DNA of 64,000 bases, taken from NCBI GenBank assembly GCA_027603945.1, contig JADIIU010000004.1:248001-312000 (forward strand). The letters are read 5' to 3'. Under the pieces are notes generated by a model. That model had not been told where the DNA came from, searched no databases, and saw only the letters and a list, made by a program, of their open reading frames with translations. Positions 1-64,000 of this stretch are shown piece after piece. The position numbers and the translations under genes are program-made. Numbering within the stretch: the first letter of the stretch is position 1; each line of letters starts with the position of its first letter. This DNA is from Terramyces sp. JEL0728 (lineage: Eukaryota > Chytridiomycota > Chytridiomycetes > Rhizophydiales > Terramycetaceae).

Positions 1-512
1 GGAATCCAAGGCAGCAAGTATTTAATCAGGTGCATATTAGGATCCCAACTAGGAAGTAACAACTGCTTGACAAAATACCCGTTCCCTTGCACAGTTCTGG
101 TTGCAATTGGTATCATCCTTAATTTATCAGATTCTGCAATTGCGACATTCAATCTTCTCTCAAATTCCCTTGTTCCACTCTTTAGATCATCATAGTGAAA
201 AGTTTCGCCTTCTATTATTTCTGGATCGACAGCAGCTAGCTGCGGTCCAAGCTCCAGAGCAAAAGATTCCAGTTGATCGTTGTTTGAACTGGCTAATATT
301 CCATATATGAACAATACCAAGTTGTGCGTTTCTATTCGAACATATTTGTACAGCTCCTCAGTTGCCGTTCTATTCCAGCTTTTTATTCTGCATAATTGAT
401 TAAGGGTATGCGTGTGCGGGCTGTTCTTTGATGATATTCCTCCGGGTAAAATGTAATTTGGCCGTTCAATAAATGACAGGATCCTCAGCTGTATTTCTGG
501 TGGAAAATGCAT
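1..512 (-). CDS. F-box-like protein, N-terminal 170 residues (runs off window)
   Basis: An open frame starts with ATG at 512 on the minus strand and stays open to base 1, so only the N-terminal 170 residues are seen. The protein begins MHFPPEIQLRILSFIE, followed by a LCRIKSWNRTATEELYKYV segment. This is the proline / EIQLRIL / C-x(n)-W layout of an F-box, which docks substrate receptors onto SKP1 in SCF ubiquitin ligases. The rest (residues about 70-170) has no motif I recognise. No intron is needed in the visible part. The next gene on the same strand (U2AF1) ends 184 bp away. The F-box call rests on the first 45 residues only. Confidence 0.55.
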   Translation of the reverse strand, partial: MHFPPEIQLRILSFIERPNYILPGGISSKNSPHTHTLNQLCRIKSWNRTATEELYKYVRIETHNLVLFIYGILASSNNDQLESFALELGPQLAAVDPEIIEGETFHYDDLKSGTREFERRLNVAIAESDKLRMIPIATRTVQGNGYFVKQLLLPSWDPNMHLIKYLLPWI

Positions 513-696
513 TTCTTTTTTGTTGAAAAAATACAGCGAAAAAAGAAACAAGTTTATTAGTTGCCTTCATCTTGCAATTTCACTTGAAGGGAGATTGCAT
601 CAAATAGATTCTAAATTAAAATGGAAATACCCATGCATAAGCTACCGCAACCAAAAGTATTTTAAAATTCATTAGGAAAATTTACGCGATTTTTAT

Positions 697-1486
697 TTAA
701 TAGCGATCATAGTCTCTTCGCTTGTCATCCCTTCGATCTCTACGATCTCGTCTGTCATCATATCTATCCCTCCTTTCATAATCCCGTTCGCGGTACTCTC
801 TCGGCTTGGACGCTCTGGCAGCTTCTTCTGGTCTGGGATTCAATATTTGGATTGATAGTTTCTGCGCTTGGAATAATTCTCTCTTCAAATCTTTTGTCAC
901 TTGTTTTAAATGCATAAAGTTGCAAAATCCTCCCCTGGTACATTCTGCATTTTCATATTGCCTACAGCATGCTAAATTAGTATTAATCACCTTCATTAAA
1001 ATCAGTGACTGGTGATAATTCGGCATACAGCGGTCTGCCAGCATAGAATCTGGAGTTCAAGGAGTCGCAAGCTTTCCCTGCATCTTCCTCGTACTTGAAT
1101 CTTATATAAACATCTATATGAGCAATACTTACTTCCTACTAGATGATCTCCCACATTATCACATATATTCATTTCTTCAATCTCTCCATATTTCGCCAAC
1201 TCCATAAAAATATCTTCAAAAAACAAATCGAAATCATTTTGCAATTCATAAGGATTCATTCTGCATCCGATTAGATTTCCTGGGTTCTGATATAAATTTG
1301 GCAGTAGCAGCGTTTGTGAAAAGTTTGGTTTTACATGCTTGCGAGAGCACTGGTTAATTAAAAGCTACCTTTTCACCATGACGACAAGCGCCGATTTTGA
1401 AATAAAAGGAACAGTTTACTTTATCCTTTTCTGTGCCGTAGATGGAAGCTAAATGATCTTGAGTTAATAATTTACTTGCCTGCCAT
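697..1486 (-). CDS. U2AF1: U2 snRNP auxiliary factor small subunit (U2AF35)
   Basis: U2AF35 recognises the 3' splice-site AG together with U2AF65. Five exons give 236 aa (human about 240). Introns are 1458-1479 (22 nt, starting GC instead of GT, after a 7-nt first exon), 1350-1368, 1114-1132 and 972-990 (19 nt each). Zinc finger 1 is C-x8-C-x5-C-x3-H at residues 18-37 and zinc finger 2 ([19 protein letters not shown]) is C-x7-C-x5-C-x3-H. Between them lies a UHM-type RRM with [14 protein letters not shown]. The C-terminus is short and rich in R/D/Y ([17 protein letters not shown]) rather than RS dipeptides. The residue equal to human Trp134, the tongue-in-groove contact to U2AF65, is Phe127 here (SRFYAGRP). 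It is divergent from RPS10. The family call is certain; exon 1 is less certain because it needs a GC donor. Confidence 0.93.
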
Positions 1487-1875
1487 TTTGTGATCAGGAA
1501 AAAGAAATTTCAGAAATTCAACTTTAAGATACCCACTAATGAGCCAGCGATAGACTGGAAAGATATTAGCAGCTATGGGACATTAAGGAGTATTCTAGAA
1601 GCAACTAGAATATCAAGTTTTACACCCTGATATTAGCGAATAGACAGGCGCTAATAATTAACTACTGAGGCAAAGAATCTGAGAGATACTTGTGCTGGAG
1701 AAATATTTCAATACTTTGGTTACTTTCACTAGCCACAAATATTTTCCAGCCACAAATCTTGAGTGACATCTGATTGGTCGGAGGCTAAATGCTCCGGGGG
1801 AAAGAGAAAAAAACAAAGATGGATTTTTCGCCTTTCAAGCTCAGCGCTAAATACAAAACAGATTAGTTGCCCAGC
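1487..1875. promoter_or_regulatory. Divergent U2AF1/RPS10 intergenic region with CCAAT box; contains duplication boundary
   Basis: This is the longest non-coding stretch in the window (389 bp), between the U2AF1 ATG (1486, minus) and the RPS10 ATG (1876, plus). An inverted CCAAT box (ATTGG) lies at 1773-1777, about 100 bp upstream of RPS10, a plausible core promoter element. A 10-bp direct repeat AGCCACAAAT occurs at 1731-1740 and about 1748-1757. From 1837 on, the sequence is shared with 33104 onward, so the CCAAT box belongs only to copy A of RPS10. No ORF or RNA gene is apparent. Confidence 0.5.
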
Positions 1876-2350
1876 ATGCTCATTTCAAAAGACAACCGTA
1901 AGCAAATTTATCAATATCTTTTCCAAGAAGGTGTATTAGTCGCCCAAAAGGACTACAATCTTCCATTACACCCTGAAATCAAAGTCCGCAACCTCGAAGT
2001 TATCAAGGCTTTACAATCACTCAACTCCCGTGGATATGTCAAGACTCAATTCTCATGGCAATACTATTACTACACCCTCACTGCTGAAGGAATTGAATAC
2101 CTTCGTGCATACCTTCACTTGCCAGCAGAAATTGTCCCAAGAACCTTCTTGAAGACTGCCAAGGCTGTAGGCTCCCGCCCACAATCTGAAAGACAACCAA
2201 GAGAAGACCGTCCACGCGGTGATGAATACCGTAGACGTGGCGATGGAGAAAAGAAGGTTGGTGCTGGAGCAGATTTCAAACCAGAATTCGTAAGTTACTA
2301 TTAATTAACTCTAGCGCGGCGGAGTTGGTCGTGGAGCACCACGCCAATAA
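1876..2350 (+). CDS. RPS10: 40S ribosomal protein eS10 (copy A)
   Basis: Structural protein of the small ribosomal subunit beak. Two exons (1876-2289 and 2315-2350) give 149 aa; the 25-nt intron 2290-2314 is the longest one found here. The S10/plectin domain fills residues 1-95: [38 protein letters not shown] and [18 protein letters not shown] match the family closely. The tail is basic and ends [11 protein letters not shown] after the intron, the usual Gly/Arg end of eS10. I chose ATG 1876 because the protein then starts MLISKDNRK, like MLMPKKNR in animals; the in-frame TTG upstream is not needed. An AATAAA at 2386-2391 lies just before the convergent CFAP58. Confidence 0.98.
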
Positions 2351-2422
2351 ATTTGTAGTATAGGGTTATATGCTCTTTTTACATCAATAAAACACTAATG
2401 TTTTGGAATTGAATGGAAATAT

Positions 2423-5176
2423 TTATTCAGGTTGAATATCTTCAGGAACCTGTTCTGCCGGCTCTTCCTCTTCTCTGTTGTCATATTCCTCTTCTATTGG
2501 CTCTTCCTCTTCTCTGTTGTCAAATTCCTCTTCTATTGGCTCTTCCTCCTCCTCCTCTGGTATTATTTCACCAAATGGAATTGAGGGCAGTGGAGGCAAA
2601 TTCTTTGGCTCGGAGGCATTTCTCATCTCGTCAACTCTTTCCTTGTACATTTTCAAAAATCTCTTCTTGCAGGCTAATAACCCAGCATCCAACTGGCCAA
2701 TAGTGTATTGGTACTCGTTCACCTGAGCTTTGTACATATTCAATTCTGTGTCCATGTGCCTTAGCTGTTGTTTCTTGTCTTTTAATATCTTCATAAACTC
2801 TGCATACTGTTGCACAGCTTCAGGTCCTGCTTGCTTTGCTAGAATAGTTTTCAAGTGCAAGTATAGTTTTTCCTTTACTTCTATAGCTACATCTTTTTCT
2901 CCCAGTTCCTTGTTCTTGGCAATCAACTTTTTTTGAAGTGTGTGTTGAAGTAGAATTAGGTTATATGCTTGGGGCTGGCTGCCTTCCAATTTTCTCCACC
3001 GGTGTACATTAATTGGGTTTTCCAATTCTTCCTCCAAAGCTTTGATCTTTTTCTGTTCAGAAATAATTATATTTTGCAATTGAATAATCTGCCTCTTCAT
3101 TTGCGGTATTGCTGCAGTTTCGTCGCTCACTTCGGCAACCAAGATTTTATTTGTTACAATTTCTCTGCGAATATTTCTTATAGACTTCATTTTTTCGTTG
3201 TACTGAATTTCTCCTCTTAATAGATTAAGCGATTGTGTCTTCATTTGATCATAAACTTCGGTTAGTTCTTGGTTTCTTCTTAGCAATTGAGAAGATAAAT
3301 TGTCCCTTTCTGCAACTATCAAATTCAAGGCTGTTTGCTGTCTAGTTCTTTCCACGTCAGCCTCTTTGACAAATTGGTCCAGTTTGAATTCTTCAACCAT
3401 CTGTGATTTGATATACGCCATTGCCAGTTCATTTTGGCCTTTCAAAGTCTTGATTTCTTCGCTGATAAGCTCCGAATCTTTTGTTAGCTTGACATAGTCT
3501 GCATTTTCTTTTACTAGCATTGCCTCCTTGGAGTTTACATCCTCTTTGAAGCCGTTAATTTGGAAATTCATTATTTTCAATTTCCTTTTCATTTCATTAA
3601 TTTCTGTTTGAGACTCTATCAATTGCTTTGAATGCAGCTTTCTGTCCGACTGGATTGCTTCATACAAATTCTGCTGGTACTTTAGTTTGTTTTCAGCCTG
3701 GAAAGTTTGCTTTTTGTATTCAAATATTTTCATTTCTTTTTCTTTCATTTCAGCAATGATTGAAATCGCTTGATTGCCATGTTTGTTTGCTTCGGCTAGA
3801 TATGCATCTCGCTCGTCTGCCAAATGTTTCTGGAGTTTATTATTTTCTGCAATATCTTTTAGAATTCTAGCATTTTCTAATTCTATTGTAGCTTTTTGCT
3901 GCTTTTGGAGCTGGAGCAGGGTTTCAATCTTTACTGTCTCTGATTGAGTCTTTTTCAGACAGGATTCCAAGATATCTTTTTCTCTAGCCAAATCGTCAAT
4001 GTTTTTTTTAATAGTGTCGACTTGTCGTCTTATTGCTTCGATTTTAGCAACCAGTTGATCATTTGTAGTGCGATGAACCTTGCGCTCGATCTCTGCTTGA
4101 GTTTTGTGATCTTCCAAGTTTCTAATTTTCTTTACTAACCCTTCCTTGATTCTCACTACCTTTTTAACTTCGGATTTGTGGGATTGAAGTTCTCTTTCTT
4201 TAATTTTCAGTTCAGCGTTGGTAATTTCATTTTCGGCAAGCAATTCTTTTGTTAAAATCATTTGTTCATCATAATCCTGTTGCAACTTGACAGTTCTCGA
4301 ACCTAGCGACTCTTGATCTCTAATCAACTTTTCAATCATGTTCCTTTGTGTTTTAATCTGGCTTTCAATGTTTGCAATTTCTTCTGTCGCACGGTTAACT
4401 GCAGTCTGTTTTGAAATCGCTTCTTGAGATTTAATGGTAACAACGACCCGCAATTCTCTCAGATCTCTTTCCATCCTTTCCTTGTTTTTCATTTCCATAT
4501 CAATCTCCAATTTCTTTTGAGTGTTCTTGTCTTTGAGCAAGTAGATTTCCTTGTCAATACTCTTACGCTCCACTTCTGCGGTGTCAATTCTTTCTGAAAT
4601 AGTCGTCAATCCATTGCGAAGACTGACAATCCTTTCTAATTCGTTTTCAAGGTCTTTGGTGTACTGCTCTTTAGCTGCAATCAGGTCATTAATCACTCGT
4701 TCCTGGCCGGCACTCAGCCCTACACCCTGCTTGATCGTGCTGTTTAAATTGGCAACATCTTGTCTCAATTGGCGGATTTCCATTCTTTCCAACTCTTCCC
4801 TCTTGTTACTCGACTCCAAGAGAGCTTCAGCGCGAATAATCTGAGTCTTTAGTGTTTTCAGCGTTTGAGCATCGTGTCCGAGCTTTGAAGAGTCTACGGC
4901 TTGTTGCTCTACGATATTGATTTCCTTTAAAACGTCTTCGCTCTTTGCTTTGAGCTTCAATGCATTCTTGCTCGACCTCTTGATGACTCTCAGTAGCTTG
5001 GCATACTCTGTCTTAAATTTCTCTAGGTTGTCATCGTCACCGATTTCTTCCAGCATCCCTCCACCTAATTTTTCTTGTTCGGCAGCTCTTGTGGTCCATT
5101 GGTCTAATTGCTCCAGTTTGGAGTTGATTAACGTTGGAAAGTCTGCTATATTTCCCTTTGAAACTGCTGAAGTCAT
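2423..5176 (-). CDS. CFAP58: Cilia- and flagella-associated protein 58 (copy A)
   Basis: Coiled-coil protein of the motile axoneme, needed in animals for sperm flagellum assembly. It is a single exon of 917 aa (human about 870), almost entirely heptad coiled coil. Family signatures include ENPINVHRWRKLEGSQPQAY, QAGPEAVQQYAEFMKILKDK and KKQQLRHMDTELNMYKAQ near the C-terminus and GRVLSAGQ-like SAGQERVINDLIAAKEQYTK near residue 180. I place the start at ATG 5176 (MTSAVSKGNI); an in-frame ATG at 5248 would overlap the stop of the upstream KAS gene (5245). The C-terminal 45 residues are acidic and carry a 13-residue tandem repeat (EPIEEEFDNREEE). The stop codon lies within an AATAAA. This long gene has no intron, whereas CFAP43 has 18. 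Confidence 0.95.
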   Translation of the reverse strand: MTSAVSKGNIADFPTLINSKLEQLDQWTTRAAEQEKLGGGMLEEIGDDDNLEKFKTEYAKLLRVIKRSSKNALKLKAKSEDVLKEINIVEQQAVDSSKLGHDAQTLKTLKTQIIRAEALLESSNKREELERMEIRQLRQDVANLNSTIKQGVGLSAGQERVINDLIAAKEQYTKDLENELERIVSLRNGLTTISERIDTAEVERKSIDKEIYLLKDKNTQKKLEIDMEMKNKERMERDLRELRVVVTIKSQEAISKQTAVNRATEEIANIESQIKTQRNMIEKLIRDQESLGSRTVKLQQDYDEQMILTKELLAENEITNAELKIKERELQSHKSEVKKVVRIKEGLVKKIRNLEDHKTQAEIERKVHRTTNDQLVAKIEAIRRQVDTIKKNIDDLAREKDILESCLKKTQSETVKIETLLQLQKQQKATIELENARILKDIAENNKLQKHLADERDAYLAEANKHGNQAISIIAEMKEKEMKIFEYKKQTFQAENKLKYQQNLYEAIQSDRKLHSKQLIESQTEINEMKRKLKIMNFQINGFKEDVNSKEAMLVKENADYVKLTKDSELISEEIKTLKGQNELAMAYIKSQMVEEFKLDQFVKEADVERTRQQTALNLIVAERDNLSSQLLRRNQELTEVYDQMKTQSLNLLRGEIQYNEKMKSIRNIRREIVTNKILVAEVSDETAAIPQMKRQIIQLQNIIISEQKKIKALEEELENPINVHRWRKLEGSQPQAYNLILLQHTLQKKLIAKNKELGEKDVAIEVKEKLYLHLKTILAKQAGPEAVQQYAEFMKILKDKKQQLRHMDTELNMYKAQVNEYQYTIGQLDAGLLACKKRFLKMYKERVDEMRNASEPKNLPPLPSIPFGEIIPEEEEEEPIEEEFDNREEEEPIEEEYDNREEEEPAEQVPEDIQPE

Positions 5177-5244
5177 CTTATTTTGCAAAAGCTTCGCGAA
5201 ATGAAAAATTGGTATTACATCATTCCAAAATGTATTTACTAAAT

Positions 5245-6581
5245 TCAATGATCAACCCTCTTAAAGCAAAGAGAACAGTTTGTGCCACCAAATCCAAAGC
5301 TATTGGTCAATCCATATTTTAAGCCAGTCCCATCCTTGCTCCTTCTAGGGATGCTTGACACGTCTCTACCAACTTTCGAAACATAGTCCAAAGAGAACTC
5401 ATCTGATTCCAAGTTGTCCAGGTTAATAGTTGGCGGTATTACGCCATGCTTGATGGCCAATATCGTATAGATTGCCTCTACTGCTCCAGCTGCTCCTAGC
5501 AAGTGCCCAATCGCGCCTTTGGTGGATGAAACTGCAATACCATCTCCAAAAATCCCTCTGATCGCTCTAGTTTCAACAAGGTCTCCCAAAGGAGTTGAAG
5601 TCGCGTGTGCGTTGACATAGTCAATCTCTTCTGGCTGCGCGTTTGAATGTGCAATCGCTTTTGTCATTGCTCTAGCTGCCCCAGAACCATCATCAGGAGG
5701 AGATGTGATGTGATGAGCGTCTCCTGAAAGTCCATAGCCAGAGAGTTCACAATAAATCCTTGCTCCTCTTTTGATAGCATGGTTGTATTCTTCCAAGACA
5801 ACCACTCCAGCACCCTCTCCAATTACAAACCCATCCCTATCTCTATCAAACGGTCTAGAAGCCAGTTCTGGGGTATCATTAAAGTTGGTTGAAAGCGCTC
5901 GCAGCTTTGAAAACCCAGCAACCGCCAGTGGAGTTATACTCGCCTCTGAACCGCCAGCAACCATTACATCTGCATCTCCGTACTGGATAAACCTTGATGC
6001 ATCTCCTATTGAATGTGCTCCGGTTGCACATGCAGTTGTAACAGAGTGATTCGGCCCTTTAAATCCGTATTTCATACTAACATGGCCCGCTTAATTAATG
6101 GAAACTACCTGCCATATTCAATAACAGCTTTGGCACCAAGTACGGACTGACCTTCCTTATACCCTTAATTAAAAACAATAAACATTTGCCTCAAAGGCTG
6201 TAAATCCATCGGTGATATCTTGCAGCGAGCCAATTCCTGATCCGATACACACACCGGTCATTTCCTTTTCTAGTTCGGTCGCAGGAGTGTACCCTGCATC
6301 TTTAATTGCCTCATCCGCAGCCAACAGTGCATATTTCATGAACAGCGACAGTAGTTTTTCATCCTTGGTCAACTAGCGCATACTGATTTACTAAAAAATG
6401 ATGCTGTTTGAAAATCCTTGTGAACGAATCCGGCAGCTTTGCTGTTTGTTGGTCCAAACGAGGGAGGAATCTCTGTAATACCACATGAGCCGGCAATTAA
6501 TTTGCTCCAGTTGGACTTTACATTTATTCCCAACGGAGTTACTAAACCCAACCCTGTTACAACGACTCTTCGCCTAGCCAT
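5245..6581 (-). CDS. OXSM: Beta-ketoacyl-ACP synthase II type (FabF/OXSM) (copy A)
   Basis: Condenses malonyl-ACP with acyl-ACP in type II fatty-acid synthesis, which in opisthokonts is mitochondrial and feeds lipoate. Four exons give 425 aa (E. coli FabF about 412). The Cys-His-His triad is visible: C165 in TACATG, H306 in [11 protein letters not shown] and H340 in [14 protein letters not shown]. The glycine-rich end SFGFGGTN is present. Introns 6164-6183 (20 nt) and 6090-6108 (19 nt) are GT-AG. The first, around 6373-6392, must be 20 nt to keep frame, but a GT-AG split there gives only 19, so this junction is non-canonical in both copies. No transit peptide precedes [18 protein letters not shown], so mitochondrial location is inferred from the family only. 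Confidence 0.93.
6373..6392 (-). other. Non-canonical intron of the KAS gene (copy A)
   Basis: Between residues SFF and LTKDEK of the ketoacyl synthase the two conserved frames are offset by two bases, which requires removal of 20 nt (or 17 or 23). The only GT-AG pair spans 19 nt and would cause a frameshift into a stop. Removing AGTAAATCAGTATGCGCTAG exactly restores both frames. Copy B has the same sequence (37640-37659). Confidence 0.6.
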
Positions 6582-6664
6582 TCAAGATTCAAAAAAATCA
6601 AATTATCAACTGCAGTCAATAACCAGTAGATTACGGTAAAAATTATTAGTTATTTATAATAATA

Positions 6665-7371
6665 TTAAGGAAAGTCTAAAATCGAACGGCAATATTCGTA
6701 AACATTGAACTGATGGGCCAACTCTCGCGCTTGTTCCAGGGTAACCCTGTTGTTAGTCCATCCTTACCAGGTTCCTTGATACTTGCCATAACCACCTTGA
6801 ATCTTTTCATGTTTTGTGTTGAGCACTTCTTTCTCTAAAATCTTTGTTCGCCTGCCTTTCTCTATGCCAGCGACCTAAATCAAACAAAAAATACCTTTAG
6901 AAGGTGTGTAGCGTTCACCATCGTATCATCCCGCCTCCGCATAACGGAATTTCCACCAACCATAAGTTCATATACTTCCACCCCAGCATATGTAGCTTCG
7001 AACAGATTAGTACCCGGTGGTGCTAAAGAAGATAGCACCCTTGGAATTGAGGCAGACGGACGTAATTTCTTTGGGGTTTCTTGAACGAGAAGAGCACGTT
7101 TGTTGTAGGCCACAGAAAGGAAATTAGACGGGTGAAAAGGATAATTTACAGGCTGTACGTTTGGAATATTTGCAGGTTGTTCTGGCTCGGGGTTTTCAGG
7201 TGATTTGTTTTCCATATGAGTAACTAATCCAGATGGTTTGTTTAATACTGTTGGATATAGCTCCGGCTGATGTGTTAATAGCGGTAGCAGTAGCTCTTCA
7301 CTGCTGAACTGTACGTGGTAGTTTGAATAAAGCGAGTCCACGTAGATATCTTCGTCTCTAGCGCTGATCAT
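6665..7371 (-). CDS. APSES/KilA-N domain DNA-binding protein, short form (copy A)
   Basis: Sequence-specific regulator of the Mbp1/Swi4/Xbp1 family. Three exons give 221 aa; introns 6875-6894 (20 nt) and 6747-6767 (21 nt). Residues about 1-125 are low-complexity and proline-rich. The APSES domain occupies about 126-221: [59 protein letters not shown] and [19 protein letters not shown]. It stops right after the DNA-binding domain, without the ankyrin repeats and C-terminal coiled coil of Mbp1/Swi4, so it may act as a competitor or bind partners through its N-terminal part. Its ATG overlaps the ATG of the divergent methyltransferase by two bases; a downstream start (M53) is possible. Confidence 0.88.
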
Positions 7372-8281
7372 GGTTGGCGTTTTGGGAAATTTTTTATTTG
7401 AAACAATGGGATTGCTTCCAGGAAGTTTACAAGAGCAGGAATTGAACGCAGCCCATCTTCAGAAATATCCTAAAGGCCCGGAGCAGACGCTGCTGGATGC
7501 TATCCTAGTTTTTGACAGAGTGTTTTCTGACAAGGACTTGAAGGAAAAACGAAAGCAAATCAAGCAGTTTTTCATCAAAAGGGACTTTACATCAATCTTT
7601 ACTGATCCGGTATTACTTCCTATTTACACGGTTGAATACATTCCTGGAAGGGCTTTATGTTATAGAGACATGTTTATGAAAATTGAAGAACTGCGGACAT
7701 ATCTTCAGAATGGACAGGAAATACTAGTCCTTGGAGGAGGAAATGGAGCGGAACTATTGGGAATTGCATCTGCCATGTGCACTTTCACAAACCAGATTAA
7801 TATCACCATACAAGATTTGTCAGATTACAAAATATTACCAACATTGATGGCTTCTATCCAAAACACTTACAATCTGAACAATCTGACTATGGAAAATATC
7901 ATTGGTGATTTAATGAATCCCGACACTGTTCGGCAATACGGAAATAATTTCAAGAACAGCGGGTTGATCACAGCTCTATTTCTCTTGAATGAAATATTGG
8001 CCCTTTCAAAGAAATCCTTTGTACTCCTAATTACAAATCTGGTAAAGTCAATGAAAAGGGGGAGCTTGTTGTTGGTAGTGGATTCCGCTGGATCATTTTC
8101 TGAATTTGAAGTTGCGAATTCAGAAAAATCATACATGCTATTTAAACTATTGGATGCAATTCAAGGGTTCAAAACTCTGGCATCATTTGATTCTGTGTGG
8201 TATCGATACCCGAAGGAAATCACATTTCCTTTGCAATTAAACAACATGCGGTTCTTTCTTCGGCTGTATCAAAAAATATAG
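7370..8281 (+). CDS. BMT6: 25S rRNA (uridine-N3)-methyltransferase, Bmt6-like (copy A)
   Basis: SAM-dependent enzyme of the yeast Bmt6 family (Pfam Methyltransf_34), which methylates a uridine of large-subunit rRNA in the nucleolus. It is a single exon of 303 aa. The SAM-binding motif I is ILVLGGGNGAELLG (residues 118-131). The family end is recognisable: SVWYRYPKEITFPLQLNNMRFFLRLYQK, here continuing from residue about 275. Start ATG 7370 overlaps the start codon of the divergent APSES gene; M13 or later could be the true start, which would free some promoter space. The gene is convergent with an unknown gene 28 bp downstream. Assignment to Bmt6 rather than another Methyltransf_34 member is inference. 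Confidence 0.8.
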   Translation: MVGVLGNFLFETMGLLPGSLQEQELNAAHLQKYPKGPEQTLLDAILVFDRVFSDKDLKEKRKQIKQFFIKRDFTSIFTDPVLLPIYTVEYIPGRALCYRDMFMKIEELRTYLQNGQEILVLGGGNGAELLGIASAMCTFTNQINITIQDLSDYKILPTLMASIQNTYNLNNLTMENIIGDLMNPDTVRQYGNNFKNSGLITALFLLNEILALSKKSFVLLITNLVKSMKRGSLLLVVDSAGSFSEFEVANSEKSYMLFKLLDAIQGFKTLASFDSVWYRYPKEITFPLQLNNMRFFLRLYQKI

Positions 8282-8309
8282 AATTAGCTACAAAAATGTT
8301 CAAATTTAT

Positions 8310-9047
8310 TCAGCAATAAACTGAATCCTGATTATTTCTCTTTCCGTATTCCATCACCCGTTTATAAAAGTTGCTGGCATTTCGTTGTAGCAATTTGGCT
8401 CCACCTCCCTTTCGATAATCTAAATCACAGTCCATTTCTTTTAGATGATGGAGTAGCTCTGACGGACCCGGTCGTATTCCTCGGTTAGAGAGACTTTCAA
8501 AGTAGTTCCAGGCAGTTTGTAGTTGGAATAATTCGCCCTGGTGAGGAACAAGTATTAATTCGGTGCGGTGACTCTTTCCAGGGCGAATTTGATATCTTTG
8601 AGACAACTCGCCAGCAATGTGGGAGGTGTGTCTTTTTCCATCGGCCAGAATTGCTGCGAACCGAGTCCCATAGGGAGAGTAGCGAGATATTCCATGTCTA
8701 ATTTCAAATTGCGATCTTTTGGGTGCCATTTCTGCAACAATACCATACATTGGTGGTCGATGTTCTGTTTCAGCAAGCACACATTCAGCCAGTAAATCTA
8801 GCCCAGAGGCATATTTGAATATCTCTTTTTCTGGGTATGATTGCAGTTTCTGGTCAAAATCACAAAGCACAGTAACAGATGATTCGGCTGGGTCACTATG
8901 TTCAGTGTATGAGAATTCTTGATCTATCGATTCATATTTAACCTCCGATTCTGGAATAGTTTGACAGGAATCTTGCGATATCAAGGTAGCAGTAGATAGG
9001 CTCGATTCAAACAAACGTCCAGGAGCTCCAATACCTGCCAATTCCAT
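8310..9047 (-). CDS. Uncharacterised protein, 245 aa (copy A)
   Basis: I do not recognise this protein. A single exon runs from ATG 9047 to the stop at 8310 and the product is identical in both repeat copies, which argues for a real, constrained gene. Residues 1-80 are Ser/Glu/Asp-rich and probably disordered. Residues 95-245 look folded: HRPPMYGIVAEMAPKRSQFE, ISRYSPYGTRFAAILADGKRH, RPGKSHRTELILVPHQGELF, then a helical basic C-terminus (GGGAKLLQRNASNFYKRVMEY). There is no signal peptide or membrane segment. An in-frame TTG at 9101 would add 18 residues but is not a normal start. It is divergent from the small gene at 9423 across 375 bp. Confidence 0.7.
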   Translation of the reverse strand: MELAGIGAPGRLFESSLSTATLISQDSCQTIPESEVKYESIDQEFSYTEHSDPAESSVTVLCDFDQKLQSYPEKEIFKYASGLDLLAECVLAETEHRPPMYGIVAEMAPKRSQFEIRHGISRYSPYGTRFAAILADGKRHTSHIAGELSQRYQIRPGKSHRTELILVPHQGELFQLQTAWNYFESLSNRGIRPGPSELLHHLKEMDCDLDYRKGGGAKLLQRNASNFYKRVMEYGKRNNQDSVYC

Positions 9048-9422
9048 GGGAAACAACTGCAAATGAAGTTTCTGCTTTAAATAATGTCTAGGAGACGTCA
9101 ATTATACGTCACCGAAAATCTACTATGCAAAATGACATTTAACAATGAATGTATTAAAAACTAGTGTGTAGACATTCCATTAATAATATTCACCGACAAT
9201 ATCTAGATTACTAAAAGACGTCTGAATAAACAAACTCTGAGGAACTCTGGTTTCCCATGGAATGGTAGTTGAATCAAGTTCCTACCGTGTTATAGATGCT
9301 CTCAACACATCTTCAAAATCCGTATTTGTATGCAAGCCAAATTGGGACAGTCTTGTGATTGAACTATGCTTTGTTTGTTTTTTTGTACATCAATACGCGT
9401 CAAACTTGGAGTTGACTTTATA
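9048..9422. promoter_or_regulatory. Divergent intergenic region with CRE-like and MluI-box motifs (copy A)
   Basis: 375 bp without a gene, long for this genome. Near the 9047 start lie two ACGTCA elements in the segment 9091-9115 (CRE/ATF-like). An ACGCGT (MluI cell-cycle box, the Mbp1-type APSES target) sits at 9395-9400, 22 bp before the ATG at 9423. Several 1-nt indels separate this from copy B (40315-40688), including in a T-run, but ACGCGT and ACGTCA are kept. No other structure was seen. Confidence 0.4.
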
Positions 9423-9716
9423 ATGCAAACAGATAGAGACGATAAACTAGAATCGACTGATAATATCAAGTCAAAGAAAAAGCTCAATAAACAGACGCTA
9501 AATGAAGAGCAAAAACAAAAGTTGCTTGAAATGGAAAAAGCAATTCAAGAGCATCAACAATCAGGAAAGTCATTCGTGGTTGGTACGATCTAATTAATGT
9601 TAGCGGCTGCTTTAAGATGCATTAGCGAAGAGAAGCTATACAGTAATAGCGGTCTAACGTATAGTCCCGGACAAGACCATATACACCTATGCAATCAGAA
9701 AATTTTCCTTCAGTAG
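9423..9716 (+). CDS. Small uncharacterised protein, 90 aa (copy A)
   Basis: Two exons (9423-9582 and 9604-9716) joined by a 21-nt GT-AG intron (9583-9603) give 90 aa. The N-terminal 50 residues are lysine/glutamate-rich and helical (KSKKKLNKQTLNEEQKQKLL), followed by SGKSFVVAAALRCISEEKLY and a polar end. I do not recognise it; a small organelle or ribosome-associated protein is possible. The ATG at 9423 is preferred because an upstream T-run differs in length between copies and shifts the frame there. Its stop codon is only 4 bp before the ATG of the adenine methyltransferase gene on the same strand, so the two may be co-transcribed. One difference from copy B: RDD versus RED near residue 5. 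Confidence 0.65.
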
Positions 9717-9720
9717 AAGA

Positions 9721-10574
9721 ATGACAAACACATATATATGCTCATCGTACGGTTTCCGTTAATTCTAGCTATGTGTATGAATCAATTGTTCAAGATTCAA
9801 CACTACCTATTCCTGAAAATATTTCACATATTCGCTCTCTTCACAAATACTCTCCAAATATCAGAAGACTAATTTGGAAGCAGTTAATAGAATCTGGAAT
9901 GACAATCACGGAAGATAATGTGTTAGCGGTGACAGTTCAATTTGGTATTAAATACCTAATCTAGAATCTGGGATAAACTTTTCAGATATTAATAACGAAT
10001 TATATACTCCAAAGGCTGTCATTAACGCAGCCAAGTCAGTTGTTAACGGAAATGTTTTCCATCTAGATCCCTGTTCAACTACCTACGCAAATAATATACA
10101 CGAAGGAAAACTGGCACTACACTTTTTCGATGAATATCAAAACGGGCTGGTCCAGCACTGGCATGGAAACATTTGGATGTCACCTCCAAACTCCTCAGCG
10201 AATCTGTGGTTTATGGCTGCAGAAACCAAATTCATAACAGGAGAAATCAACTCTTGTTTCTGCCTACTAAAGTCAGATTTTTGTGAAGAATGGTTCCAAC
10301 AAGCACTTAAATACCCACATTGTATTCTTAAAGAAAGGCTAAGCTTTTATACACCAACCGGAAGGGAGAAACTATTTGCAGACTCGTCTTATACAATTAT
10401 ATACATGTAGCCATGATTAACTCTAGGGGAGAGAATAATAATTTGTTTGGCCAAGTATTTTCAAAGATCGGAAGTATTCCCGGGTATAACAGCTGGGCAT
10501 TTCAGGATAAAACCGCACTGGAAAATTTTGTTCTTCAGCAACTTCCAAACATTGAGCAAGTAATAGTTGACTAA
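9721..10574 (+). CDS. Phage-type DNA N6-adenine methyltransferase (Dam, PF05869) homologue (copy A)
   Basis: Four exons (9721-9746, 9769-9944, 9965-10406, 10427-10574) give 263 aa; introns are 22, 20 and 20 nt, all GT-AG. Residues 78-144 follow the phage Dam family: NNELYTPKAVINAAKSVVNG (cf. neWyTPp), FHLDPCST (FDLDPas), ANNIHEGKLALHFFDEYQNG, LVQHWHGNIWMSPPNSS (dgL...W...NPPyg). Family members transfer methyl from SAM to adenine N6 in DNA. The catalytic tetrapeptide NPPY/DPPY reads SPPN (140-143), so activity is uncertain. The helical N-terminus (1-70) is not in the family core. The intron content shows it is a resident eukaryotic gene, not contamination. Copy B differs at three residues. Convergent with CFAP43, 87 bp away. 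Confidence 0.78.
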
Positions 10575-10661
10575 TCGAGACTTTGCTAACAAGAAACCCT
10601 TTCTTGCAACCAGAGGATTTATATGACTATCCCAACATACAAAAGTAATATAATTTATTTT

Positions 10662-13600
10662 CTAAATCCTAAATGCTGGGTACGTTCTCAAACGCAGCCG
10701 TTCCAGTTCTTCCCTTAGAATCGCAAGATCCTGAGCCTGCGATTTTGCCAAGTCCACTAACCTCCTTCGGGTGAATAATTCTCGATGTGTGTCCTTTTGT
10801 GCGGAAGAGGCATTCTTGGTCACTAGTGTTAATTTCATTTACATTTGACATCATGAATCTTTTTTCTGTCAATCACAGAACTGCACAGTTCCTGAATACT
10901 TTTGGAAAGCTCAATATTTTCCCTTTCTTTTTTCAAGACCTTTCTCTTGATTTTCTCAATAATACTGGATTTTTCTTCTAAATGGTGAATGTGGGTCAGA
11001 ATTAGCACTTGTTTACCTTTTGACCATGCTCTGCGATTTTCTCCAAGTTTGCAATTTCCGATGCTTGCTTATAAATATCGCCACTTCGTAAGAACTCTTG
11101 CATTTCCTTTGTTACACGGAGAAGCTGTATATCTCTTGTTCTAATTACTAAATCCTCGGCTTGGAAGTCGTGCATTTTAATTTCCCTAGCGTTACAGCTG
11201 AATACCATTCCAATGCATGGATACCTTTTCTGTATTCCTTGATTTCCGTTAACGCTTCCACTTTAAGCTGGCCCAAATGTCTGACTTGGTCATTCAAGCT
11301 TTCCACCACGGATCTGTGCAAGAGAACCGCATCAGTATAGTTGGTTACAATTGGAGATTGGGGAACTTCCACTTGGCCTTGCTTGAAAGCGTAAAGACTT
11401 TCGATATTATAAATACTTTTGAACCTGTATTCCAAGAATTGATTCAAATCTGTAGTCACTTTTTCTGTTTCCAACTTTATCTTATCGCTTTCTTCAAGGA
11501 CATTTTGAACTAATGATTGCATTTCTTTGAAATATCGGGATGTATTATACACCTCTTGTTCAGTATTGATTTTTTTGTCTCTCATTTCCACGAATTTGTT
11601 CCAAATTTCAACACCAAGGCCGTCTGGCATATCCAAAGAAGTCAGTGTGACAGGATTCATGTCAATCTGAGGCATTTCTTTTTCAAAAGGAGTGAACGGG
11701 TTCAAGTCTTCGGATTCCTTTTCTAAAGAATCAATTCCCGGACCCCTTCTTTTGTAAAGCTTGGTTAACGTGTCATAATAAAAGTCATATCCATGGAACT
11801 CTTTCTTGAATGACTTGTCAATATCTTTGTCTCTTTTGATAGCTGTATCATAATCTTCTCGGCAGCGTTCCAATTCTTTCTACAATTAAAAGTATTTACT
11901 TTAATTTCTGGGATTTCGTTGGTGCAATTTATTTTATCATTTTTAAGTTGTTCGATTCTTTTCAAAATATGCTCTTCTAAAATGTCATCGCTTGAGCTAA
12001 CAATGGCATGCTGAGTTTGCTTCAGCATCTTCAGTTCGTTTTCATAGATTATCTTGTCAATGTTTAGTTTGTATTGCGAAAAGTCTTTCAACTTCAGATC
12101 GAAAGCGTCCTGGATATCCGATATTATTCCTTGCAGTTTGCGAAGTTCTGTTTCCAGGGCTTTGCGGTGCTTATCTTGCTCCTCCTTGAAGATTGCCATT
12201 TTCTTTTCAAACTCTTTCAAAAGCTTTTTCTCTTCGTCAGACATTTCTTCCTTTGGCTTATTCATCCATTCTGGTCTTACAACCTCTTCTTTCTCTTCTT
12301 TATCTTTTCTAATATTAACATGTGCTACCTATCATCCAGTTTGCCACCCATCATTTGCATCAGGGCCCGCTGTCTTGAGTTGTCTCCCCCTTGGAGTTTT
12401 TGCCATTCTTCATCTTTTAGCCGCTTTGCTTCCAACTTTTTCAGTTCTTCAACCGTCAAAAACTATTTTAATAGTAAAATACTCGCTCCACAGTTACTTC
12501 AGAATCCTTCACTTCGATAATACTTTCAGGGACTTCATCCTCATCAAACTCTGGGTGGAATATCTTTTCTTGGATTTGTAACTGTGCAAGGATAGCGGCA
12601 ATTCTTTCATTTTTTTCTTCAATTTTGGAAATATCATCCTGCTTTGTCTTGCACAGTTCTTTAAATTTTTTCAAAAATGTTTCCTTGATATCCAGAATGC
12701 ATTCCCCAAGGATAATAGATTGGATCCTCCTACTTTCTTTAGTGGTGAGTTCTGAATCTTCGTATAAGAGAGCAGAGTTTAAAATGCTAGGATCAAAGTT
12801 CAACTTTCTTTCGGCGGTTGTTTCGTCTTGTTCAGTGTTCGTATGGCCATTTTGATCAGTCAATAACTCTTTTAATGGCAAAGTACCTTGCACTCTTCGT
12901 TTACTAGCATTTGCACTTTTCGGAGCCTCTTGACATTTGCAATCTTCAAACATTCTGCAGCAGATCGTCGTCTAATTGGGTAGTTTGTAACCTCAATCAG
13001 CTTTGATAGCATTGCATCTTCTTTGAATGATTTAATTGATTGGCCAACAACTTCTACCGAGTCCCAGCATTCTTTTTTGATTCTATTTCTTAATACTCTC
13101 TTTTTCAAATTTTCGATTTCTATTTGTTGCCTTAATTTGCTTATCTTTTTATCGGTTTCTTCCGACAATCTATCTCTTTCTTTCAAATCAATAACAAATT
13201 CAGATCTGTCAATTTTTTCAAGGGCTGGGGCTGTTTCATTCTTTGCGATTAGCTTTTGCAACTTTTCACTGATTGCTTTCAGCTTGAGGGCGATATAGTT
13301 CCTGTGCAACTTCTTTAAAATGGCTTACCTCTCTATCGTTTGAAACCTCTTGAGTAGGTGCTACCTCCTCAACTGCAGAGATAGTTTCTTCGATCTTATC
13401 TTCCCTGTCCAGCACCTCCGGCAAACTATCAGCTTTTTCCAAAATCGCGGCAGCTGGCGCCTTTCTCTCTGTAATAAATCTTTCAATAGTTTCTGTGGTT
13501 TCGATAGCAGCCCGTCTGCCCTGGGCACTGTATTTCCAGTCCCATCTTTTAACCAGACCGTCTCTGCCAACAGTAAACACATGGCGCAAATCTGGACTGA

Positions 13601-15879
13601 TGCCTCCGCCAATTGCTCCTCCTAGCTGATTATCATGTGCAAATATTTTCAAGCACTTTGAAGCATCTATCATTGACCGCATGGTAACCATACCGTCTGT
13701 ACCCAGAGTTAAAAGAAAATCTCCGTTAAAAGAAGAACAGAACTGCGCATAGTCCCCTTGATGATCTTTATACTAAATTTAGGTAGCAGTGTTACTTCAT
13801 CAAGTAATGGAGTTAGTGGTGCCTTTTCTCCGATTTGCGACCCAATACACATAGCGTTGTATGTGCGGATCTTTTTATCTTTGCAGTATATCACAATGGT
13901 TTCCTTTCCAGCGGCAAGTTGTCTATAATTAGCAGATCTTACTTGGATCCAACAAAGATATCCTGCCCTTCTGCTTCGATCTTGAAACTCCAATTCTTAA
14001 TTAGCGCTATTTTACTGGTATCGCACTTCTCTGGATTTTGCTATCCTCTTCGGATAACACTGCAATTGGGGTGTTGAGCGGAAACTCATATGCAGTTATT
14101 CCACTGGAATTGGAATCTGGCTCTCCCGTTAAAATAAATAATTTAGAAGTCTTGAGTCAAGAACTACTTACTTGATGTTCAATTTCTTCCACAATCTCCC
14201 ATCTCAAACTTTTTAATACTCCGAGGTAGTTAATGTACCCAATTGCTCTGAAGGTGTCAGCTACGTCGAATATCCATATTTGGCCATCATCTGAACCAGA
14301 AGCCAAGAATTTCCCCGTGCCATCAAATGCCAACTTAATCTTAACTCTTAGTTACCTTTGTTACAGCATTTTTGTGAACTTTTCTCCTACAAACCAGTTT
14401 TGGATCCTTTGCTTGGGTGTTTACACTATAAATTCTCACTACCCCAGCATGAGATCCAATTGCAAAAACCATTGATACTAGCGATGCGGCCATAGAAGTA
14501 ATGGCAGTGTTTGTTTGAACGCTTTGTACAATAATATTTTTTTCTATGTCCCTCAGATACACAGCTCCATTTTGGTGGGTTGAAATCATAACTGGCTCCA
14601 GGTTAAATATGCCGAATCCATTTATGCCCTCGTAGTTGTTATGTCTAGCCTAGAGTTATTTTATGTTACCATAATTGTAGTCCCGTTTGTTATATGGTGA
14701 AGTAGTAACTTTCCATCAGCGACCTCAACCAGCAATCGAGTATAGTCGGGCGAGTTTGTCAATGCAAGAATTGGACTCCCATTGGCCACCTTCACGCTTT
14801 TGACAAAGTCCCCTTTGAAGCTAAAATATCGAAGATATCCATCCTAGGATTAACAAGCCCGCACCATTCCACCAGAAATAAAGCCTTTAGAGTAAATTAC
14901 AATGTTTTTCAAAAATGAGCCATCAAAGTTTTCATTTGGGTACAATGATGAAATCCTTTCGACATCAAATACTACTTCGTAGTTACCAGAATCGGCACTG
15001 TACCTGTACAAAATACTGCCAGACACATCGCTGCAATAAACTTTTCTTTCAGGTGCCCATATGTGGTGGCAAATTTTAAAGTACTGGTCTTGATTTAAAT
15101 CAGATATGCTGTTGTCGGTCCAAGTAAGATGATTAAATCGAGACTGATAACTTTCGGATCCAAATGAAGCCTTTAAATCCTTTTTTCCTTGACTTTCAAT
15201 TAAGCACTACTTACATATTTGATAATACATACTTTTTGAATCCTGTTTTGATTTTCCAAAATGAAATATCTCCATTTCCCCCAGAAGTACAGAACTGCTT
15301 TGAATCAAGCGGATTAAAAGAAAGGTAATCTGCAGGGCCTTCATTCTCTTTCGAAGCAATGTGCTTTTGAAGTCTCCAGTCCCACACATTGATCTGATGT
15401 GACGGCATGTCGCCAACAGAGGCTAAATAAAGACCATCTGCCGAAAATGTTAGCAGATTAATGGACAGATCCGCAGGTACTTGGTTAATACATCTGTACC
15501 CTCCAATTTCGCGATATTTGTAACAACACCCGAAACCTGAGACCATTTAACTAGTTTCACGCATTTTAAATGTCTTTCTGTGTAAGCAATAGTGTTCTCT
15601 TTTGGATGAATAGCAAATGCGGTTATAGGCTGATCTGCTACAACAACCTTCAAATGCATTTCACTTGGACATTCGCCAACAATATTATAGCCATGCAATG
15701 TTTGATGTTCCTTTATATTGTAATTCATACACTCAATTGCGTTGATACACGACCCTGAAGCGTAGAAAACCAAATTTCCTCTTATAATTTTTGCTCTGAT
15801 ATCTTTGCTGTATCCATATGACTTTCTATATTAGCTGCAGGTACCCTAGCTCCAACTCACCAAACAAATTTCCTGCCAT
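10662..15879 (-). CDS. CFAP43: Cilia- and flagella-associated protein 43 (copy A)
   Basis: Axonemal protein of the tether/tether-head region of inner dynein arm f; it pairs with CFAP44 in flagellates. Nineteen exons with 18 introns of 19-23 nt give 1616 aa (human about 1665); the summed exon length is an exact multiple of three. The N-terminal half holds WD40 blades (YLASVGDMPSHQINVWDW, GGNGDISFWKI, GKFLASGSDDGQIWIFDV). The C-terminal half is coiled coil, with RALMQMMGGKLDD, SFKKEFHGYDFYYDTLTKLY, VTKEMQEFLRSGD and the end RRRLVDLAKSQAQDLAIL. Intron 17 (10997-11016) lacks a terminal AG, and intron 3 (15207-15228) differs from copy B at its acceptor. The ATG is 21 bp after the stop of the DUF2415 gene. 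Confidence 0.92.
10997..11016 (-). other. 20-nt intron with non-AG acceptor in CFAP43 (copy A)
   Basis: Between EHGQK and THIHHLEEK the conserved coiled-coil frames require removal of a length equal to 2 modulo 3. GTAAACAAGTGCTAATTCTG has a normal GTAA donor, a CTAAT branch-like motif and the usual 20-nt length, but ends TG. Copy B reads ...AATTCCG at the same place (42263-42282). Alternatives needing an AT-AG or a 17-nt intron are less natural, because the 17-nt GT donor is lost in copy B. Confidence 0.55.
15207..15228 (-). other. CFAP43 intron 3 with tandem acceptor created in copy A
   Basis: In copy B the intron is 19 nt and the next codon is TGG (Trp). In copy A this codon is TAG, a stop if the 19-nt intron is used. 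The same change creates a second AG three bases downstream, so a 22-nt intron ending AAGTAG removes the stop and deletes only the Trp. Confidence 0.6.
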
Positions 15880-15900
15880 TTGATAAAATCCACCTCGCGT

Positions 15901-17093
15901 TCAGGGTTTAAATCGTGTTACGTCATAAATCATCAAGTCTTTATTTCTAAATGAGAGACCCTTCGGGGAAACTCCTACGTCTAATGGTATCAATGTCAAA
16001 TTGTAGCATGCTGTGTTCAAGACCTGAATTAATTGGGACGTACCAACAAAAAGTGACTGACTGTCTGGTGAAAATGCCATCCCTGAAATATGCTGGTCGC
16101 TACCTACAGGGGATACTCTGATAGCCTGTCTTTCATTGAAAGTGCGGGCATCAACTAAACTAACGTAGGAAACATGCTTTCGATCAACATGAAGTTACCT
16201 CAGTGAATGCCAGTAAATCCATTGAGCCTGATTGTGAGAATTTGATGCATCTGCATGCCCCTTTTACCTGTGGATGTTGGTTTGTAGCAATTTTGGTGAG
16301 TTTTTCACTACTTCGGATATCCCAGACACTGACGAATCCGTCCTGACTTGCAACTGCAAATTTCTCGGAAGTTTGATTCCATGCACAGCTAAATCCGGCA
16401 TCATTTGACGCTAAATTAGTCATTGAAACCTGTCATTGAGGCCACCTTCTCATAATCCCCGTTGCTGGTAACATTATAAAGAAATACTTGGGAGCTATCT
16501 CCGACAGCAATCATCTTTTTCCCATCTGGGCTAACTGACGCATAATTTACGGCAGTTGGAAACGCAATACTTGTAATTCTGTGCAAATCTGGAAGCGAGT
16601 AGACTTTGATCGTTTCGTCATTGTTGCAGATTAATATGCGTGTTTGATTGTCATGTTTAGATATGCAAAGTGCATTATTGATTGATCCGCCAACATTTAG
16701 AGCCGAAAACCTAAGTTAACGCTATCGCACCAGTCTGAGTTTAACTTTCTTACAAGAAGCTGGGACCTTTGTCCTCCAGCAGCCAAATAGCCAAACCAAT
16801 CGTTAATGAAATTTACCCCGAAGTGATTGATGTCGGTGAAAAGGACAGATCTTTGATTGCTGGCGAAGTCTACAATCAATATCGCGAATACAGTTTGAGT
16901 AATAGTATCGTAAAAATTGACGGTATTTTGATTCACATACAGAAATTGTGTTTTCACTGTTGGGCAAAGCACCAAATCTCGCAATTGCCAATGTTGAATC
17001 GTTGACCGTTGGGCATATTTTCGCGGCGGTCCTGTCAAGAAATTTACTTCGTCACTGCTATTAGTTAATCCAATACTTGATATTGACTGTCAT
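15901..17093 (-). CDS. WD40 protein with fungal DUF2415 motif (copy A)
   Basis: Five exons give 370 aa; introns are 17058-17076 (19 nt), 16711-16730 (20), 16411-16429 (19; 20 in copy B) and 16177-16198 (22). It starts MTVNINSDEVNFLTGPPRKY and shows WD40-type blades (TIQHWQLRDLVLCPT, KFAVASQDGFVSVWDIR). The signature is residues near MDLLAFTEHVSYVSLVDART followed by SDQHISGMAFSPDSQSLFVG, the DUF2415 region of a conserved fungal WD40 family whose biochemical role is unknown to me. It shares a 48-bp divergent promoter with CYFIP carrying two ACGCGT boxes, and its stop is 21 bp from the CFAP43 ATG. Copy B lacks one Met codon near the C-terminus. Confidence 0.85.
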
Positions 17094-17141
17094 GTTTTCC
17101 ACGCGTTTTTATTCAAGTTTATTTCACAACTCAACGCGTCC
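17094..17141. promoter_or_regulatory. 48-bp divergent promoter with two MluI cell-cycle boxes (copy A)
   Basis: The whole space between the start codons of the DUF2415 gene (17093, minus) and CYFIP (17142, plus) is 48 bp. It contains two perfect ACGCGT palindromes at 17101-17106 and 17134-17139, one beside each start codon. ACGCGT is the Mbp1-type APSES binding site in fungi, and an APSES protein is encoded 10 kb away. Both boxes are unchanged in copy B. Confidence 0.5.
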
Positions 17142-20100
17142 ATGGAAGTATTAAATACTGCCAAAGCATTACGAGCCATCAACATTACTCATGATTCTCC
17201 TGATATTAATGCTCCTTTTCAGTCCGTTTACACAGAATCTCTTGTAAATTTGAATCTCGCCGACAGGTCATACTTTGACCAGGCGCAATATTTGGATGTA
17301 AAGGCAGAAAAGACTTCCGTTACTGCTCACAAATACTTTCAAAAGGAAGCGCAGTATATTTCGAGAATTGTATTTCCCATTAATAGTAGAATTCTGTCTT
17401 GGAAGAAGGACGTTCTCTCGTAAACACTCTGTACGCTTTTAGAAGCTGTGGGAAAGCAATCCCCCAAGTACGTTTAATGTTTATAGTAGGTGCAAAGCCA
17501 TGACCAAGCTAATAAGGAATTGTTATACCATCAAACTTGTGCAGTTTTAAATCCAGAAATTGGAAGGATGGTAGATCTGATGCAATTCAGAGACAAATTG
17601 ATTTCAGCATTTTCCGAATCATTGACCGGATTGATTCCTGACGTGAAAGACAGAGATTTTTTCCCATCTGAAGCATTCTTGATTACATTGGCAAATTTAT
17701 TAGATTTGACAGTCAGCATCGACGTGATGAAGAATTTCAAAGGATCCATGAGCAACGATTTATCAATGTACAAAAGAGCAAAGTCAGTATTGGTAAAAGA
17801 TCAATCGGACCCTGAATTTGCTATATTGCCAAAGCTGGTTTTCTTTTTGGCAAATAAGGACCACTTTGCCCATGACTTGAAAAAGGCTCTTTCAACAATG
17901 AATAGCTTCTATGAAGAGATCTTTCTCGACATGATCAATATGTGTACTGAATACCTTGAGAAAGGACACTACCTAACTCCTTCAACAAAGCACATTTACA
18001 TTAGAGTACATTTGCTTAATATAGGCAACTGCTTTTGCGATATTCTTGATTGATGGTGACGGGGACGACATGGATTTCATCAAGAAAAAGAAGTTTAAGG
18101 TTGACCGATTAGTCAAATTATTCAGGGTTGCGATTTTTTAATTCAGACAACAGCTATTGTCCCTTTGTTTGGCGACATAGCCATCTCAATTGCCAGTATT
18201 TTAGCTAAAGCTCCACACTGGCCCCATGCCAAATTGGATCTGAAGAATTTGGACGAAGAATTGCGGGCAGAAATCATGAAGTCTTATCTACTCTCAAATC
18301 AGATTGAAAATACAACGCTCGATTACGAATCAGCCTATCTGCAGCTGAAAAAAATTCATGTGAAAGTAAGAAGCCTTAACAATAGCTGATTCACAACTCT
18401 GTTAGTTTGGAAGAAACCAAAGATGTCTATAATGCAGCCTTTAATGGCCTGAATTTATTGTCACAACTGACTACTCGGGTATTGGAACAAGTATTTTTTG
18501 CTAACTTGAGGCAGCATGGAAATATTTGAATCCTGCAAAGTCAGCATCAGGAGTCCAACTTACTGAGATCTATGAGCAAGTAGAAAAGATCTAAAGTAGG
18601 CTGTTCAACATAATTATAACCACGAAGAAAAAAAAGTTTTGATTGCGTATATTGCCATGATCAAAAGCTTAAGCGCTCTTTTTTATACAATGGAACCAGT
18701 GTTGCAGCCAATTATTGATAGCCATATTGGAAATGAAATTCAACTGTTTGCCAAAGGAACACTGATTGATATCTATAACCACGCTGCAAAGAAAAAGAAG
18801 CCGATAGTCAGGTAAAACACTCTTATCCCAGTATTCTCAAAAGCGTTCAAGATGCCCTTGCTGATAACAATGAAACGGTTGTCAGAGCTGACCCGATTTC
18901 CCAAAGCCAGGTACTATCATACTGACCCCAGCTTTTCTTTTCAAGAGCATTGCTGGATTTGATTTTTAATGACAAATCTAAAGGAATGAAAGGGGGGATG
19001 ATGAAGGAAAAGAATTTCAAGGAGAGTCAAGTAACAGAGTTGCAAAAGTTTTTCGACGAGAGCCATTTTTATCCTCTCATGATAAGTTTCAAGAGTAATC
19101 TCTCAACTAAGCTAGAAACTATTGCTGACTGTTCAGATCTTTCGAATTTATGGTTTAAGGAATTTTATTTGGAATTGACTCGACAAGTGCAAGTAATTTG
19201 CTTTTAAACGTAGTTTCCAACCAGCACATCGCTTCCTTGGATACTGACTGAATATGGATTAGAATCTCATGAAACTAGTGTTCTTCAAAATATCTTTATC
19301 CCGCTTGACCTATACAACGATGCTGGATATAAAACACTAAACAGTCTTAAGAGCAGATACATTTACAATGAAATTGAGGCAGAGGTAAGCTATTGGATAA
19401 CCAAAGGTCAACTTATGTTTCGATCAATTCATGTTCAAACTTGGAAGAAATGTGTTTCGTCACTATAAGAAATTAGCTTCAACCAAGATTTTGGATACTG
19501 ACAACAAGGTTGGGATTCAAGAAGGCGGGAAAGCCGTCTGGAGTCAGGAAGGTCTGCAAGCCGATGCATATGTCACTGCTTTAAAGCAAAGAGCGATTAA
19601 AGTATCTTTTTACTAAAAAGCTATTGGGAAGAACTGTTGACGTATCGAAAATTCTGGCTCAAATGATGGACCAATACTTGCGACACAGCATTGATACGGC
19701 CATTTCAAGACTTGAAGCAAGTGATTTAACCTACATTCCGGTACGCGAGATCTAAAATAGGAATTTGACTGTTTGTTGGAAACTTCTCGGCTAACCCACG
19801 AACTATTATCAGAGTACCTGGACTTGGAACCATTTGAAGAGCTTCTTACAGAAACCGATGAGTGTGTGGTTCCAGGCGAAACAAACGGAAGGATACTTAC
19901 ACATATAGCACAAGAACTTATTCGTGATATTATCCCAAATTACTGTTTCAATACTACTAGTATGAAATTCATAAAGAGTTCTGTATTCTACGCCGAACCA
20001 GTTCAAAGGCCGCACTTTCCTAATGCCAAGCTGATGTATCTTTACGGAACAAAGGTGCGTTTGTTTTTACTTAGGGACTGTCTATTGAATTTGCAATGAA

Positions 20101-21117
20101 ATTTGGTGTATTCAAAGACAGCATTGGTATATCGCATTTTAATGCAATCAACAAGCTGGTTGGAGTTGAAGGATTGAGCGTGATAGTTAACGAAATCTCT
20201 AATCACATCAGACTGATAGTAATTTCAGATTGACAATAGCTGGATCATACGATGGCAAAGTTTTTCCAAAGTGTAGATGAGCTGGCACCACATCCAATTG
20301 TTGTGCCTCAAACTGGTCTAATTTCAGGTATCCCACTGATAATCTAGAAATCTATGACAGTTTATTACAAAGTTATGACAGGATTTTGCATTACAAAGAG
20401 TTGAAAAGTGAAATTCTTCAAGCATTTAGAGAAGTTGGAAATAGCATAATGCTTTCAAAAATTTTTGAGGAAACACTGGTACTTTTAGAGTAATGACAGG
20501 CAACTGATGCAACCTTCAGCTCCTTGTGCGTTAGAGATATCATTTCTGATGGTAAAAATGGGCTAAATCCAGACAATGAAACCTCATGCTTTTTGAATCA
20601 AGTCTCCGAATTGGATGGATTGCTGGGTTCTACACAATCTCAGTTTTCGTACAAGGACTGGGTTAAGGATTCGATTGACTACACAAGAAGAATTCACCGC
20701 AGACCTGTCTTTTTCAAAAGTCTTTTTTCTAAAATCGGCGCCAGTTTAAGGGCGATTCCCGAATGGAAAAAGCCAGAACAGATTAAAAGTGATAGGTCAA
20801 TCGCAAAAGTTTGCGCAATACTACAATTTGCAGCCTGCTCTCAGTTGGTTTCAGGGGACAGAACCATTAGGTAATTATTTGTTAACCACAGGGAATTGTT
20901 TGGAGACGGACTGCCAATTGCAATCACTTCGCTGCTATTCGTAAGTGGGCAGTCAAACATATTCTCGCTAGTAGATATAAATGATAAAATAGCAACCAAG
21001 ATGGAAAGTGACGAAAAGAAGAGAAACGACATCCATCTGCACTACCAAAATGCACAGTGGTTTTTCAGATTGAATGAAGAAACCAAAGCCTTTTTGGGAA
21101 CCAGTTTGATTCAATAA
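17142..21117 (+). CDS. CYFIP: CYFIP/Sra-1, subunit of the SCAR/WAVE complex (copy A)
   Basis: CYFIP binds Rac-GTP and holds WAVE inactive until signalled, steering Arp2/3 actin nucleation. Nineteen exons with 18 GT-AG introns of 19-22 nt (first 17370-17389, 17468-17489, 18006-18024, 18127-18146, 18366-18385) sum to 1203 codons, giving 1202 aa (human about 1250). Diagnostic matches: NSVLEEGRSLVNTLYAFRSC, PSEAFLITLANLLDLTVSID, VPLFGDIAISIASILAKAPH, LWFKEFYLELTRQVQFP, LPWILTEYGLESHETSVLQ, LLGRTVDVSKILAQ, RLTHELLSEYLDLEPFEEL, PNYCFN and FGDGLPIAITSLLFVSGQ. In fungi WAVE complex genes are kept in zoosporic, crawling lineages. Intron 15 is 21 nt here and 22 nt in copy B. The lipase gene follows 39 bp downstream on the same strand. 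Confidence 0.96.
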
Positions 21118-21156
21118 ATTCAAGTATTTTTGAACCTGCTCGATTTTTTATCTTTT

Positions 21157-22177
21157 ATGAAAGGCGTGTTACTCATTCCGACGGTATTTGGATATCAGAT
21201 CCCACTTATTTTCAATCAAGGAGAAAAAATCCCTGTTCCAATTGATGATATAAACGAGTTCAAGTCGTTGATAGGATTTGGAAGAGCTTCATACTGCATA
21301 GAGGGGCTGATCGACTGGACATGTACCACTTGCCATCCAGAGCTGAATACCACGGATATTCATCCGGTGGGTAATTTTGATGATAACGCATTTGGGTAGG
21401 CTGTAACTGATCCAGGTATGTCGCGTATTCAAAACCGTTGGAGAGCATCGTTTTAGCTTTCAGAGGAAGCAGGAATTTGAAAAACTGGATTAGTGATCTT
21501 CGTTTCGCAAGACCAGATTGCCCATTTCCAGAAGCGCCAGATAATGCCAAAGTACATTTAGGTTTCTTGGAGTCTTGGCAATTTTTGAAAGCTGAGGTGC
21601 TGGAAGCACTACTTGCTCTGCACGGGAAATATCCAAATTCAAAACTATTAATTACTGGACATAGTTTAGGTGGGGCTATAGCTACTTTGGCAAGCGTGGA
21701 TATTTACTCATCATTTCCAGACCTGGTAAGTTGTTTTCATTTTAGATCTTTAAGGAGTGGAAACTAATTACAATCGGACAGCCAAGGTTGGCAATTATCT
21801 GACTTTAGAGTAGGAAATGAGGATTTCAGCTTATGGTTTGAAAGTTTCCCTTTTAGTATGCATAGAATTATGTAAGCTATATTAAAAGTAGTAACCAATT
21901 CGACTTGTGTCCCCATCTTCCGCCTAGATCTTTTGGATTCACCCACACCTTTGGGGAAGTTTATATCCAAAATGAAATCGGAGATACCTATTACTGCGAT
22001 GGGCAGGAGAATGAAGACTGTGCATTTTCAAACAAGCTATTTTCAATGTTATTGCACACTTGGGTCTGGAATATCCCAATTGGAGCACACGCCTGCAAAT
22101 TAGAAGAAATAAATAGAGTGCAGATTTATTCATCATCTAAGAGCTCGCCAAATGCCTGGTTGTACAGCCGATTATAA
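21157..22177 (+). CDS. Secreted class-3 (alpha/beta hydrolase) lipase (copy A)
   Basis: Five exons give 312 aa; introns are 21396-21415 (20 nt), 21726-21745 (20), 21787-21808 (22) and 21872-21891 (20). The start at ATG 21157 gives a hydrophobic leader (MKGVLLIPTVFGYQIPLIF), a likely signal peptide. The Lipase_3 core shows the oxyanion strand IVLAFRGSRNLKNWISDL, nucleophile S163 in ITGHSLGGAIA, the GQPRVGN strand and acid D222 in QFDLCPHLPP; H284 (GAHACK) is the likely third residue. Several cysteines fit an extracellular enzyme. The substrate is unknown: triacylglycerol is usual for the family. The last 52 bp of coding sequence overlap the coding end of the convergent RNase Z gene. Confidence 0.9.
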
Positions 22178-24326
22178 AAAGGCAGTTTCCAAAAGTTTTT
22201 GATAGTTACAAGCATCAAATCGAACGCAATCCCAAAAACTGGGCCGTCCTTTGGTATGCTTAGGGATTCAGGGAATTTGGGGTATCTTTGAGAAAAATGT
22301 GTGAGCAATACATGTTTCGCTTGCATCCTGGCATTAAAAGAAAGTACTTGATCCCAACTTGGATAGCTTCTCCAATTGTGCAATGATTCTTCAAAATGGC
22401 TTCTTCGCGAAGGTCGTCAGTCAGTGTTGCTTCGTGGACAAGTAAATCAGACGCAAACCCGATTTCCGCAAACTTGTCTGATGGCCTGCAGTCTCCTGAA
22501 AACCTAAATTTAACTGATTATTACGATAGCTTGAATCCACATGTAAACTGTAAAGCTACCGCATAAGATAGATGACAATGCTTCACCAGCGCAGTACGGA
22601 GAGTCGATATGCCACAATCTTGAAATAATGGGGTAGTAGCCCTCTGAGTGGAGAGAAATTCCTTAGAGTCGATAAAAACTACAGAATCCATCCCAATATC
22701 TTCAATTTCGGAATAATCGTTTATCCAATCAAACATTGGATACGGCCCTACAACATATAACTTGTTGGACGTAAGCGTTTTACGTTTTTGAAGTATTTCA
22801 AAAAGCCCAAGATGATGATCAGCATGCATGTGAGATATAAAAACCAGATTCAGATCTTTCAGTTCCTTTTCCAGCCTTTCAGGACCAAAATGTCTATGCA
22901 TTTGTCCCATTGTCCCCTCTCCGCAGTCTAACAATATTGTTTGATGGCCAGAGCAGCGGAATAAGGTAGAACTAACTAAATATTATATAGAAACTACCAT
23001 TTCTGTACTTTCCTGGTATTGCAGATCCTGTTCCCAATGGAATAGCATATTTATCTGTAAACTGCTGACTATCTGCTGTTTGCAATTGACCGAGCCGCTT
23101 TTTCACTTGCTGGATACTAGCCATTAACCCGCTTGAGGCATTATCTACAGCCCTTTCTTTATTTGGCTCCAAAGCCACTTTTGGTTCAATAATTAGATTC
23201 ATTTTTGGCGTTCCGATTACTGATTTTTTTAAATTTTCTAAATCTTTGGTTAGATAGGCTCACCTTTTGGGAATTTTACATCTATGCCGGTATAACATTG
23301 AGGAAACACTTCCTTGTCAATCTTGTTTAGTACATTAATAATTGCAGATGATGATGCAAAAGGGATTTCAGAGTTGTGAAGCCCGTCAGCGATGAAAATA
23401 TGCTGTATTTTTGGATTCATTGCTTTAATCCAATCAATATATCGCGCGTCATTCAATACTTCAGAGCTTGACTGGTGTATAATACACTTTGGTATGTTTT
23501 CCTTTTCCAGTAGAAATTTCTTTATAAACCCATTTGTTGTTAGAGATTCGATGAATGAATTGTCTGGGCAATCCAGAATCATAAATATAGATCCAGGTTG
23601 GGGAGGTGACACACATTGGCTTGGAGTAACAGTGGTTCCAAAAGTTGATACTACATTTTCCCCCTTCACTAATTTCCCCATATCCGGTCCGTTTTTCACT
23701 CCCAGCCCCCTTGCTTTCTTTGCATCCATCTTCCCGTCAATCATTGGCCCTCTACAGATATAGCAAACAGCACTTTCCATGTTGCTTGTTTGTGCACGCA
23801 AATTTGCCTTGCTGTCATCATAAAAGAAATCCTTCGATGACGGAAATATTTGTGCAATTAACCTACGCTTCTTCTTTGCCGCTTGCTCATAGGTCGTATT
23901 GCCCTTGAGAATTGAATTTTTGGAATTGGAATTGATAGTAGTAGAGTACACTGTAATCAGATCATCCTGATAACAGATATTATTGTTTTCAATTTCCGTT
24001 AGTTTTACATTAAAATTTGAGCGGAGCATAAACCTACGAGTAGCTGCTATGAAATGCGTCAAGAATTTTGGTCCAACAATGTCAATCTGAGGAACATTTG
24101 CATCAGCAATGGTAAATATTAATCCTGGCAATCCCCCGATATTATCCCATTTTATCTTGGACAAAAATATGGCTTTCAACTTTGACAATTTGATCTGGTG
24201 TTCGTTACAATTCCGCTGCGTTCCTTCTCCGGCATTAAATAAATATTTGGCAGAGTCAAAGCTGAGGTAGAATGATGGTCTACTACTTCCATTTCGTGTG
24301 GACACTACCTGGAGTGAATATTTCAT
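22126..24326 (-). CDS. ELAC2: Ribonuclease Z, long form (tRNase Z, ELAC2-type) (copy A)
   Basis: Removes 3' trailers from nuclear and mitochondrial pre-tRNAs. Five exons give 705 aa; introns are 23244-23263 (20 nt), 22976-22997 (22), 22504-22524 (21) and 22328-22347 (20). The N-terminal half is the degenerate beta-lactamase fold typical of the long form (KYSLQVVSTRNGSSRPSFYL, YLFNAGEGTQRNCNEHQIKL, KWDNIGGLPGLIFTI). The C-terminal half is catalytic: LGTGSAIPGKYRN, LLDCGEGTMGQ, zinc ligands H484, H486, D488 and H489 in FISHMHADHHLG, FSGDCRPSD, LLVHEATLTDDL and LLTHFSQRYPK. ATG 24326 matches the family start. The final 17 codons lie antisense to the lipase gene. Confidence 0.96.
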
Positions 24327-24493
24327 GAAAAAAAAAAGTCAAAATTGCAGCAGAGACTTGATTCAATCACGGTAGAAATTAAAAGTTGCCGATTGGAATT
24401 CATCTTGGTTGGATTCGGATTTGTGCTGTACCTATAGCTGCAACACACCAAATTAGTAGTTCATAAAAAACTGTTTTATTCACGAAAGGCAAA

Positions 24494-25408
24494 TTAAACC
24501 AAGGTAGATTTTAAAGATTTTCTGGATGCTTTTCGATTAACCTCAGTTGATAGTTTGTGGACCAATTCTTTTAAATTTTCAATGGAATCTGCTGAGGAAT
24601 TACGGCTCGGGGTATGGTCAATAATTGCGGTTTGAGCATCGTCATCAACAGCAGCAATATCTTCCTTTTTGATTGGGAAAGAGGTGCAGACAATTTCCTA
24701 GTATCAAACGCGACATACCTCCATCATAGATATACTCTTTTTCAATACTGCCCATTTTGATCCAATTGCGTTTTCCAATCTTGGATCTTCAACGGCGTAA
24801 TGCATCTTCATCATACTAACCACTCCTTCCAGATCAGAAACTATTTGAGACTCAATTTCCAATACCCTTGAGATATTCAGTTTTTGGGCTATGTTAGATA
24901 GGTATTACAAGTAGATGGCGGCGCACTTGGCATTTCTCTAGGACCGGTTGGCCGTCTAGTGTGTCTGTTTCTTGGTGCAGACGGAATGGTCGGAAGGGGT
25001 CTCAACTGTACAGATTCAACTCTGCGGTGGTTGTCTCTATTATTTCCGGAATATAAATCCGGCAGTGAAGCGATTGATGTTCTTCCGATGGTAAGCTTGG
25101 AAGTGTCTTTTCTAAATGTCTTGTTAAAGTTTTGCTTTGCTTTGTTTGTCAACTTTTTCCACAAGTCATTGAAATTTCTCATACTAGGAGTTGGTCTATG
25201 TTAACCCTCTTTACTTGGTATTGAATTGTCCTGATGTTTGATATGCGAGCCCCCTTGATAATGTGATTGGCCTCGGTGAGTTGAGCGGAGATTTCTGTGA
25301 ATTCAAGTCAATGTCACTGTAAAAGTTTTGGTACGATGCAATGAAATCGTCGTTGTATTGAACATCCAGCATCTTTCTGTTGAATTCGTTGGCGTCTCTT
25401 CTTGTCAT
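24494..25408 (-). CDS. Uncharacterised basic, proline-containing protein, 284 aa (copy A)
   Basis: Four exons; introns 25196-25214 (19 nt), 24889-24908 (20) and 24698-24718 (21) restore one frame of 284 aa. I do not recognise the protein. It opens MTRRDANEFNRKMLDVQYND, has a lysine-rich helical part (LWKKLTNKAKQNFNKTFRK), a proline/arginine linker (PLPTIPSAPRNRHTRRPTG, MPSAPPST) and then helices (VLEIESQIVSDLEGVVSMMK, DPRLENAIGSKWAVLKKS). The C-terminus is Ser-rich (TPSRNSSADS). A cytoskeletal or membrane-trafficking adaptor would fit such a layout, but nothing proves it. It is divergent across 222 bp from the RAEK-repeat gene. The product appears identical in copy B. Confidence 0.7.
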
Positions 25409-25630
25409 TTTAAAGATAAAGAGTTTGAAGCGCGACTGGGCAATTGTTTGTTTACGAGCGCTCCTGTCAACACCACATGCAAGAATTAAATTCCACAGTC
25501 GTAGCGTTAGATTATTATTAAAAATGATAAAGTTTTGTCTCTATCAACCAAGTGACTTGTTTTTCGTTTTGATTGTTATTAACAAGGATCTTGACAACTA
25601 TTGTTTGTCCAAAAAATCGCGTTTTTATAA

Positions 25631-26346
25631 ATGACTACCGTCTCATCCAACGAAAAGTTCAAAATAATCACCGCAAACGAACTATCAGATAGCAAAGGCA
25701 ATCTTGCTGAAGGTAATCTACTTTTTAAGCAGATGACAAAGAAATAAACGCAATAATCGATCAAAGCAGAAGATTGAGCGACGCTAATGCCACCAAAATG
25801 CAAGAAAAGCTTCAAAGAGCCGAGAAAACATTAGAAGGAAGCAAAAAGTCCAGCTTGAGCAGTGGTAATCTAAACTCAGCATCAGCACGAGCAAATATAT
25901 TGTCTGGGATGCTAGGAAAGAGAAACTCGGGATCTTTAACAGAACTGGATGAAAAAATGGATAGAGCAGAAAAATATCTCTCATCGGGAAAGAGAAGTGA
26001 TGGAGGGAAAGTTGCCAGTCATCAGAGATTGAATGTAATCAACACTGTTTTGGGGATTCCAGACAACAGCCCTGAATCGGCACCGCTAATGAGTCCTGAT
26101 ATAGAAAACAAACTCAGCAGGGCTGAAAAGATCTGCAATGCGTCTCAAGCACCTCCTGTAATCGAAAGAAGGAACTCAAAGCACAGTGTTTTGCACTCTG
26201 TCTTTAGTGGTGACAAGGATCCTGAAGTACAGTCCGTAGATAGCCATTATGAAAGAGCAAGCAAAATCAAGCCAAAGAAAGAAACAAAAGAAGATTCTCA
26301 CAAATCTCAAAATAGGGTTGTAATGAAAAATATTATTGGGAAATGA
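25631..26346 (+). CDS. Uncharacterised protein with RAEK repeats, 231 aa (copy A)
   Basis: Two exons (25631-25712, 25733-26346) around a 20-nt intron give 231 aa. The protein has a repeating unit of about 50 residues ending in a short helix with KLxRAEKxx: EKLQRAEKTL, EKMDRAEKYL, NKLSRAEKIC and a degenerate SHYERASKIK. Each unit is preceded by a hydrophobic segment such as ANILSGMLGKR, NVINTVLGIPD or SVLHSVFSGDK, and an unpaired VVMKNIIGK ends the protein. Linkers are Ser-rich and probably phosphorylated. I know no family with this pattern. The 5' end (MTTVSSNEKFKIITANELSD) is not repetitive. Copy B differs conservatively, for example MERAEK for MDRAEK. Convergent with NDUFAF7, 38 bp away. 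Confidence 0.7.
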
Positions 26347-26384
26347 CCAACAATAAAAATACACAGTTATCCTTTATGATTAAA

Positions 26385-27703
26385 TTACGACAAGAAAAAA
26401 GAAACATTTTCGTAGTATTGCAGCATTGGGTTATCGCCTGAGCGCGTCGTTGTGGATGGTAAATCTCCATATCTGCGAAGGAACTCTGCGTGCTTCAAAA
26501 TGGTGCCATCCTTCTTGTTTACTTGCTTGTACACACTCTTGATTAAATTAAAGTCAGTGGGGAAAAAGATATCAAAATATCCAGGCTGGACAAGATAGTC
26601 GCTGCAAGCAACCATTTCGTCTTTATGTCTGATTTGCACGACTGGTGCATTTACTCCTTCTATTGTGTCAGGAAGAGAGTCAAAATCAGAAATAATCAGT
26701 TTGTGCTTTGGAAAGTAGTCTCTGAGATTTTTCATGAGCTGGAAAGCATTTGTTGGGACAAACTCTCTTCTTGATAAATTTGCTTTGTATGGATTCATAT
26801 AATCGACTGCTCTACTCTTCCAATTTAAAACTGGCGTTTGATATCCAGTCGTGTTCCTAACCTCCAAATACTCCTTCAGCAATGGATCAGATAGAGGAAT
26901 ATATCCCTCCTTGTAGTCTCCAGTTTCATCAATTTCCACGATACCCTGCAGCGGATCTTCTCTATCATACCTAATGACGTCGTGGGACAGATTATCCTAT
27001 TCTTAGGGAAAATTACCAGTACTTCCATAGCGATAAAGAAGCAAGCCTTTGGCTGTAAATCATTGAATTCCAAGAAGGATTTGTTTAATACGTTAACAGA
27101 ATGCGGCGATTGCTGTTGAATCTGAGCCAATTTGCCAGATATTTCTATGATAGTGTATTTGGTCGACTGGTATATATCTGGATGATTATTTTCGATAAAA
27201 GTCATAATGTCATTCATCAGCGTTCCGTTTCCTGCTCCAGCTTCGTATATCAACAGTTCTGATTCTTTGCTTTGTACAAATTCCTGGATGATGTACTTGG
27301 CGAGCGCATATCCGTACCAAGGCTAATATTAATCCAAACCCACCTTGAATATTTCGGATGGAGTGTGCCAAATTTGATCATTTCCGTATTCTGCATATAG
27401 TTTCCCCAAATGTAAAAAGAAATCATTATTGTCTCTGACTTTCTTGAAGTCTATTGGGGAATCCGAAAATACTTTTGCTTCCTTTGAAAAATATCCATAC
27501 TTTGGATGATACAGAGAGTTATGAATGAACTCTCTGGCACTCATCCTGACTTGGGTGGGCATTTCGGATAACTGGGCTGCTTGTTTTCCAGTAATAAAAT
27601 TGAAGCTATTGACTGCATCCGGCATCCCCTCTTTTTTCCTTTCCTGCCTTGCCAGTACATCCCAATATGAAATCCGGCGAAGATGCACTTTTATTTTGTT
27701 CAT
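26385..27703 (-). CDS. NDUFAF7: NDUFAF7/MidA, complex I assembly arginine methyltransferase (copy A)
   Basis: Mitochondrial enzyme that dimethylates an arginine of NDUFS2 during complex I assembly. Three exons give 425 aa (human about 441); introns are 27322-27342 (21 nt) and 26997-27016 (20 nt; 21 in copy B). The N-terminus MNKIKVHLRRISYWDVLARQ is basic and amphipathic, as for a matrix presequence, and it excludes the in-frame start at 27733. Family motifs: SAREFIHNSLYHPKYGYFSK, SEIFKPWYGYALAKYIIQEF, SAM-binding IYEAGAGNGTLMNDI and EVLDNLSHDVIRYDRED. It is divergent from POLE2; the two ATGs are 59 bp apart. Confidence 0.95.
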
Positions 27704-27762
27704 TTGAGAAATTTTCACCAAAAAAACTTGCAAAAACTTTATTGAATTCGGACATCCAGATT

Positions 27763-29377
27763 ATGACACAGTTGGCACCTCTGATTTACAAAGTACTTAC
27801 CAGAAAGTATGGGTACAAAGTTACGATGCCTGCTATCCAGTTTCTCCAGAGCTTTGTGGAAGACCAACAAGTAGATCAGGAAAACTTTTTATATTTACTG
27901 GATGAAATTTCCAAAGAGTACCAGGGCAATATCATAGAAAAAGCACAATTGGAATTGGTTGTTGCAGATATATTAAAAAAGAATTCAGAGTCTTCAGGTG
28001 ATGAGCAATTTCAGCAATTGCAAAAATATCTCTCAATTGTGGATTTGTTTGCCCTGCCAAAGTATGTTTATTATCCTCAAAAGGATCAATTTGCCTTGGA
28101 AAATTCTGATAAACAATTCCTCAGTAAAGTGCAAGACAAGTCTCTAGAATATAGAAATCGATATGAGGTGATCAAACAAAGAATTCTACGGAACGAAGCT
28201 TTTTTGAAACCAACATTTTCTGCAGACTTGAATTCGTACTACAAGATCACGCCAATTATTCATTTGAAGGGAAAGCCGCCAGGTAAATATCTGTTATTTG
28301 GATTGTTATGTGAAATTCAAGAAGGGAAATTGTTTATAGAAGATTCAGATTGCTATATAGAAATTACACTTGGTGCAAATCTACAATTGGGCAATGGTAT
28401 ATTCACCAGAGGCTGTTTTGTATTGGCTGAGGGCGACTACACTGTAAACGGAGTATTTATTGTGGAGACTTTGGCGATGCCTCAGCCAGAAACAAGAAGG
28501 AAAACTCTGACAAATATCCCCCTCAGTAAAGACTTTTTTGGCGGTCATCATGTTGACCCTAATGACCATTTGCTGTCAGAAGTTGAAAAAGCAGAAGTAT
28601 CGTTTGTGATCTTATCAGATGTCTGGCTTGATAACCATCTTGTAAATAATTCTAATAGTAGACTTTGGAGAAACTAGATGTGTTGTTCAGAGGCTATTCC
28701 GAAGCGGTTATACCTTTCATGTTTATATTTATTGGTAATTTCCAATCTACCAGCTATGTTCATAGTGCTTCTGCGGCTGCTAGTTATCGAGAAAACTTTG
28801 ATCAATTAGCGAATATTATTTCCAAATACCCGCAGATATCTCAGCAGTCTCGTTTCATTTTCATTCCCGGACCAAATGATCCATATTGTAACGTTTATCC
28901 AAAGCCACCAATTCCAGGCCAATTTTGCAAGAAATTGTTGTCCAAGGTAAAGAACGTCACTTTGGCGAGCAATCCATGCAGAATCAAGTATGCCAAACAG
29001 GATATTGTAATTTTCCGCGAAGATATAATGAACCTCATGTTAAGAAACTCTGTAATACCAGTAGAAGGAGACAACATTGACAAATATGTAGACAAAGATT
29101 AATACGTAGTTAATTTCGACTGTTCTTGACCAAGGTTTTTTGCTACCACTTCCGATGGATGTCAAACCAGTAATACTTTCGCACTATCAATCACTAATGC
29201 TGTATCCTATGCCAGATTTGGTAACTGCCGTTAACTTAGTTGATATTGGCTGACAAATTTGAGAGTTATCAACATGAATATGAAGAATGCAAAGTTGTGA
29301 ATCCAGGCTCGTTCCCAAATAGCCAGTTCCAATTCACTGTGTATCAGCCGGCACTAGGGTTAATTGAACCAAGGTAG
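27763..29377 (+). CDS. POLE2: DNA polymerase epsilon subunit B (Dpb2) (copy A)
   Basis: Non-catalytic second subunit of the leading-strand replicase; it links Pol epsilon to the CMG helicase through GINS. Four exons give 517 aa (human 527); introns are 28642-28661 (20 nt), 29088-29109 (22) and 29221-29239 (19). ATG 27763 (MTQLAPLIYKVLTRKYGYKV) matches the yeast Dpb2 start (LRPLAYRVLSRKYG); in-frame ATG 27667 would run into the divergent NDUFAF7 start. The OB fold (LLFGLLCEIQEGKLFIEDSD, FVLAEGDYTVNGVFIVETL) is followed by the inactive calcineurin-like domain (FVILSDVWLDNHL, FIFIGNFQS, FIFIPGPNDPYCN, NPCRIKYAKQDIVIFRED, YPMPDLLILADKFE). Confidence 0.96.
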
Positions 29378-29468
29378 CAAAGATCTAACGCTAGTATTCT
29401 ATACTGAAAAACATTTTTTGATCGAATCTGATTATACTGTTATCATTAGTTTATTATCTTTAAATACA

Positions 29469-29655
29469 TTAACTCCTCAGTGATTTAGTAACACATTTCT
29501 TGAAGGCTTCAAATTCGGATTTGCAAGAATCTCTTTGTACTTCACTGAAATACTTGTTTACGCAAGCCCCGTAAGCAATGGCCTTTGTTAATAATCATTA
29601 CCGTATGGCTGCAAGAGGCGACTGACTTTGATAATTTTTGTATTCCTTTTCCCAT
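29469..29655 (-). CDS. NDUFAF8: NDUFAF8-like twin CX9C complex I assembly factor (copy A)
   Basis: A 55-aa protein in two exons around a 19-nt intron (29583-29601). The cysteines form a perfect twin CX9C motif, C15-x9-C25 and C38-x9-C48, but only after splicing, because the intron lies inside the first pair. YGACVNKYF and SCKSEFEAFKKCV match NDUFAF8 (AYGRCVQ..., FCAREFEALRSCF), which stabilises NDUFAF5 in the mitochondrial matrix/intermembrane-space pathway for complex I. Another small CHCH protein cannot be excluded at this length. The ATG is 11 bp from the divergent ATG10-like gene. NDUFAF7 lies 2 kb away. Confidence 0.82.
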
Positions 29656-29666
29656 CCTAAATTCAA

Positions 29667-30014
29667 ATGCAAAATTGGGAAAAGAAAAGAGGATTTCTAG
29701 AAAAAAGAGTAGAAACATTTGATACTCATATTCTGGTTTGGGACGTTCATATCGTAGAGTCTGATATATGGAAATGTCCAGTTTTGTTCTTCAGGATTCA
29801 AGATCAGTCTGGATCACCAGTAAATCCATATACTATTAGAGATATTGAATTCATTTCCCAATCGGAGCACCCGATACTAGGCACGCCGTTCTACTTCATC
29901 CATCCTTGCCAGAGTAATACACTGATGAATGAATTAAAAGTCGATCCTGCTGATAGCCTAATGTTTCTGGGAAGCTTATGGCAGAACATTCTGGGATTAA
30001 AGTTGCTTGACTGA
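29667..30014 (+). CDS. ATG10: ATG10-like E2 enzyme for ATG12 conjugation (copy A)
   Basis: Single exon, 115 aa. Residues 20-85 fit the core of the autophagy E2 ATG10, which transfers ATG12 to ATG5: HILVWDVHIVESDIWKCPVLFFRIQD, then HPILGTPFYFIHPCQSNTLM, where C81 in the HPC motif is the thioester cysteine. SLMFLGSLWQNILG resembles the conserved helix after it. It is shorter than yeast (167 aa) and human (220 aa) proteins because the N-terminal helix is minimal. There is no room for an upstream exon: the divergent NDUFAF8 ATG is 11 bp away. Copy B changes DIWKCP to DIWECP. Confidence 0.85.
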   Translation: MQNWEKKRGFLEKRVETFDTHILVWDVHIVESDIWKCPVLFFRIQDQSGSPVNPYTIRDIEFISQSEHPILGTPFYFIHPCQSNTLMNELKVDPADSLMFLGSLWQNILGLKLLD

Positions 30015-30081
30015 CCCAAGCGTGGTAGAATCGGCAGTATTGGCTGGTGCTCAAAAGTCTCCTTTTTTTGGAACTTGCAAA

Positions 30082-30259
30082 ATGTCCAACCTGATGAAAT
30101 TCTTTGCAAAGGTATTTCAATAGTAACCAGATATCAATCGGAAGCATACTGGGATTGGGAATAGGAGTAGGGATACATGAATTTACCTCAAAGCAGCCAG
30201 TAGCCAAGCAGGACCAAATATCCAAAGAAGAAATACTACAGAGCATGGCAAATAAATAA
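30082..30259 (+). CDS. Small single-span membrane protein, 52 aa (copy A)
   Basis: Two exons around a 19-nt intron (30112-30130) give 52 aa. MSNLMKFFAK is followed by a glycine-zipper-like transmembrane stretch (ISIGSILGLGIGVGIHEF, residues 11-28) and a polar, charged tail. The short basic N-terminus, single helix and tail resemble small inner-mitochondrial-membrane proteins such as STMP1, but similarity is too low to name it. It is conserved in copy B although the flanking 67 bp carry indels, which supports it as a gene. It ends AATAAATAA, so the stop overlaps a poly(A) signal. Too short for ordinary gene callers. Confidence 0.6.
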
Positions 30260-30315
30260 TTTTATTATTATATACTAATTTCTGGGCAATGTGTTGATGG
30301 AATGATGGCTACTAT

Positions 30316-30923
30316 TCAGAACCATCGCAGAACACCAAAGAATACATTGATAACGATTCCCGATATAATGCCCTGCTGCTGCCGTCTTGAAAATATATTT
30401 CCTTCCTTTAACCAGAAAATAATGATAATTCCTGCAAAGTATCCAAGGACTAAACCCAATAATAAATCCACCTGAGATCCGGTAATTTCTGTTGTATCAT
30501 TGCCAGCGTTTTCTATCCACTGCTCCTCCGCCTGTGCTGCCAAGTTTGGCGATTCTAGTATGTTTACTCCTCTCAAAGTATGAAATTGATTTCGTAATTC
30601 AAGGACCTCATTTTCTTCCAAACCTAAATAAATGATTACTAACCCATTTCAAGCAATCTATCAAATCCTACCCTCCTTACATCCTGTTCGTCTCCAGAAA
30701 GATTGCCCTCCTCTTCAGATACACTACAGTGTAACACGGTATCCTGAGAAAGTATCGTTGAATTATCAAGAATCTTTCCCCTCTGTATAATTCGTAAAAA
30801 CTTGTTCTGCATTTCCGGATACTGATTTATAATGATATCTTTGAGGTTTTTAATTGATATTTCCTTTGTTTCAATCAAAAAATCCTCTCTCGCATCGACA
30901 AATCGCACTGTGATTTTTTGCAT
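30316..30923 (-). CDS. DSC3: DSC3-like ubiquitin-domain membrane protein (copy A)
   Basis: Two exons around a 20-nt intron (30624-30643) give 195 aa. Residues 1-70 form a ubiquitin-like fold (ITVRFVDAREDFLIETKEIS, LKDIIINQYPEMQNKFLRII, QRGKILDNSTIL). The linker carries the fungal Dsc3 signature GFDRLLEMGLEENEVLELRNQF. Two membrane spans follow at about 145-165 (VDLLLGLVLGYFAGIIIIFWL) and 178-194. Dsc3 is a subunit of the Golgi/ER Dsc E3 ligase that activates SREBP and disposes of membrane proteins; animal TMUB proteins are relatives. The start is 11 bp from the divergent CCDC77 ATG. Confidence 0.85.
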
Positions 30924-30934
30924 TTCAAACTTTT

Positions 30935-32361
30935 ATGTCACCGTTACAGGAAGAACTAATAAATTATTACAAGCAACGGCTAGGTCTGATCTACTAATAA
31001 CCAGAGTTTGCCGAGATTGAATATCAGTCTGCGCTGGATTCTATTCAGGAGCTAAAGATTTCACATGAAGAAACACACAAGTAACTTTAACTAAATCTAG
31101 GTTATCGTGGGAAGTATTCAAGAGAACCAAGGAGGGTAGATAGTAATAACACAGTATATTCGCTGCAACAGGCACTTGGAGATTTTCAAGCGGCAGTATT
31201 TGAAGAACGCAAACATACTTTGGCTATCGTGGCAGAAAATGATGCCTTGAAAAGTACAACTGGCTAACAAAAGTCCAGGAGTTGAAAGACAGGAAAAAAA
31301 TTAGATTTCTGCTATCGCTGTCTGGCTCTCCTGAGGAAGAAGTGACTTATTTCAGGGATAGATACTTTTTGCTTAATATAGGTTGGATAAGAGACTTGTA
31401 AAGATTAGCAGAACCCAACAAGGGCCTAGACTGGAGGAACAGGATTTGATAATCTTGGAAGACGAAGCTGAAGGCTTGAAATTGACTATCTCTTCATTGC
31501 AAACACAACTGGAAGAACAAGTAATTTACACATAACTTTGAACACTACCTATGAGGAGGCGATTGCCGGGTTAATGAAAGAGAGACGGTTACGGGAAGAC
31601 GAGGAAAAAGCACGGAGAGATTTTGAAGAAGAAAAGATTGAATCACTCACAAAGAAGCTGGCCCAAATGAGGTTGCTGTGCCGGGAAAATACAAAAGAAC
31701 TGCTGCGTACAAAGAAAATGTCGCATAGAAACGAAAAAAGTTTGATTGAAGAAAAGTCAATGCTTGTAAATGAAATTAAGAAGCTGAACAATCTGCTGAA
31801 CAAAGAAAAAGTGAAAAACGATAATCAGGAAAAGGTATTTGTGGAATAACAAGAACATTGGAGATCGTATTTCCAAAGAACAGCAACAATTGACAAATGA
31901 ACTGAACGATAAAGTTCACAAGTTGCAGCAAAATGTGCGCAAAGTTAATGTAAGCAGATTTAACTCAGAATGACTATGAAGATTACCGTAGTGTAACAGA
32001 AAAAAAATTGGAATATTTCAAAAGTAAAGTGGACGCTGCAAATCAAAAGTACCGATTCTTTAATCTAGCTACATGGCGCTGAAGAGGAGAAGAGATTATG
32101 AAATTGAAGGGTTTACCAGTGATATTGTAAATCTTCGACAGCAACTGCGAACACTTGAAAAAAGCATTTTGAAATATGGAGCCCTAGAGGATAAAGAGCT
32201 TATTCTTTTGAATATCGGTAATTTTTCCTAACCTACAGCTCGTTTGACAGGCGAAAAAGCTGGTAAAATCTCTCAACACCTCCAAGATATCAAAGTATAA
32301 ACTGCTAATATAGGCTAAAGTATATAAAACGGAGCAAGCTGTTCAATTACTAGAAATTTGA
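30935..32361 (+). CDS. CCDC77: CCDC77, centrosome/basal-body coiled-coil protein (copy A)
   Basis: Twelve exons with 11 introns of 19-21 nt sum to 403 codons, giving 402 aa (human 488). Matches to CCDC77: LINYYKQRLEFAEIEYQSAL, HKLSWEVFKRTKEVYSLQQA, DRKKIRFLLSLSGSPEEEVT, NYMALKRRRDYEIEGFTSDI, AKVYKTEQAVQLLE at the C-terminus. The protein is coiled coil throughout and localises to centrioles in animals. Intron 5 (31362-31381) is AT-AG, and intron 6 (31521-31540) ends TG here but AG in copy B, so correct splicing of copy A is in doubt; a cryptic AG 15 bp downstream keeps frame. The last intron hides a premature TAA. Confidence 0.9.
31362..31381 (+). other. AT-AG 20-nt intron in CCDC77 (copy A)
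   Basis: The intron ATACTTTTTGCTTAATATAG lies between TYFRD and LDKRLVK. No GT occurs in position to act as donor, yet removing exactly 20 nt restores the conserved frame and the total is divisible by three. Copy B (62630-62649) keeps the AT start and has CCTTAAT before the end. Confidence 0.65.
31521..31540 (+). other. CCDC77 intron 6 with mutated acceptor (GT-TG) in copy A
   Basis: Copy A reads GTAATTTACACATAACTTTG where copy B (62789-62808) reads the same but ends CTTAG. Flanking exons are otherwise intact. The next AG in copy A gives a 35-nt intron that stays in frame and drops five residues. Confidence 0.75.
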
Positions 32362-32450
32362 CTATAATAAAAGGAGTCGATTCCATTGTTTTCCACCGCA
32401 TTGTGTGTTGAGACAATCCACGTAATAGCAAGGAATAATCTTTAATAAAA

Positions 32451-33103
32451 ATGGGCGGTGGTGCTTCGAAGCAATCTATGGCAATGGCAAACGAATCTTC
32501 AGACTCGCTTGTCAATAAATTTTTGGCAGCTAAAGTTAGAAACCCTGACAATCTTATGGCAAAGCATTTCTCTGAAGAGTACTACAACTCACTCAACGAG
32601 TCTGAAAAAGCCCGGCTGTTAAAGATTTGCAAAAGTGGTGGAGATAACCCAGACTCTTCATTGGGGATGTATGCCCAACAACCTGACGACTATGACGTAT
32701 TTGCTGTATATTTTGACAAGGTTATTCGAGAATACCATAAAATAACTACTGATGGTACTCATGTTAACAACTGGGATATGTCAACGAGGCAAGCAAAATT
32801 GGAAGCAATGGGGTGTGTCGAAGGCAAGTTGGATTTGGCATCACTAGGCTTGGAAAAAACCAGCATGCGCGTAAGAGTTGGTAGAAATCTCAGTTCATTC
32901 CCGCTTCCTGGATCCATGACAAAGAATGATAGAATCAAGATGGAAGAAAAGATGGCAAACGCATTTAAATCTTTGATTGCCGATGAAAGATATGGCGGCA
33001 ACTACTACTCCTTGACCCCATCAAGTCCTTTTCACATTGGCAAAGAAAAGTACCAAGAGTTGGTTAAGGAACACATCATGTTCAAAGATATGTCAGCCGA
33101 CAC
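32451..33103 (+). pseudogene. Phosphagen kinase, 3'-truncated at the repeat junction (copy A)
   Basis: ATP:guanido phosphotransferase (arginine/taurocyamine/creatine kinase family). The visible 217 codons cover the N-terminal domain (LMAKHFSEEYYNSL, QQPDDYDVFAVYFDKVIREY) and the first part of the catalytic domain (MRVRVGRNLSSFPLPGSMTK, NYYSLTPSSPFHIGKEKYQE). The sequence breaks after MSADT and runs into RPS10 5' flank, which adds 34 unrelated codons before a stop. The catalytic CPTNLGT cysteine region and the rest of the ATP site are missing, so this copy cannot be active. MGGGASK is an N-myristoylation motif, as in membrane-bound flagellar phosphagen kinases. It lies 89 bp behind CCDC77. Confidence 0.88.
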
Positions 33104-33142
33104 AAGCTCAGCGCTAAATACAAAACAGATTAGTTGCCCAGC

Positions 33143-33617
33143 ATGCTCATTTCAAAAGACAACCGTAAGCAAATTTATCAATATCTTTTCCAAGAAGGTG
33201 TATTAGTCGCCCAAAAGGACTACAATCTTCCATTACACCCTGAAATCAAAGTCCGCAACCTCGAAGTTATCAAGGCTTTACAATCACTCAACTCCCGTGG
33301 ATATGTCAAGACTCAATTCTCATGGCAATACTATTACTACACCCTCACTGCTGAAGGAATTGAATACCTTCGTGCATACCTTCACTTGCCAGCAGAAATT
33401 GTCCCAAGAACCTTCTTGAAGACTGCCAAGGCTGTAGGTTCCCGCCCACAATCTGAAAGACAACCAAGAGAAGACCGTCCACGCGGTGATGAATACCGTA
33501 GACGTGGCGATGGAGAAAAGAAAGTTGGTGCTGGAGCAGATTTCAAACCAGAATTCGTAAGTTACTATTAATTAACTCTAGCGCGGCGGAGTTGGTCGTG
33601 GAGCACCACGCCAATAA
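33143..33617 (+). CDS. RPS10: 40S ribosomal protein eS10 (copy B)
   Basis: Same two-exon structure as copy A (25-nt intron at 33557-33581) and the same 149-aa product; I see only silent changes, such as GGC to GGT in the glycine codon after AVG. Its upstream sequence is different: 39 bp before the ATG the RPS10 promoter is replaced by phosphagen kinase coding sequence, and the CCAAT box is absent. Expression would therefore depend on the kinase promoter, read through a chimeric leader, unless a minimal core promoter remains. Confidence 0.95.
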
Positions 33618-33689
33618 ATTTGTAGTATAGGGTTATATGCTCTTTTTACATCAATAAAACACTAATGTTTTGGAATTGAATGGAAATAT

Positions 33690-36443
33690 TTATTCAGGTT
33701 GAATATCTTCAGGAACTTGTTCTGCCGGCTCTTCCTCTTCTCTGTTGTCAAATTCCTCTTCCATTGGCTCTTCCTCTTCTCTGTTGTCAAATTCCTCTTC
33801 TATTGGCTCTTCCTCCTCCTCCTCTGGTATTATTTCACCAAATGGAATTGAGGGCAGTGGAGGCAAATTCTTTGGTTCTGAGGCATTTCTCATCTCGTCA
33901 ACTCTTTCCTTGTACATTTTCAAAAATCTCTTCTTGCAGGCTAATAACCCAGCATCCAACTGACCAATAGTGTATTGGTACTCGTTCACTTGAGCTTTGT
34001 ACATATTCAATTCTGTGTCCATGTGCCTTAGCTGTTGTTTCTTGTCTTTTAATATCTTCATAAACTCTGCATACTGTTGCACAGCTTCAGGTCCTGCTTG
34101 CTTTGCTAGAATAGTTTTCAAGTGCAAGTATAGTTTTTCCTTTACTTCTATAGCTACATCTTTTTCTCCCAGTTCCTTGTTCTTGGCAATCAACTTTTTT
34201 TGAAGTGTGTGTTGAAGTAGAATTAGGTTATATGCTTGGGGCTGGCTGCCTTCCAATTTTCTCCACCGGTGTACATTAATTGGATTTTCCAATTCTTCCT
34301 CCAAAGCTTTGATCTTTTTCTGTTCAGAAATAATTATATTTTGCAATTGAATAATCTGCCTCTTCATTTGCGGTATTGCTGCAGTTTCGTCGCTCAATTC
34401 AGCAACCAAGATTTTATTTGTTACAATTTCTCTGCGAATATTTCTTATAGACTTCATTTTTTCGTTATACTGAATTTCTCCTCTTAATAGATTAAGCGAT
34501 TGTGTCTTCATTTGATCATAAACTTCGGTTAGTTCTTGGTTTCTTCTTAGCAATTGAGAAGATAAATTGTCCCTTTCTGCAACTATCAAATTCAAGGCTG
34601 TTTGCTGTCTAGTTCTTTCCACGTCAGCCTCTTTGACAAATTGGTCCAGTTTGAATTCTTCAACCATCTGTGATTTGATATACGCCATTGCCAGTTCATT
34701 TTGGCCCTTCAAAGTCTTGATTTCTTCGCTGATAAGCTCCGAATCTTTTGTTAGCTTGACATAGTCTGCATTTTCTTTTACTAGCATTGCCTCCTTGGAA
34801 TTTACATCTTCTTTGAAGCCATTAATTTGGAAATTCATTATTTTCAATTTCCTTTTCATTTCATTAATTTCTGTTTGAGACTCTATCAATTGCTTTGAAT
34901 GCAGCTTTCTATCCGACTGAATTGCTTCATACAAATTCTGCTGGTACTTTAGTTTGTTTTCAGCCTGGAAAGTTTGCTTTTTATATTCAAATATTTTCAT
35001 TTCTTTTTCTTTCATTTCAGCAATGATTGAAATCGCTTGATTGCCATGTTTGTTTGCTTCGGCTAGATATGCATCTCGCTCGTCTGCCAAATGTTTCTGG
35101 AGTTTATTATTTTCTGCAATATCTTTTAGAATTCTAGCATTTTCTAATTCTATTGTAGCTTTTTGCTGCTTTTGGAGTTGGAGCAGGGTTTCAATCTTTA
35201 CTGTCTCTGATTGAGTCTTTTTCAGACAGGATTCCAAGATATCTTTTTCTCTAGCCAAATCGTCAATGTTTTTTTTAATAGTGTCGACTTGTCGTCTTAT
35301 TGCTTCGATTTTAGCAACCAGTTGATCATTTGTTGTGCGATGAACCTTGCGCTCGATCTCTGCTTGAGTTTTGTGATCTTCCAAATTTCTAATTTTCTTT
35401 ACTAACCCTTCCTTGATTCTCATTACCTTTTTAACTTCGGATTTGTGAGATTGAAGTTCTCTTTCTTTAATTTTCAATTCAGCGTTGGTAATTTCATTTT
35501 CGGCAAGCAATTCTTTTGTTAAAATCATTTGTTCATCATAATCCTGTTGCAACTTGACAGTTCTCGAACCTAGCGACTCTTGATCTCTAATCAACTTTTC
35601 AATCATATTCCTTTGTGTTTTAATCTGGCTTTCAATGTTTGCAATTTCTTCTGTCGCACGGTTAACTGCAGTCTGTTTTGAAATCGCTTCTTGAGATTTA
35701 ATGGTAACAACGACCCGCAATTCTCTCAGATCTCTTTCCATCCTTTCCTTGTTTTTCATTTCCATATCAATCTCCAATTTCTTTTGAGTGTTCTTGTCTT
35801 TGAGCAAGTAGATTTCCTTGTCAATACTCTTACGCTCCACTTCTGCGGTATCAATTCTTTCTGAAATAGTCGTCAATCCATTGCGAAGACTGACAATCCT
35901 TTCTAATTCGTTTTCAAGGTCTTTGGTGTACTGCTCTTTAGCTGCAATCAGGTCATTAATCACTCGTTCCTGGCCGGCACTCAGCCCTACACCCTGCTTG
36001 ATCGTGCTGTTTAAATTGGCAACATCTTGTCTTAATTGACGGATTTCCATTCTTGCCAACTCTTCCCTCTTGTTACTCGACTCCAAGAGAGCTTCAGCGC
36101 GAATAATCTGAGTCTTTAGTGTTTTCAGCGTTTGAGCATCGTGTCCGAGCTTTGAAGAGTCTACGGCTTGTTGCTCTACGATATTGATTTCCTTTAAAAC
36201 GTCTTCGCTCTTTGCTTTGAGCTTCAATGCATTCTTGCTCGACCTCTTGATGACTCTCAGTAGCTTGGCATACTCTGTCTTAAATTTCTCTAGGTTGTCA
36301 TCGTCACCGATTTCTTCCAGCATCCCTCCACCTAATTTTTCTTGTTCGGCAGCTCTTGTGGTCCATTGGTCTAATTGCTCCAGTTTGGAGTTGATTAACG
36401 TTGGAAAGTCTGCTATATTTCCCTTTGAAACTGCTGAAGTCAT
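33690..36443 (-). CDS. CFAP58: CFAP58 (copy B)
   Basis: Axonemal coiled-coil protein, single exon, 917 aa, start ATG 36443 as in copy A. I see a few conservative changes: REELARM for REELERM, VKKVMRIK for VKKVVRIK, VAELSDE for VAEVSDE, and in the acidic C-terminal repeat EPMEEEFDNR for EPIEEEYDNR. No frame damage, which implies purifying selection on both copies. Confidence 0.95.
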   Translation of the reverse strand: MTSAVSKGNIADFPTLINSKLEQLDQWTTRAAEQEKLGGGMLEEIGDDDNLEKFKTEYAKLLRVIKRSSKNALKLKAKSEDVLKEINIVEQQAVDSSKLGHDAQTLKTLKTQIIRAEALLESSNKREELARMEIRQLRQDVANLNSTIKQGVGLSAGQERVINDLIAAKEQYTKDLENELERIVSLRNGLTTISERIDTAEVERKSIDKEIYLLKDKNTQKKLEIDMEMKNKERMERDLRELRVVVTIKSQEAISKQTAVNRATEEIANIESQIKTQRNMIEKLIRDQESLGSRTVKLQQDYDEQMILTKELLAENEITNAELKIKERELQSHKSEVKKVMRIKEGLVKKIRNLEDHKTQAEIERKVHRTTNDQLVAKIEAIRRQVDTIKKNIDDLAREKDILESCLKKTQSETVKIETLLQLQKQQKATIELENARILKDIAENNKLQKHLADERDAYLAEANKHGNQAISIIAEMKEKEMKIFEYKKQTFQAENKLKYQQNLYEAIQSDRKLHSKQLIESQTEINEMKRKLKIMNFQINGFKEDVNSKEAMLVKENADYVKLTKDSELISEEIKTLKGQNELAMAYIKSQMVEEFKLDQFVKEADVERTRQQTALNLIVAERDNLSSQLLRRNQELTEVYDQMKTQSLNLLRGEIQYNEKMKSIRNIRREIVTNKILVAELSDETAAIPQMKRQIIQLQNIIISEQKKIKALEEELENPINVHRWRKLEGSQPQAYNLILLQHTLQKKLIAKNKELGEKDVAIEVKEKLYLHLKTILAKQAGPEAVQQYAEFMKILKDKKQQLRHMDTELNMYKAQVNEYQYTIGQLDAGLLACKKRFLKMYKERVDEMRNASEPKNLPPLPSIPFGEIIPEEEEEEPIEEEFDNREEEEPMEEEFDNREEEEPAEQVPEDIQPE

Positions 36444-36511
36444 CTTATTTTGCAAAAGCTTCGCGAAATGAAAAATTGGTATTACATCATTCCAAAATGT
36501 ATTTACTAAAT

Positions 36512-37848
36512 TCAATGATCAACCCTCTTAAAGCAAAGAGAACAGTTTGTGCCACCAAATCCAAAGCTATTGGTCAATCCATATTTTAAGCCAGTCCCAT
36601 CCTTGCTCCTTCTAGGGATGCTTGACACGTCTCTACCAACTTTCGAAACATAGTCCAAAGAGAACTCATCTGATTCCAAGTTGTCCAGGTTAATAGTTGG
36701 CGGTATTACGCCATGCTTGATGGCCAATATCGTATAGATTGCCTCTACTGCTCCAGCTGCTCCTAGCAAGTGCCCAATCGCGCCTTTGGTGGATGAAACT
36801 GCAATACCATCTCCAAAAATCCCTCTGATCGCTCTAGTTTCAACAAGGTCTCCCAAAGGAGTTGAAGTCGCGTGTGCGTTGACATAGTCAATCTCTTCTG
36901 GCTGCGCGTTTGAATGTGCAATCGCTTTTGCCATTGCTCTAGCTGCCCCAGAACCATCGTCAGGAGGAGATGTGATGTGATGAGCGTCTCCTGAAAGTCC
37001 ATAGCCAGAGAGTTCACAATAAATCCTTGCTCCTCTTTTGATAGCATGGTTGTATTCTTCCAAGACAACCACTCCGGCACCCTCTCCAATTACAAACCCA
37101 TCCCTATCTCTATCAAACGGTCTAGAAGCTAGCTCTGGGGTATCATTAAAGTTGGTTGAAAGCGCTCGCAGCTTTGAAAACCCAGCAACCGCCAGTGGAG
37201 TTATACTCGCCTCTGAACCGCCAGCAACCATTACATCTGCATCTCCGTACTGGATAAACCTTGATGCATCTCCTATCGAATGTGCTCCGGTTGCACATGC
37301 AGTTGTAACAGAGTGATTCGGCCCTTTAAATCCGTATTTCATACTAACATGGCCCGCTTAATTAATGGAAACTACCTGCCATATTCAATAACAGCTTTGG
37401 CACCAAGTACGGACTGACCTTCCTCATACCCTTAATTAAAAACAATAAACATTTGCCTCAAAGGCTGTAAATCCATCGGTGATATCTTGCAGCGAGCCAA
37501 TTCCTGATCCGATACACACACCGGTCATTTCCTTTTCTAGTTCGGTCGCAGGAGTGTACCCTGCATCTTTAATTGCCTCATCCGCAGCCAACAGTGCATA
37601 TTTCATGAACAGCGACAGTAGTTTTTCATCCTTGGTCAACTAGCGCATACTGATTTACTAAAAAAGGATGCTGTTTGAAAATCCTTGTGAACGAATCCGG
37701 CAGCTTTGCTGTTTGTTGGTCCAAACGAGGGAGGAATCTCTGTAATACCACATGAGCCGGCAATTAATTTGCTCCAGTTGGACTTTACATTTATTCCCAA
37801 CGGAGTCACTAAACCCAACCCTGTTACAACGACTCTTCGCCTGGCCAT
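36512..37848 (-). CDS. OXSM: Beta-ketoacyl-ACP synthase (FabF/OXSM) (copy B)
   Basis: Four exons, 425 aa, same Cys-His-His triad and the same three introns as copy A, including the non-canonical 20-nt intron at 37640-37659. One amino-acid change in the alanine-rich helix (RAMAKAIAH for RAMTKAIAH) and one near the first intron (ASFF becomes a Ser codon variant, silent). The conserved odd intron argues against a sequencing error in copy A. Confidence 0.92.
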
Positions 37849-37931
37849 TCAAGATTCAAAAAAATCAAATTATCAACTGCAGTCAATAACCAGTAGATTA
37901 CGGTAAAAATTATTAGTTATTTATAATAATA

Positions 37932-38638
37932 TTAAGGAAAGTCTAAAATCGAACGGCAATATTCGTAAACATTGAACTGATGGGCCAACTCTCGCGCTTG
38001 TTCCAGGGTAACCCTGTTGTTAGTCCATCCTTACCAGGTTCCTTGATACTTGCCATAACCACCTTGAATCTTTTCATGTTTTGTGTTGAGCACTTCTTTC
38101 TCTAAAATCTTTGTTCGCCTGCCTTTCTCTATGCCGGCGACCTAAATCAAGCAAAAAATACCTTTAGAAGGTGTGTAGCGTTCACCATCGTATCATCCCG
38201 CCTCCGCATAACGGAATTTCCACCAACCATAAGTTCATATACTTCCACCCCAGCATATGTAGCTTCGAACAGATTAGTACCCGGCGGTGCTAAAGAAGAT
38301 AGCACCCTTGGAATTGAGGCAGACGGACGTAGTTTCTTTGGGGTTTCTTGAACGAGAAGAGCACGTTTGTTGTATGCCACAGAAAGGAAATTAGACGGGT
38401 GAAAAGGATAATTTACAGGCTGTACGTTTGGAATATTTGCAGGTTGTTCTGGCTCGGGGTTTTCAGGCGATTTGTTTTCCATATGAGTAACTAATCCAGA
38501 TGGTTTGTTTAGTACTGTTGGATATAGTTCCGGCTGATGTGTTAATAGCGGTAGCAGTAGCTCTTCACTGCTGAACTGTACGTGGTAGTTTGAATAAAGC
38601 GAGTCCACGTAGATATCTTCGTCTCTAGCGCTGATCAT
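37932..38638 (-). CDS. APSES/KilA-N DNA-binding protein, short form (copy B)
   Basis: Three exons, 221 aa, with introns at 38142-38161 and 38014-38034 matching copy A. The DNA-binding domain appears unchanged; differences are silent or intronic. Its ATG again overlaps that of the divergent methyltransferase (38637), so this overlap is a stable property of the locus and not a local error. Confidence 0.87.
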
Positions 38639-39548
38639 GGTTGGCGTTTTGGGAAATTTTTTATTTGAAACAATGGGATTGCTTCCAGGAAGTTTACAAG
38701 AGCAGGAATTGAACGCAGCCCATCTTCAGAGATATCCTAAAGGCCCGGAGCAGACGCTGCTGGATGCTATCCTAGTTTTTGACAGAGTGTTTTCTGACAA
38801 GGACTTGAAGGAAAAACGAAAGCAAATCAAGCAGTTTTTCATCAAAAGGGACTTTACATCAATCTTTACTGATCCGGTATTACTTCCTATTTACACGGTT
38901 GAATACATTCCTGGAAGGGCTTTGTGTTATAGAGACATGTTTATGAAAATTGAAGAACTGCGGACATATCTTCAGAATGGACAGGAAATACTAGTCCTTG
39001 GAGGAGGAAATGGAGCGGAACTATTGGGAATTGCATCTGCCATGTGCACTTTTACAAACCAGATTAATATCACCATACAAGATTTGTCAGATTACAAAAT
39101 ATTACCAACACTGATGGCCTCTATCCAAAACACTTACAATCTGAACAATCTGACTATGGAAAATATCATTGGTGATTTAATGGATCCCGACACTGTTCTG
39201 CAATACGGAAATAGTTTCAAGAACAGCGGGTTGATCACAGCTCTATTTCTCCTGAATGAAATATTGGCCCTTTCAAAGAAATCCTTTGTACTCCTAATTA
39301 CAAATCTGGTAAAGTCAATGAAAAGGGGGAGCTTGTTGTTGGTAGTGGATTCCGCTGGATCATTTTCTGAATTTGAGGTTGCGAATTCAGAAAAATCATA
39401 CATGCTATTTAAACTATTGGATGCAATTCAAGGGTTCAAAACTCTGGCATCATTTGATTCTGTGTGGTATCGATACCCGAAGGAAATCACATTTCCTTTG
39501 CAATTAAACAACATGCGGTTCTTTCTTCGGCTGTATCAAAAAATATAG
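38637..39548 (+). CDS. BMT6: Bmt6-like 25S rRNA methyltransferase (copy B)
   Basis: Single exon, 303 aa, SAM motif ILVLGGGNGAELLG intact. This is one of the more changed proteins: HLQRYPKG for HLQKYPKG, and DLMDPDTVLQYGNSFKNSG for DLMNPDTVRQYGNNFKNSG, four substitutions in one surface stretch. The catalytic fold is unaffected. Confidence 0.8.
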   Translation: MVGVLGNFLFETMGLLPGSLQEQELNAAHLQRYPKGPEQTLLDAILVFDRVFSDKDLKEKRKQIKQFFIKRDFTSIFTDPVLLPIYTVEYIPGRALCYRDMFMKIEELRTYLQNGQEILVLGGGNGAELLGIASAMCTFTNQINITIQDLSDYKILPTLMASIQNTYNLNNLTMENIIGDLMDPDTVLQYGNSFKNSGLITALFLLNEILALSKKSFVLLITNLVKSMKRGSLLLVVDSAGSFSEFEVANSEKSYMLFKLLDAIQGFKTLASFDSVWYRYPKEITFPLQLNNMRFFLRLYQKI

Positions 39549-39576
39549 AATTAGCTACAAAAATGTTCAAATTTAT

Positions 39577-40314
39577 TCAGCAATAAACTGAATCCTGATT
39601 ATTTCTCTTTCCGTATTCCATCACCCGTTTATAAAAGTTGCTGGCATTTCGTTGTAGCAATTTGGCTCCACCTCCCTTTCGATAATCTAAATCACAGTCC
39701 ATTTCTTTTAGATGATGGAGTAGCTCTGACGGACCCGGTCGTATTCCTCGGTTAGAGAGACTTTCAAAGTAGTTCCAGGCAGTTTGTAGTTGGAATAATT
39801 CGCCCTGGTGAGGAACAAGTATTAATTCGGTGCGGTGACTCTTTCCAGGGCGAATTTGATATCTTTGCGACAACTCGCCAGCAATGTGGGAGGTATGTCT
39901 TTTTCCATCAGCCAGAATTGCTGCGAACCGAGTCCCATAGGGAGAGTAACGAGATATTCCATGTCTAATTTCAAATTGCGATCTTTTGGGTGCCATTTCT
40001 GCAACAATACCATACATTGGTGGTCGATGTTCTGTTTCAGCAAGCACACATTCAGCCAGTAAATCTAGCCCAGAGGCATATTTGAATATCTCTTTTTCTG
40101 GGTATGATTGCAGTTTCTGATCAAAATCACAAAGCACAGTAACAGATGATTCGGCTGGGTCACTATGTTCAGTGTATGAGAATTCTTGATCTATTGATTC
40201 ATATTTAACCTCCGATTCTGGAATAGTTTGACAGGAATCTTGCGATATCAAGGTAGCAGTAGATAGGCTCGATTCAAACAAACGTCCAGGAGCTCCAATA
40301 CCTGCTAATTCCAT
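39577..40314 (-). CDS. Uncharacterised protein, 245 aa (copy B)
   Basis: Same frame and apparently identical product to the gene at 8310-9047, with several silent nucleotide changes. Identity at protein level despite silent change supports a constrained coding gene. Function is not recognised. Confidence 0.7.
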   Translation of the reverse strand: MELAGIGAPGRLFESSLSTATLISQDSCQTIPESEVKYESIDQEFSYTEHSDPAESSVTVLCDFDQKLQSYPEKEIFKYASGLDLLAECVLAETEHRPPMYGIVAEMAPKRSQFEIRHGISRYSPYGTRFAAILADGKRHTSHIAGELSQRYQIRPGKSHRTELILVPHQGELFQLQTAWNYFESLSNRGIRPGPSELLHHLKEMDCDLDYRKGGGAKLLQRNASNFYKRVMEYGKRNNQDSVYC

Positions 40315-40688
40315 GGGAAACAACTGCAAATGAAGTTTCTGCTTTAAATAATGTCTAGGAGACGTCAATTATACGTCACCGAAAATCTACTATGCAAAAT
40401 GACATTTAACAATGAATGTATTAAAAACTAGTGTGTAGGCATTTCCATTAATAATATTCACCGACAATATTCTAGATTACTAAAAGATGTCTGAATAAAC
40501 AAAATCTGAGGAACTCTGGTTTCCCATGGAATGGTAGTTGAATCAAGTTCCTACCGTGTTATAGATGCTCAACACATCTTCAAAATCCGTATTTGTATGC
40601 AAGCCAAATTGGGACAGTCTTGTGATTGAACTATGCTTTGTTTGTTTTTTGTACATCAATACGCGTCAAACTTGGAGTTGACTTTATA
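40315..40688. promoter_or_regulatory. Divergent intergenic region with CRE-like and MluI-box motifs (copy B)
   Basis: Counterpart of 9048-9422. It carries several 1-3-nt indels and substitutions relative to copy A, more than adjacent coding DNA, but the two ACGTCA motifs and the ACGCGT at 40661-40666 are unchanged. Nothing else is seen. Confidence 0.4.
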
Positions 40689-40982
40689 ATGCAAACCGAT
40701 AGAGAAGATAAACTAGAATCGACTGATAATATCAAGTCAAAGAAAAAGCTCAATAAACAGACGCTAAATGAAGAGCAAAAACAAAAGTTGCTTGAAATGG
40801 AAAAAGCAATTCAAGAGCATCAACAATCAGGAAAGTCATTCGTGGTTGGTACGATCTAATTAATGTTAGCGGCTGCTTTAAGATGCATTAGCGAAGAGAA
40901 GCTATACAGTAATAGCGGTCTAACGTATAGTCCCGGACAAGACCATATACACCTATGCAATCAGAAAATTTTCCTTCAGTAG
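40689..40982 (+). CDS. Small uncharacterised protein, 90 aa (copy B)
   Basis: Two exons with a 21-nt intron as in copy A; one conservative change (DREDKLE for DRDDKLE). The reading frame upstream of the ATG is broken by a T-run length difference, confirming ATG 40689 as the start. Four bp separate its stop from the methyltransferase ATG, as in copy A. Confidence 0.65.
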
Positions 40983-40986
40983 AAGA

Positions 40987-41840
40987 ATGACAAACACATA
41001 TATATGCTCATCGTACGGTTTCCGTTAATTCTAGCTATGTGTATGAATCAATTGTTCAAGATTCAACACTACCTATTCCTGAAAATATTTCACATATTCG
41101 CTCTCTTCACAAATACTCTCCAAATATCAGAAGACTAATTTGGAAGCAGTTAATAGAATCTGGAATGGCAGTCACAGAAGATAATGTGTTAGCGGTGACA
41201 GTTCAATTTGGTATTAAATGCCTAATCTAGAATCTGGGATAAACTTTTCAGATATTAATAACGAATTATATACTCCAAAGGCTATCATTAACGCAGCAAA
41301 GTCAGTTGTTAACGGAAATGTTTTCCATCTAGATCCCTGTTCAACTACCTACGCAAATAATATACACGAAGGAAAACTGGCACTACACTTTTTCGATGAA
41401 TATCAAAACGGGCTGGTCCAGCACTGGCATGGAAACATTTGGATGTCTCCTCCAAACTCCTCAGCAAATCTGTGGTTTATGGCTGCAGAAACCAAATTCA
41501 TAACAGGAGAAATCAACTCTTGTTTCTGCCTACTAAAGTCAGATTTTTGTGAAGAATGGTTCCAGCAAGCACTTAAATACCCACATTGTATTCTTAAAGA
41601 AAGGCTAAGCTTTTATACACCGACTGGAAGGGAGAAACTATTTGCAGACTCGTCTTATACAATCATATACATGTAACCATGATTAACTCTAGGGGAGAGA
41701 ATAATAACTTGTTTGGCCAAGTATTTTCAAAGATCGGAAGTATTCCCGGGTATAACAGCTGGGCATTTCAGGATAAAACCGCACTGGAAAATTTTGTTCT
41801 TCAGCAACTTCCAAACATTGAGCAAGTAATAGTTGACTAA
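40987..41840 (+). CDS. Phage-type DNA N6-adenine methyltransferase (Dam) homologue (copy B)
   Basis: Four exons, 263 aa, same introns. Changes: GMAVTEDN for GMTITEDN in the N-terminal helix and KAIINAAK for KAVINAAK in the family domain. The LDPCST and SPPN motifs are unchanged, so the altered catalytic tetrapeptide is not a random error in one copy. The third intron carries TAA where copy A has TAG, both hidden by splicing. Confidence 0.78.
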
Positions 41841-41927
41841 TCGAGACTTTGCTAACAAGAAACCCTTTCTTGCAACCAGAGGATTTATATGACTATCCCA
41901 ACATACAAAAGTAATATAATTTATTTT

Positions 41928-44900
41928 CTAAATCCTAAATGCTGGGTACGTTCTCAAACGCAGCCGTTCCAGTTCTTCCCTTAGAATCGCAAGATCCTGA
42001 GCCTGCGATTTTGCCAAGTCCACTAACCTCCTTCGGGTGAATAATTCTCGATGCGAGTCCTTTTGTGCGGAAGAGGCATTCTTGGTCACTAGTGTTAATT
42101 TCATTTACATTTGACATCATGAATCTTTTTTCTGTCAATCACAGAGCTGCACAGTTCCTGAATACTTTTGGAAAGCTCAATATTTTCCCTCTCTTTTTTC
42201 AAGACCTTTCTCTTGATTTTCTCAATAATACTGGATTTTTCTTCTAAATGGTGAATGTGGGTCGGAATTAGCACTTGCTTACCTTTTGGCCATGCTCTGC
42301 GATTTTCTCCAAGTTTGCAATTTCCGATGCTTGCTTATAAATATCGCCACTTCGTAAGAACTCTTGCATTTCCTTTGTTACACGGAGGAGCTGTATATCT
42401 CTTGTTCTAATCACTAAATCGTCGGCTTGGAAGTCGTGCATTTTAATTTCCCTAGCGTTACAGCTGAATACCATTCCAATGCATGGATGCCTTTTCTGTA
42501 TTCCTTGATTTCCGTTAGCGCTTCCACTTTAAGCTGGCCCAAATGTCTGACTTGGTCATTCAAGCTTTCCACCACGGATCTGTGCAAGAGAACCGCATCA
42601 GTATAGTTGGTTACAATTGGAGACTGGGGAACTTCCACTTGGCCTTGCTTGAAAGCGTAAAGACTTTCGATATTGTAAATACTTTTGAACCTGTATTCCA
42701 AGAATTGATTCAAATCTGTAGTCACTTTTTCTGTTTCCAACTTTATCTTATCGCTTTCTTCAAGGACATTTTGAACTAATGATTGCATTTCTTTGAAATA
42801 TCGGGATGTATTATACACCTCTTGTTCAGTATTGATTTTTTTGTCTCTCATTTCCACGAATTTGTTCCAAATTTCAACACCAAGGCCGTCTGGCATATCC
42901 AAAGAAGTCAGTGTGACAGGATTCATGTCAATCTGAGGCACTTCTTTTTCAAAAGGAGTGAACGGGTTCAAGTCTTCGGATTCCTTTTCTAAAGAATCAA
43001 TTCCCGGACCCCTTCTTTTGTAAAGCTTGGTTAACGTGTCATAATAAAAGTCGTATCCATGGAACTCTTTCTTGAACGACTTGTCAATATCTTTGTCTCG
43101 TTTGATAGCCGTATCATAATCTTCTCGGCAGCGTTCCAATTCTTTCTACAATTAAAAGTATTTACTTTAATTTCTGGGATTTCGTTGGTGCAGTTTATTT
43201 TATCATTTTTAAGTTGTTCGATTCTTTTCAAAATATGCTCTTCTAAAATGTCATCGCTTGAGCTAACAATGGCATGCTGAGTTTGCTTCAGCATCTTCAG
43301 TTCGTTTTCATAGATTATCTTGTCAATGTTTAGTTTGTATTGCGAAAAGTCTTTCAACTTCAGATCGAAAGCGTCCTGGATATCCGATATTATTCCTTGC
43401 AGTTTGCGGAGTTCTGTTTCCAGGGCTTTGCGGTGCTTATCTTGCTCCTCCTTGAAGATTGCCATTTTCTTTTCAAACTCTTTCAAAAGCTTTTTCTCTT
43501 CGTCAGACATTTCTTCCTTTGGCTTATTCATCCATTCTGGTCTTACAACCTCTTCTTTCTCTTCTTTATCTTTTCTAATATTAACATGTGCTACCTATCA
43601 TCCAGTTTGCCACCCATCATTTGCATCAGGGCCCGCTGTCTTGAGTTGTCTCCCCCTTGGAGTCTTTGCCATTCTTCATCTTTTAGCCGCTTTGCCTCCA
43701 ACTTTTTCAGTTCTTCAACCGTCAAAAACTATTTTAATAGTAAAATACTCGCTCCACAGTTACTTCAGAATCCTTCACTTCGATAATACTTTCTGGGACT
43801 TCATCCTCATCAAACTCTGGGTGGAATATCTTTTCTTGGATTTGTAACTGTGCAAGGATAGCGGCAATTCTTTCATTTTTTTCTTCAATTTTGGAAATAT
43901 CATCCTGCTTTGTCTTGCACAGTTCTTTAAATTTTTTCAAAAATGTTTCCTTGATATCCAGAATGCATTCCCCAAGGATAATAGATTGGATCCTCCTACT
44001 TTCTTTAGTGGTGAGTTCTGAATCTTCGTATAAGAGAGCAGAGTTTAAAATGCTAGGATCAAAGTTCAACTTTCTTTCGGCGGTTGTTTCGTCTTGTTCA
44101 GTGTTCGTATGGCCATTTTGATCAGTCAATAACTCTTTTAATAGCAAAGTACCTTGCACTCTTCGTTTACTAGCATTTGCACTTTTCGGAGCCTCTTGAC
44201 ATTTGCAATCTTCAAACATTCTGCAGCAGATCGTCGTCTAATTGGGTAGTTTGTAACCTCAATCAGCTTTGATAGCATTGCATCTTCTTTGAATGATTTA
44301 ATTGATTGGCCAACAACTTCTACCGAGTCCCAGCATTCTTTTTTGATTCTATTTCTTAATACTCTCTTTTTCAAATTTTCGATTTCTATTTGTTGCCTTA
44401 ATTTGCTTATCTTTTTATCGGTTTCTTCCGACAATCTATCTCTTTCTTTCAAATCAATAACAAATTCAGATCTGTCAATTTTTTCAAGGGCTGGGGCTGT
44501 TTCATTCTTTGCGATTAGCTTTTGCAGCTTTTCACTGATTGCTTTCAGCTTGAGGGCGATATAGTTCCTGTGCAACTTTCTTTAAAATGGCTTACCTCTC
44601 TATCGTTTGAAACCTCTTGAGTAGGTGCTACCTCCTCAACTGCAGAGATAGTTTCTTCGATCTTATCTTCCCTGTCCAGCACCTCCGGCAAACTATCAGC
44701 TTTTTCCAAAATCGCGGCAGCTGGCGCCTTTCTCTCTGTAATAAATCTTTCAATAGTTTCTGTGGTTTCGATAGCAGCCCGTCTGCCCTGGGCACTGTAT
44801 TTCCAGTCCCATCTTTTAACCAGACCGTCTCTGCCAACAGTAAACACATGGCGCAAATCTGGGCTGATGCCTCCGCCAATTGCTCCTCCTAGCTGATTAT

Positions 44901-47146
44901 CGTGTGCAAATATTTTCAAGCACTTTGAAGCATCTATCATTGACCGCATGGTAACCATACCGTCTGTACCCAGAGTTAAAAGAAAATCTCCGTTAAAAGA
45001 AGAACAGAACTGTGCATAGTCCCCTTGATGATCCTTATACTAAATTTAGGTAGCAGTGTTACTTCATCGAGCAATGGAGTTAGTGGTGCCTTTTCTCCGA
45101 TTTGCGGCCCAATACACATAGCGTTGTATGTGCGGATCTTTTTATCTTTGCAGTATATCACAATGGTTTCCTTTCCAGCGGCAAGTTGTCTATAATTAGC
45201 AGATCTTACTTGGATCCAACAAAGATATCCAGCCCTTCTGCTTCGATCTTGAAACTCCAATTCTTAATTAGCGCTATTTTACTGGTATCGCACTTCTCTG
45301 GATTTTGCTATCCTCTTCGGATAACACTGCAATTGGGGTGTTGAGCGGAAACTCATATGCAGTTATTCCACTGGAATTGGAATCTGGCTCTCCCGTTAAA
45401 ATAAATAATTTAGAGGTCTTGAGTCAAGAACTACTTACTTGATGTTCAATTTCTTCCACAATCTCCCATCTCAAACTTTTTAACACTCCGAGGTAGTTAA
45501 TGTACCCAATTGCTCTGAAGGTGTCAGCTACGTCGAATATCCATATTTGGCCATCATCTGAACCAGAAGCCAAGAATTTCCCCGTGCCATCAAATGCCAA
45601 CTTAATGTTAGCTCTTAGTTACCTTTGTTACAGCATTTTTGTGAACTTTTCTCCTACAAACCAGTTTTGGCTCCTTTGCTTGGGTGTTTACACTATAAAT
45701 TCTCACTACCCCGGCATGAGATCCAACTGCAAAAACCATTGATACTAGCGATGCGGCCATACAAGTAATGGCAGTGTTTGTTTGAACGCTTTGTACAATA
45801 ATATTTTTTTCTATGTCCCTCAGATACACAGCTCCATTTTGGTGGGTTGAAATCATAACTGGCTCCAGGTTAAATATGCCGAATCCATTTATGCCCTCGT
45901 AGTTGTTATGTCTAGCCTAGAGTTATTTTATGTTACCATAATTGTAGTTCCGTTTGTTATATGGTGAAGTAGTAACTTTCCATCAGCGACCTCAACCAGC
46001 AATCGAGTATAGTCGGGCGAGTTTGTCAATGCAAGAATTGGACTCCCATTGGCCACCTTCACGCTTTTGACAAAGTCCCCTTTGAAGCTAAAATATCGAA
46101 GATATCCATCCTAGGATTAACAAGCCCGCACCATCCCACCAGAAATAAAGCCTTTAGAGTAAATTACAATGTTTTTCAAAAATGAGCCATCAAAGTTTTC
46201 ATTTGGGTACAATGATGAAATCCTTTCGACATCAAATACTACTTCGTAGTTACCAGAATCGGCACTGTACCTGTACAAAATACTGCCAGACACATCGCTG
46301 CAATAAACTTTTCTTTCAGGTGCCCATATGTGGTGGCAAATTTTAAAGTACTGGTCTTGATTTAAATCAGATATGCTGTTGTCGGTCCAAGTAAGATGAT
46401 TAAATCGAGACTGATAACTTTCGGATCCAAATGAAGCCTTTAAATCCTTTTTTCCTTGACTTTCAATTAAGCACCACTTACATATTTGATAATACATACT
46501 TTTTGAATCCTGTTTTGATTTTCCAAAATGAAATATCTCCATTTCCCCCAGAAGTACAGAACTGCTTTGAATCAAGCGGATTAAAAGAAAGGTAATCTGC
46601 AGGGCCTTCATTCTCTTTCGAAGCAATGTGCTTTTGAAGTCTCCAGTCCCACACATTGATCTGATGTGACGGCATGTCGCCAACAGAGGCTAAATAAAGA
46701 CCATCTGCCGAAAATGTTAGCAGATTAATGGACAGATCCGCAGGTACTTGGTTAATACATCTGTACCCTCCAATTTCGCGATATTTGTAACAACCCCCGA
46801 AACCTGAGACCATTTAACTAGTTTCACGCATTTTAAATGTCTTTCTGTGTAAGCAATAGTGTTCTCTTTTGGATGAATGGCAAATGCGGTTATAGGCTGG
46901 TCTGCTACAACAACCTTCAAATGCATTTCACTTGGACATTCGCCAACAATATTATAGCCGTGCAATGTTTGCTGTTCCTTTATGTTGTAATTCATACACT
47001 CAATTGCGTTGATACACGACCCTGAAGCGTAGAAAACCAAATTTCCTCTTATAATTTTTGCTCTGATATCTTTGCTGTATCCATATGACTTTCTATATTA
47101 GCTGCAGGTACCCTAGCTCCAACTCACCAAACAAATTTCCTGCCAT
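41928..47146 (-). CDS. CFAP43: CFAP43 (copy B)
   Basis: Nineteen exons; WD40 N-terminal half and coiled-coil C-terminal half as in copy A. Informative differences: intron 3 (46477-46495) is 19 nt and is followed by a Trp codon where copy A has TAG; intron 11 is one base longer (GAAAG for GAAG end); intron 17 (42263-42282) ends CG, against TG in copy A. Scattered substitutions such as MIRLSN-like changes lie partly in introns. The ATG is 21 bp after the stop of the DUF2415 gene. Confidence 0.91.
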
Positions 47147-47167
47147 TTGATAAAATCCACCTCGCGT

Positions 47168-48358
47168 TCAGGGTTTAAATCGTGTTACGTCATAAATCAA
47201 GTCTTTATTTCTAAATGAGAGACCCTTCGGGGAAACTCCTACGTCTAATGGTATCAATGTCAAATTGTAGCATGCTGTGTTCAAGCCCTGAATTAATTGG
47301 GACGTACCAACAAAAAGTGACTGACTGTCTGGTGAAAATGCCATCCCTGAAATATGCTGGTCGCTACCTACAGGGGATACTCTGATCGCCTGTCTTTCAT
47401 TGAAAGTGCGGGCATCAACTAAACTAACGTAGGAAACATGCTTTCGATCAACATAAAGCTACCTCAGTGAATGCCAGTAAATCCATTGAGCCTGATTGTG
47501 AGAATTTGATGCATCTGCACGCCCCTTTTACCTGTGGATGTTGGTTTGTAGCAATTTTGGTGAGTTTTTCACTACTTCGGATATCCCAGACACTGACGAA
47601 TCCGTCCTGACTTGCAACTGCAAATTTCTCGGAAGTTTGATTCCATGCACAGCTAAATCCGGCATCATTTGACGCTAAATTAGTCATTGAATACCTGTCA
47701 TGGAGGCCACCTTCTCATAGTCCCCGTTGCTGGTAACATTATAAAGAAATACTTGGGAGCTATCTCCGACGGCAATCATCTTTTTCCCATCTGGGCTAAC
47801 TGACGCATAATTTACGGCAGTTGGAAACGCAATGCTTGTAATTCTGTGCAAATCCGGAAGCGAGTAGACTTTGATCGTTTCGTCATTGTTGCAGATTAAT
47901 ATGCGTGTTTGATTGTCATGTTTAGATATGCAAAGTGCATTATTGATTGATCCGCCAACATTTAGAGCCGAAAACCTAAGTTAACGCTATCGCACCAGTC
48001 AGAGTTTAACTTTCTCACAAGAAGCTGGGACCTTTGTCCTCCAGCAGCCAAATAGCCAAACCAATCGTTAATGAAATTTACCCCGAAGTGATTGATGTCG
48101 GTGAAAAGGACAGATCTTTGATTGCTGGCGAAGTCTACAATCAATATCGCGAATACAGTTTGGGTAATAGTATCGTAAAAATTGACGGTATTTTGATTCA
48201 CATACAGAAATTGTGTTTTCACTGTTGGGCAAAGCACCAAATCTCGCAATTGCCAATGTTGGATCGTTGACCGTTGGGCATATTTTCGCGGCGGTCCTGT
48301 CAAGAAATTTACTTCGTCACTGCTATTAGTTAATCCAATACTTGATATTGACTGTCAT
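47168..48358 (-). CDS. WD40 protein with DUF2415 motif (copy B)
   Basis: Five exons as in copy A. Intron 3 is 20 nt here against 19 nt in copy A, a 1-nt insertion that stays inside the intron. A 3-nt deletion near the C-terminus removes one Met codon in frame. The LLAFTEHVSYVSLVDAR signature is unchanged. Confidence 0.85.
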
Positions 48359-48406
48359 GTTTTCCACGCGTTTTTATTCAAGTTTATTTCACAACTCAAC
48401 GCGTCC
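48359..48406. promoter_or_regulatory. 48-bp divergent promoter with two MluI boxes (copy B)
   Basis: Identical layout to 17094-17141: ACGCGT at 48366-48371 and 48399-48404, between the DUF2415 and CYFIP start codons. No base differs in the boxes. Confidence 0.5.
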
Positions 48407-51400
48407 ATGGAAGTATTAAATACTGCCAAAGCATTACGAGCCATCAACATTACTCATGATTCTCCTGATATTAATGCTCCTTTTCAGTCCGTTTACACAG
48501 AATCTCTTGTGAATTTGAATCTCGCCGACAGGTCATACTTTGACCAGGCGCAATATCTGGATGTAAAGGCAGAAAAGACTTCCGTTACTGCCCACAAATA
48601 CTTTCAAAAGGAAGCGCAGTATATTTCGAGATTTGTATTTCCCATTAATAGTAGAATTCTGTCTTGGAAGAAGGACGTTCTCTCGTAAACACTCTGTACG
48701 CTTTTAGAAGCTGTGGGAAAGCAATCCCCCAAGTACGCTTAATGTTTATAGTAGGTGCAAAGCCATGACCAAGCTAATAAGGAATTGCTATACCATCAAA
48801 CTTGTGCAGTTTTAAATCCAGAAATTGGAAGGATGGTAGATCTGATGCAATTCAGAGACAAATTGATTTCAGCATTTTCCGAATCATTGACCGGATTGAT
48901 TCCTGACGTGAAAGACAGAGACTTTTTCCCATCTGAAGCATTCTTGATTACATTGGCAAATTTATTAGATTTGACAGTCAGCATCGACGTGATGAAGAAT
49001 TTCAAAGGATCCATGAGCAACGATTTATCAATGTACAAAAGAGCAAAGTCAGTATTGGTAAAAGATCAATCGGACCCTGAATTTGCTATATTGCCAAAGC
49101 TGGTTTTCTTTTTGGCAAATAAGGACCACTTTGCCCATGACTTGAAAAAGGCTCTTTCAACAATGAATAGCTTCTATGAAGAGATCTTTCTCGACATGAT
49201 CAATATGTGTACTGAATACCTTGAGAAAGGACACTACCTAACTCCTTCAACAAAGCACATTTACATTAGAGTACATTTGCTTAATATAGGCAACTGCTTT
49301 TGCGATATTCTTGATTGATGGTGACGGGGACGACATGGATTTCATCAAGAAAAAGAAGTTTAAGGTTGACCGATTAGTCAAATTATTTAGGGTTGCGATT
49401 TTTTAACTCAGACAACAGCTATTGTCCCTTTGTTTGGCGACATAGCCATCTCAATTGCCAGTATTTTAGCCAAAGCTCCACACTGGCCCCATGCCAAGTT
49501 GGATCTGAAGAATTTGGACGAAGAATTGCGGGCAGAAATCATGAAGTCTTATCTACTCTCAAATCAGATTGAAAATACAACGCTCGATTACGAATCAGCC
49601 TATCTGCAGCTGAAAAAAATTCATGTGAAAGTAAGAAGCCTTAACAATAGCTGATTCACAACTCTGTTAGTTTGGAAGAAACCAAAGATGTCTATAATGC
49701 AGCCTTTAATGGCCTGAATTTACTGTCGCAGCTGACTACTCGGGTATTGGAACAAGTATTTTTTGCTAACTTGAGGCAGCATGGAAATATTTGAATCCTG
49801 CAAAGTCTGCATCAGGAGTCCAACTTACTGAGATCTATGAGCAAGTAGAAAAGATCTAAAGTAGGCTGTTCAACATAATTATAACCACGAAGAAAAAAAA
49901 GTTTTGATTGCGTATATTGCCATGATCAAAAGTTTAAGCGCTCTTTTTTATACAATGGAACCAGTGTTGCAGCCAATTATTGATAGCCATATTGGAAATG
50001 AAATTCAACTGTTTGCCAAAGGAACACTGATTGATATCTATAACCACGCCGCAAAGAAAAAGAAGCCGATAGTCAGGTAAAACACTCTTATCTCAGTATT
50101 CTCAAAAGCGTTCAAGATGCCCTTGCTGATAACAATGAAACGGTTGTCAGAGCTGACCCGATTTCCCAAAGCCAGGTACTATCATACTAACACCAGCTTT
50201 TCTTTTCAAGAGCATTGTTGGATTTGATTTTTAATGACAAATCTAAAGGAATGAAAGGGGGGATGATGAAGGAAAAGAATTTCAAGGAGAGTCAAGTAAC
50301 AGAGTTGCAAAAGTTTTTCGACGAGAGCCATTTTTATCCTCTCATGATAAGTTTCAAGAGTAATCTCTCAATTAAACTAGAAACCATTGCTGATTGTTCA
50401 GATCTTTCGAATTTATGGTTTAAAGAATTTTATTTGGAATTGACTCGACAAGTGCAAGTAATTTGTTTTTAAACGTAGTTTCCAACCAGCACATCGCTTC
50501 CTTGGATACTGACTGAATATGGATTAGAATCTCATGAAACTAGTGTTCTTCAAAATATCTTTATCCCGCTTGACCTATACAACGATGCTGGATATAAAAC
50601 ACTAAACAGTCTTAAGAGTAGATACATTTACAATGAAATTGAGGCTGAGGTAAGCTATTGGATAACCAAAGGTCAACTTATGTTTCGATCAATTCATGTT
50701 CAAACTTGGAAGAAATGTGTTTCGTCACTATAAGAAATTAGCTTCAACCAAGATTTTGGATACTGATAACAAGGTTGGAATTCAAGAAGGCGGGAAAGCC
50801 GTCTGGAGTCAGGAAGGTCTGCAAGCCGATGCATATGTCACTGCTTTAAAGCAAAGAGCGATTAAAGTATCTTTTTACTAAACAGTTATTGGGAAGAACT
50901 GTTGACGTATCGAAAATTCTGGCTCAAATGATGGACCAATACTTGCGACACAGCATTGATACGGCCATTTCAAGACTTGAAGCAAGCGATTTAACCTACA
51001 TTCCGGTACGCGAGATCTAAAATAGGAATTTGACTGTTTGTTGGAAACTTCTCGGTTAACCCATGAACTATTATCAGAGTACCTGGACTTGGAACCATTT
51101 GAAGAGCTTCTTACAGAAACCGATGAGTGCGTGGTTCCAGGCGAAACAAACGGAAGGATACTTACACATATAGCACAAGAACTTATTCGTGATATTATCC
51201 CAAATTACTGTTTCAATACTACTAGTATGAAATTCATAAAGAGTTCTGTATTCTACGCCGAACCAGTTCAAAGACCGCACTTTCCTAATGCCAAGCTGAT
51301 GTATCTTTACGGAACAAAGGTGCGTTTGTTTTTACTTAGGGACTGTCTATTGAATTTGCAATGAAATTTGGTGTATTCAAAGACAGCATTGGTATATCGC

Positions 51401-52383
51401 ATTTTAATGCAATCAACAAGCTGGTTGGAGTTGAAGGATTGAGCGTGATAGTTAACGAAATCTCTAATCACATCAGACTGATAGTAATTTCAGATTGACA
51501 AACAGCTGGATCATACGATGGCAAAGTTTTTCCAAAGTGTAGATGAGCTGGCACCACATCCAATTGTTGTGCCTCAAACTGGTCTAATTTCAGGTATCCC
51601 ACTAATAATCTAGAAATCTATGACAGTTTATTACAAAGTTATGACAGGATTTTGCATTACAAAGAGTTGAAAAGTGAAATTCTTCAAGCATTTAGAGAAG
51701 TTGGAAATAGCATAATGCTTTCAAAAGTTTTTGAGGAAACACTGGTACTTTTAGAGTAATGACAGGCGACTGATGCAACCTTCAGCTCCTTGTGCGTTAG
51801 AGATATCATTTCTGATGGTAAAAATGGGCTAAATCCAGACAATGAAAGTTCATGCTTTTTGAATCAAGTCTCCGAATTGGATGGATTGCTGGGTTCTACG
51901 CAATCTCAGTTTTCGTACAAGGACTGGGTTAAGGATTCGATTGACTACACAAGAAGAATTCACCGCAGACCTGTCTTTTTCAAAAGTCTTTTTTCTAAAA
52001 TTGGCTCCAGTTTAAGGGCGATTCCCGAATGGAAAAAGCCAGAACAGATTAAAAGTGATAGGTCAATTGCAAAAGTTTGCGCAATACTACAATTTGCAGC
52101 CTGCTCTCAGTTGGTTTCAGGGGACAGAACCATTAGGTAATTATTCGTTAACCACAGGGAATTGTTTGGAGACGGACTGCCAATTGCAATCACTTCGCTG
52201 CTATTCGTAAGTGGGCAGTCAAACATATTCTCGCTAGTAGATATAAATGATAAAATAGCAACCAAGATGGAAAGTGACGAAAAGAAGAGAAACGACATCC
52301 ATCTGCACTACCAAAATGCACAGTGGTTTTTCAGATTGAATGAAGAAACCAAAGCTTTTTTGGGAACCAGTTTGATTCAATAA
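48407..52383 (+). CDS. CYFIP: CYFIP/Sra-1, SCAR/WAVE complex subunit (copy B)
   Basis: Nineteen exons, 18 ultrashort introns, 1202 aa. One base longer than copy A because intron 15 is 22 nt rather than 21. Amino-acid changes are conservative: NLSIKLETI for NLSTKLETI, NESSCFLN for NETSCFLN, KIGSSLRA for KIGASLRA, SKVFEET for SKIFEET. All family blocks are intact. Confidence 0.95.
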
Positions 52384-52422
52384 ATTCAAGTATTTTTGGA
52401 CCTGCTCGATTTTTTATCTTTT

Positions 52423-53443
52423 ATGAAAGGCGTGTTACTCATTCCGACGGTATTTGGATATCAGATCCCACTTATTTTCAATCAAGGAGAAAAAATCCCT
52501 GTTCCAATTGATGATATAAACGAGTTCAAGTCGTTGATAGGATTTGGAAGAGCTTCATACTGCATAGAAGGGCTGATCGACTGGACATGTACCACTTGCC
52601 ATCCAGAGCTGAATACCACGGATATTCATCCGGTGGGTAATTTTGATGATAACGCATTTGGGTAGGTTGTAACTGATCCAGGTATGTCGCGTATTCAAAA
52701 CCGTTGGAGAGCATCGTTTTAGCTTTCAGAGGAAGCAGGAATTTGAAAAACTGGATTAGTGATCTTCGTTTCGCAAGACCAGATTGCCCATTTCCAGAAG
52801 CGCCAGATAATGCCAAAGTACATTTAGGTTTCTTGGAGTCTTGGCAATTTTTGAAAGCTGAGGTGCTGGAAGCACTACTTGCTCTGCACGGGAAATATCC
52901 AAATTCAAAACTATTAATTACTGGACATAGTTTAGGTGGGGCTATAGCTACTTTGGCAAGTGTGGATATTTACTCATCATTTCCAGACCTAGTAAGTTGT
53001 TTTCATTTTAGATCTTTAAGGAGTGGAAACTAATTACAATCGGACAACCAAGGTTGGCAATTATCTGACTTTAGAGTAGGAAATGAGGATTTCAGCTTAT
53101 GGTTTGAAAGTTTCCCTTTTAGTATGCATAGAATTATGTAAGCTATATTAAATGTAGTAACCAATTCGACTTGTGTCCCCATCTTCCGCCTAGATCTTTT
53201 GGATTCACCCACACCTTTGGGGAAGTTTATATCCAAAATGAAATCGGAGATACCTATTACTGCGATGGGCAAGAGAATGAAGACTGTGCATTTTCAAACA
53301 AGCTATTTTCAATGTTATTGCACACTTGGGTCTGGAATATCCCAATTGGAGCACACGCCTGCAAATTAGAAGAAATAAATAGAGTGCAGATTTATTCATC
53401 ATCTAAGAGCTCGCCAAATGCCTGGTTGTACAGCCGATTATAA
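52423..53443 (+). CDS. Secreted class-3 lipase (copy B)
   Basis: Five exons, 312 aa, signal peptide and Ser/Asp/His residues as in copy A, with only silent or intronic differences noticed. The 52-bp coding overlap with the convergent RNase Z gene is preserved. Confidence 0.9.
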
Positions 53444-55592
53444 AAAGGCAGTTTCCAAAAGTTTTTGATAGTTACAAGCATCAAATCGAACGCAATCCCA
53501 AAAACTGGGCCGTCCTTTGGTATACTTAGGGATTCAGGGAATTTGGGGTATCTTTGAGAAAAATGTGTGAGCAATACATGTTTCGCTTGCATCCTGGCAT
53601 TAAAAGAAAGTACTTGATCCCAACTTGGATAGCTTCTCCAATTGTGCAATGATTCTTCAAAATGGCTTCTTCGTGAAGGTCGTCAGTCAGTGTTGCTTCG
53701 TGGACAAGTAAATCAGACGCAAACCCGATTTCCGCAAACTTGTCTGATGGCCTGCAGTCTCCTGAAAACCTAAATTTAATTGATTATTACGATAGCTTGA
53801 ATCCACATGTAAACTGTAAAGCTACCGCATAAGATAGATGGCAATGCTTCACCAGCGCAGTACGGAGAGTCGATATGCCACAATCTTGAAATAATGGGGT
53901 AGTAGCCCTCTGAGTGGAGAGAAATTCCTTAGAGTCGATAAAAACTACAGAATCCATCCCAATATCTTCAATTTCGGAATAATCGTTTATCCAATCAAAC
54001 ATTGGATACGGCCCTACAACATATAACTTGTTGGACGTAAGCGTTTTACGTTTTTGAAGTATTTCAAAAAGCCCAAGATGATGATCAGCATGCATGTGAG
54101 ATATAAAAACCAGATTCAAATCTTTCAGTTCCTTTTCCAGCCTTTCAGGACCAAAATGTCTATGCATTTGTCCCATTGTCCCCTCTCCGCAGTCTAACAA
54201 TATTGTTTGATGGCCAGAGCAGCGGAATAAGGTAGAACTAACTAAATATTATATAGAAACTACCATTTCTGTACTTTCCTGGTATTGCAGATCCTGTTCC
54301 CAATGGAATAGCATATTTATCTGTAAACTGCTGACTATCTACCGTTTGCAATTGACCGAGCCGCTTTTTCACTTGCTGGATACTAGCCATTAACCCGCTT
54401 GAGGCATTATCTACAGCCCTTTCTTTATTTGGCTCCAAAGCCACTTTTGGTTCAATAATTAGATTCATTTTTGGCGTTCCGATTACTGATTTTTTTAAAT
54501 TTTCTAAATCTTTGGTTAGATAGGCTCACCTTTTGGGAATTTTACATCTATGCCGGTATAACATTGAGGAAACACTTCCTTGTCAATCTTGTTTAATACA
54601 TTAATAATTGCAGATGATGATGCAAAAGGGATTTCAGAGTTGTGAAGCCCGTCAGCGATGAAAATATGCTGTATTTTTGGATTCATCGCTTTAATCCAAT
54701 CAATATATCGCGCGTCATTCAATACTTCAGAGCTTGACTGGTGTATAATACACTTTGGTATGTTTTCCTTTTCCAGTAGAAATTTCTTTATAAACCCATT
54801 TGTTGTTAGAGATTCGATGAATGAATTGTCTGGGCAATCCAGAATCATAAATATAGATCCAGGTTGGGGAGGTGACACACATTGGCTTGGAGTAACAGTG
54901 GTTCCAAAAGTTGATACTACACTTTCCCCCTTCACTAATTTCCCCATATCCGGTCCGTTTTTCACTCCCAGCCCCCTTGCTTTCTTTGCATCCATCTTCC
55001 CGTCAATCATTGGCCCTCTACAGATGTAGCAAACAGCACTTTCCATGTTGCTTGTTTGTGCACGCAAATTTGCCTTGCTGTCATCATAAAAGAAATCCTT
55101 CGATGACGGAAATATTTGTGCAATTAACCTACGCTTCTTCTTTGCCGTTTGCTCATAGGTCGCATTGCCCTTGAGAATTGAATGTTTGGAATTGGAATTG
55201 ATAGTAGTAGAGTACACTGTAATCAGATCATCCTGATAACAGATATTATTGTTTTCAATTTCCGTTAGTTTTACATTAAAATTTGAGCGGAGCATAAACC
55301 TACGAGTAGCTGCTATGAAATGCGTCAAGAATTTTGGTCCAACAATGTCAATCTGAGGAACATTTGCATCAGCAATGGTAAATATCAATCCTGGCAATCC
55401 CCCGATATTATCCCATTTTATCTTGGACAAAAATATGGCTTTCAACTTTGACAATTTGATCTGGTGTTCGTTACAATTCCGCTGCGTTCCTTCTCCGGCA
55501 TTAAATAAATATTTGGCAGAGTCAAAGCTGAGGTAGAATGATGGTCTACTACTTCCATTTCGTGTGGACACTACCTGGAGTGAATATTTCAT
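53392..55592 (-). CDS. ELAC2: Ribonuclease Z, long form (copy B)
   Basis: Five exons, 705 aa, HMHADHHLG zinc motif intact. Changes cluster in the poorly conserved inter-domain linker: SKHSILKGNATYEQTAKKK for SKNSILKGNTTYEQAAKKK, GESVVS for GENVVS, and QTVDSQQ for QTADSQQ. The 5' flank carries a deletion of about 15 bp relative to copy A just upstream of the ATG. Confidence 0.95.
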
Positions 55593-55743
55593 GAAAAAAA
55601 AAGTCAAAATTGATTCAATCACGGTAGAATTAAAAGTTGCCGATTGGAATTCATCTTGGTTGGATTCGGGCTGGTGCTGTACCTATAGCTGCAACACACC
55701 AAATTAGTAGTTCATAAAAAACTGTTTATTCACGAAAGGCAAA

Positions 55744-56658
55744 TTAAACCAAGGTAGATTTTAAAGATTTTCTGGATGCTTTTCGATTAACCTCAGTTGA
55801 TAGTTTGTGGACCAATTCTTTTAAATTTTCAATGGAATCTGCTGAGGAATTACGGCTTGGGGTATGGTCAATAATTGCGGTTTGAGCATCGTCATCAACA
55901 GCAGCAATATCTTCCTTTTTGATTGGGAAAGAGGTGCAGACAATTTCCTAGTATCAAACGCGACATACCTCCATCATAGATATACTCTTTTTCAATACTG
56001 CCCATTTTGATCCAATTGCGTTTTCCAATCTTGGATCTTCAACGGCGTAGTGCATCTTCATCATACTAACCACTCCTTCCAGATCAGAAACTATTTGAGA
56101 CTCAATTTCCAATACCCTTGAGATATTCAGTTTTTGGGCTATGTTAGATAGGTATTACAAGTAGATGGCGGTGCACTTGGCATTTCTCTAGGACCGGTTG
56201 GCCGTCTAGTGTGTCTGTTTCTTGGTGCAGACGGAATTGTCGGAAGGGGTCTCAACTGTACAGATTCAACTCTGCGGTGGTTGTCTCTATTATTTCCGGA
56301 ATATAAATCCGGCAGTGAAGCGATTGATGTTCTTCCGATGGTAAGCTTGGAAGTGTCTTTTCTAAATGTCTTGTTAAAGTTTTGCTTTGCTTTGTTTGTC
56401 AACTTTTTCCACAAGTCATTGAAATTTCTCATACTAGGAGTTGGTCTATGTTAACCCTCTTTACTTGGTATTGAATTGTCCTGATGTTTGATATGCGAGC
56501 CCCCTTGATAATGTGATTGGCCTCGGTGAGTTGAGCGGAGATTTCTGTGAATTCAAGTCAATGTCACTGTAAAAGTTTTGGTACGATGCAATGAAATCGT
56601 CGTTGTATTGAACATCCAGCATCTTTCTGTTGAATTCGTTGGCGTCTCTTCTTGTCAT
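55744..56658 (-). CDS. Uncharacterised basic protein, 284 aa (copy B)
   Basis: Same four-exon gene as at 24494-25408, with the same introns and apparently the same product. The sequence upstream of ATG 56658 happens to be open in this copy because of indels in the promoter, but the frame is not shared with copy A, so I keep the downstream ATG. Confidence 0.7.
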
Positions 56659-56881
56659 TTTAAAGATAAAGAGTTTGAAGCGCGACTGGGCAATTGTTTG
56701 TTTACGAGCGCTCCTGTCAACACCACATGCAAGGATTAATTCCACAGTCGTAGCGTAGATTATTATTAAAAATGATAAAGTTTTGTCTCTATCAACCAAG
56801 GTGACTTGTTTTTCGTTTTGATTGTTATTAACAAGGATCTTGACAACTATTGTTTGTCCAAAAAATCGCGTTTTTTTATAA

Positions 56882-57597
56882 ATGACTACCGTCTCATCCA
56901 ACGAAAAGTTCAAAATAATCACCGCAAACGAACTATCAGATAGCAAAGGCAATCTTGCTGAAGGTAATCTACTTTTTAAGCAGATGACAAAGAAATAAAC
57001 GCAATAATCGATCAAAGCAGAAGATTGAGCGACGCTAATGCCACCAAAATGCAAGAAAAGCTTCAAAGAGCCGAGAAAACATTAGAAGGAAGCAAAAAGT
57101 CCAGCTTGAGCAGTGGTAATCTAAACTCAGCATCAGCACGAGCAAATATATTGTCTGGGATGCTAGGAAAGAGAAACTCGGGATCTTTAACAGAACTGGA
57201 TGAAAAAATGGAAAGAGCAGAAAAATATCTCTCATCGGGAAAGAGAAGTGATGGGGGAAAAGCTGCCAGTCATCAGAGATTGAATGTAATCAACACTGTT
57301 TTGGGGATTCCAGACAGCAACCCTGAATCGGCACCGCTAATGAGTCCTGATATAGAAAACAAACTCAGCAGGGCTGAAAAGATCTGCAATGCGTCTCAAG
57401 CACCTCCTGTAATCGAAAGAAGGAACTCAAAGCACAGTGTTTTGCACTCTGTCTTTAGTGGTGACAAGGATCCTGAAGTACAGTCCGTAGATAGCCATTA
57501 TGAAAGAGCAAGCAAAATCAAGCCAAAGAAAGAAACAAAAGAAGATTCTCACAAATCTCAAAATAGGGTTGTAATGAAAAATATTATTGGGAAATGA
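56882..57597 (+). CDS. RAEK-repeat protein, 231 aa (copy B)
   Basis: Two exons as in copy A. Differences lie in linkers or are conservative in the repeat helix: EKMERAEKYL for EKMDRAEKYL, GGKAASH for GGKVASH, GIPDSNPES for GIPDNSPES. The repeat periodicity is preserved. Confidence 0.7.
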
Positions 57598-57635
57598 CCA
57601 ACAATAAAAATACACAGTTATCCTTTATGATTAAA

Positions 57636-58955
57636 TTACGACAAGAAAAAAGAAACATTTTCGTAGTATTGCAGCATTGGGTTATCGCCGGAGCGCGTCG
57701 TTGTGGATGGTAAATCTCCATATCTGCGAAGGAACTCTGCGTGCTTCAAAATGGTGCCATCTTTCTTGTTTAATTGCTTGTACACACTCTTGATTAAATT
57801 GAAGTCGGTGGGGAAAAAGATATCAAAATATCCAGGCTGGACAAGATAGTCGCTGCAAGCAACCATTTCGTCTTTATGTCTGATTTGCACGACTGGTGCA
57901 TTTACTCCTTCTATTGTGTCAGGAAGAGAATCAAAATCAGAAATAATCAGTTTGTGCTTTGGAAAGTAATCTCTGAGATTTTTCATGAACTGGAAAGCAT
58001 TTGTTGGAACAAACTCTCTTCTTGATAAATTTGCTTTGTATGGATTCATATAATCAACTGCTCTACTCTTCCAATTTAAAACTGGGGTTTGATATCCAGT
58101 CGTGTTCCTAACCCCCAAATACTCCTTCAGCAATGGATCAGATAGAGGAATATATCCTTCCTTGTAGTCTCCAGTTTCATCAATTTCCACGATACCCTGC
58201 AGCGGATCTTCTCTATCATACCTAATGACGTCGTGGGACAGATTATCCTATTCTTAGGGAAAATTTACCAGTACTTCCATAGCGATAAAGAAGCAAGCCT
58301 TTGGCTGTAAATCATTGAATTCCAAGAAGGATTTGTTTAATACGTTAACAGAATGCGGCGATTGCTGTTGAATTTGAGCCAATTTGCCAGATATTTCTAT
58401 GATAGTGTATTTGGTCGACTGGTATATATCTGGATGATTATTTTCGATAAAAGTCATAATGTCATTCATCAGCGTTCCGTTTCCTGCTCCAGCTTCGTAT
58501 ATCAACAGTTCTGATTCTTTGCTTTGTACAAATTCCTGGATGATGTACTTGGCGAGCGCATATCCGTACCAAGGCTAATATTAATCCAAACTCACCTTGA
58601 ATATTTCGGATGGAGTGTGCCAAATTTGATCATTTCCGTATTCTGCATATAGTTTCCCCAAATGTAAAAAGAAATCATTATTGTCTCTGACTTTCTTGAA
58701 GTCTATTGGGGAATCCGAAAATACTTTTGCTTCCTTTGAAAAATATCCATACTTTGGATGATACAGAGAGTTATGAATGAACTCTCTGGCACTCATCCTG
58801 ACTTGGGTGGGCATTTCGGATAACTGGGCTGCTTGTTTTCCAGTAATAAAATTGAAGCTATTGACTGCATCCGGCATCCCCTCTTTTTTCCTTTCCTGCC
58901 TTGCCAGTACATCCCAATATGAAATCCGGCGAAGATGCACTTTTATTTTGTTCAT
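57636..58955 (-). CDS. NDUFAF7: NDUFAF7/MidA complex I assembly methyltransferase (copy B)
   Basis: Three exons, 425 aa. The second intron is 21 nt against 20 nt in copy A (one extra T-run base), again an indel confined to an intron. Changes: EYLGVRN for EYLEVRN, AFQFMKN for AFQLMKN, YKQLNKK for YKQVNKK. The SAM motif is unchanged. Confidence 0.94.
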
Positions 58956-59014
58956 TTGAGAAATTTTCACCAAAAAAACTTGCAAAAACTTTATTGAATT
59001 CGGACATCCAGATT

Positions 59015-60629
59015 ATGACACAGTTGGCACCTCTGATTTACAAAGTACTTACCAGAAAGTATGGGTACAAAGTTACGATGCCTGCTATCCAGTTTCTCCA
59101 GAGCTTTGTGGAAGACCAACAAGTAGATCAGGAAAACTTTTTATATTTACTGGATGAAATTTCCAAAGAGTACCAGGGCAATATCATAGAAAAAGCACAA
59201 TTGGAATTGGTTGTTGCAGATATATTAAAAAAGAATTCAGAGTCTTCAGGTGATGAGCAATTTCAGCAATTGCAAAAATATCTCTCAATTGTGGATTTGT
59301 TTGCCCTGCCAAAGTATGTTTATTATCCTCAAAAGGATCAATTTGCCTTGGAAAATTCTGATAAACAATTCCTCAGTAAAGTGCAAGACAAGTCTCTAGA
59401 ATATAGAAATCGATATGAGGTGATCAAACAAAGAATTCTACGGAACGAAGCTTTTTTGAAACCAACATTTTCTGCAGACTTGAATTCGTACTACAAGATC
59501 ACGCCAATTATTCATTTGAAGGGAAAGCCGCCAGGTAAATATCTGTTATTTGGATTGTTATGTGAAATTCAAGAAGGGAAATTGTTTATAGAAGATTCAG
59601 ATTGCTATATAGAAATTACACTTGGTGCAAATCTACAATTGGGCAATGGTATATTCACCAGAGGCTGTTTTGTATTGGCTGAGGGCGACTACACTGTAAA
59701 CGGAGTATTTATTGTGGAGACTTTGGCGATGCCTCAGCCAGAAACAAGAAGGAAAACTCTGACAAATATCCCCCTCAGTAAAGACTTTTTTGGCGGTCAT
59801 CATGTTGACCCTAATGACCATTTGCTGTCAGAAGTTGAAAAAGCAGAAGTATCGTTTGTGATCTTATCAGATGTCTGGCTTGATAACCATCTTGTAAATA
59901 ATTCTAATAGTAGACTTTGGAGAAACTAGATGTGTTGTTCAGAGGCTATTCCGAAGCGGTTATACCTTTCATGTTTATATTTATTGGTAATTTCCAATCT
60001 ACCAGCTATGTTCATAGTGCTTCTGCGGCTGCTAGTTATCGAGAAAACTTTGATCAATTAGCGAATATTATTTCCAAATACCCGCAGATATCTCAGCAGT
60101 CTCGTTTCATTTTCATTCCCGGACCAAATGATCCATATTGTAACGTTTATCCAAAGCCACCAATTCCAGGCCAATTTTGCAAGAAATTGTTGTCCAAGGT
60201 AAAGAACGTCACTTTGGCGAGCAATCCATGCAGAATCAAGTATGCCAAACAGGATATTGTAATTTTCCGCGAAGATTTAATGAACCTCATGTTAAGAAAC
60301 TCTGTAATACCAGTAGAAGGAGACAACATTGACAAATATGTAGACAAAGATTAATACGTAGTTAATTTCGACTGTTCTTGACCAAGGTTTTTTGCTACCA
60401 CTTCCGATGGATGTCAAACCAGTAATACTTTCGCACTATCAATCACTAATGCTGTATCCTATGCCAGATTTGGTAACTGCCGTTAACTTAGTTGATATTG
60501 GCAGACAAATTTGAGAGTTATCAACATGAATATGAAGAATGCAAAGTTGTGAATCCAGGCTCGTTCCCAAATAGCCAGTTCCAATTCACTGTGTATCAGC
60601 CGGCACTAGGGTTAATTGAACCAAGGTAG
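59015..60629 (+). CDS. POLE2: DNA polymerase epsilon subunit B (copy B)
   Basis: Four exons, 517 aa. I noticed one amino-acid change (FREDLMNLM for FREDIMNLM) plus a silent GCT/GCA alanine, the strongest conservation in the unit apart from RPS10. Start chosen as in copy A. Confidence 0.95.
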
Positions 60630-60721
60630 CAAAGATCTAACGCTAGTATTCTATACTGAAAAACATTTTTTGATCAAATTCTGATTATACTGTTATCATT
60701 AGTTTATTATCTTTAAATACA

Positions 60722-60908
60722 TTAACTCCTCAGTGATTTAGTAACACATTTCTTGAAGGCTTCAAATTCGGATTTGCAAGAATCTCTTTGTACTTCACTG
60801 AAATACTTGTTTACGCAAGCTCCGTAAGCAATGGCCTTTGTTAATAATCATTACCGTATGGCTGCAAGAGGCGACTGACTTTGATAATTTTTGTATTCCT
60901 TTTCCCAT
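60722..60908 (-). CDS. NDUFAF8: NDUFAF8-like twin CX9C protein (copy B)
   Basis: Two exons with a 19-nt intron inside the first CX9C pair, 55 aa, all four cysteines kept. The 11-bp gap to the divergent ATG10-like start is the same as in copy A. Confidence 0.8.
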
Positions 60909-60919
60909 CCTAAATTCAA

Positions 60920-61267
60920 ATGCAAAATTGGGAAAAGAAAAGAGGATTTCTAGAAAAAAGAGTAGAAACATTCGATACTCATATTCTGGTTTGGGACGTT
61001 CATATCGTAGAGTCTGATATATGGGAATGTCCAGTTTTGTTTTTCAGGATTCAAGATCAGTCTGGATCACCAGTAAATCCATATACTATTAGAGATATTG
61101 AATTCATTTCCCAATCGGAACACCCGATACTAGGCACGCCGTTCTATTTCATCCATCCTTGCCAGAGTAATACACTGATGAATGAATTAAAAGTCGATCC
61201 TGCTGATAGCCTAATGTTTCTGGGAAGCTTATGGCAGAATATTCTGGGAGTAAAGTTGCTTGACTGA
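60920..61267 (+). CDS. ATG10: ATG10-like E2 enzyme (copy B)
   Basis: Single exon, 115 aa, catalytic HPC kept. Changes: DIWECPV for DIWKCPV and ILGVKLLD for ILGLKLLD near the end. Confidence 0.84.
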   Translation: MQNWEKKRGFLEKRVETFDTHILVWDVHIVESDIWECPVLFFRIQDQSGSPVNPYTIRDIEFISQSEHPILGTPFYFIHPCQSNTLMNELKVDPADSLMFLGSLWQNILGVKLLD

Positions 61268-61338
61268 CCCAAGCGTGGTAGAATCGGCAGTATTTTGGCT
61301 GGTGCTCAAAAGTCTTTCCTTTTTTTGGAACTTGCAAA

Positions 61339-61516
61339 ATGTCCAACCTGATGAAATTCTTTGCAAAGGTATTTCAATAGTAACCAGATATCAATCGGAA
61401 GTATACTGGGATTGGGAATAGGAGTAGGGATACATGAATTTACCTCAAAGCAGCCAGTAGCCAAGCAGGACCAAATATCCAAAGAAGAAATACTACAGAG
61501 CATGGCAAATAAATAA
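61339..61516 (+). CDS. Small single-span membrane protein, 52 aa (copy B)
   Basis: Same two-exon gene as 30082-30259, with the 19-nt intron and glycine-rich membrane helix unchanged, although the spacer to the upstream gene has gained four bases. Function unknown. Confidence 0.6.
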
Positions 61517-61583
61517 TTTTATTATTATATACTAGTTTGATGTTAATTTCCAGGCAATGTGTTAATGGAATGCTGGCTACTAT

Positions 61584-62191
61584 TCAGAACCATCGCAGAA
61601 CACCAAAGAATACATTGATAACGATTCCCGATATAATGCCCTGCTGCTGCCGTCTTGAAAATATATTTCCTTCCTTTAACCAGAAAATAATGATAATTCC
61701 TGCAAAGTATCCAAGGACTAAACCCAATAATAAATCCACCTGAGATCCGGTAATTTCTGTTGTATCATTGCCAGCGTTTTCTATCCACTGCTCTTCCGCC
61801 TGTGCTGCCAAGTTTGGCGATTCTAGTATGTTTACTCCTCTTAAAGTATGAAATTGATTTCGTAATTCAAGGACCTCATTTTCCTCCAAACCTAAATAAA
61901 TTATTACTAACCCATTTCAAGCAATCTATCAAATCCTACCCTCCTTACATCCTGTTCGTCTCCAGAAAGATTGCCCTCCTCTTCAGATACACTACAGTGT
62001 AACACGGTATCCTGAGAAAGTATCGTTGAATTATCAAGAATCTTTCCCCTCTGTATAATTCGTAAAAACTTGTTCTGCATTTCCGGATACTGATTTATAA
62101 TGATATCTTTGAGGTTTTTAATTGATATTTCCTTTGTTTCAATCAAAAAATCCTCTCTCGCATCAACAAATCGCACAGTGATTTTTTGCAT
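61584..62191 (-). CDS. DSC3: DSC3-like ubiquitin-domain membrane protein (copy B)
   Basis: Two exons, 195 aa, product identical to copy A as far as I can see; changes are silent. The intergenic DNA downstream of the stop, shared with the small membrane protein, has a 12-bp insertion relative to copy A. Confidence 0.85.
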
Positions 62192-62202
62192 TTCAAACTT
62201 TT

Positions 62203-63629
62203 ATGTCACCGTTACAGGAAGAACTAATAAATTATTACAAGCAACGGCTAGGTCTGATCTACTAATAACCAGAGTTTGCCGAGATTGAATATCAGTCTGC
62301 GCTGGATTCTATTCAGGAGCTAAAGATTTCACATGAAGAAACACACAAGTAACTTGAACTAAATCTAGGTTATCGTGGGAAGTATTCAAGAGAACCAAGG
62401 AGGGTAGATAGTAATAACACAGTATATTCGCTGCAACAAGCACTTGGAGATTTTCAAGCGGCAGTATTTGAAGAACGCAAACATACTTTGGCTATCGTAG
62501 CAGAAAATGATGCCTTGAAAAGTACAACTGGCTAACAAAAGTCCAGGAGTTAAAAGACAGGAAAAAAATCAGATTTCTACTATCGCTGTCTGGCTCTCCT
62601 GAGGAAGAAGTGACTTATTTCAGGGATAGATACTTTTTCCTTAATATAGGTTGGATAAGAGACTTGTAAAGATTAGCAGAACTCAACAAGGGCCTAGACT
62701 GGAGGAACAGGATTTGATAATCTTGGAAGACGAAGCTGAAGGCTTGAAATTGACTATTTCTTCATTGCAAACACAACTGGAAGAACAAGTAATTTACACA
62801 TAACTTAGAACACTACCTATGAGGAGGCGATTGCCGGGTTAATGAAAGAGAGACGGTTACGGGAAGACGAGGAAAAAGCACGGAGAGATTTTGAAGAAGA
62901 AAAGATTGAATCACTCACAAAGAAGCTGGCCCAAATGAGGTTGCTGTGCCGGGAAAATACAAAAGAACTGCTGCGTACAAAGAAAATGTCGCATAGAAAC
63001 GAAAAAAGTTTGATTGAAGAAAAGTCAATGCTTGTAAATGAAATTAAGAAGCTGAACAATCTGCTGAACAAAGAAAAAGTGAAAAACGATAATCAGGAAA
63101 AGGTATTTGTGGAATAACAAGAACATTGGAGATCGTATTTCCAAAGAACAGCAACAATTGACAAATGAACTGAACGATAAAGTTCACAAGTTGCAGCAAA
63201 ATGTGCGCAAAGTTAATGTAAGCAGATTTAACTCAGAATGACTATGAAGATTATCGTAGTGTAACAGAAAAAAAATTGGAATATTTCAAAAGTAAAGTGG
63301 ACGCTGCAAATCAAAAGTACCGATTCTTTAATCTAGCTACATGGCGCTGAAGAGGAGAAGAGATTATGAAATTGAAGGGTTTACCAGTGATATTGTAAAT
63401 CTTCGACAGCAACTGCGAACTCTTGAAAAAAGCATTTTGAAATATGGAGCCCTTGAGGATAAAGAGCTTATTCTTTTGAATATCGGTAATTTTTCTTAAC
63501 CTACAGCTCGTTTGACAGGCGAAAAAGCTGGTAAAATTTCTCAACACCTCCAAGATATCAAAGTATGGACTGCTAATATAGGCTAAAGTATATAAAACGG
63601 AACAAGCTGTTCAATTACTAGAAATTTGA
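62203..63629 (+). CDS. CCDC77: CCDC77 (copy B)
   Basis: Twelve exons, 402 aa. Here intron 6 (62789-62808) ends in AG, unlike copy A. Intron 5 (62630-62649) is AT-AG as in copy A and has CCTTAAT near its end. The last intron reads GTATGGACTGCTAATATAG, without the in-frame stop seen in copy A, showing that this stop is intronic. Confidence 0.9.
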
Positions 63630-63718
63630 CTATAATAAAAGGAGTCGATTCCATTGTTTTCCACCGCATTGTGTGTTGGGACAATCCACGTAATAGCAAG
63701 GAATAATCTTTAATAAAA

Positions 63719-64000
63719 ATGGGCGGTGGTGCTTCAAAGCAATCTATGGCAATGGCAAACGAATCTTCAGACTCGCTTGTCAATAAATTTTTGGCAGCTA
63801 AAGTCAGAAACCCTGACAATCTTATGGCAAAGCATTTCTCAGAAGAGTACTACAACTCACTCAACGAGTCTGAAAAAGCCCGGCTGTTAAAGATTTGCAA
63901 AAGTGGTGGAGATAACCCAGACTCTTCATTGGGGATGTATGCCCAACAACCTGACGACTATGACGTATTTGCTGTATATTTTGACAAGGTTATTCGAGAA
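63719..64000 (+). CDS. Phosphagen kinase, N-terminal 94 codons (copy B, runs off window)
   Basis: Begins MGGGASK as in copy A and covers the N-terminal phosphagen kinase domain up to the FDKVIRE segment. No amino-acid difference from copy A in this part. Whether this copy is complete or also truncated at a further repeat junction cannot be seen; a complete gene would need about 260 more codons. Confidence 0.85.
   Translation, partial: MGGGASKQSMAMANESSDSLVNKFLAAKVRNPDNLMAKHFSEEYYNSLNESEKARLLKICKSGGDNPDSSLGMYAQQPDDYDVFAVYFDKVIRE

Follow-up and report, generated by a model that had tools for sequence, protein, structure and literature searches.

The genes at this locus of the chytrid fungus Terramyces sp. 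JEL0728 are broken repeatedly by segments of ∼20 nt, and the question thus arises as to whether these are spliceosomal introns and, if so, how so few nucleotides could be recognized. The window analyzed, a stretch of 64,000 nt, is largely occupied by a head-to-tail repeat with a period of 31,267 bp. Copy A extends from 1836 to 33102, and copy B, 98.9% identical, runs from 33103 to 64000 and continues for 370 bp beyond the window. The first-pass annotation had proposed dense spliceosomal-type introns, a reading that the sequence analyses described here support. Almost certainly the segments are ordinary U2-type introns whose lengths have been minimized across the sampled genome and are set by a two-part ruler.

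Intron lengths

A codon-only parse was applied to 233 kb of DNA, namely positions 1-33102 of the window and 200 kb of another contig (C1), with lengths of 10-200 nt weighted equally, GT-AG borders required, and no preference for motif or branch point. It yielded 195 introns, 84 of which measured 19-22 nt, versus only 3-12 of 152-180 for nine decoy dinucleotide pairs. When trained motifs were combined with flat lengths, introns of 19-22 nt numbered 277 as compared to two for the complement decoy. In the codon-only, protein-guided, and trained-motif parses alike the main length peak lies below ∼25 nt, and the ultra-short introns extend beyond the window to the second contig. A main peak above 40 nt, the outcome that was to speak against such introns, was not seen in the 233 kb. 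With a length prior applied, introns were predicted for 112 of the 142 genes whose coding sequences measure at least 450 nt.

For positions 1-33102 the parse with the length prior gave 89 introns (83 of 19-22 nt), and that with trained motifs and flat lengths gave 82 (58 of 19-22 nt); a parse of genes starting before 33,200 gave 87 (79 of 19-22 nt). The 85 introns originally counted in U2AF1 and copy A are in keeping with these totals of 82-89, most of them 19-22 nt. The accompanying statement that all are 19-25 nt long is slightly too strong: it holds for the bulk, at 19-22 nt, but not for a few calls of 16, 17, and 26 nt. A few 23- and 25-nt calls also remain.

Longer introns are not in excess. 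Outside of 17-24 nt the codon-only parse made 102 calls versus 143-168 for the decoys, and above 60 nt the trained profiles with flat lengths, themselves trained on introns of up to 30 nt, made 60 versus 129 for the decoy. The codon-only calls above 24 nt are fewer than the decoys yield, yet a well-placed YTRAY motif is present in 22 of 91, which may reflect a minority of longer introns or parse errors in which real sites were joined. Depletion of decoy introns within exons was considered as proof of a length ruler and rejected, as it occurs in all length classes (ratios of 0.47-0.80) rather than specifically at 19-22 nt; there is also some circularity in the test, since decoys are removed by the parser. 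In-frame stops occur in 77 of 90 introns of 3n length versus 189 of 314 others, but the parser itself leans the same way, as is evident from the stopless CYFIP introns that it missed, and no conclusion regarding selection was drawn.

Splice sites and branch geometry

The segments interrupt coding frames, have GT-AG or rarely GC-AG borders, and carry a YTRAY branch motif upstream of the 3' AG, as befits U2-type introns. Among the 84 codon-only introns of 19-22 nt, 75 begin with GTA and 62 end with TAG. A YTRAY motif with its A located 5-7 nt before the last G is present in 53 of them, whereas 1,000 shuffles of the intron interiors gave a mean of 5.0 and a maximum of 14. Of the 257 introns with a clear motif, 217 have the branch A at position 14-15 and 222 have it 5-6 nt before the last G, and in 246 the terminal AG is the first one following the branch. 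Note that a YTNAY-like pattern served as the seed for the branch profile, so that these profile-based positions rest on that choice; the codon-only count provides the check without seeding. A branch A at 14-15 followed by an AG 5-6 nt further on accounts for a total of 19-22 nt. The introns are 70% A+T. The GTA start, the TAAY-type branch motif, and the lack of room for a polypyrimidine tract, all described previously from the sequence, held in the codon-only parse, the protein-guided splicing, the decoys, and the copy comparison.

Mostly just 3-4 nt separate the branch A from the AG. According to PMC8363638, a subset of human short introns employs SPF45/RBM17 rather than the U2AF heterodimer, and the absence of space for a polypyrimidine tract would fit the use of such a helper on these same introns. 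We consider this unlikely, though it is the most serious of the alternatives, given that the gene for U2AF1, the U2AF small subunit that reads the 3' AG, is intact. It is located at 697-1486 on the minus strand and encodes 236 residues after removal of four introns. Residues 1-190 align with the U2AF 23-kDa subunit (PDB 4yh8), the alignment having two gaps of one residue each, and the two proteins are closely related in both zinc fingers as well as in the RRM. The introns measure 22, 19, 19, and 19 nt (1458-1479, 1350-1368, 1114-1132, and 972-990, all minus strand), and the positions given in the first-pass annotation were correct. The first has GC-AG borders, and its removal restores an 18-letter stretch of protein.

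Protein-guided splicing

Three genes with 41 sites were spliced against chosen distant homologues using flat lengths and no motif: five guides for CYFIP, six for POLE2, and one (P0018) for CFAP43. As a result, 38 of the 41 sites fell at 19-22 nt, or 37 if the majority form is taken at one CYFIP site, and decoy dinucleotides scored lower in every comparison.

The CYFIP gene (17142-21117, plus strand) contains 20 introns and encodes 1188 residues. All five homologues place 19-nt introns at 18006-18024 and 19602-19620; 20-nt introns at 17370-17389, 18127-18146, 18491-18510, 18580-18599, 18812-18831, 19741-19760, and 20055-20074; 21-nt introns at 18911-18931, 19193-19213, 20219-20239 (one nucleotide longer in copy B), 20479-20499, and 20871-20891; and 22-nt introns at 17468-17489 and 19385-19406. 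The 20-nt intron at 20328-20347 is given by four homologues, the fifth indicating 32 nt, and that at 18366-18385 by two, the other three indicating a 26-nt form at 18360-18385. Two 21-nt introns, at 19095-19115 and 20552-20572, are given by two and three of the five, respectively. The count of 18 originally proposed is thus too low by homology, since a 21-nt intron that contains no stop is readily read through.

For CFAP43 (10662-15879, minus strand) there are 18 intron calls, as first reported. The homologue places introns of 19 nt at 15826-15844 and 13310-13328 (one nucleotide longer in copy B); of 20 nt at 15480-15499, 14650-14669, 14007-14026, 13923-13942, 12867-12886, 12463-12482, 12309-12328, 11880-11899, 11186-11205, and 10823-10842; of 21 nt at 14844-14864 and 14151-14171; of 22 nt at 14334-14355; and of 23 nt at 13773-13795. 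At 15193-15214 the automatic model has a 22-nt intron that leaves the spliced coding sequence open, and the homologue-guided call of 49 nt looks misplaced. The call at 11008-11024 (17 nt) is doubtful: its donor is changed from GT to GC in copy B, and the Boothiomyces protein has residues there. A shorter class built upon this call and upon a 16-nt one was rejected, since the homologue extends the latter, an automatic-model call, to the 22 nt at 14334-14355.

The spliced lengths had been described as exact multiples of three. This is correct for CYFIP and for CFAP43, both open to the last codon, with the CFAP43 model including the doubtful 17-nt intron. In POLE2, the three introns on the plus strand at 28642-28661 (20 nt), 29088-29109 (22 nt), and 29221-29239 (19 nt) are each backed by six of six homologues, but with these removed a stop occurs 11 codons before the end of the model. 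Elsewhere in the window, on the minus strand, a beta-ketoacyl synthase (5245-6581; introns of 19, 20, and 20 nt) has PF00109 and PF02801 each unbroken, and NDUFAF7 (26385-27625; introns of 20 and 21 nt) has PF02636 as one unbroken stretch. RNase Z (22126-24326) has candidate introns of 20, 21, 22, and 26 nt called by the parser, the 26-nt one by the parser alone.

Comparison of the two copies

Could the short calls stem from indels in the assembly or from faulty gene models, the genome itself having normal introns? The assembly does hold allelic-looking duplicates, and a few calls, those of 16, 17, 26, 32, 39, and 49 nt, are artefactual or ambiguous. The introns are common to both copies, however, and four 1-nt indels fall within their 1,785 bases, while the exons, with 26,808 bases, contain two indels (p = 2e-4). 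Moreover, homologues at 35-53% identity independently place the same sites, and the longer introns expected of such a genome do not exceed the decoys. This explanation is accordingly very improbable. Between the copies, the GT, +3, and AG positions differ at only 1 of 430, and that within a misparsed call, whereas differences occur at 21 of the 839 remaining positions in introns (p = 0.002). The branch motif, with 8 of 430 changed versus the same 21 of 839, is not significantly more conserved.

Components of the spliceosome

A U2 snRNA was found with a score of 140 bits and an intact GUAGUA branch-recognition box. Work in yeast indicates that short branch-to-AG distances may make Slu7 and Prp18 dispensable. 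The expected loss of these factors was refuted: both are present in Terramyces, as are Cwc25 and Isy1. The Cwc25 begins with MGGGDLNLKKSWHP, as does the CWC25 homolog of PDB 5yzg, and hence its glycine plug is kept. A search with RF00003 did not find U1, nor did it give a match in any control genome. Neither RF00026 nor a set of three core patterns revealed U6 in the Terramyces assembly. Two weak candidates, L030 and L031 (27 bits), were rejected, as they lack the AGC triad and are 98.9%-identical 3.1-kb stretches from two contigs, and three matches to the U6-core patterns are followed by no U6-like sequence. These negative results for U1 and U6 may reflect the limits of the searches or of the assembly.

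Seen at the level of DNA, the segments could in principle be skipped by the ribosome through bypassing, or read with frameshifts, rather than spliced. Such a scheme would need hundreds of sites, and the GT-AG borders, the YTRAY at a fixed distance, the 2 versus 277 result for the complement decoy, and the presence of spliceosome parts speak against it; we regard it as exceedingly improbable. Elimination of the DNA from a somatic genome, as for the internal eliminated sequences of ciliates, has a next to negligible chance of being correct despite the short uniform length, which recalls the ciliate minimum of ∼26-28 nt, for the organism is a fungus and the segments have GT-AG borders and a branch motif.

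A proposed ruler for U2-type introns

The ruler proposed for U2-type splicing consists of GTA at the 5' end, YTRAY with its A at position 14-15, and the first AG 5-6 nt on. What was observed of it are the intron lengths, the branch motif and where it lies, and the conservation of splice-site dinucleotides between copies. The U2 snRNA would pair with the branch motif, the AG would be read directly by U2AF1 without a polypyrimidine tract, and the entire intron would be recognized as a single unit. Branching would then produce a loop of ∼14-15 nt with a 5-6-nt tail, and the second step would presumably still use Slu7 and Prp18.

The ∼20-nt size of most of these introns appears to be near the shortest known for any organism. 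This agrees with the first-pass annotation, whose list of comparable systems omitted the mikrocytids, Mikrocytos mackini and Paramikrocytos, with introns of 16-17 nt (PMC10245619). In Stentor coeruleus the macronuclear introns are 15-16 nt (PMC9505925), and like those of Terramyces they have a uniform tiny length, GT-AG borders with a conserved GTA, a branch A located 5 nt before the end, and AU-richness. Stentor differs, as described in that paper, in its loop of 10-11 nt (14-15 nt predicted in Terramyces), its weak branch consensus as opposed to a clear YTRAY, and its 8,806 annotated introns, which are spread over 18% of genes. The adapted spliceosome of Stentor, as reported in the same work, has a non-conserved Isy1 N-terminus and a Cwc25 without the GGG motif, the plug being lost; that loss is not seen in Terramyces. 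The introns of chlorarachniophyte nucleomorphs, mostly 18-24 nt, have nearly the same length range, are likewise dense, and are GT-AG with rare GC-AG, but the ∼950-1,010 introns given in PMC4035089 belong to relic endosymbiont genomes of 0.37-0.61 Mb, whereas Terramyces has a nuclear genome of 15.0 Mb and, by extrapolation, many thousands. The mikrocytid introns are also nuclear, uniform, conserved, and tiny; M. mackini is, however, a parasite with 224 predicted introns and just 17-19 spliceosomal proteins identified in PMC10245619, and Terramyces has retained each late factor that was tested (Slu7, Prp18, Cwc25, and Isy1). With other fungi Terramyces shares U2-type introns and an intron-rich chytrid ancestry (PMC8476143).

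Terramyces would thus join the ultra-short-intron class of Stentor, nucleomorphs, and mikrocytids as the first fungal member found, adding a fungus to a short list of ciliates, relic algal nuclei, and mikrocytid parasites with introns of ∼15-25 nt. It is neither a ciliate nor reduced in the splicing factors tested, and represents a new type of organism for the minimal-intron question. A broader reading, which we hold with evenly divided confidence, is that the free-living Terramycetaceae (Terramyces and Boothiomyces) as a whole family converted an intron-rich genome to one with ∼18,000-25,000 near-uniform introns of ∼20 nt, measured by two fixed rulers, one of 14-15 nt up to the branch and one of 5-6 nt up to the AG, and removed by a spliceosome whose late factors are normal and whose Cwc25 retains the plug; tiny lariats would then not require the active-site changes that have been proposed for Stentor. 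Chytrids of the Terramycetaceae are culturable, which would open both the lower size limit of spliceosomal introns and the lariat geometry to testing in this family.

Deposited proteins

The introns also expose an annotation problem in the deposited Terramyces proteins, which for the three genes are gap-free at just 31 of the 41 intron sites. At several of the remaining sites, exons were skipped or 21-nt introns retained. Indeed, the CYFIP deposited for this strain keeps two 21-nt introns as seven-residue insertions, SNLSIKL (19095-19115) and GKNGLNP (20552-20572). Similar insertions occur in deposited Boothiomyces proteins, and the CYFIP deposited for Boothiomyces sp. JEL0866 has a seven-residue insertion at the site of the intron at 18911-18931.

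Length Distribution of the Introns

A gene finder driven solely by codon usage, in which GT-AG ends were required, lengths of 10-200 nt were weighted equally, and no motif was modeled, was applied to 233 kb from the genome of Terramyces sp. JEL0728, a member of the Terramycetaceae (Rhizophydiales, Chytridiomycota) (positions 1-33102 of the window and positions 1-200000 of contig C1). Introns of 19-22 nt accounted for 84 of the 195 called (C1 contributed 71 of its 152 calls, and the window part 13 of its 43), versus 3-12 of 152-180 when nine decoy dinucleotide pairs were substituted for GT-AG. GTA begins 75 of these 84 introns, TAG ends 62, and 53 contain a YTRAY motif with its A positioned 5-7 nt before the last G. 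None of these motifs formed part of the criteria of the parser. Shuffling of the intron interiors over 1,000 rounds produced a mean of 5.0 well-placed YTRAY motifs and a maximum of 14, as compared to the 53 observed. Outside of 17-24 nt there were 102 introns versus 143-168 for the decoys, and thus there is no excess of longer introns. The first-pass annotation had described some 85 introns of 19-25 nt in U2AF1 and copy A (1836-33102), and both that observation and its interpretation hold. Note that the 91 calls longer than 24 nt include 22 in which YTRAY is well placed, 42 with a GTA start, and 43 with a TAG end, and therefore some of them use genuine splice sites. Those with good motifs may reflect either a parse error, whereby two real introns were merged across a short exon, or a minority of longer introns.

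Splice profiles were subsequently trained on introns of 30 nt or less, with the branch profile seeded by a YTNAY-like pattern. The resulting information content is 5.5 bits for the donor, 5.0 for the branch, and 4.3 for the acceptor. With flat lengths of 10-300 nt, the same 233 kb yielded 277 introns of 19-22 nt versus two with a base-complemented decoy profile, the composition of which is identical to that of the real one. Longer introns again show no excess over this decoy (24 versus 51 at 27-60 nt, and 60 versus 129 above 60 nt). Addition of a length prior raised the total to 394 introns versus 58 for the decoy, and hence the figure of 394 includes false calls. Scaled to 15.0 Mb, the 277-394 introns per 233 kb suggest ∼18,000-25,000 such introns genome-wide. 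This estimate is extrapolated from 1.6% of the assembly, which includes duplicates that look allelic.

Protein-Guided Splicing

A protein-to-DNA spliced aligner was written for this purpose; it weighted lengths of 10-200 nt equally, allowed GT-AG ends only, used no motif, and was supplied with hand-picked homologues of 35-53% identity (5 of 15 matches for CYFIP, 1 of 88 for CFAP43, and 6 of 101 for POLE2). It placed 20, 18, and 3 introns in these genes, respectively, and 38 of the 41 measure 19-22 nt. The remaining three are 17 nt (doubtful), 23 nt, and 49 nt in length; at the last of these, the automatic model has a 22-nt intron that fits. One CYFIP site takes a 20-nt form with two homologues versus a 26-nt form with three, and adoption of the majority form lowers the count to 37 of 41. 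Another site is 32 nt according to one homologue versus 20 nt according to four. Within CYFIP, one site is backed by two of the five homologues and another by three. Eight decoy dinucleotide pairs gave lower alignment scores in all comparisons, and of the 13-19 introns that they placed in CYFIP, only 0-5 measured 18-23 nt. In the automatic models, Pfam domains run unbroken across the exon joins of the ketoacyl synthase, CYFIP, POLE2, NDUFAF7, and RNase Z, and residues 1-190 of U2AF1 align to a U2AF 23-kDa subunit with two one-residue gaps.

The deposited JEL0728 proteins are the best matches of all three genes, and their alignment is gap-free at 15 of the 20 intron sites in CYFIP, 15 of 18 in CFAP43, and one of three in POLE2. 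The deposited annotation thus already includes many of these introns. It also omits some exons, and two 21-nt CYFIP introns are retained in the protein as SNLSIKL and GKNGLNP. At matching sites, the proteins of Boothiomyces sp. JEL0866 contain the insertions QVNFQIKI and VRSCLTK (CYFIP) and SIIALTL (CFAP43). In size and in their terminal residues, these agree with unspliced introns of 24, 21, and 21 nt, respectively. Judging from these proteins, tiny introns may be common to the family Terramycetaceae.

Divergence Between the Two Copies

Copies A and B of the window (B beginning at 33103) differ at ∼1% of positions, with substitutions at 0.90% in exons, 1.84% in introns, and 0.99% in intergenic DNA. 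The changed codons comprise 191 synonymous and 48 nonsynonymous cases. In the refined models there are four indels, each of 1 nt, in 1,785 intron bases versus two in 26,808 exon bases (p=2e-4); a 3-nt deletion was placed in an exon by an earlier parse only. If the intron segments were read as coding, a 1-nt indel would destroy the frame. The GT, +3, and AG positions changed at 1 of 430 versus 21 of 839 for other intron positions (p=0.002), and the sole change lies within a misparsed 16-nt call. Within the branch motif, 8 of 430 positions differ between the copies, a rate not clearly below that of the rest of the intron. None of these eight changes falls on the branch A, and six exchange C/T or A/G where the motif is degenerate.

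Both exon indels are TT insertions in copy B, at 30039 and 30059, and they disturb the frame of a predicted gene at 29667-30259.

Intron Anatomy and Density

A clear branch motif is present in 257 of the 277 introns from the flat model, and the following counts refer to these, the other 20 being left out. In 217 of them the branch A occupies position 14-15, and in 222 it sits 5-6 nt from the final G. Introns of 19 nt are mostly 14+5 (5'-end to branch plus branch to end), those of 20 nt are 14+6 or 15+5, and those of 21 nt are mostly 15+6. The 3' AG is the first AG past the branch in 246 introns, yet 85 have an AG upstream of the branch, a pattern consistent with scanning from the branch to select the 3' site.

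With the length prior, 407 introns were found in 142 predicted genes having a CDS of at least 450 nt (188 kb of CDS, or 2.2 introns per kb); 30 of these genes are intronless. A phage-type Dam methyltransferase domain protein (PF05869; PHROG 111) at 9423-10648 has six predicted introns of 20-22 nt. This may be an acquired or transposon gene, the introns of which would have been gained at a length of ∼20 nt. A KilA-N domain protein at 6665-7215 contains introns of 21 and 20 nt.

Splicing Machinery and Known Ultra-Short Introns

A U2 snRNA whose branch-recognition box is intact was detected at 140 bits, and Prp18, Slu7, and Isy1 are all present in the genome. The N-terminus of Cwc25, MGGGDLNLKKSWHP, matches the human CWC25 homolog of PDB 5yzg residue for residue. 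In the Stentor study, an altered Cwc25 plug and Isy1 N-terminus are proposed as a possible aid to fitting a 10-nt loop (PMC9505925). Whereas the plug is changed in Stentor, it is kept in Terramyces, which argues that, as judged from sequence, its loss would not be needed for a presumed loop of 14-15 nt. The start of Isy1 (extracted stretch L042) has several candidate introns within a few nucleotides of one another, which can be read as three consensus introns (20, 20, and 21 nt) with intervening exons of 1 and 3 nt, or alternatively with one 22-nt exon. Three patterns and one covariance model revealed no canonical U6 core in the whole genome, and a covariance-model search gave no U1 match; the cause may lie in the limits of the search, in gaps in the assembly, or in introns that interrupt U6.

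Such genomes reportedly come from Amses et al. 2022. Among the matches listed for open-licence literature on tiny introns, Terramyces/Boothiomyces, and chytrid introns, none describes these introns in its title or the start of its abstract, and they go unmentioned in passages of the chytrid or fungal genome papers PMC13391722, PMC5364385, PMC7466969, and PMC11797018. Introns measure 15-16 nt in Stentor (PMC9505925), 16-17 nt in mikrocytids (PMC10245619), mostly 18-24 nt in chlorarachniophyte nucleomorphs (PMC4035089), and as little as 23 nt in Trichomonas (PMC12316389), and Cryptococcus, with a mean of 63 bp, is the example of relatively short introns given in a survey of 644 fungal genomes (PMC8476143). 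The Terramyces introns are another member of this known ultra-short class, now in a fungus, and the case is informative because the surrounding splicing machinery appears normal wherever it could be tested.

Structure of the Repeat

The repeat occupies 1836-64000 and the first 370 bp of extracted stretch L037, its head-to-tail units of 31,267 bp being 98.9% identical. Elsewhere in the assembly, duplicates have diverged similarly (98.9% for contigs C199/C111 and 99.2% for C30/C33), and for this reason copies A and B may be two diploid haplotypes that the assembler placed end to end, as opposed to a genuine tandem duplication. At the junction (32451-33617), the start of a phosphagen kinase is fused to an eS10 gene that lacks its own start. 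The eS10 gene is intact in the left copy. In the right copy, the reading frame of the kinase continues past its first unit into a second.
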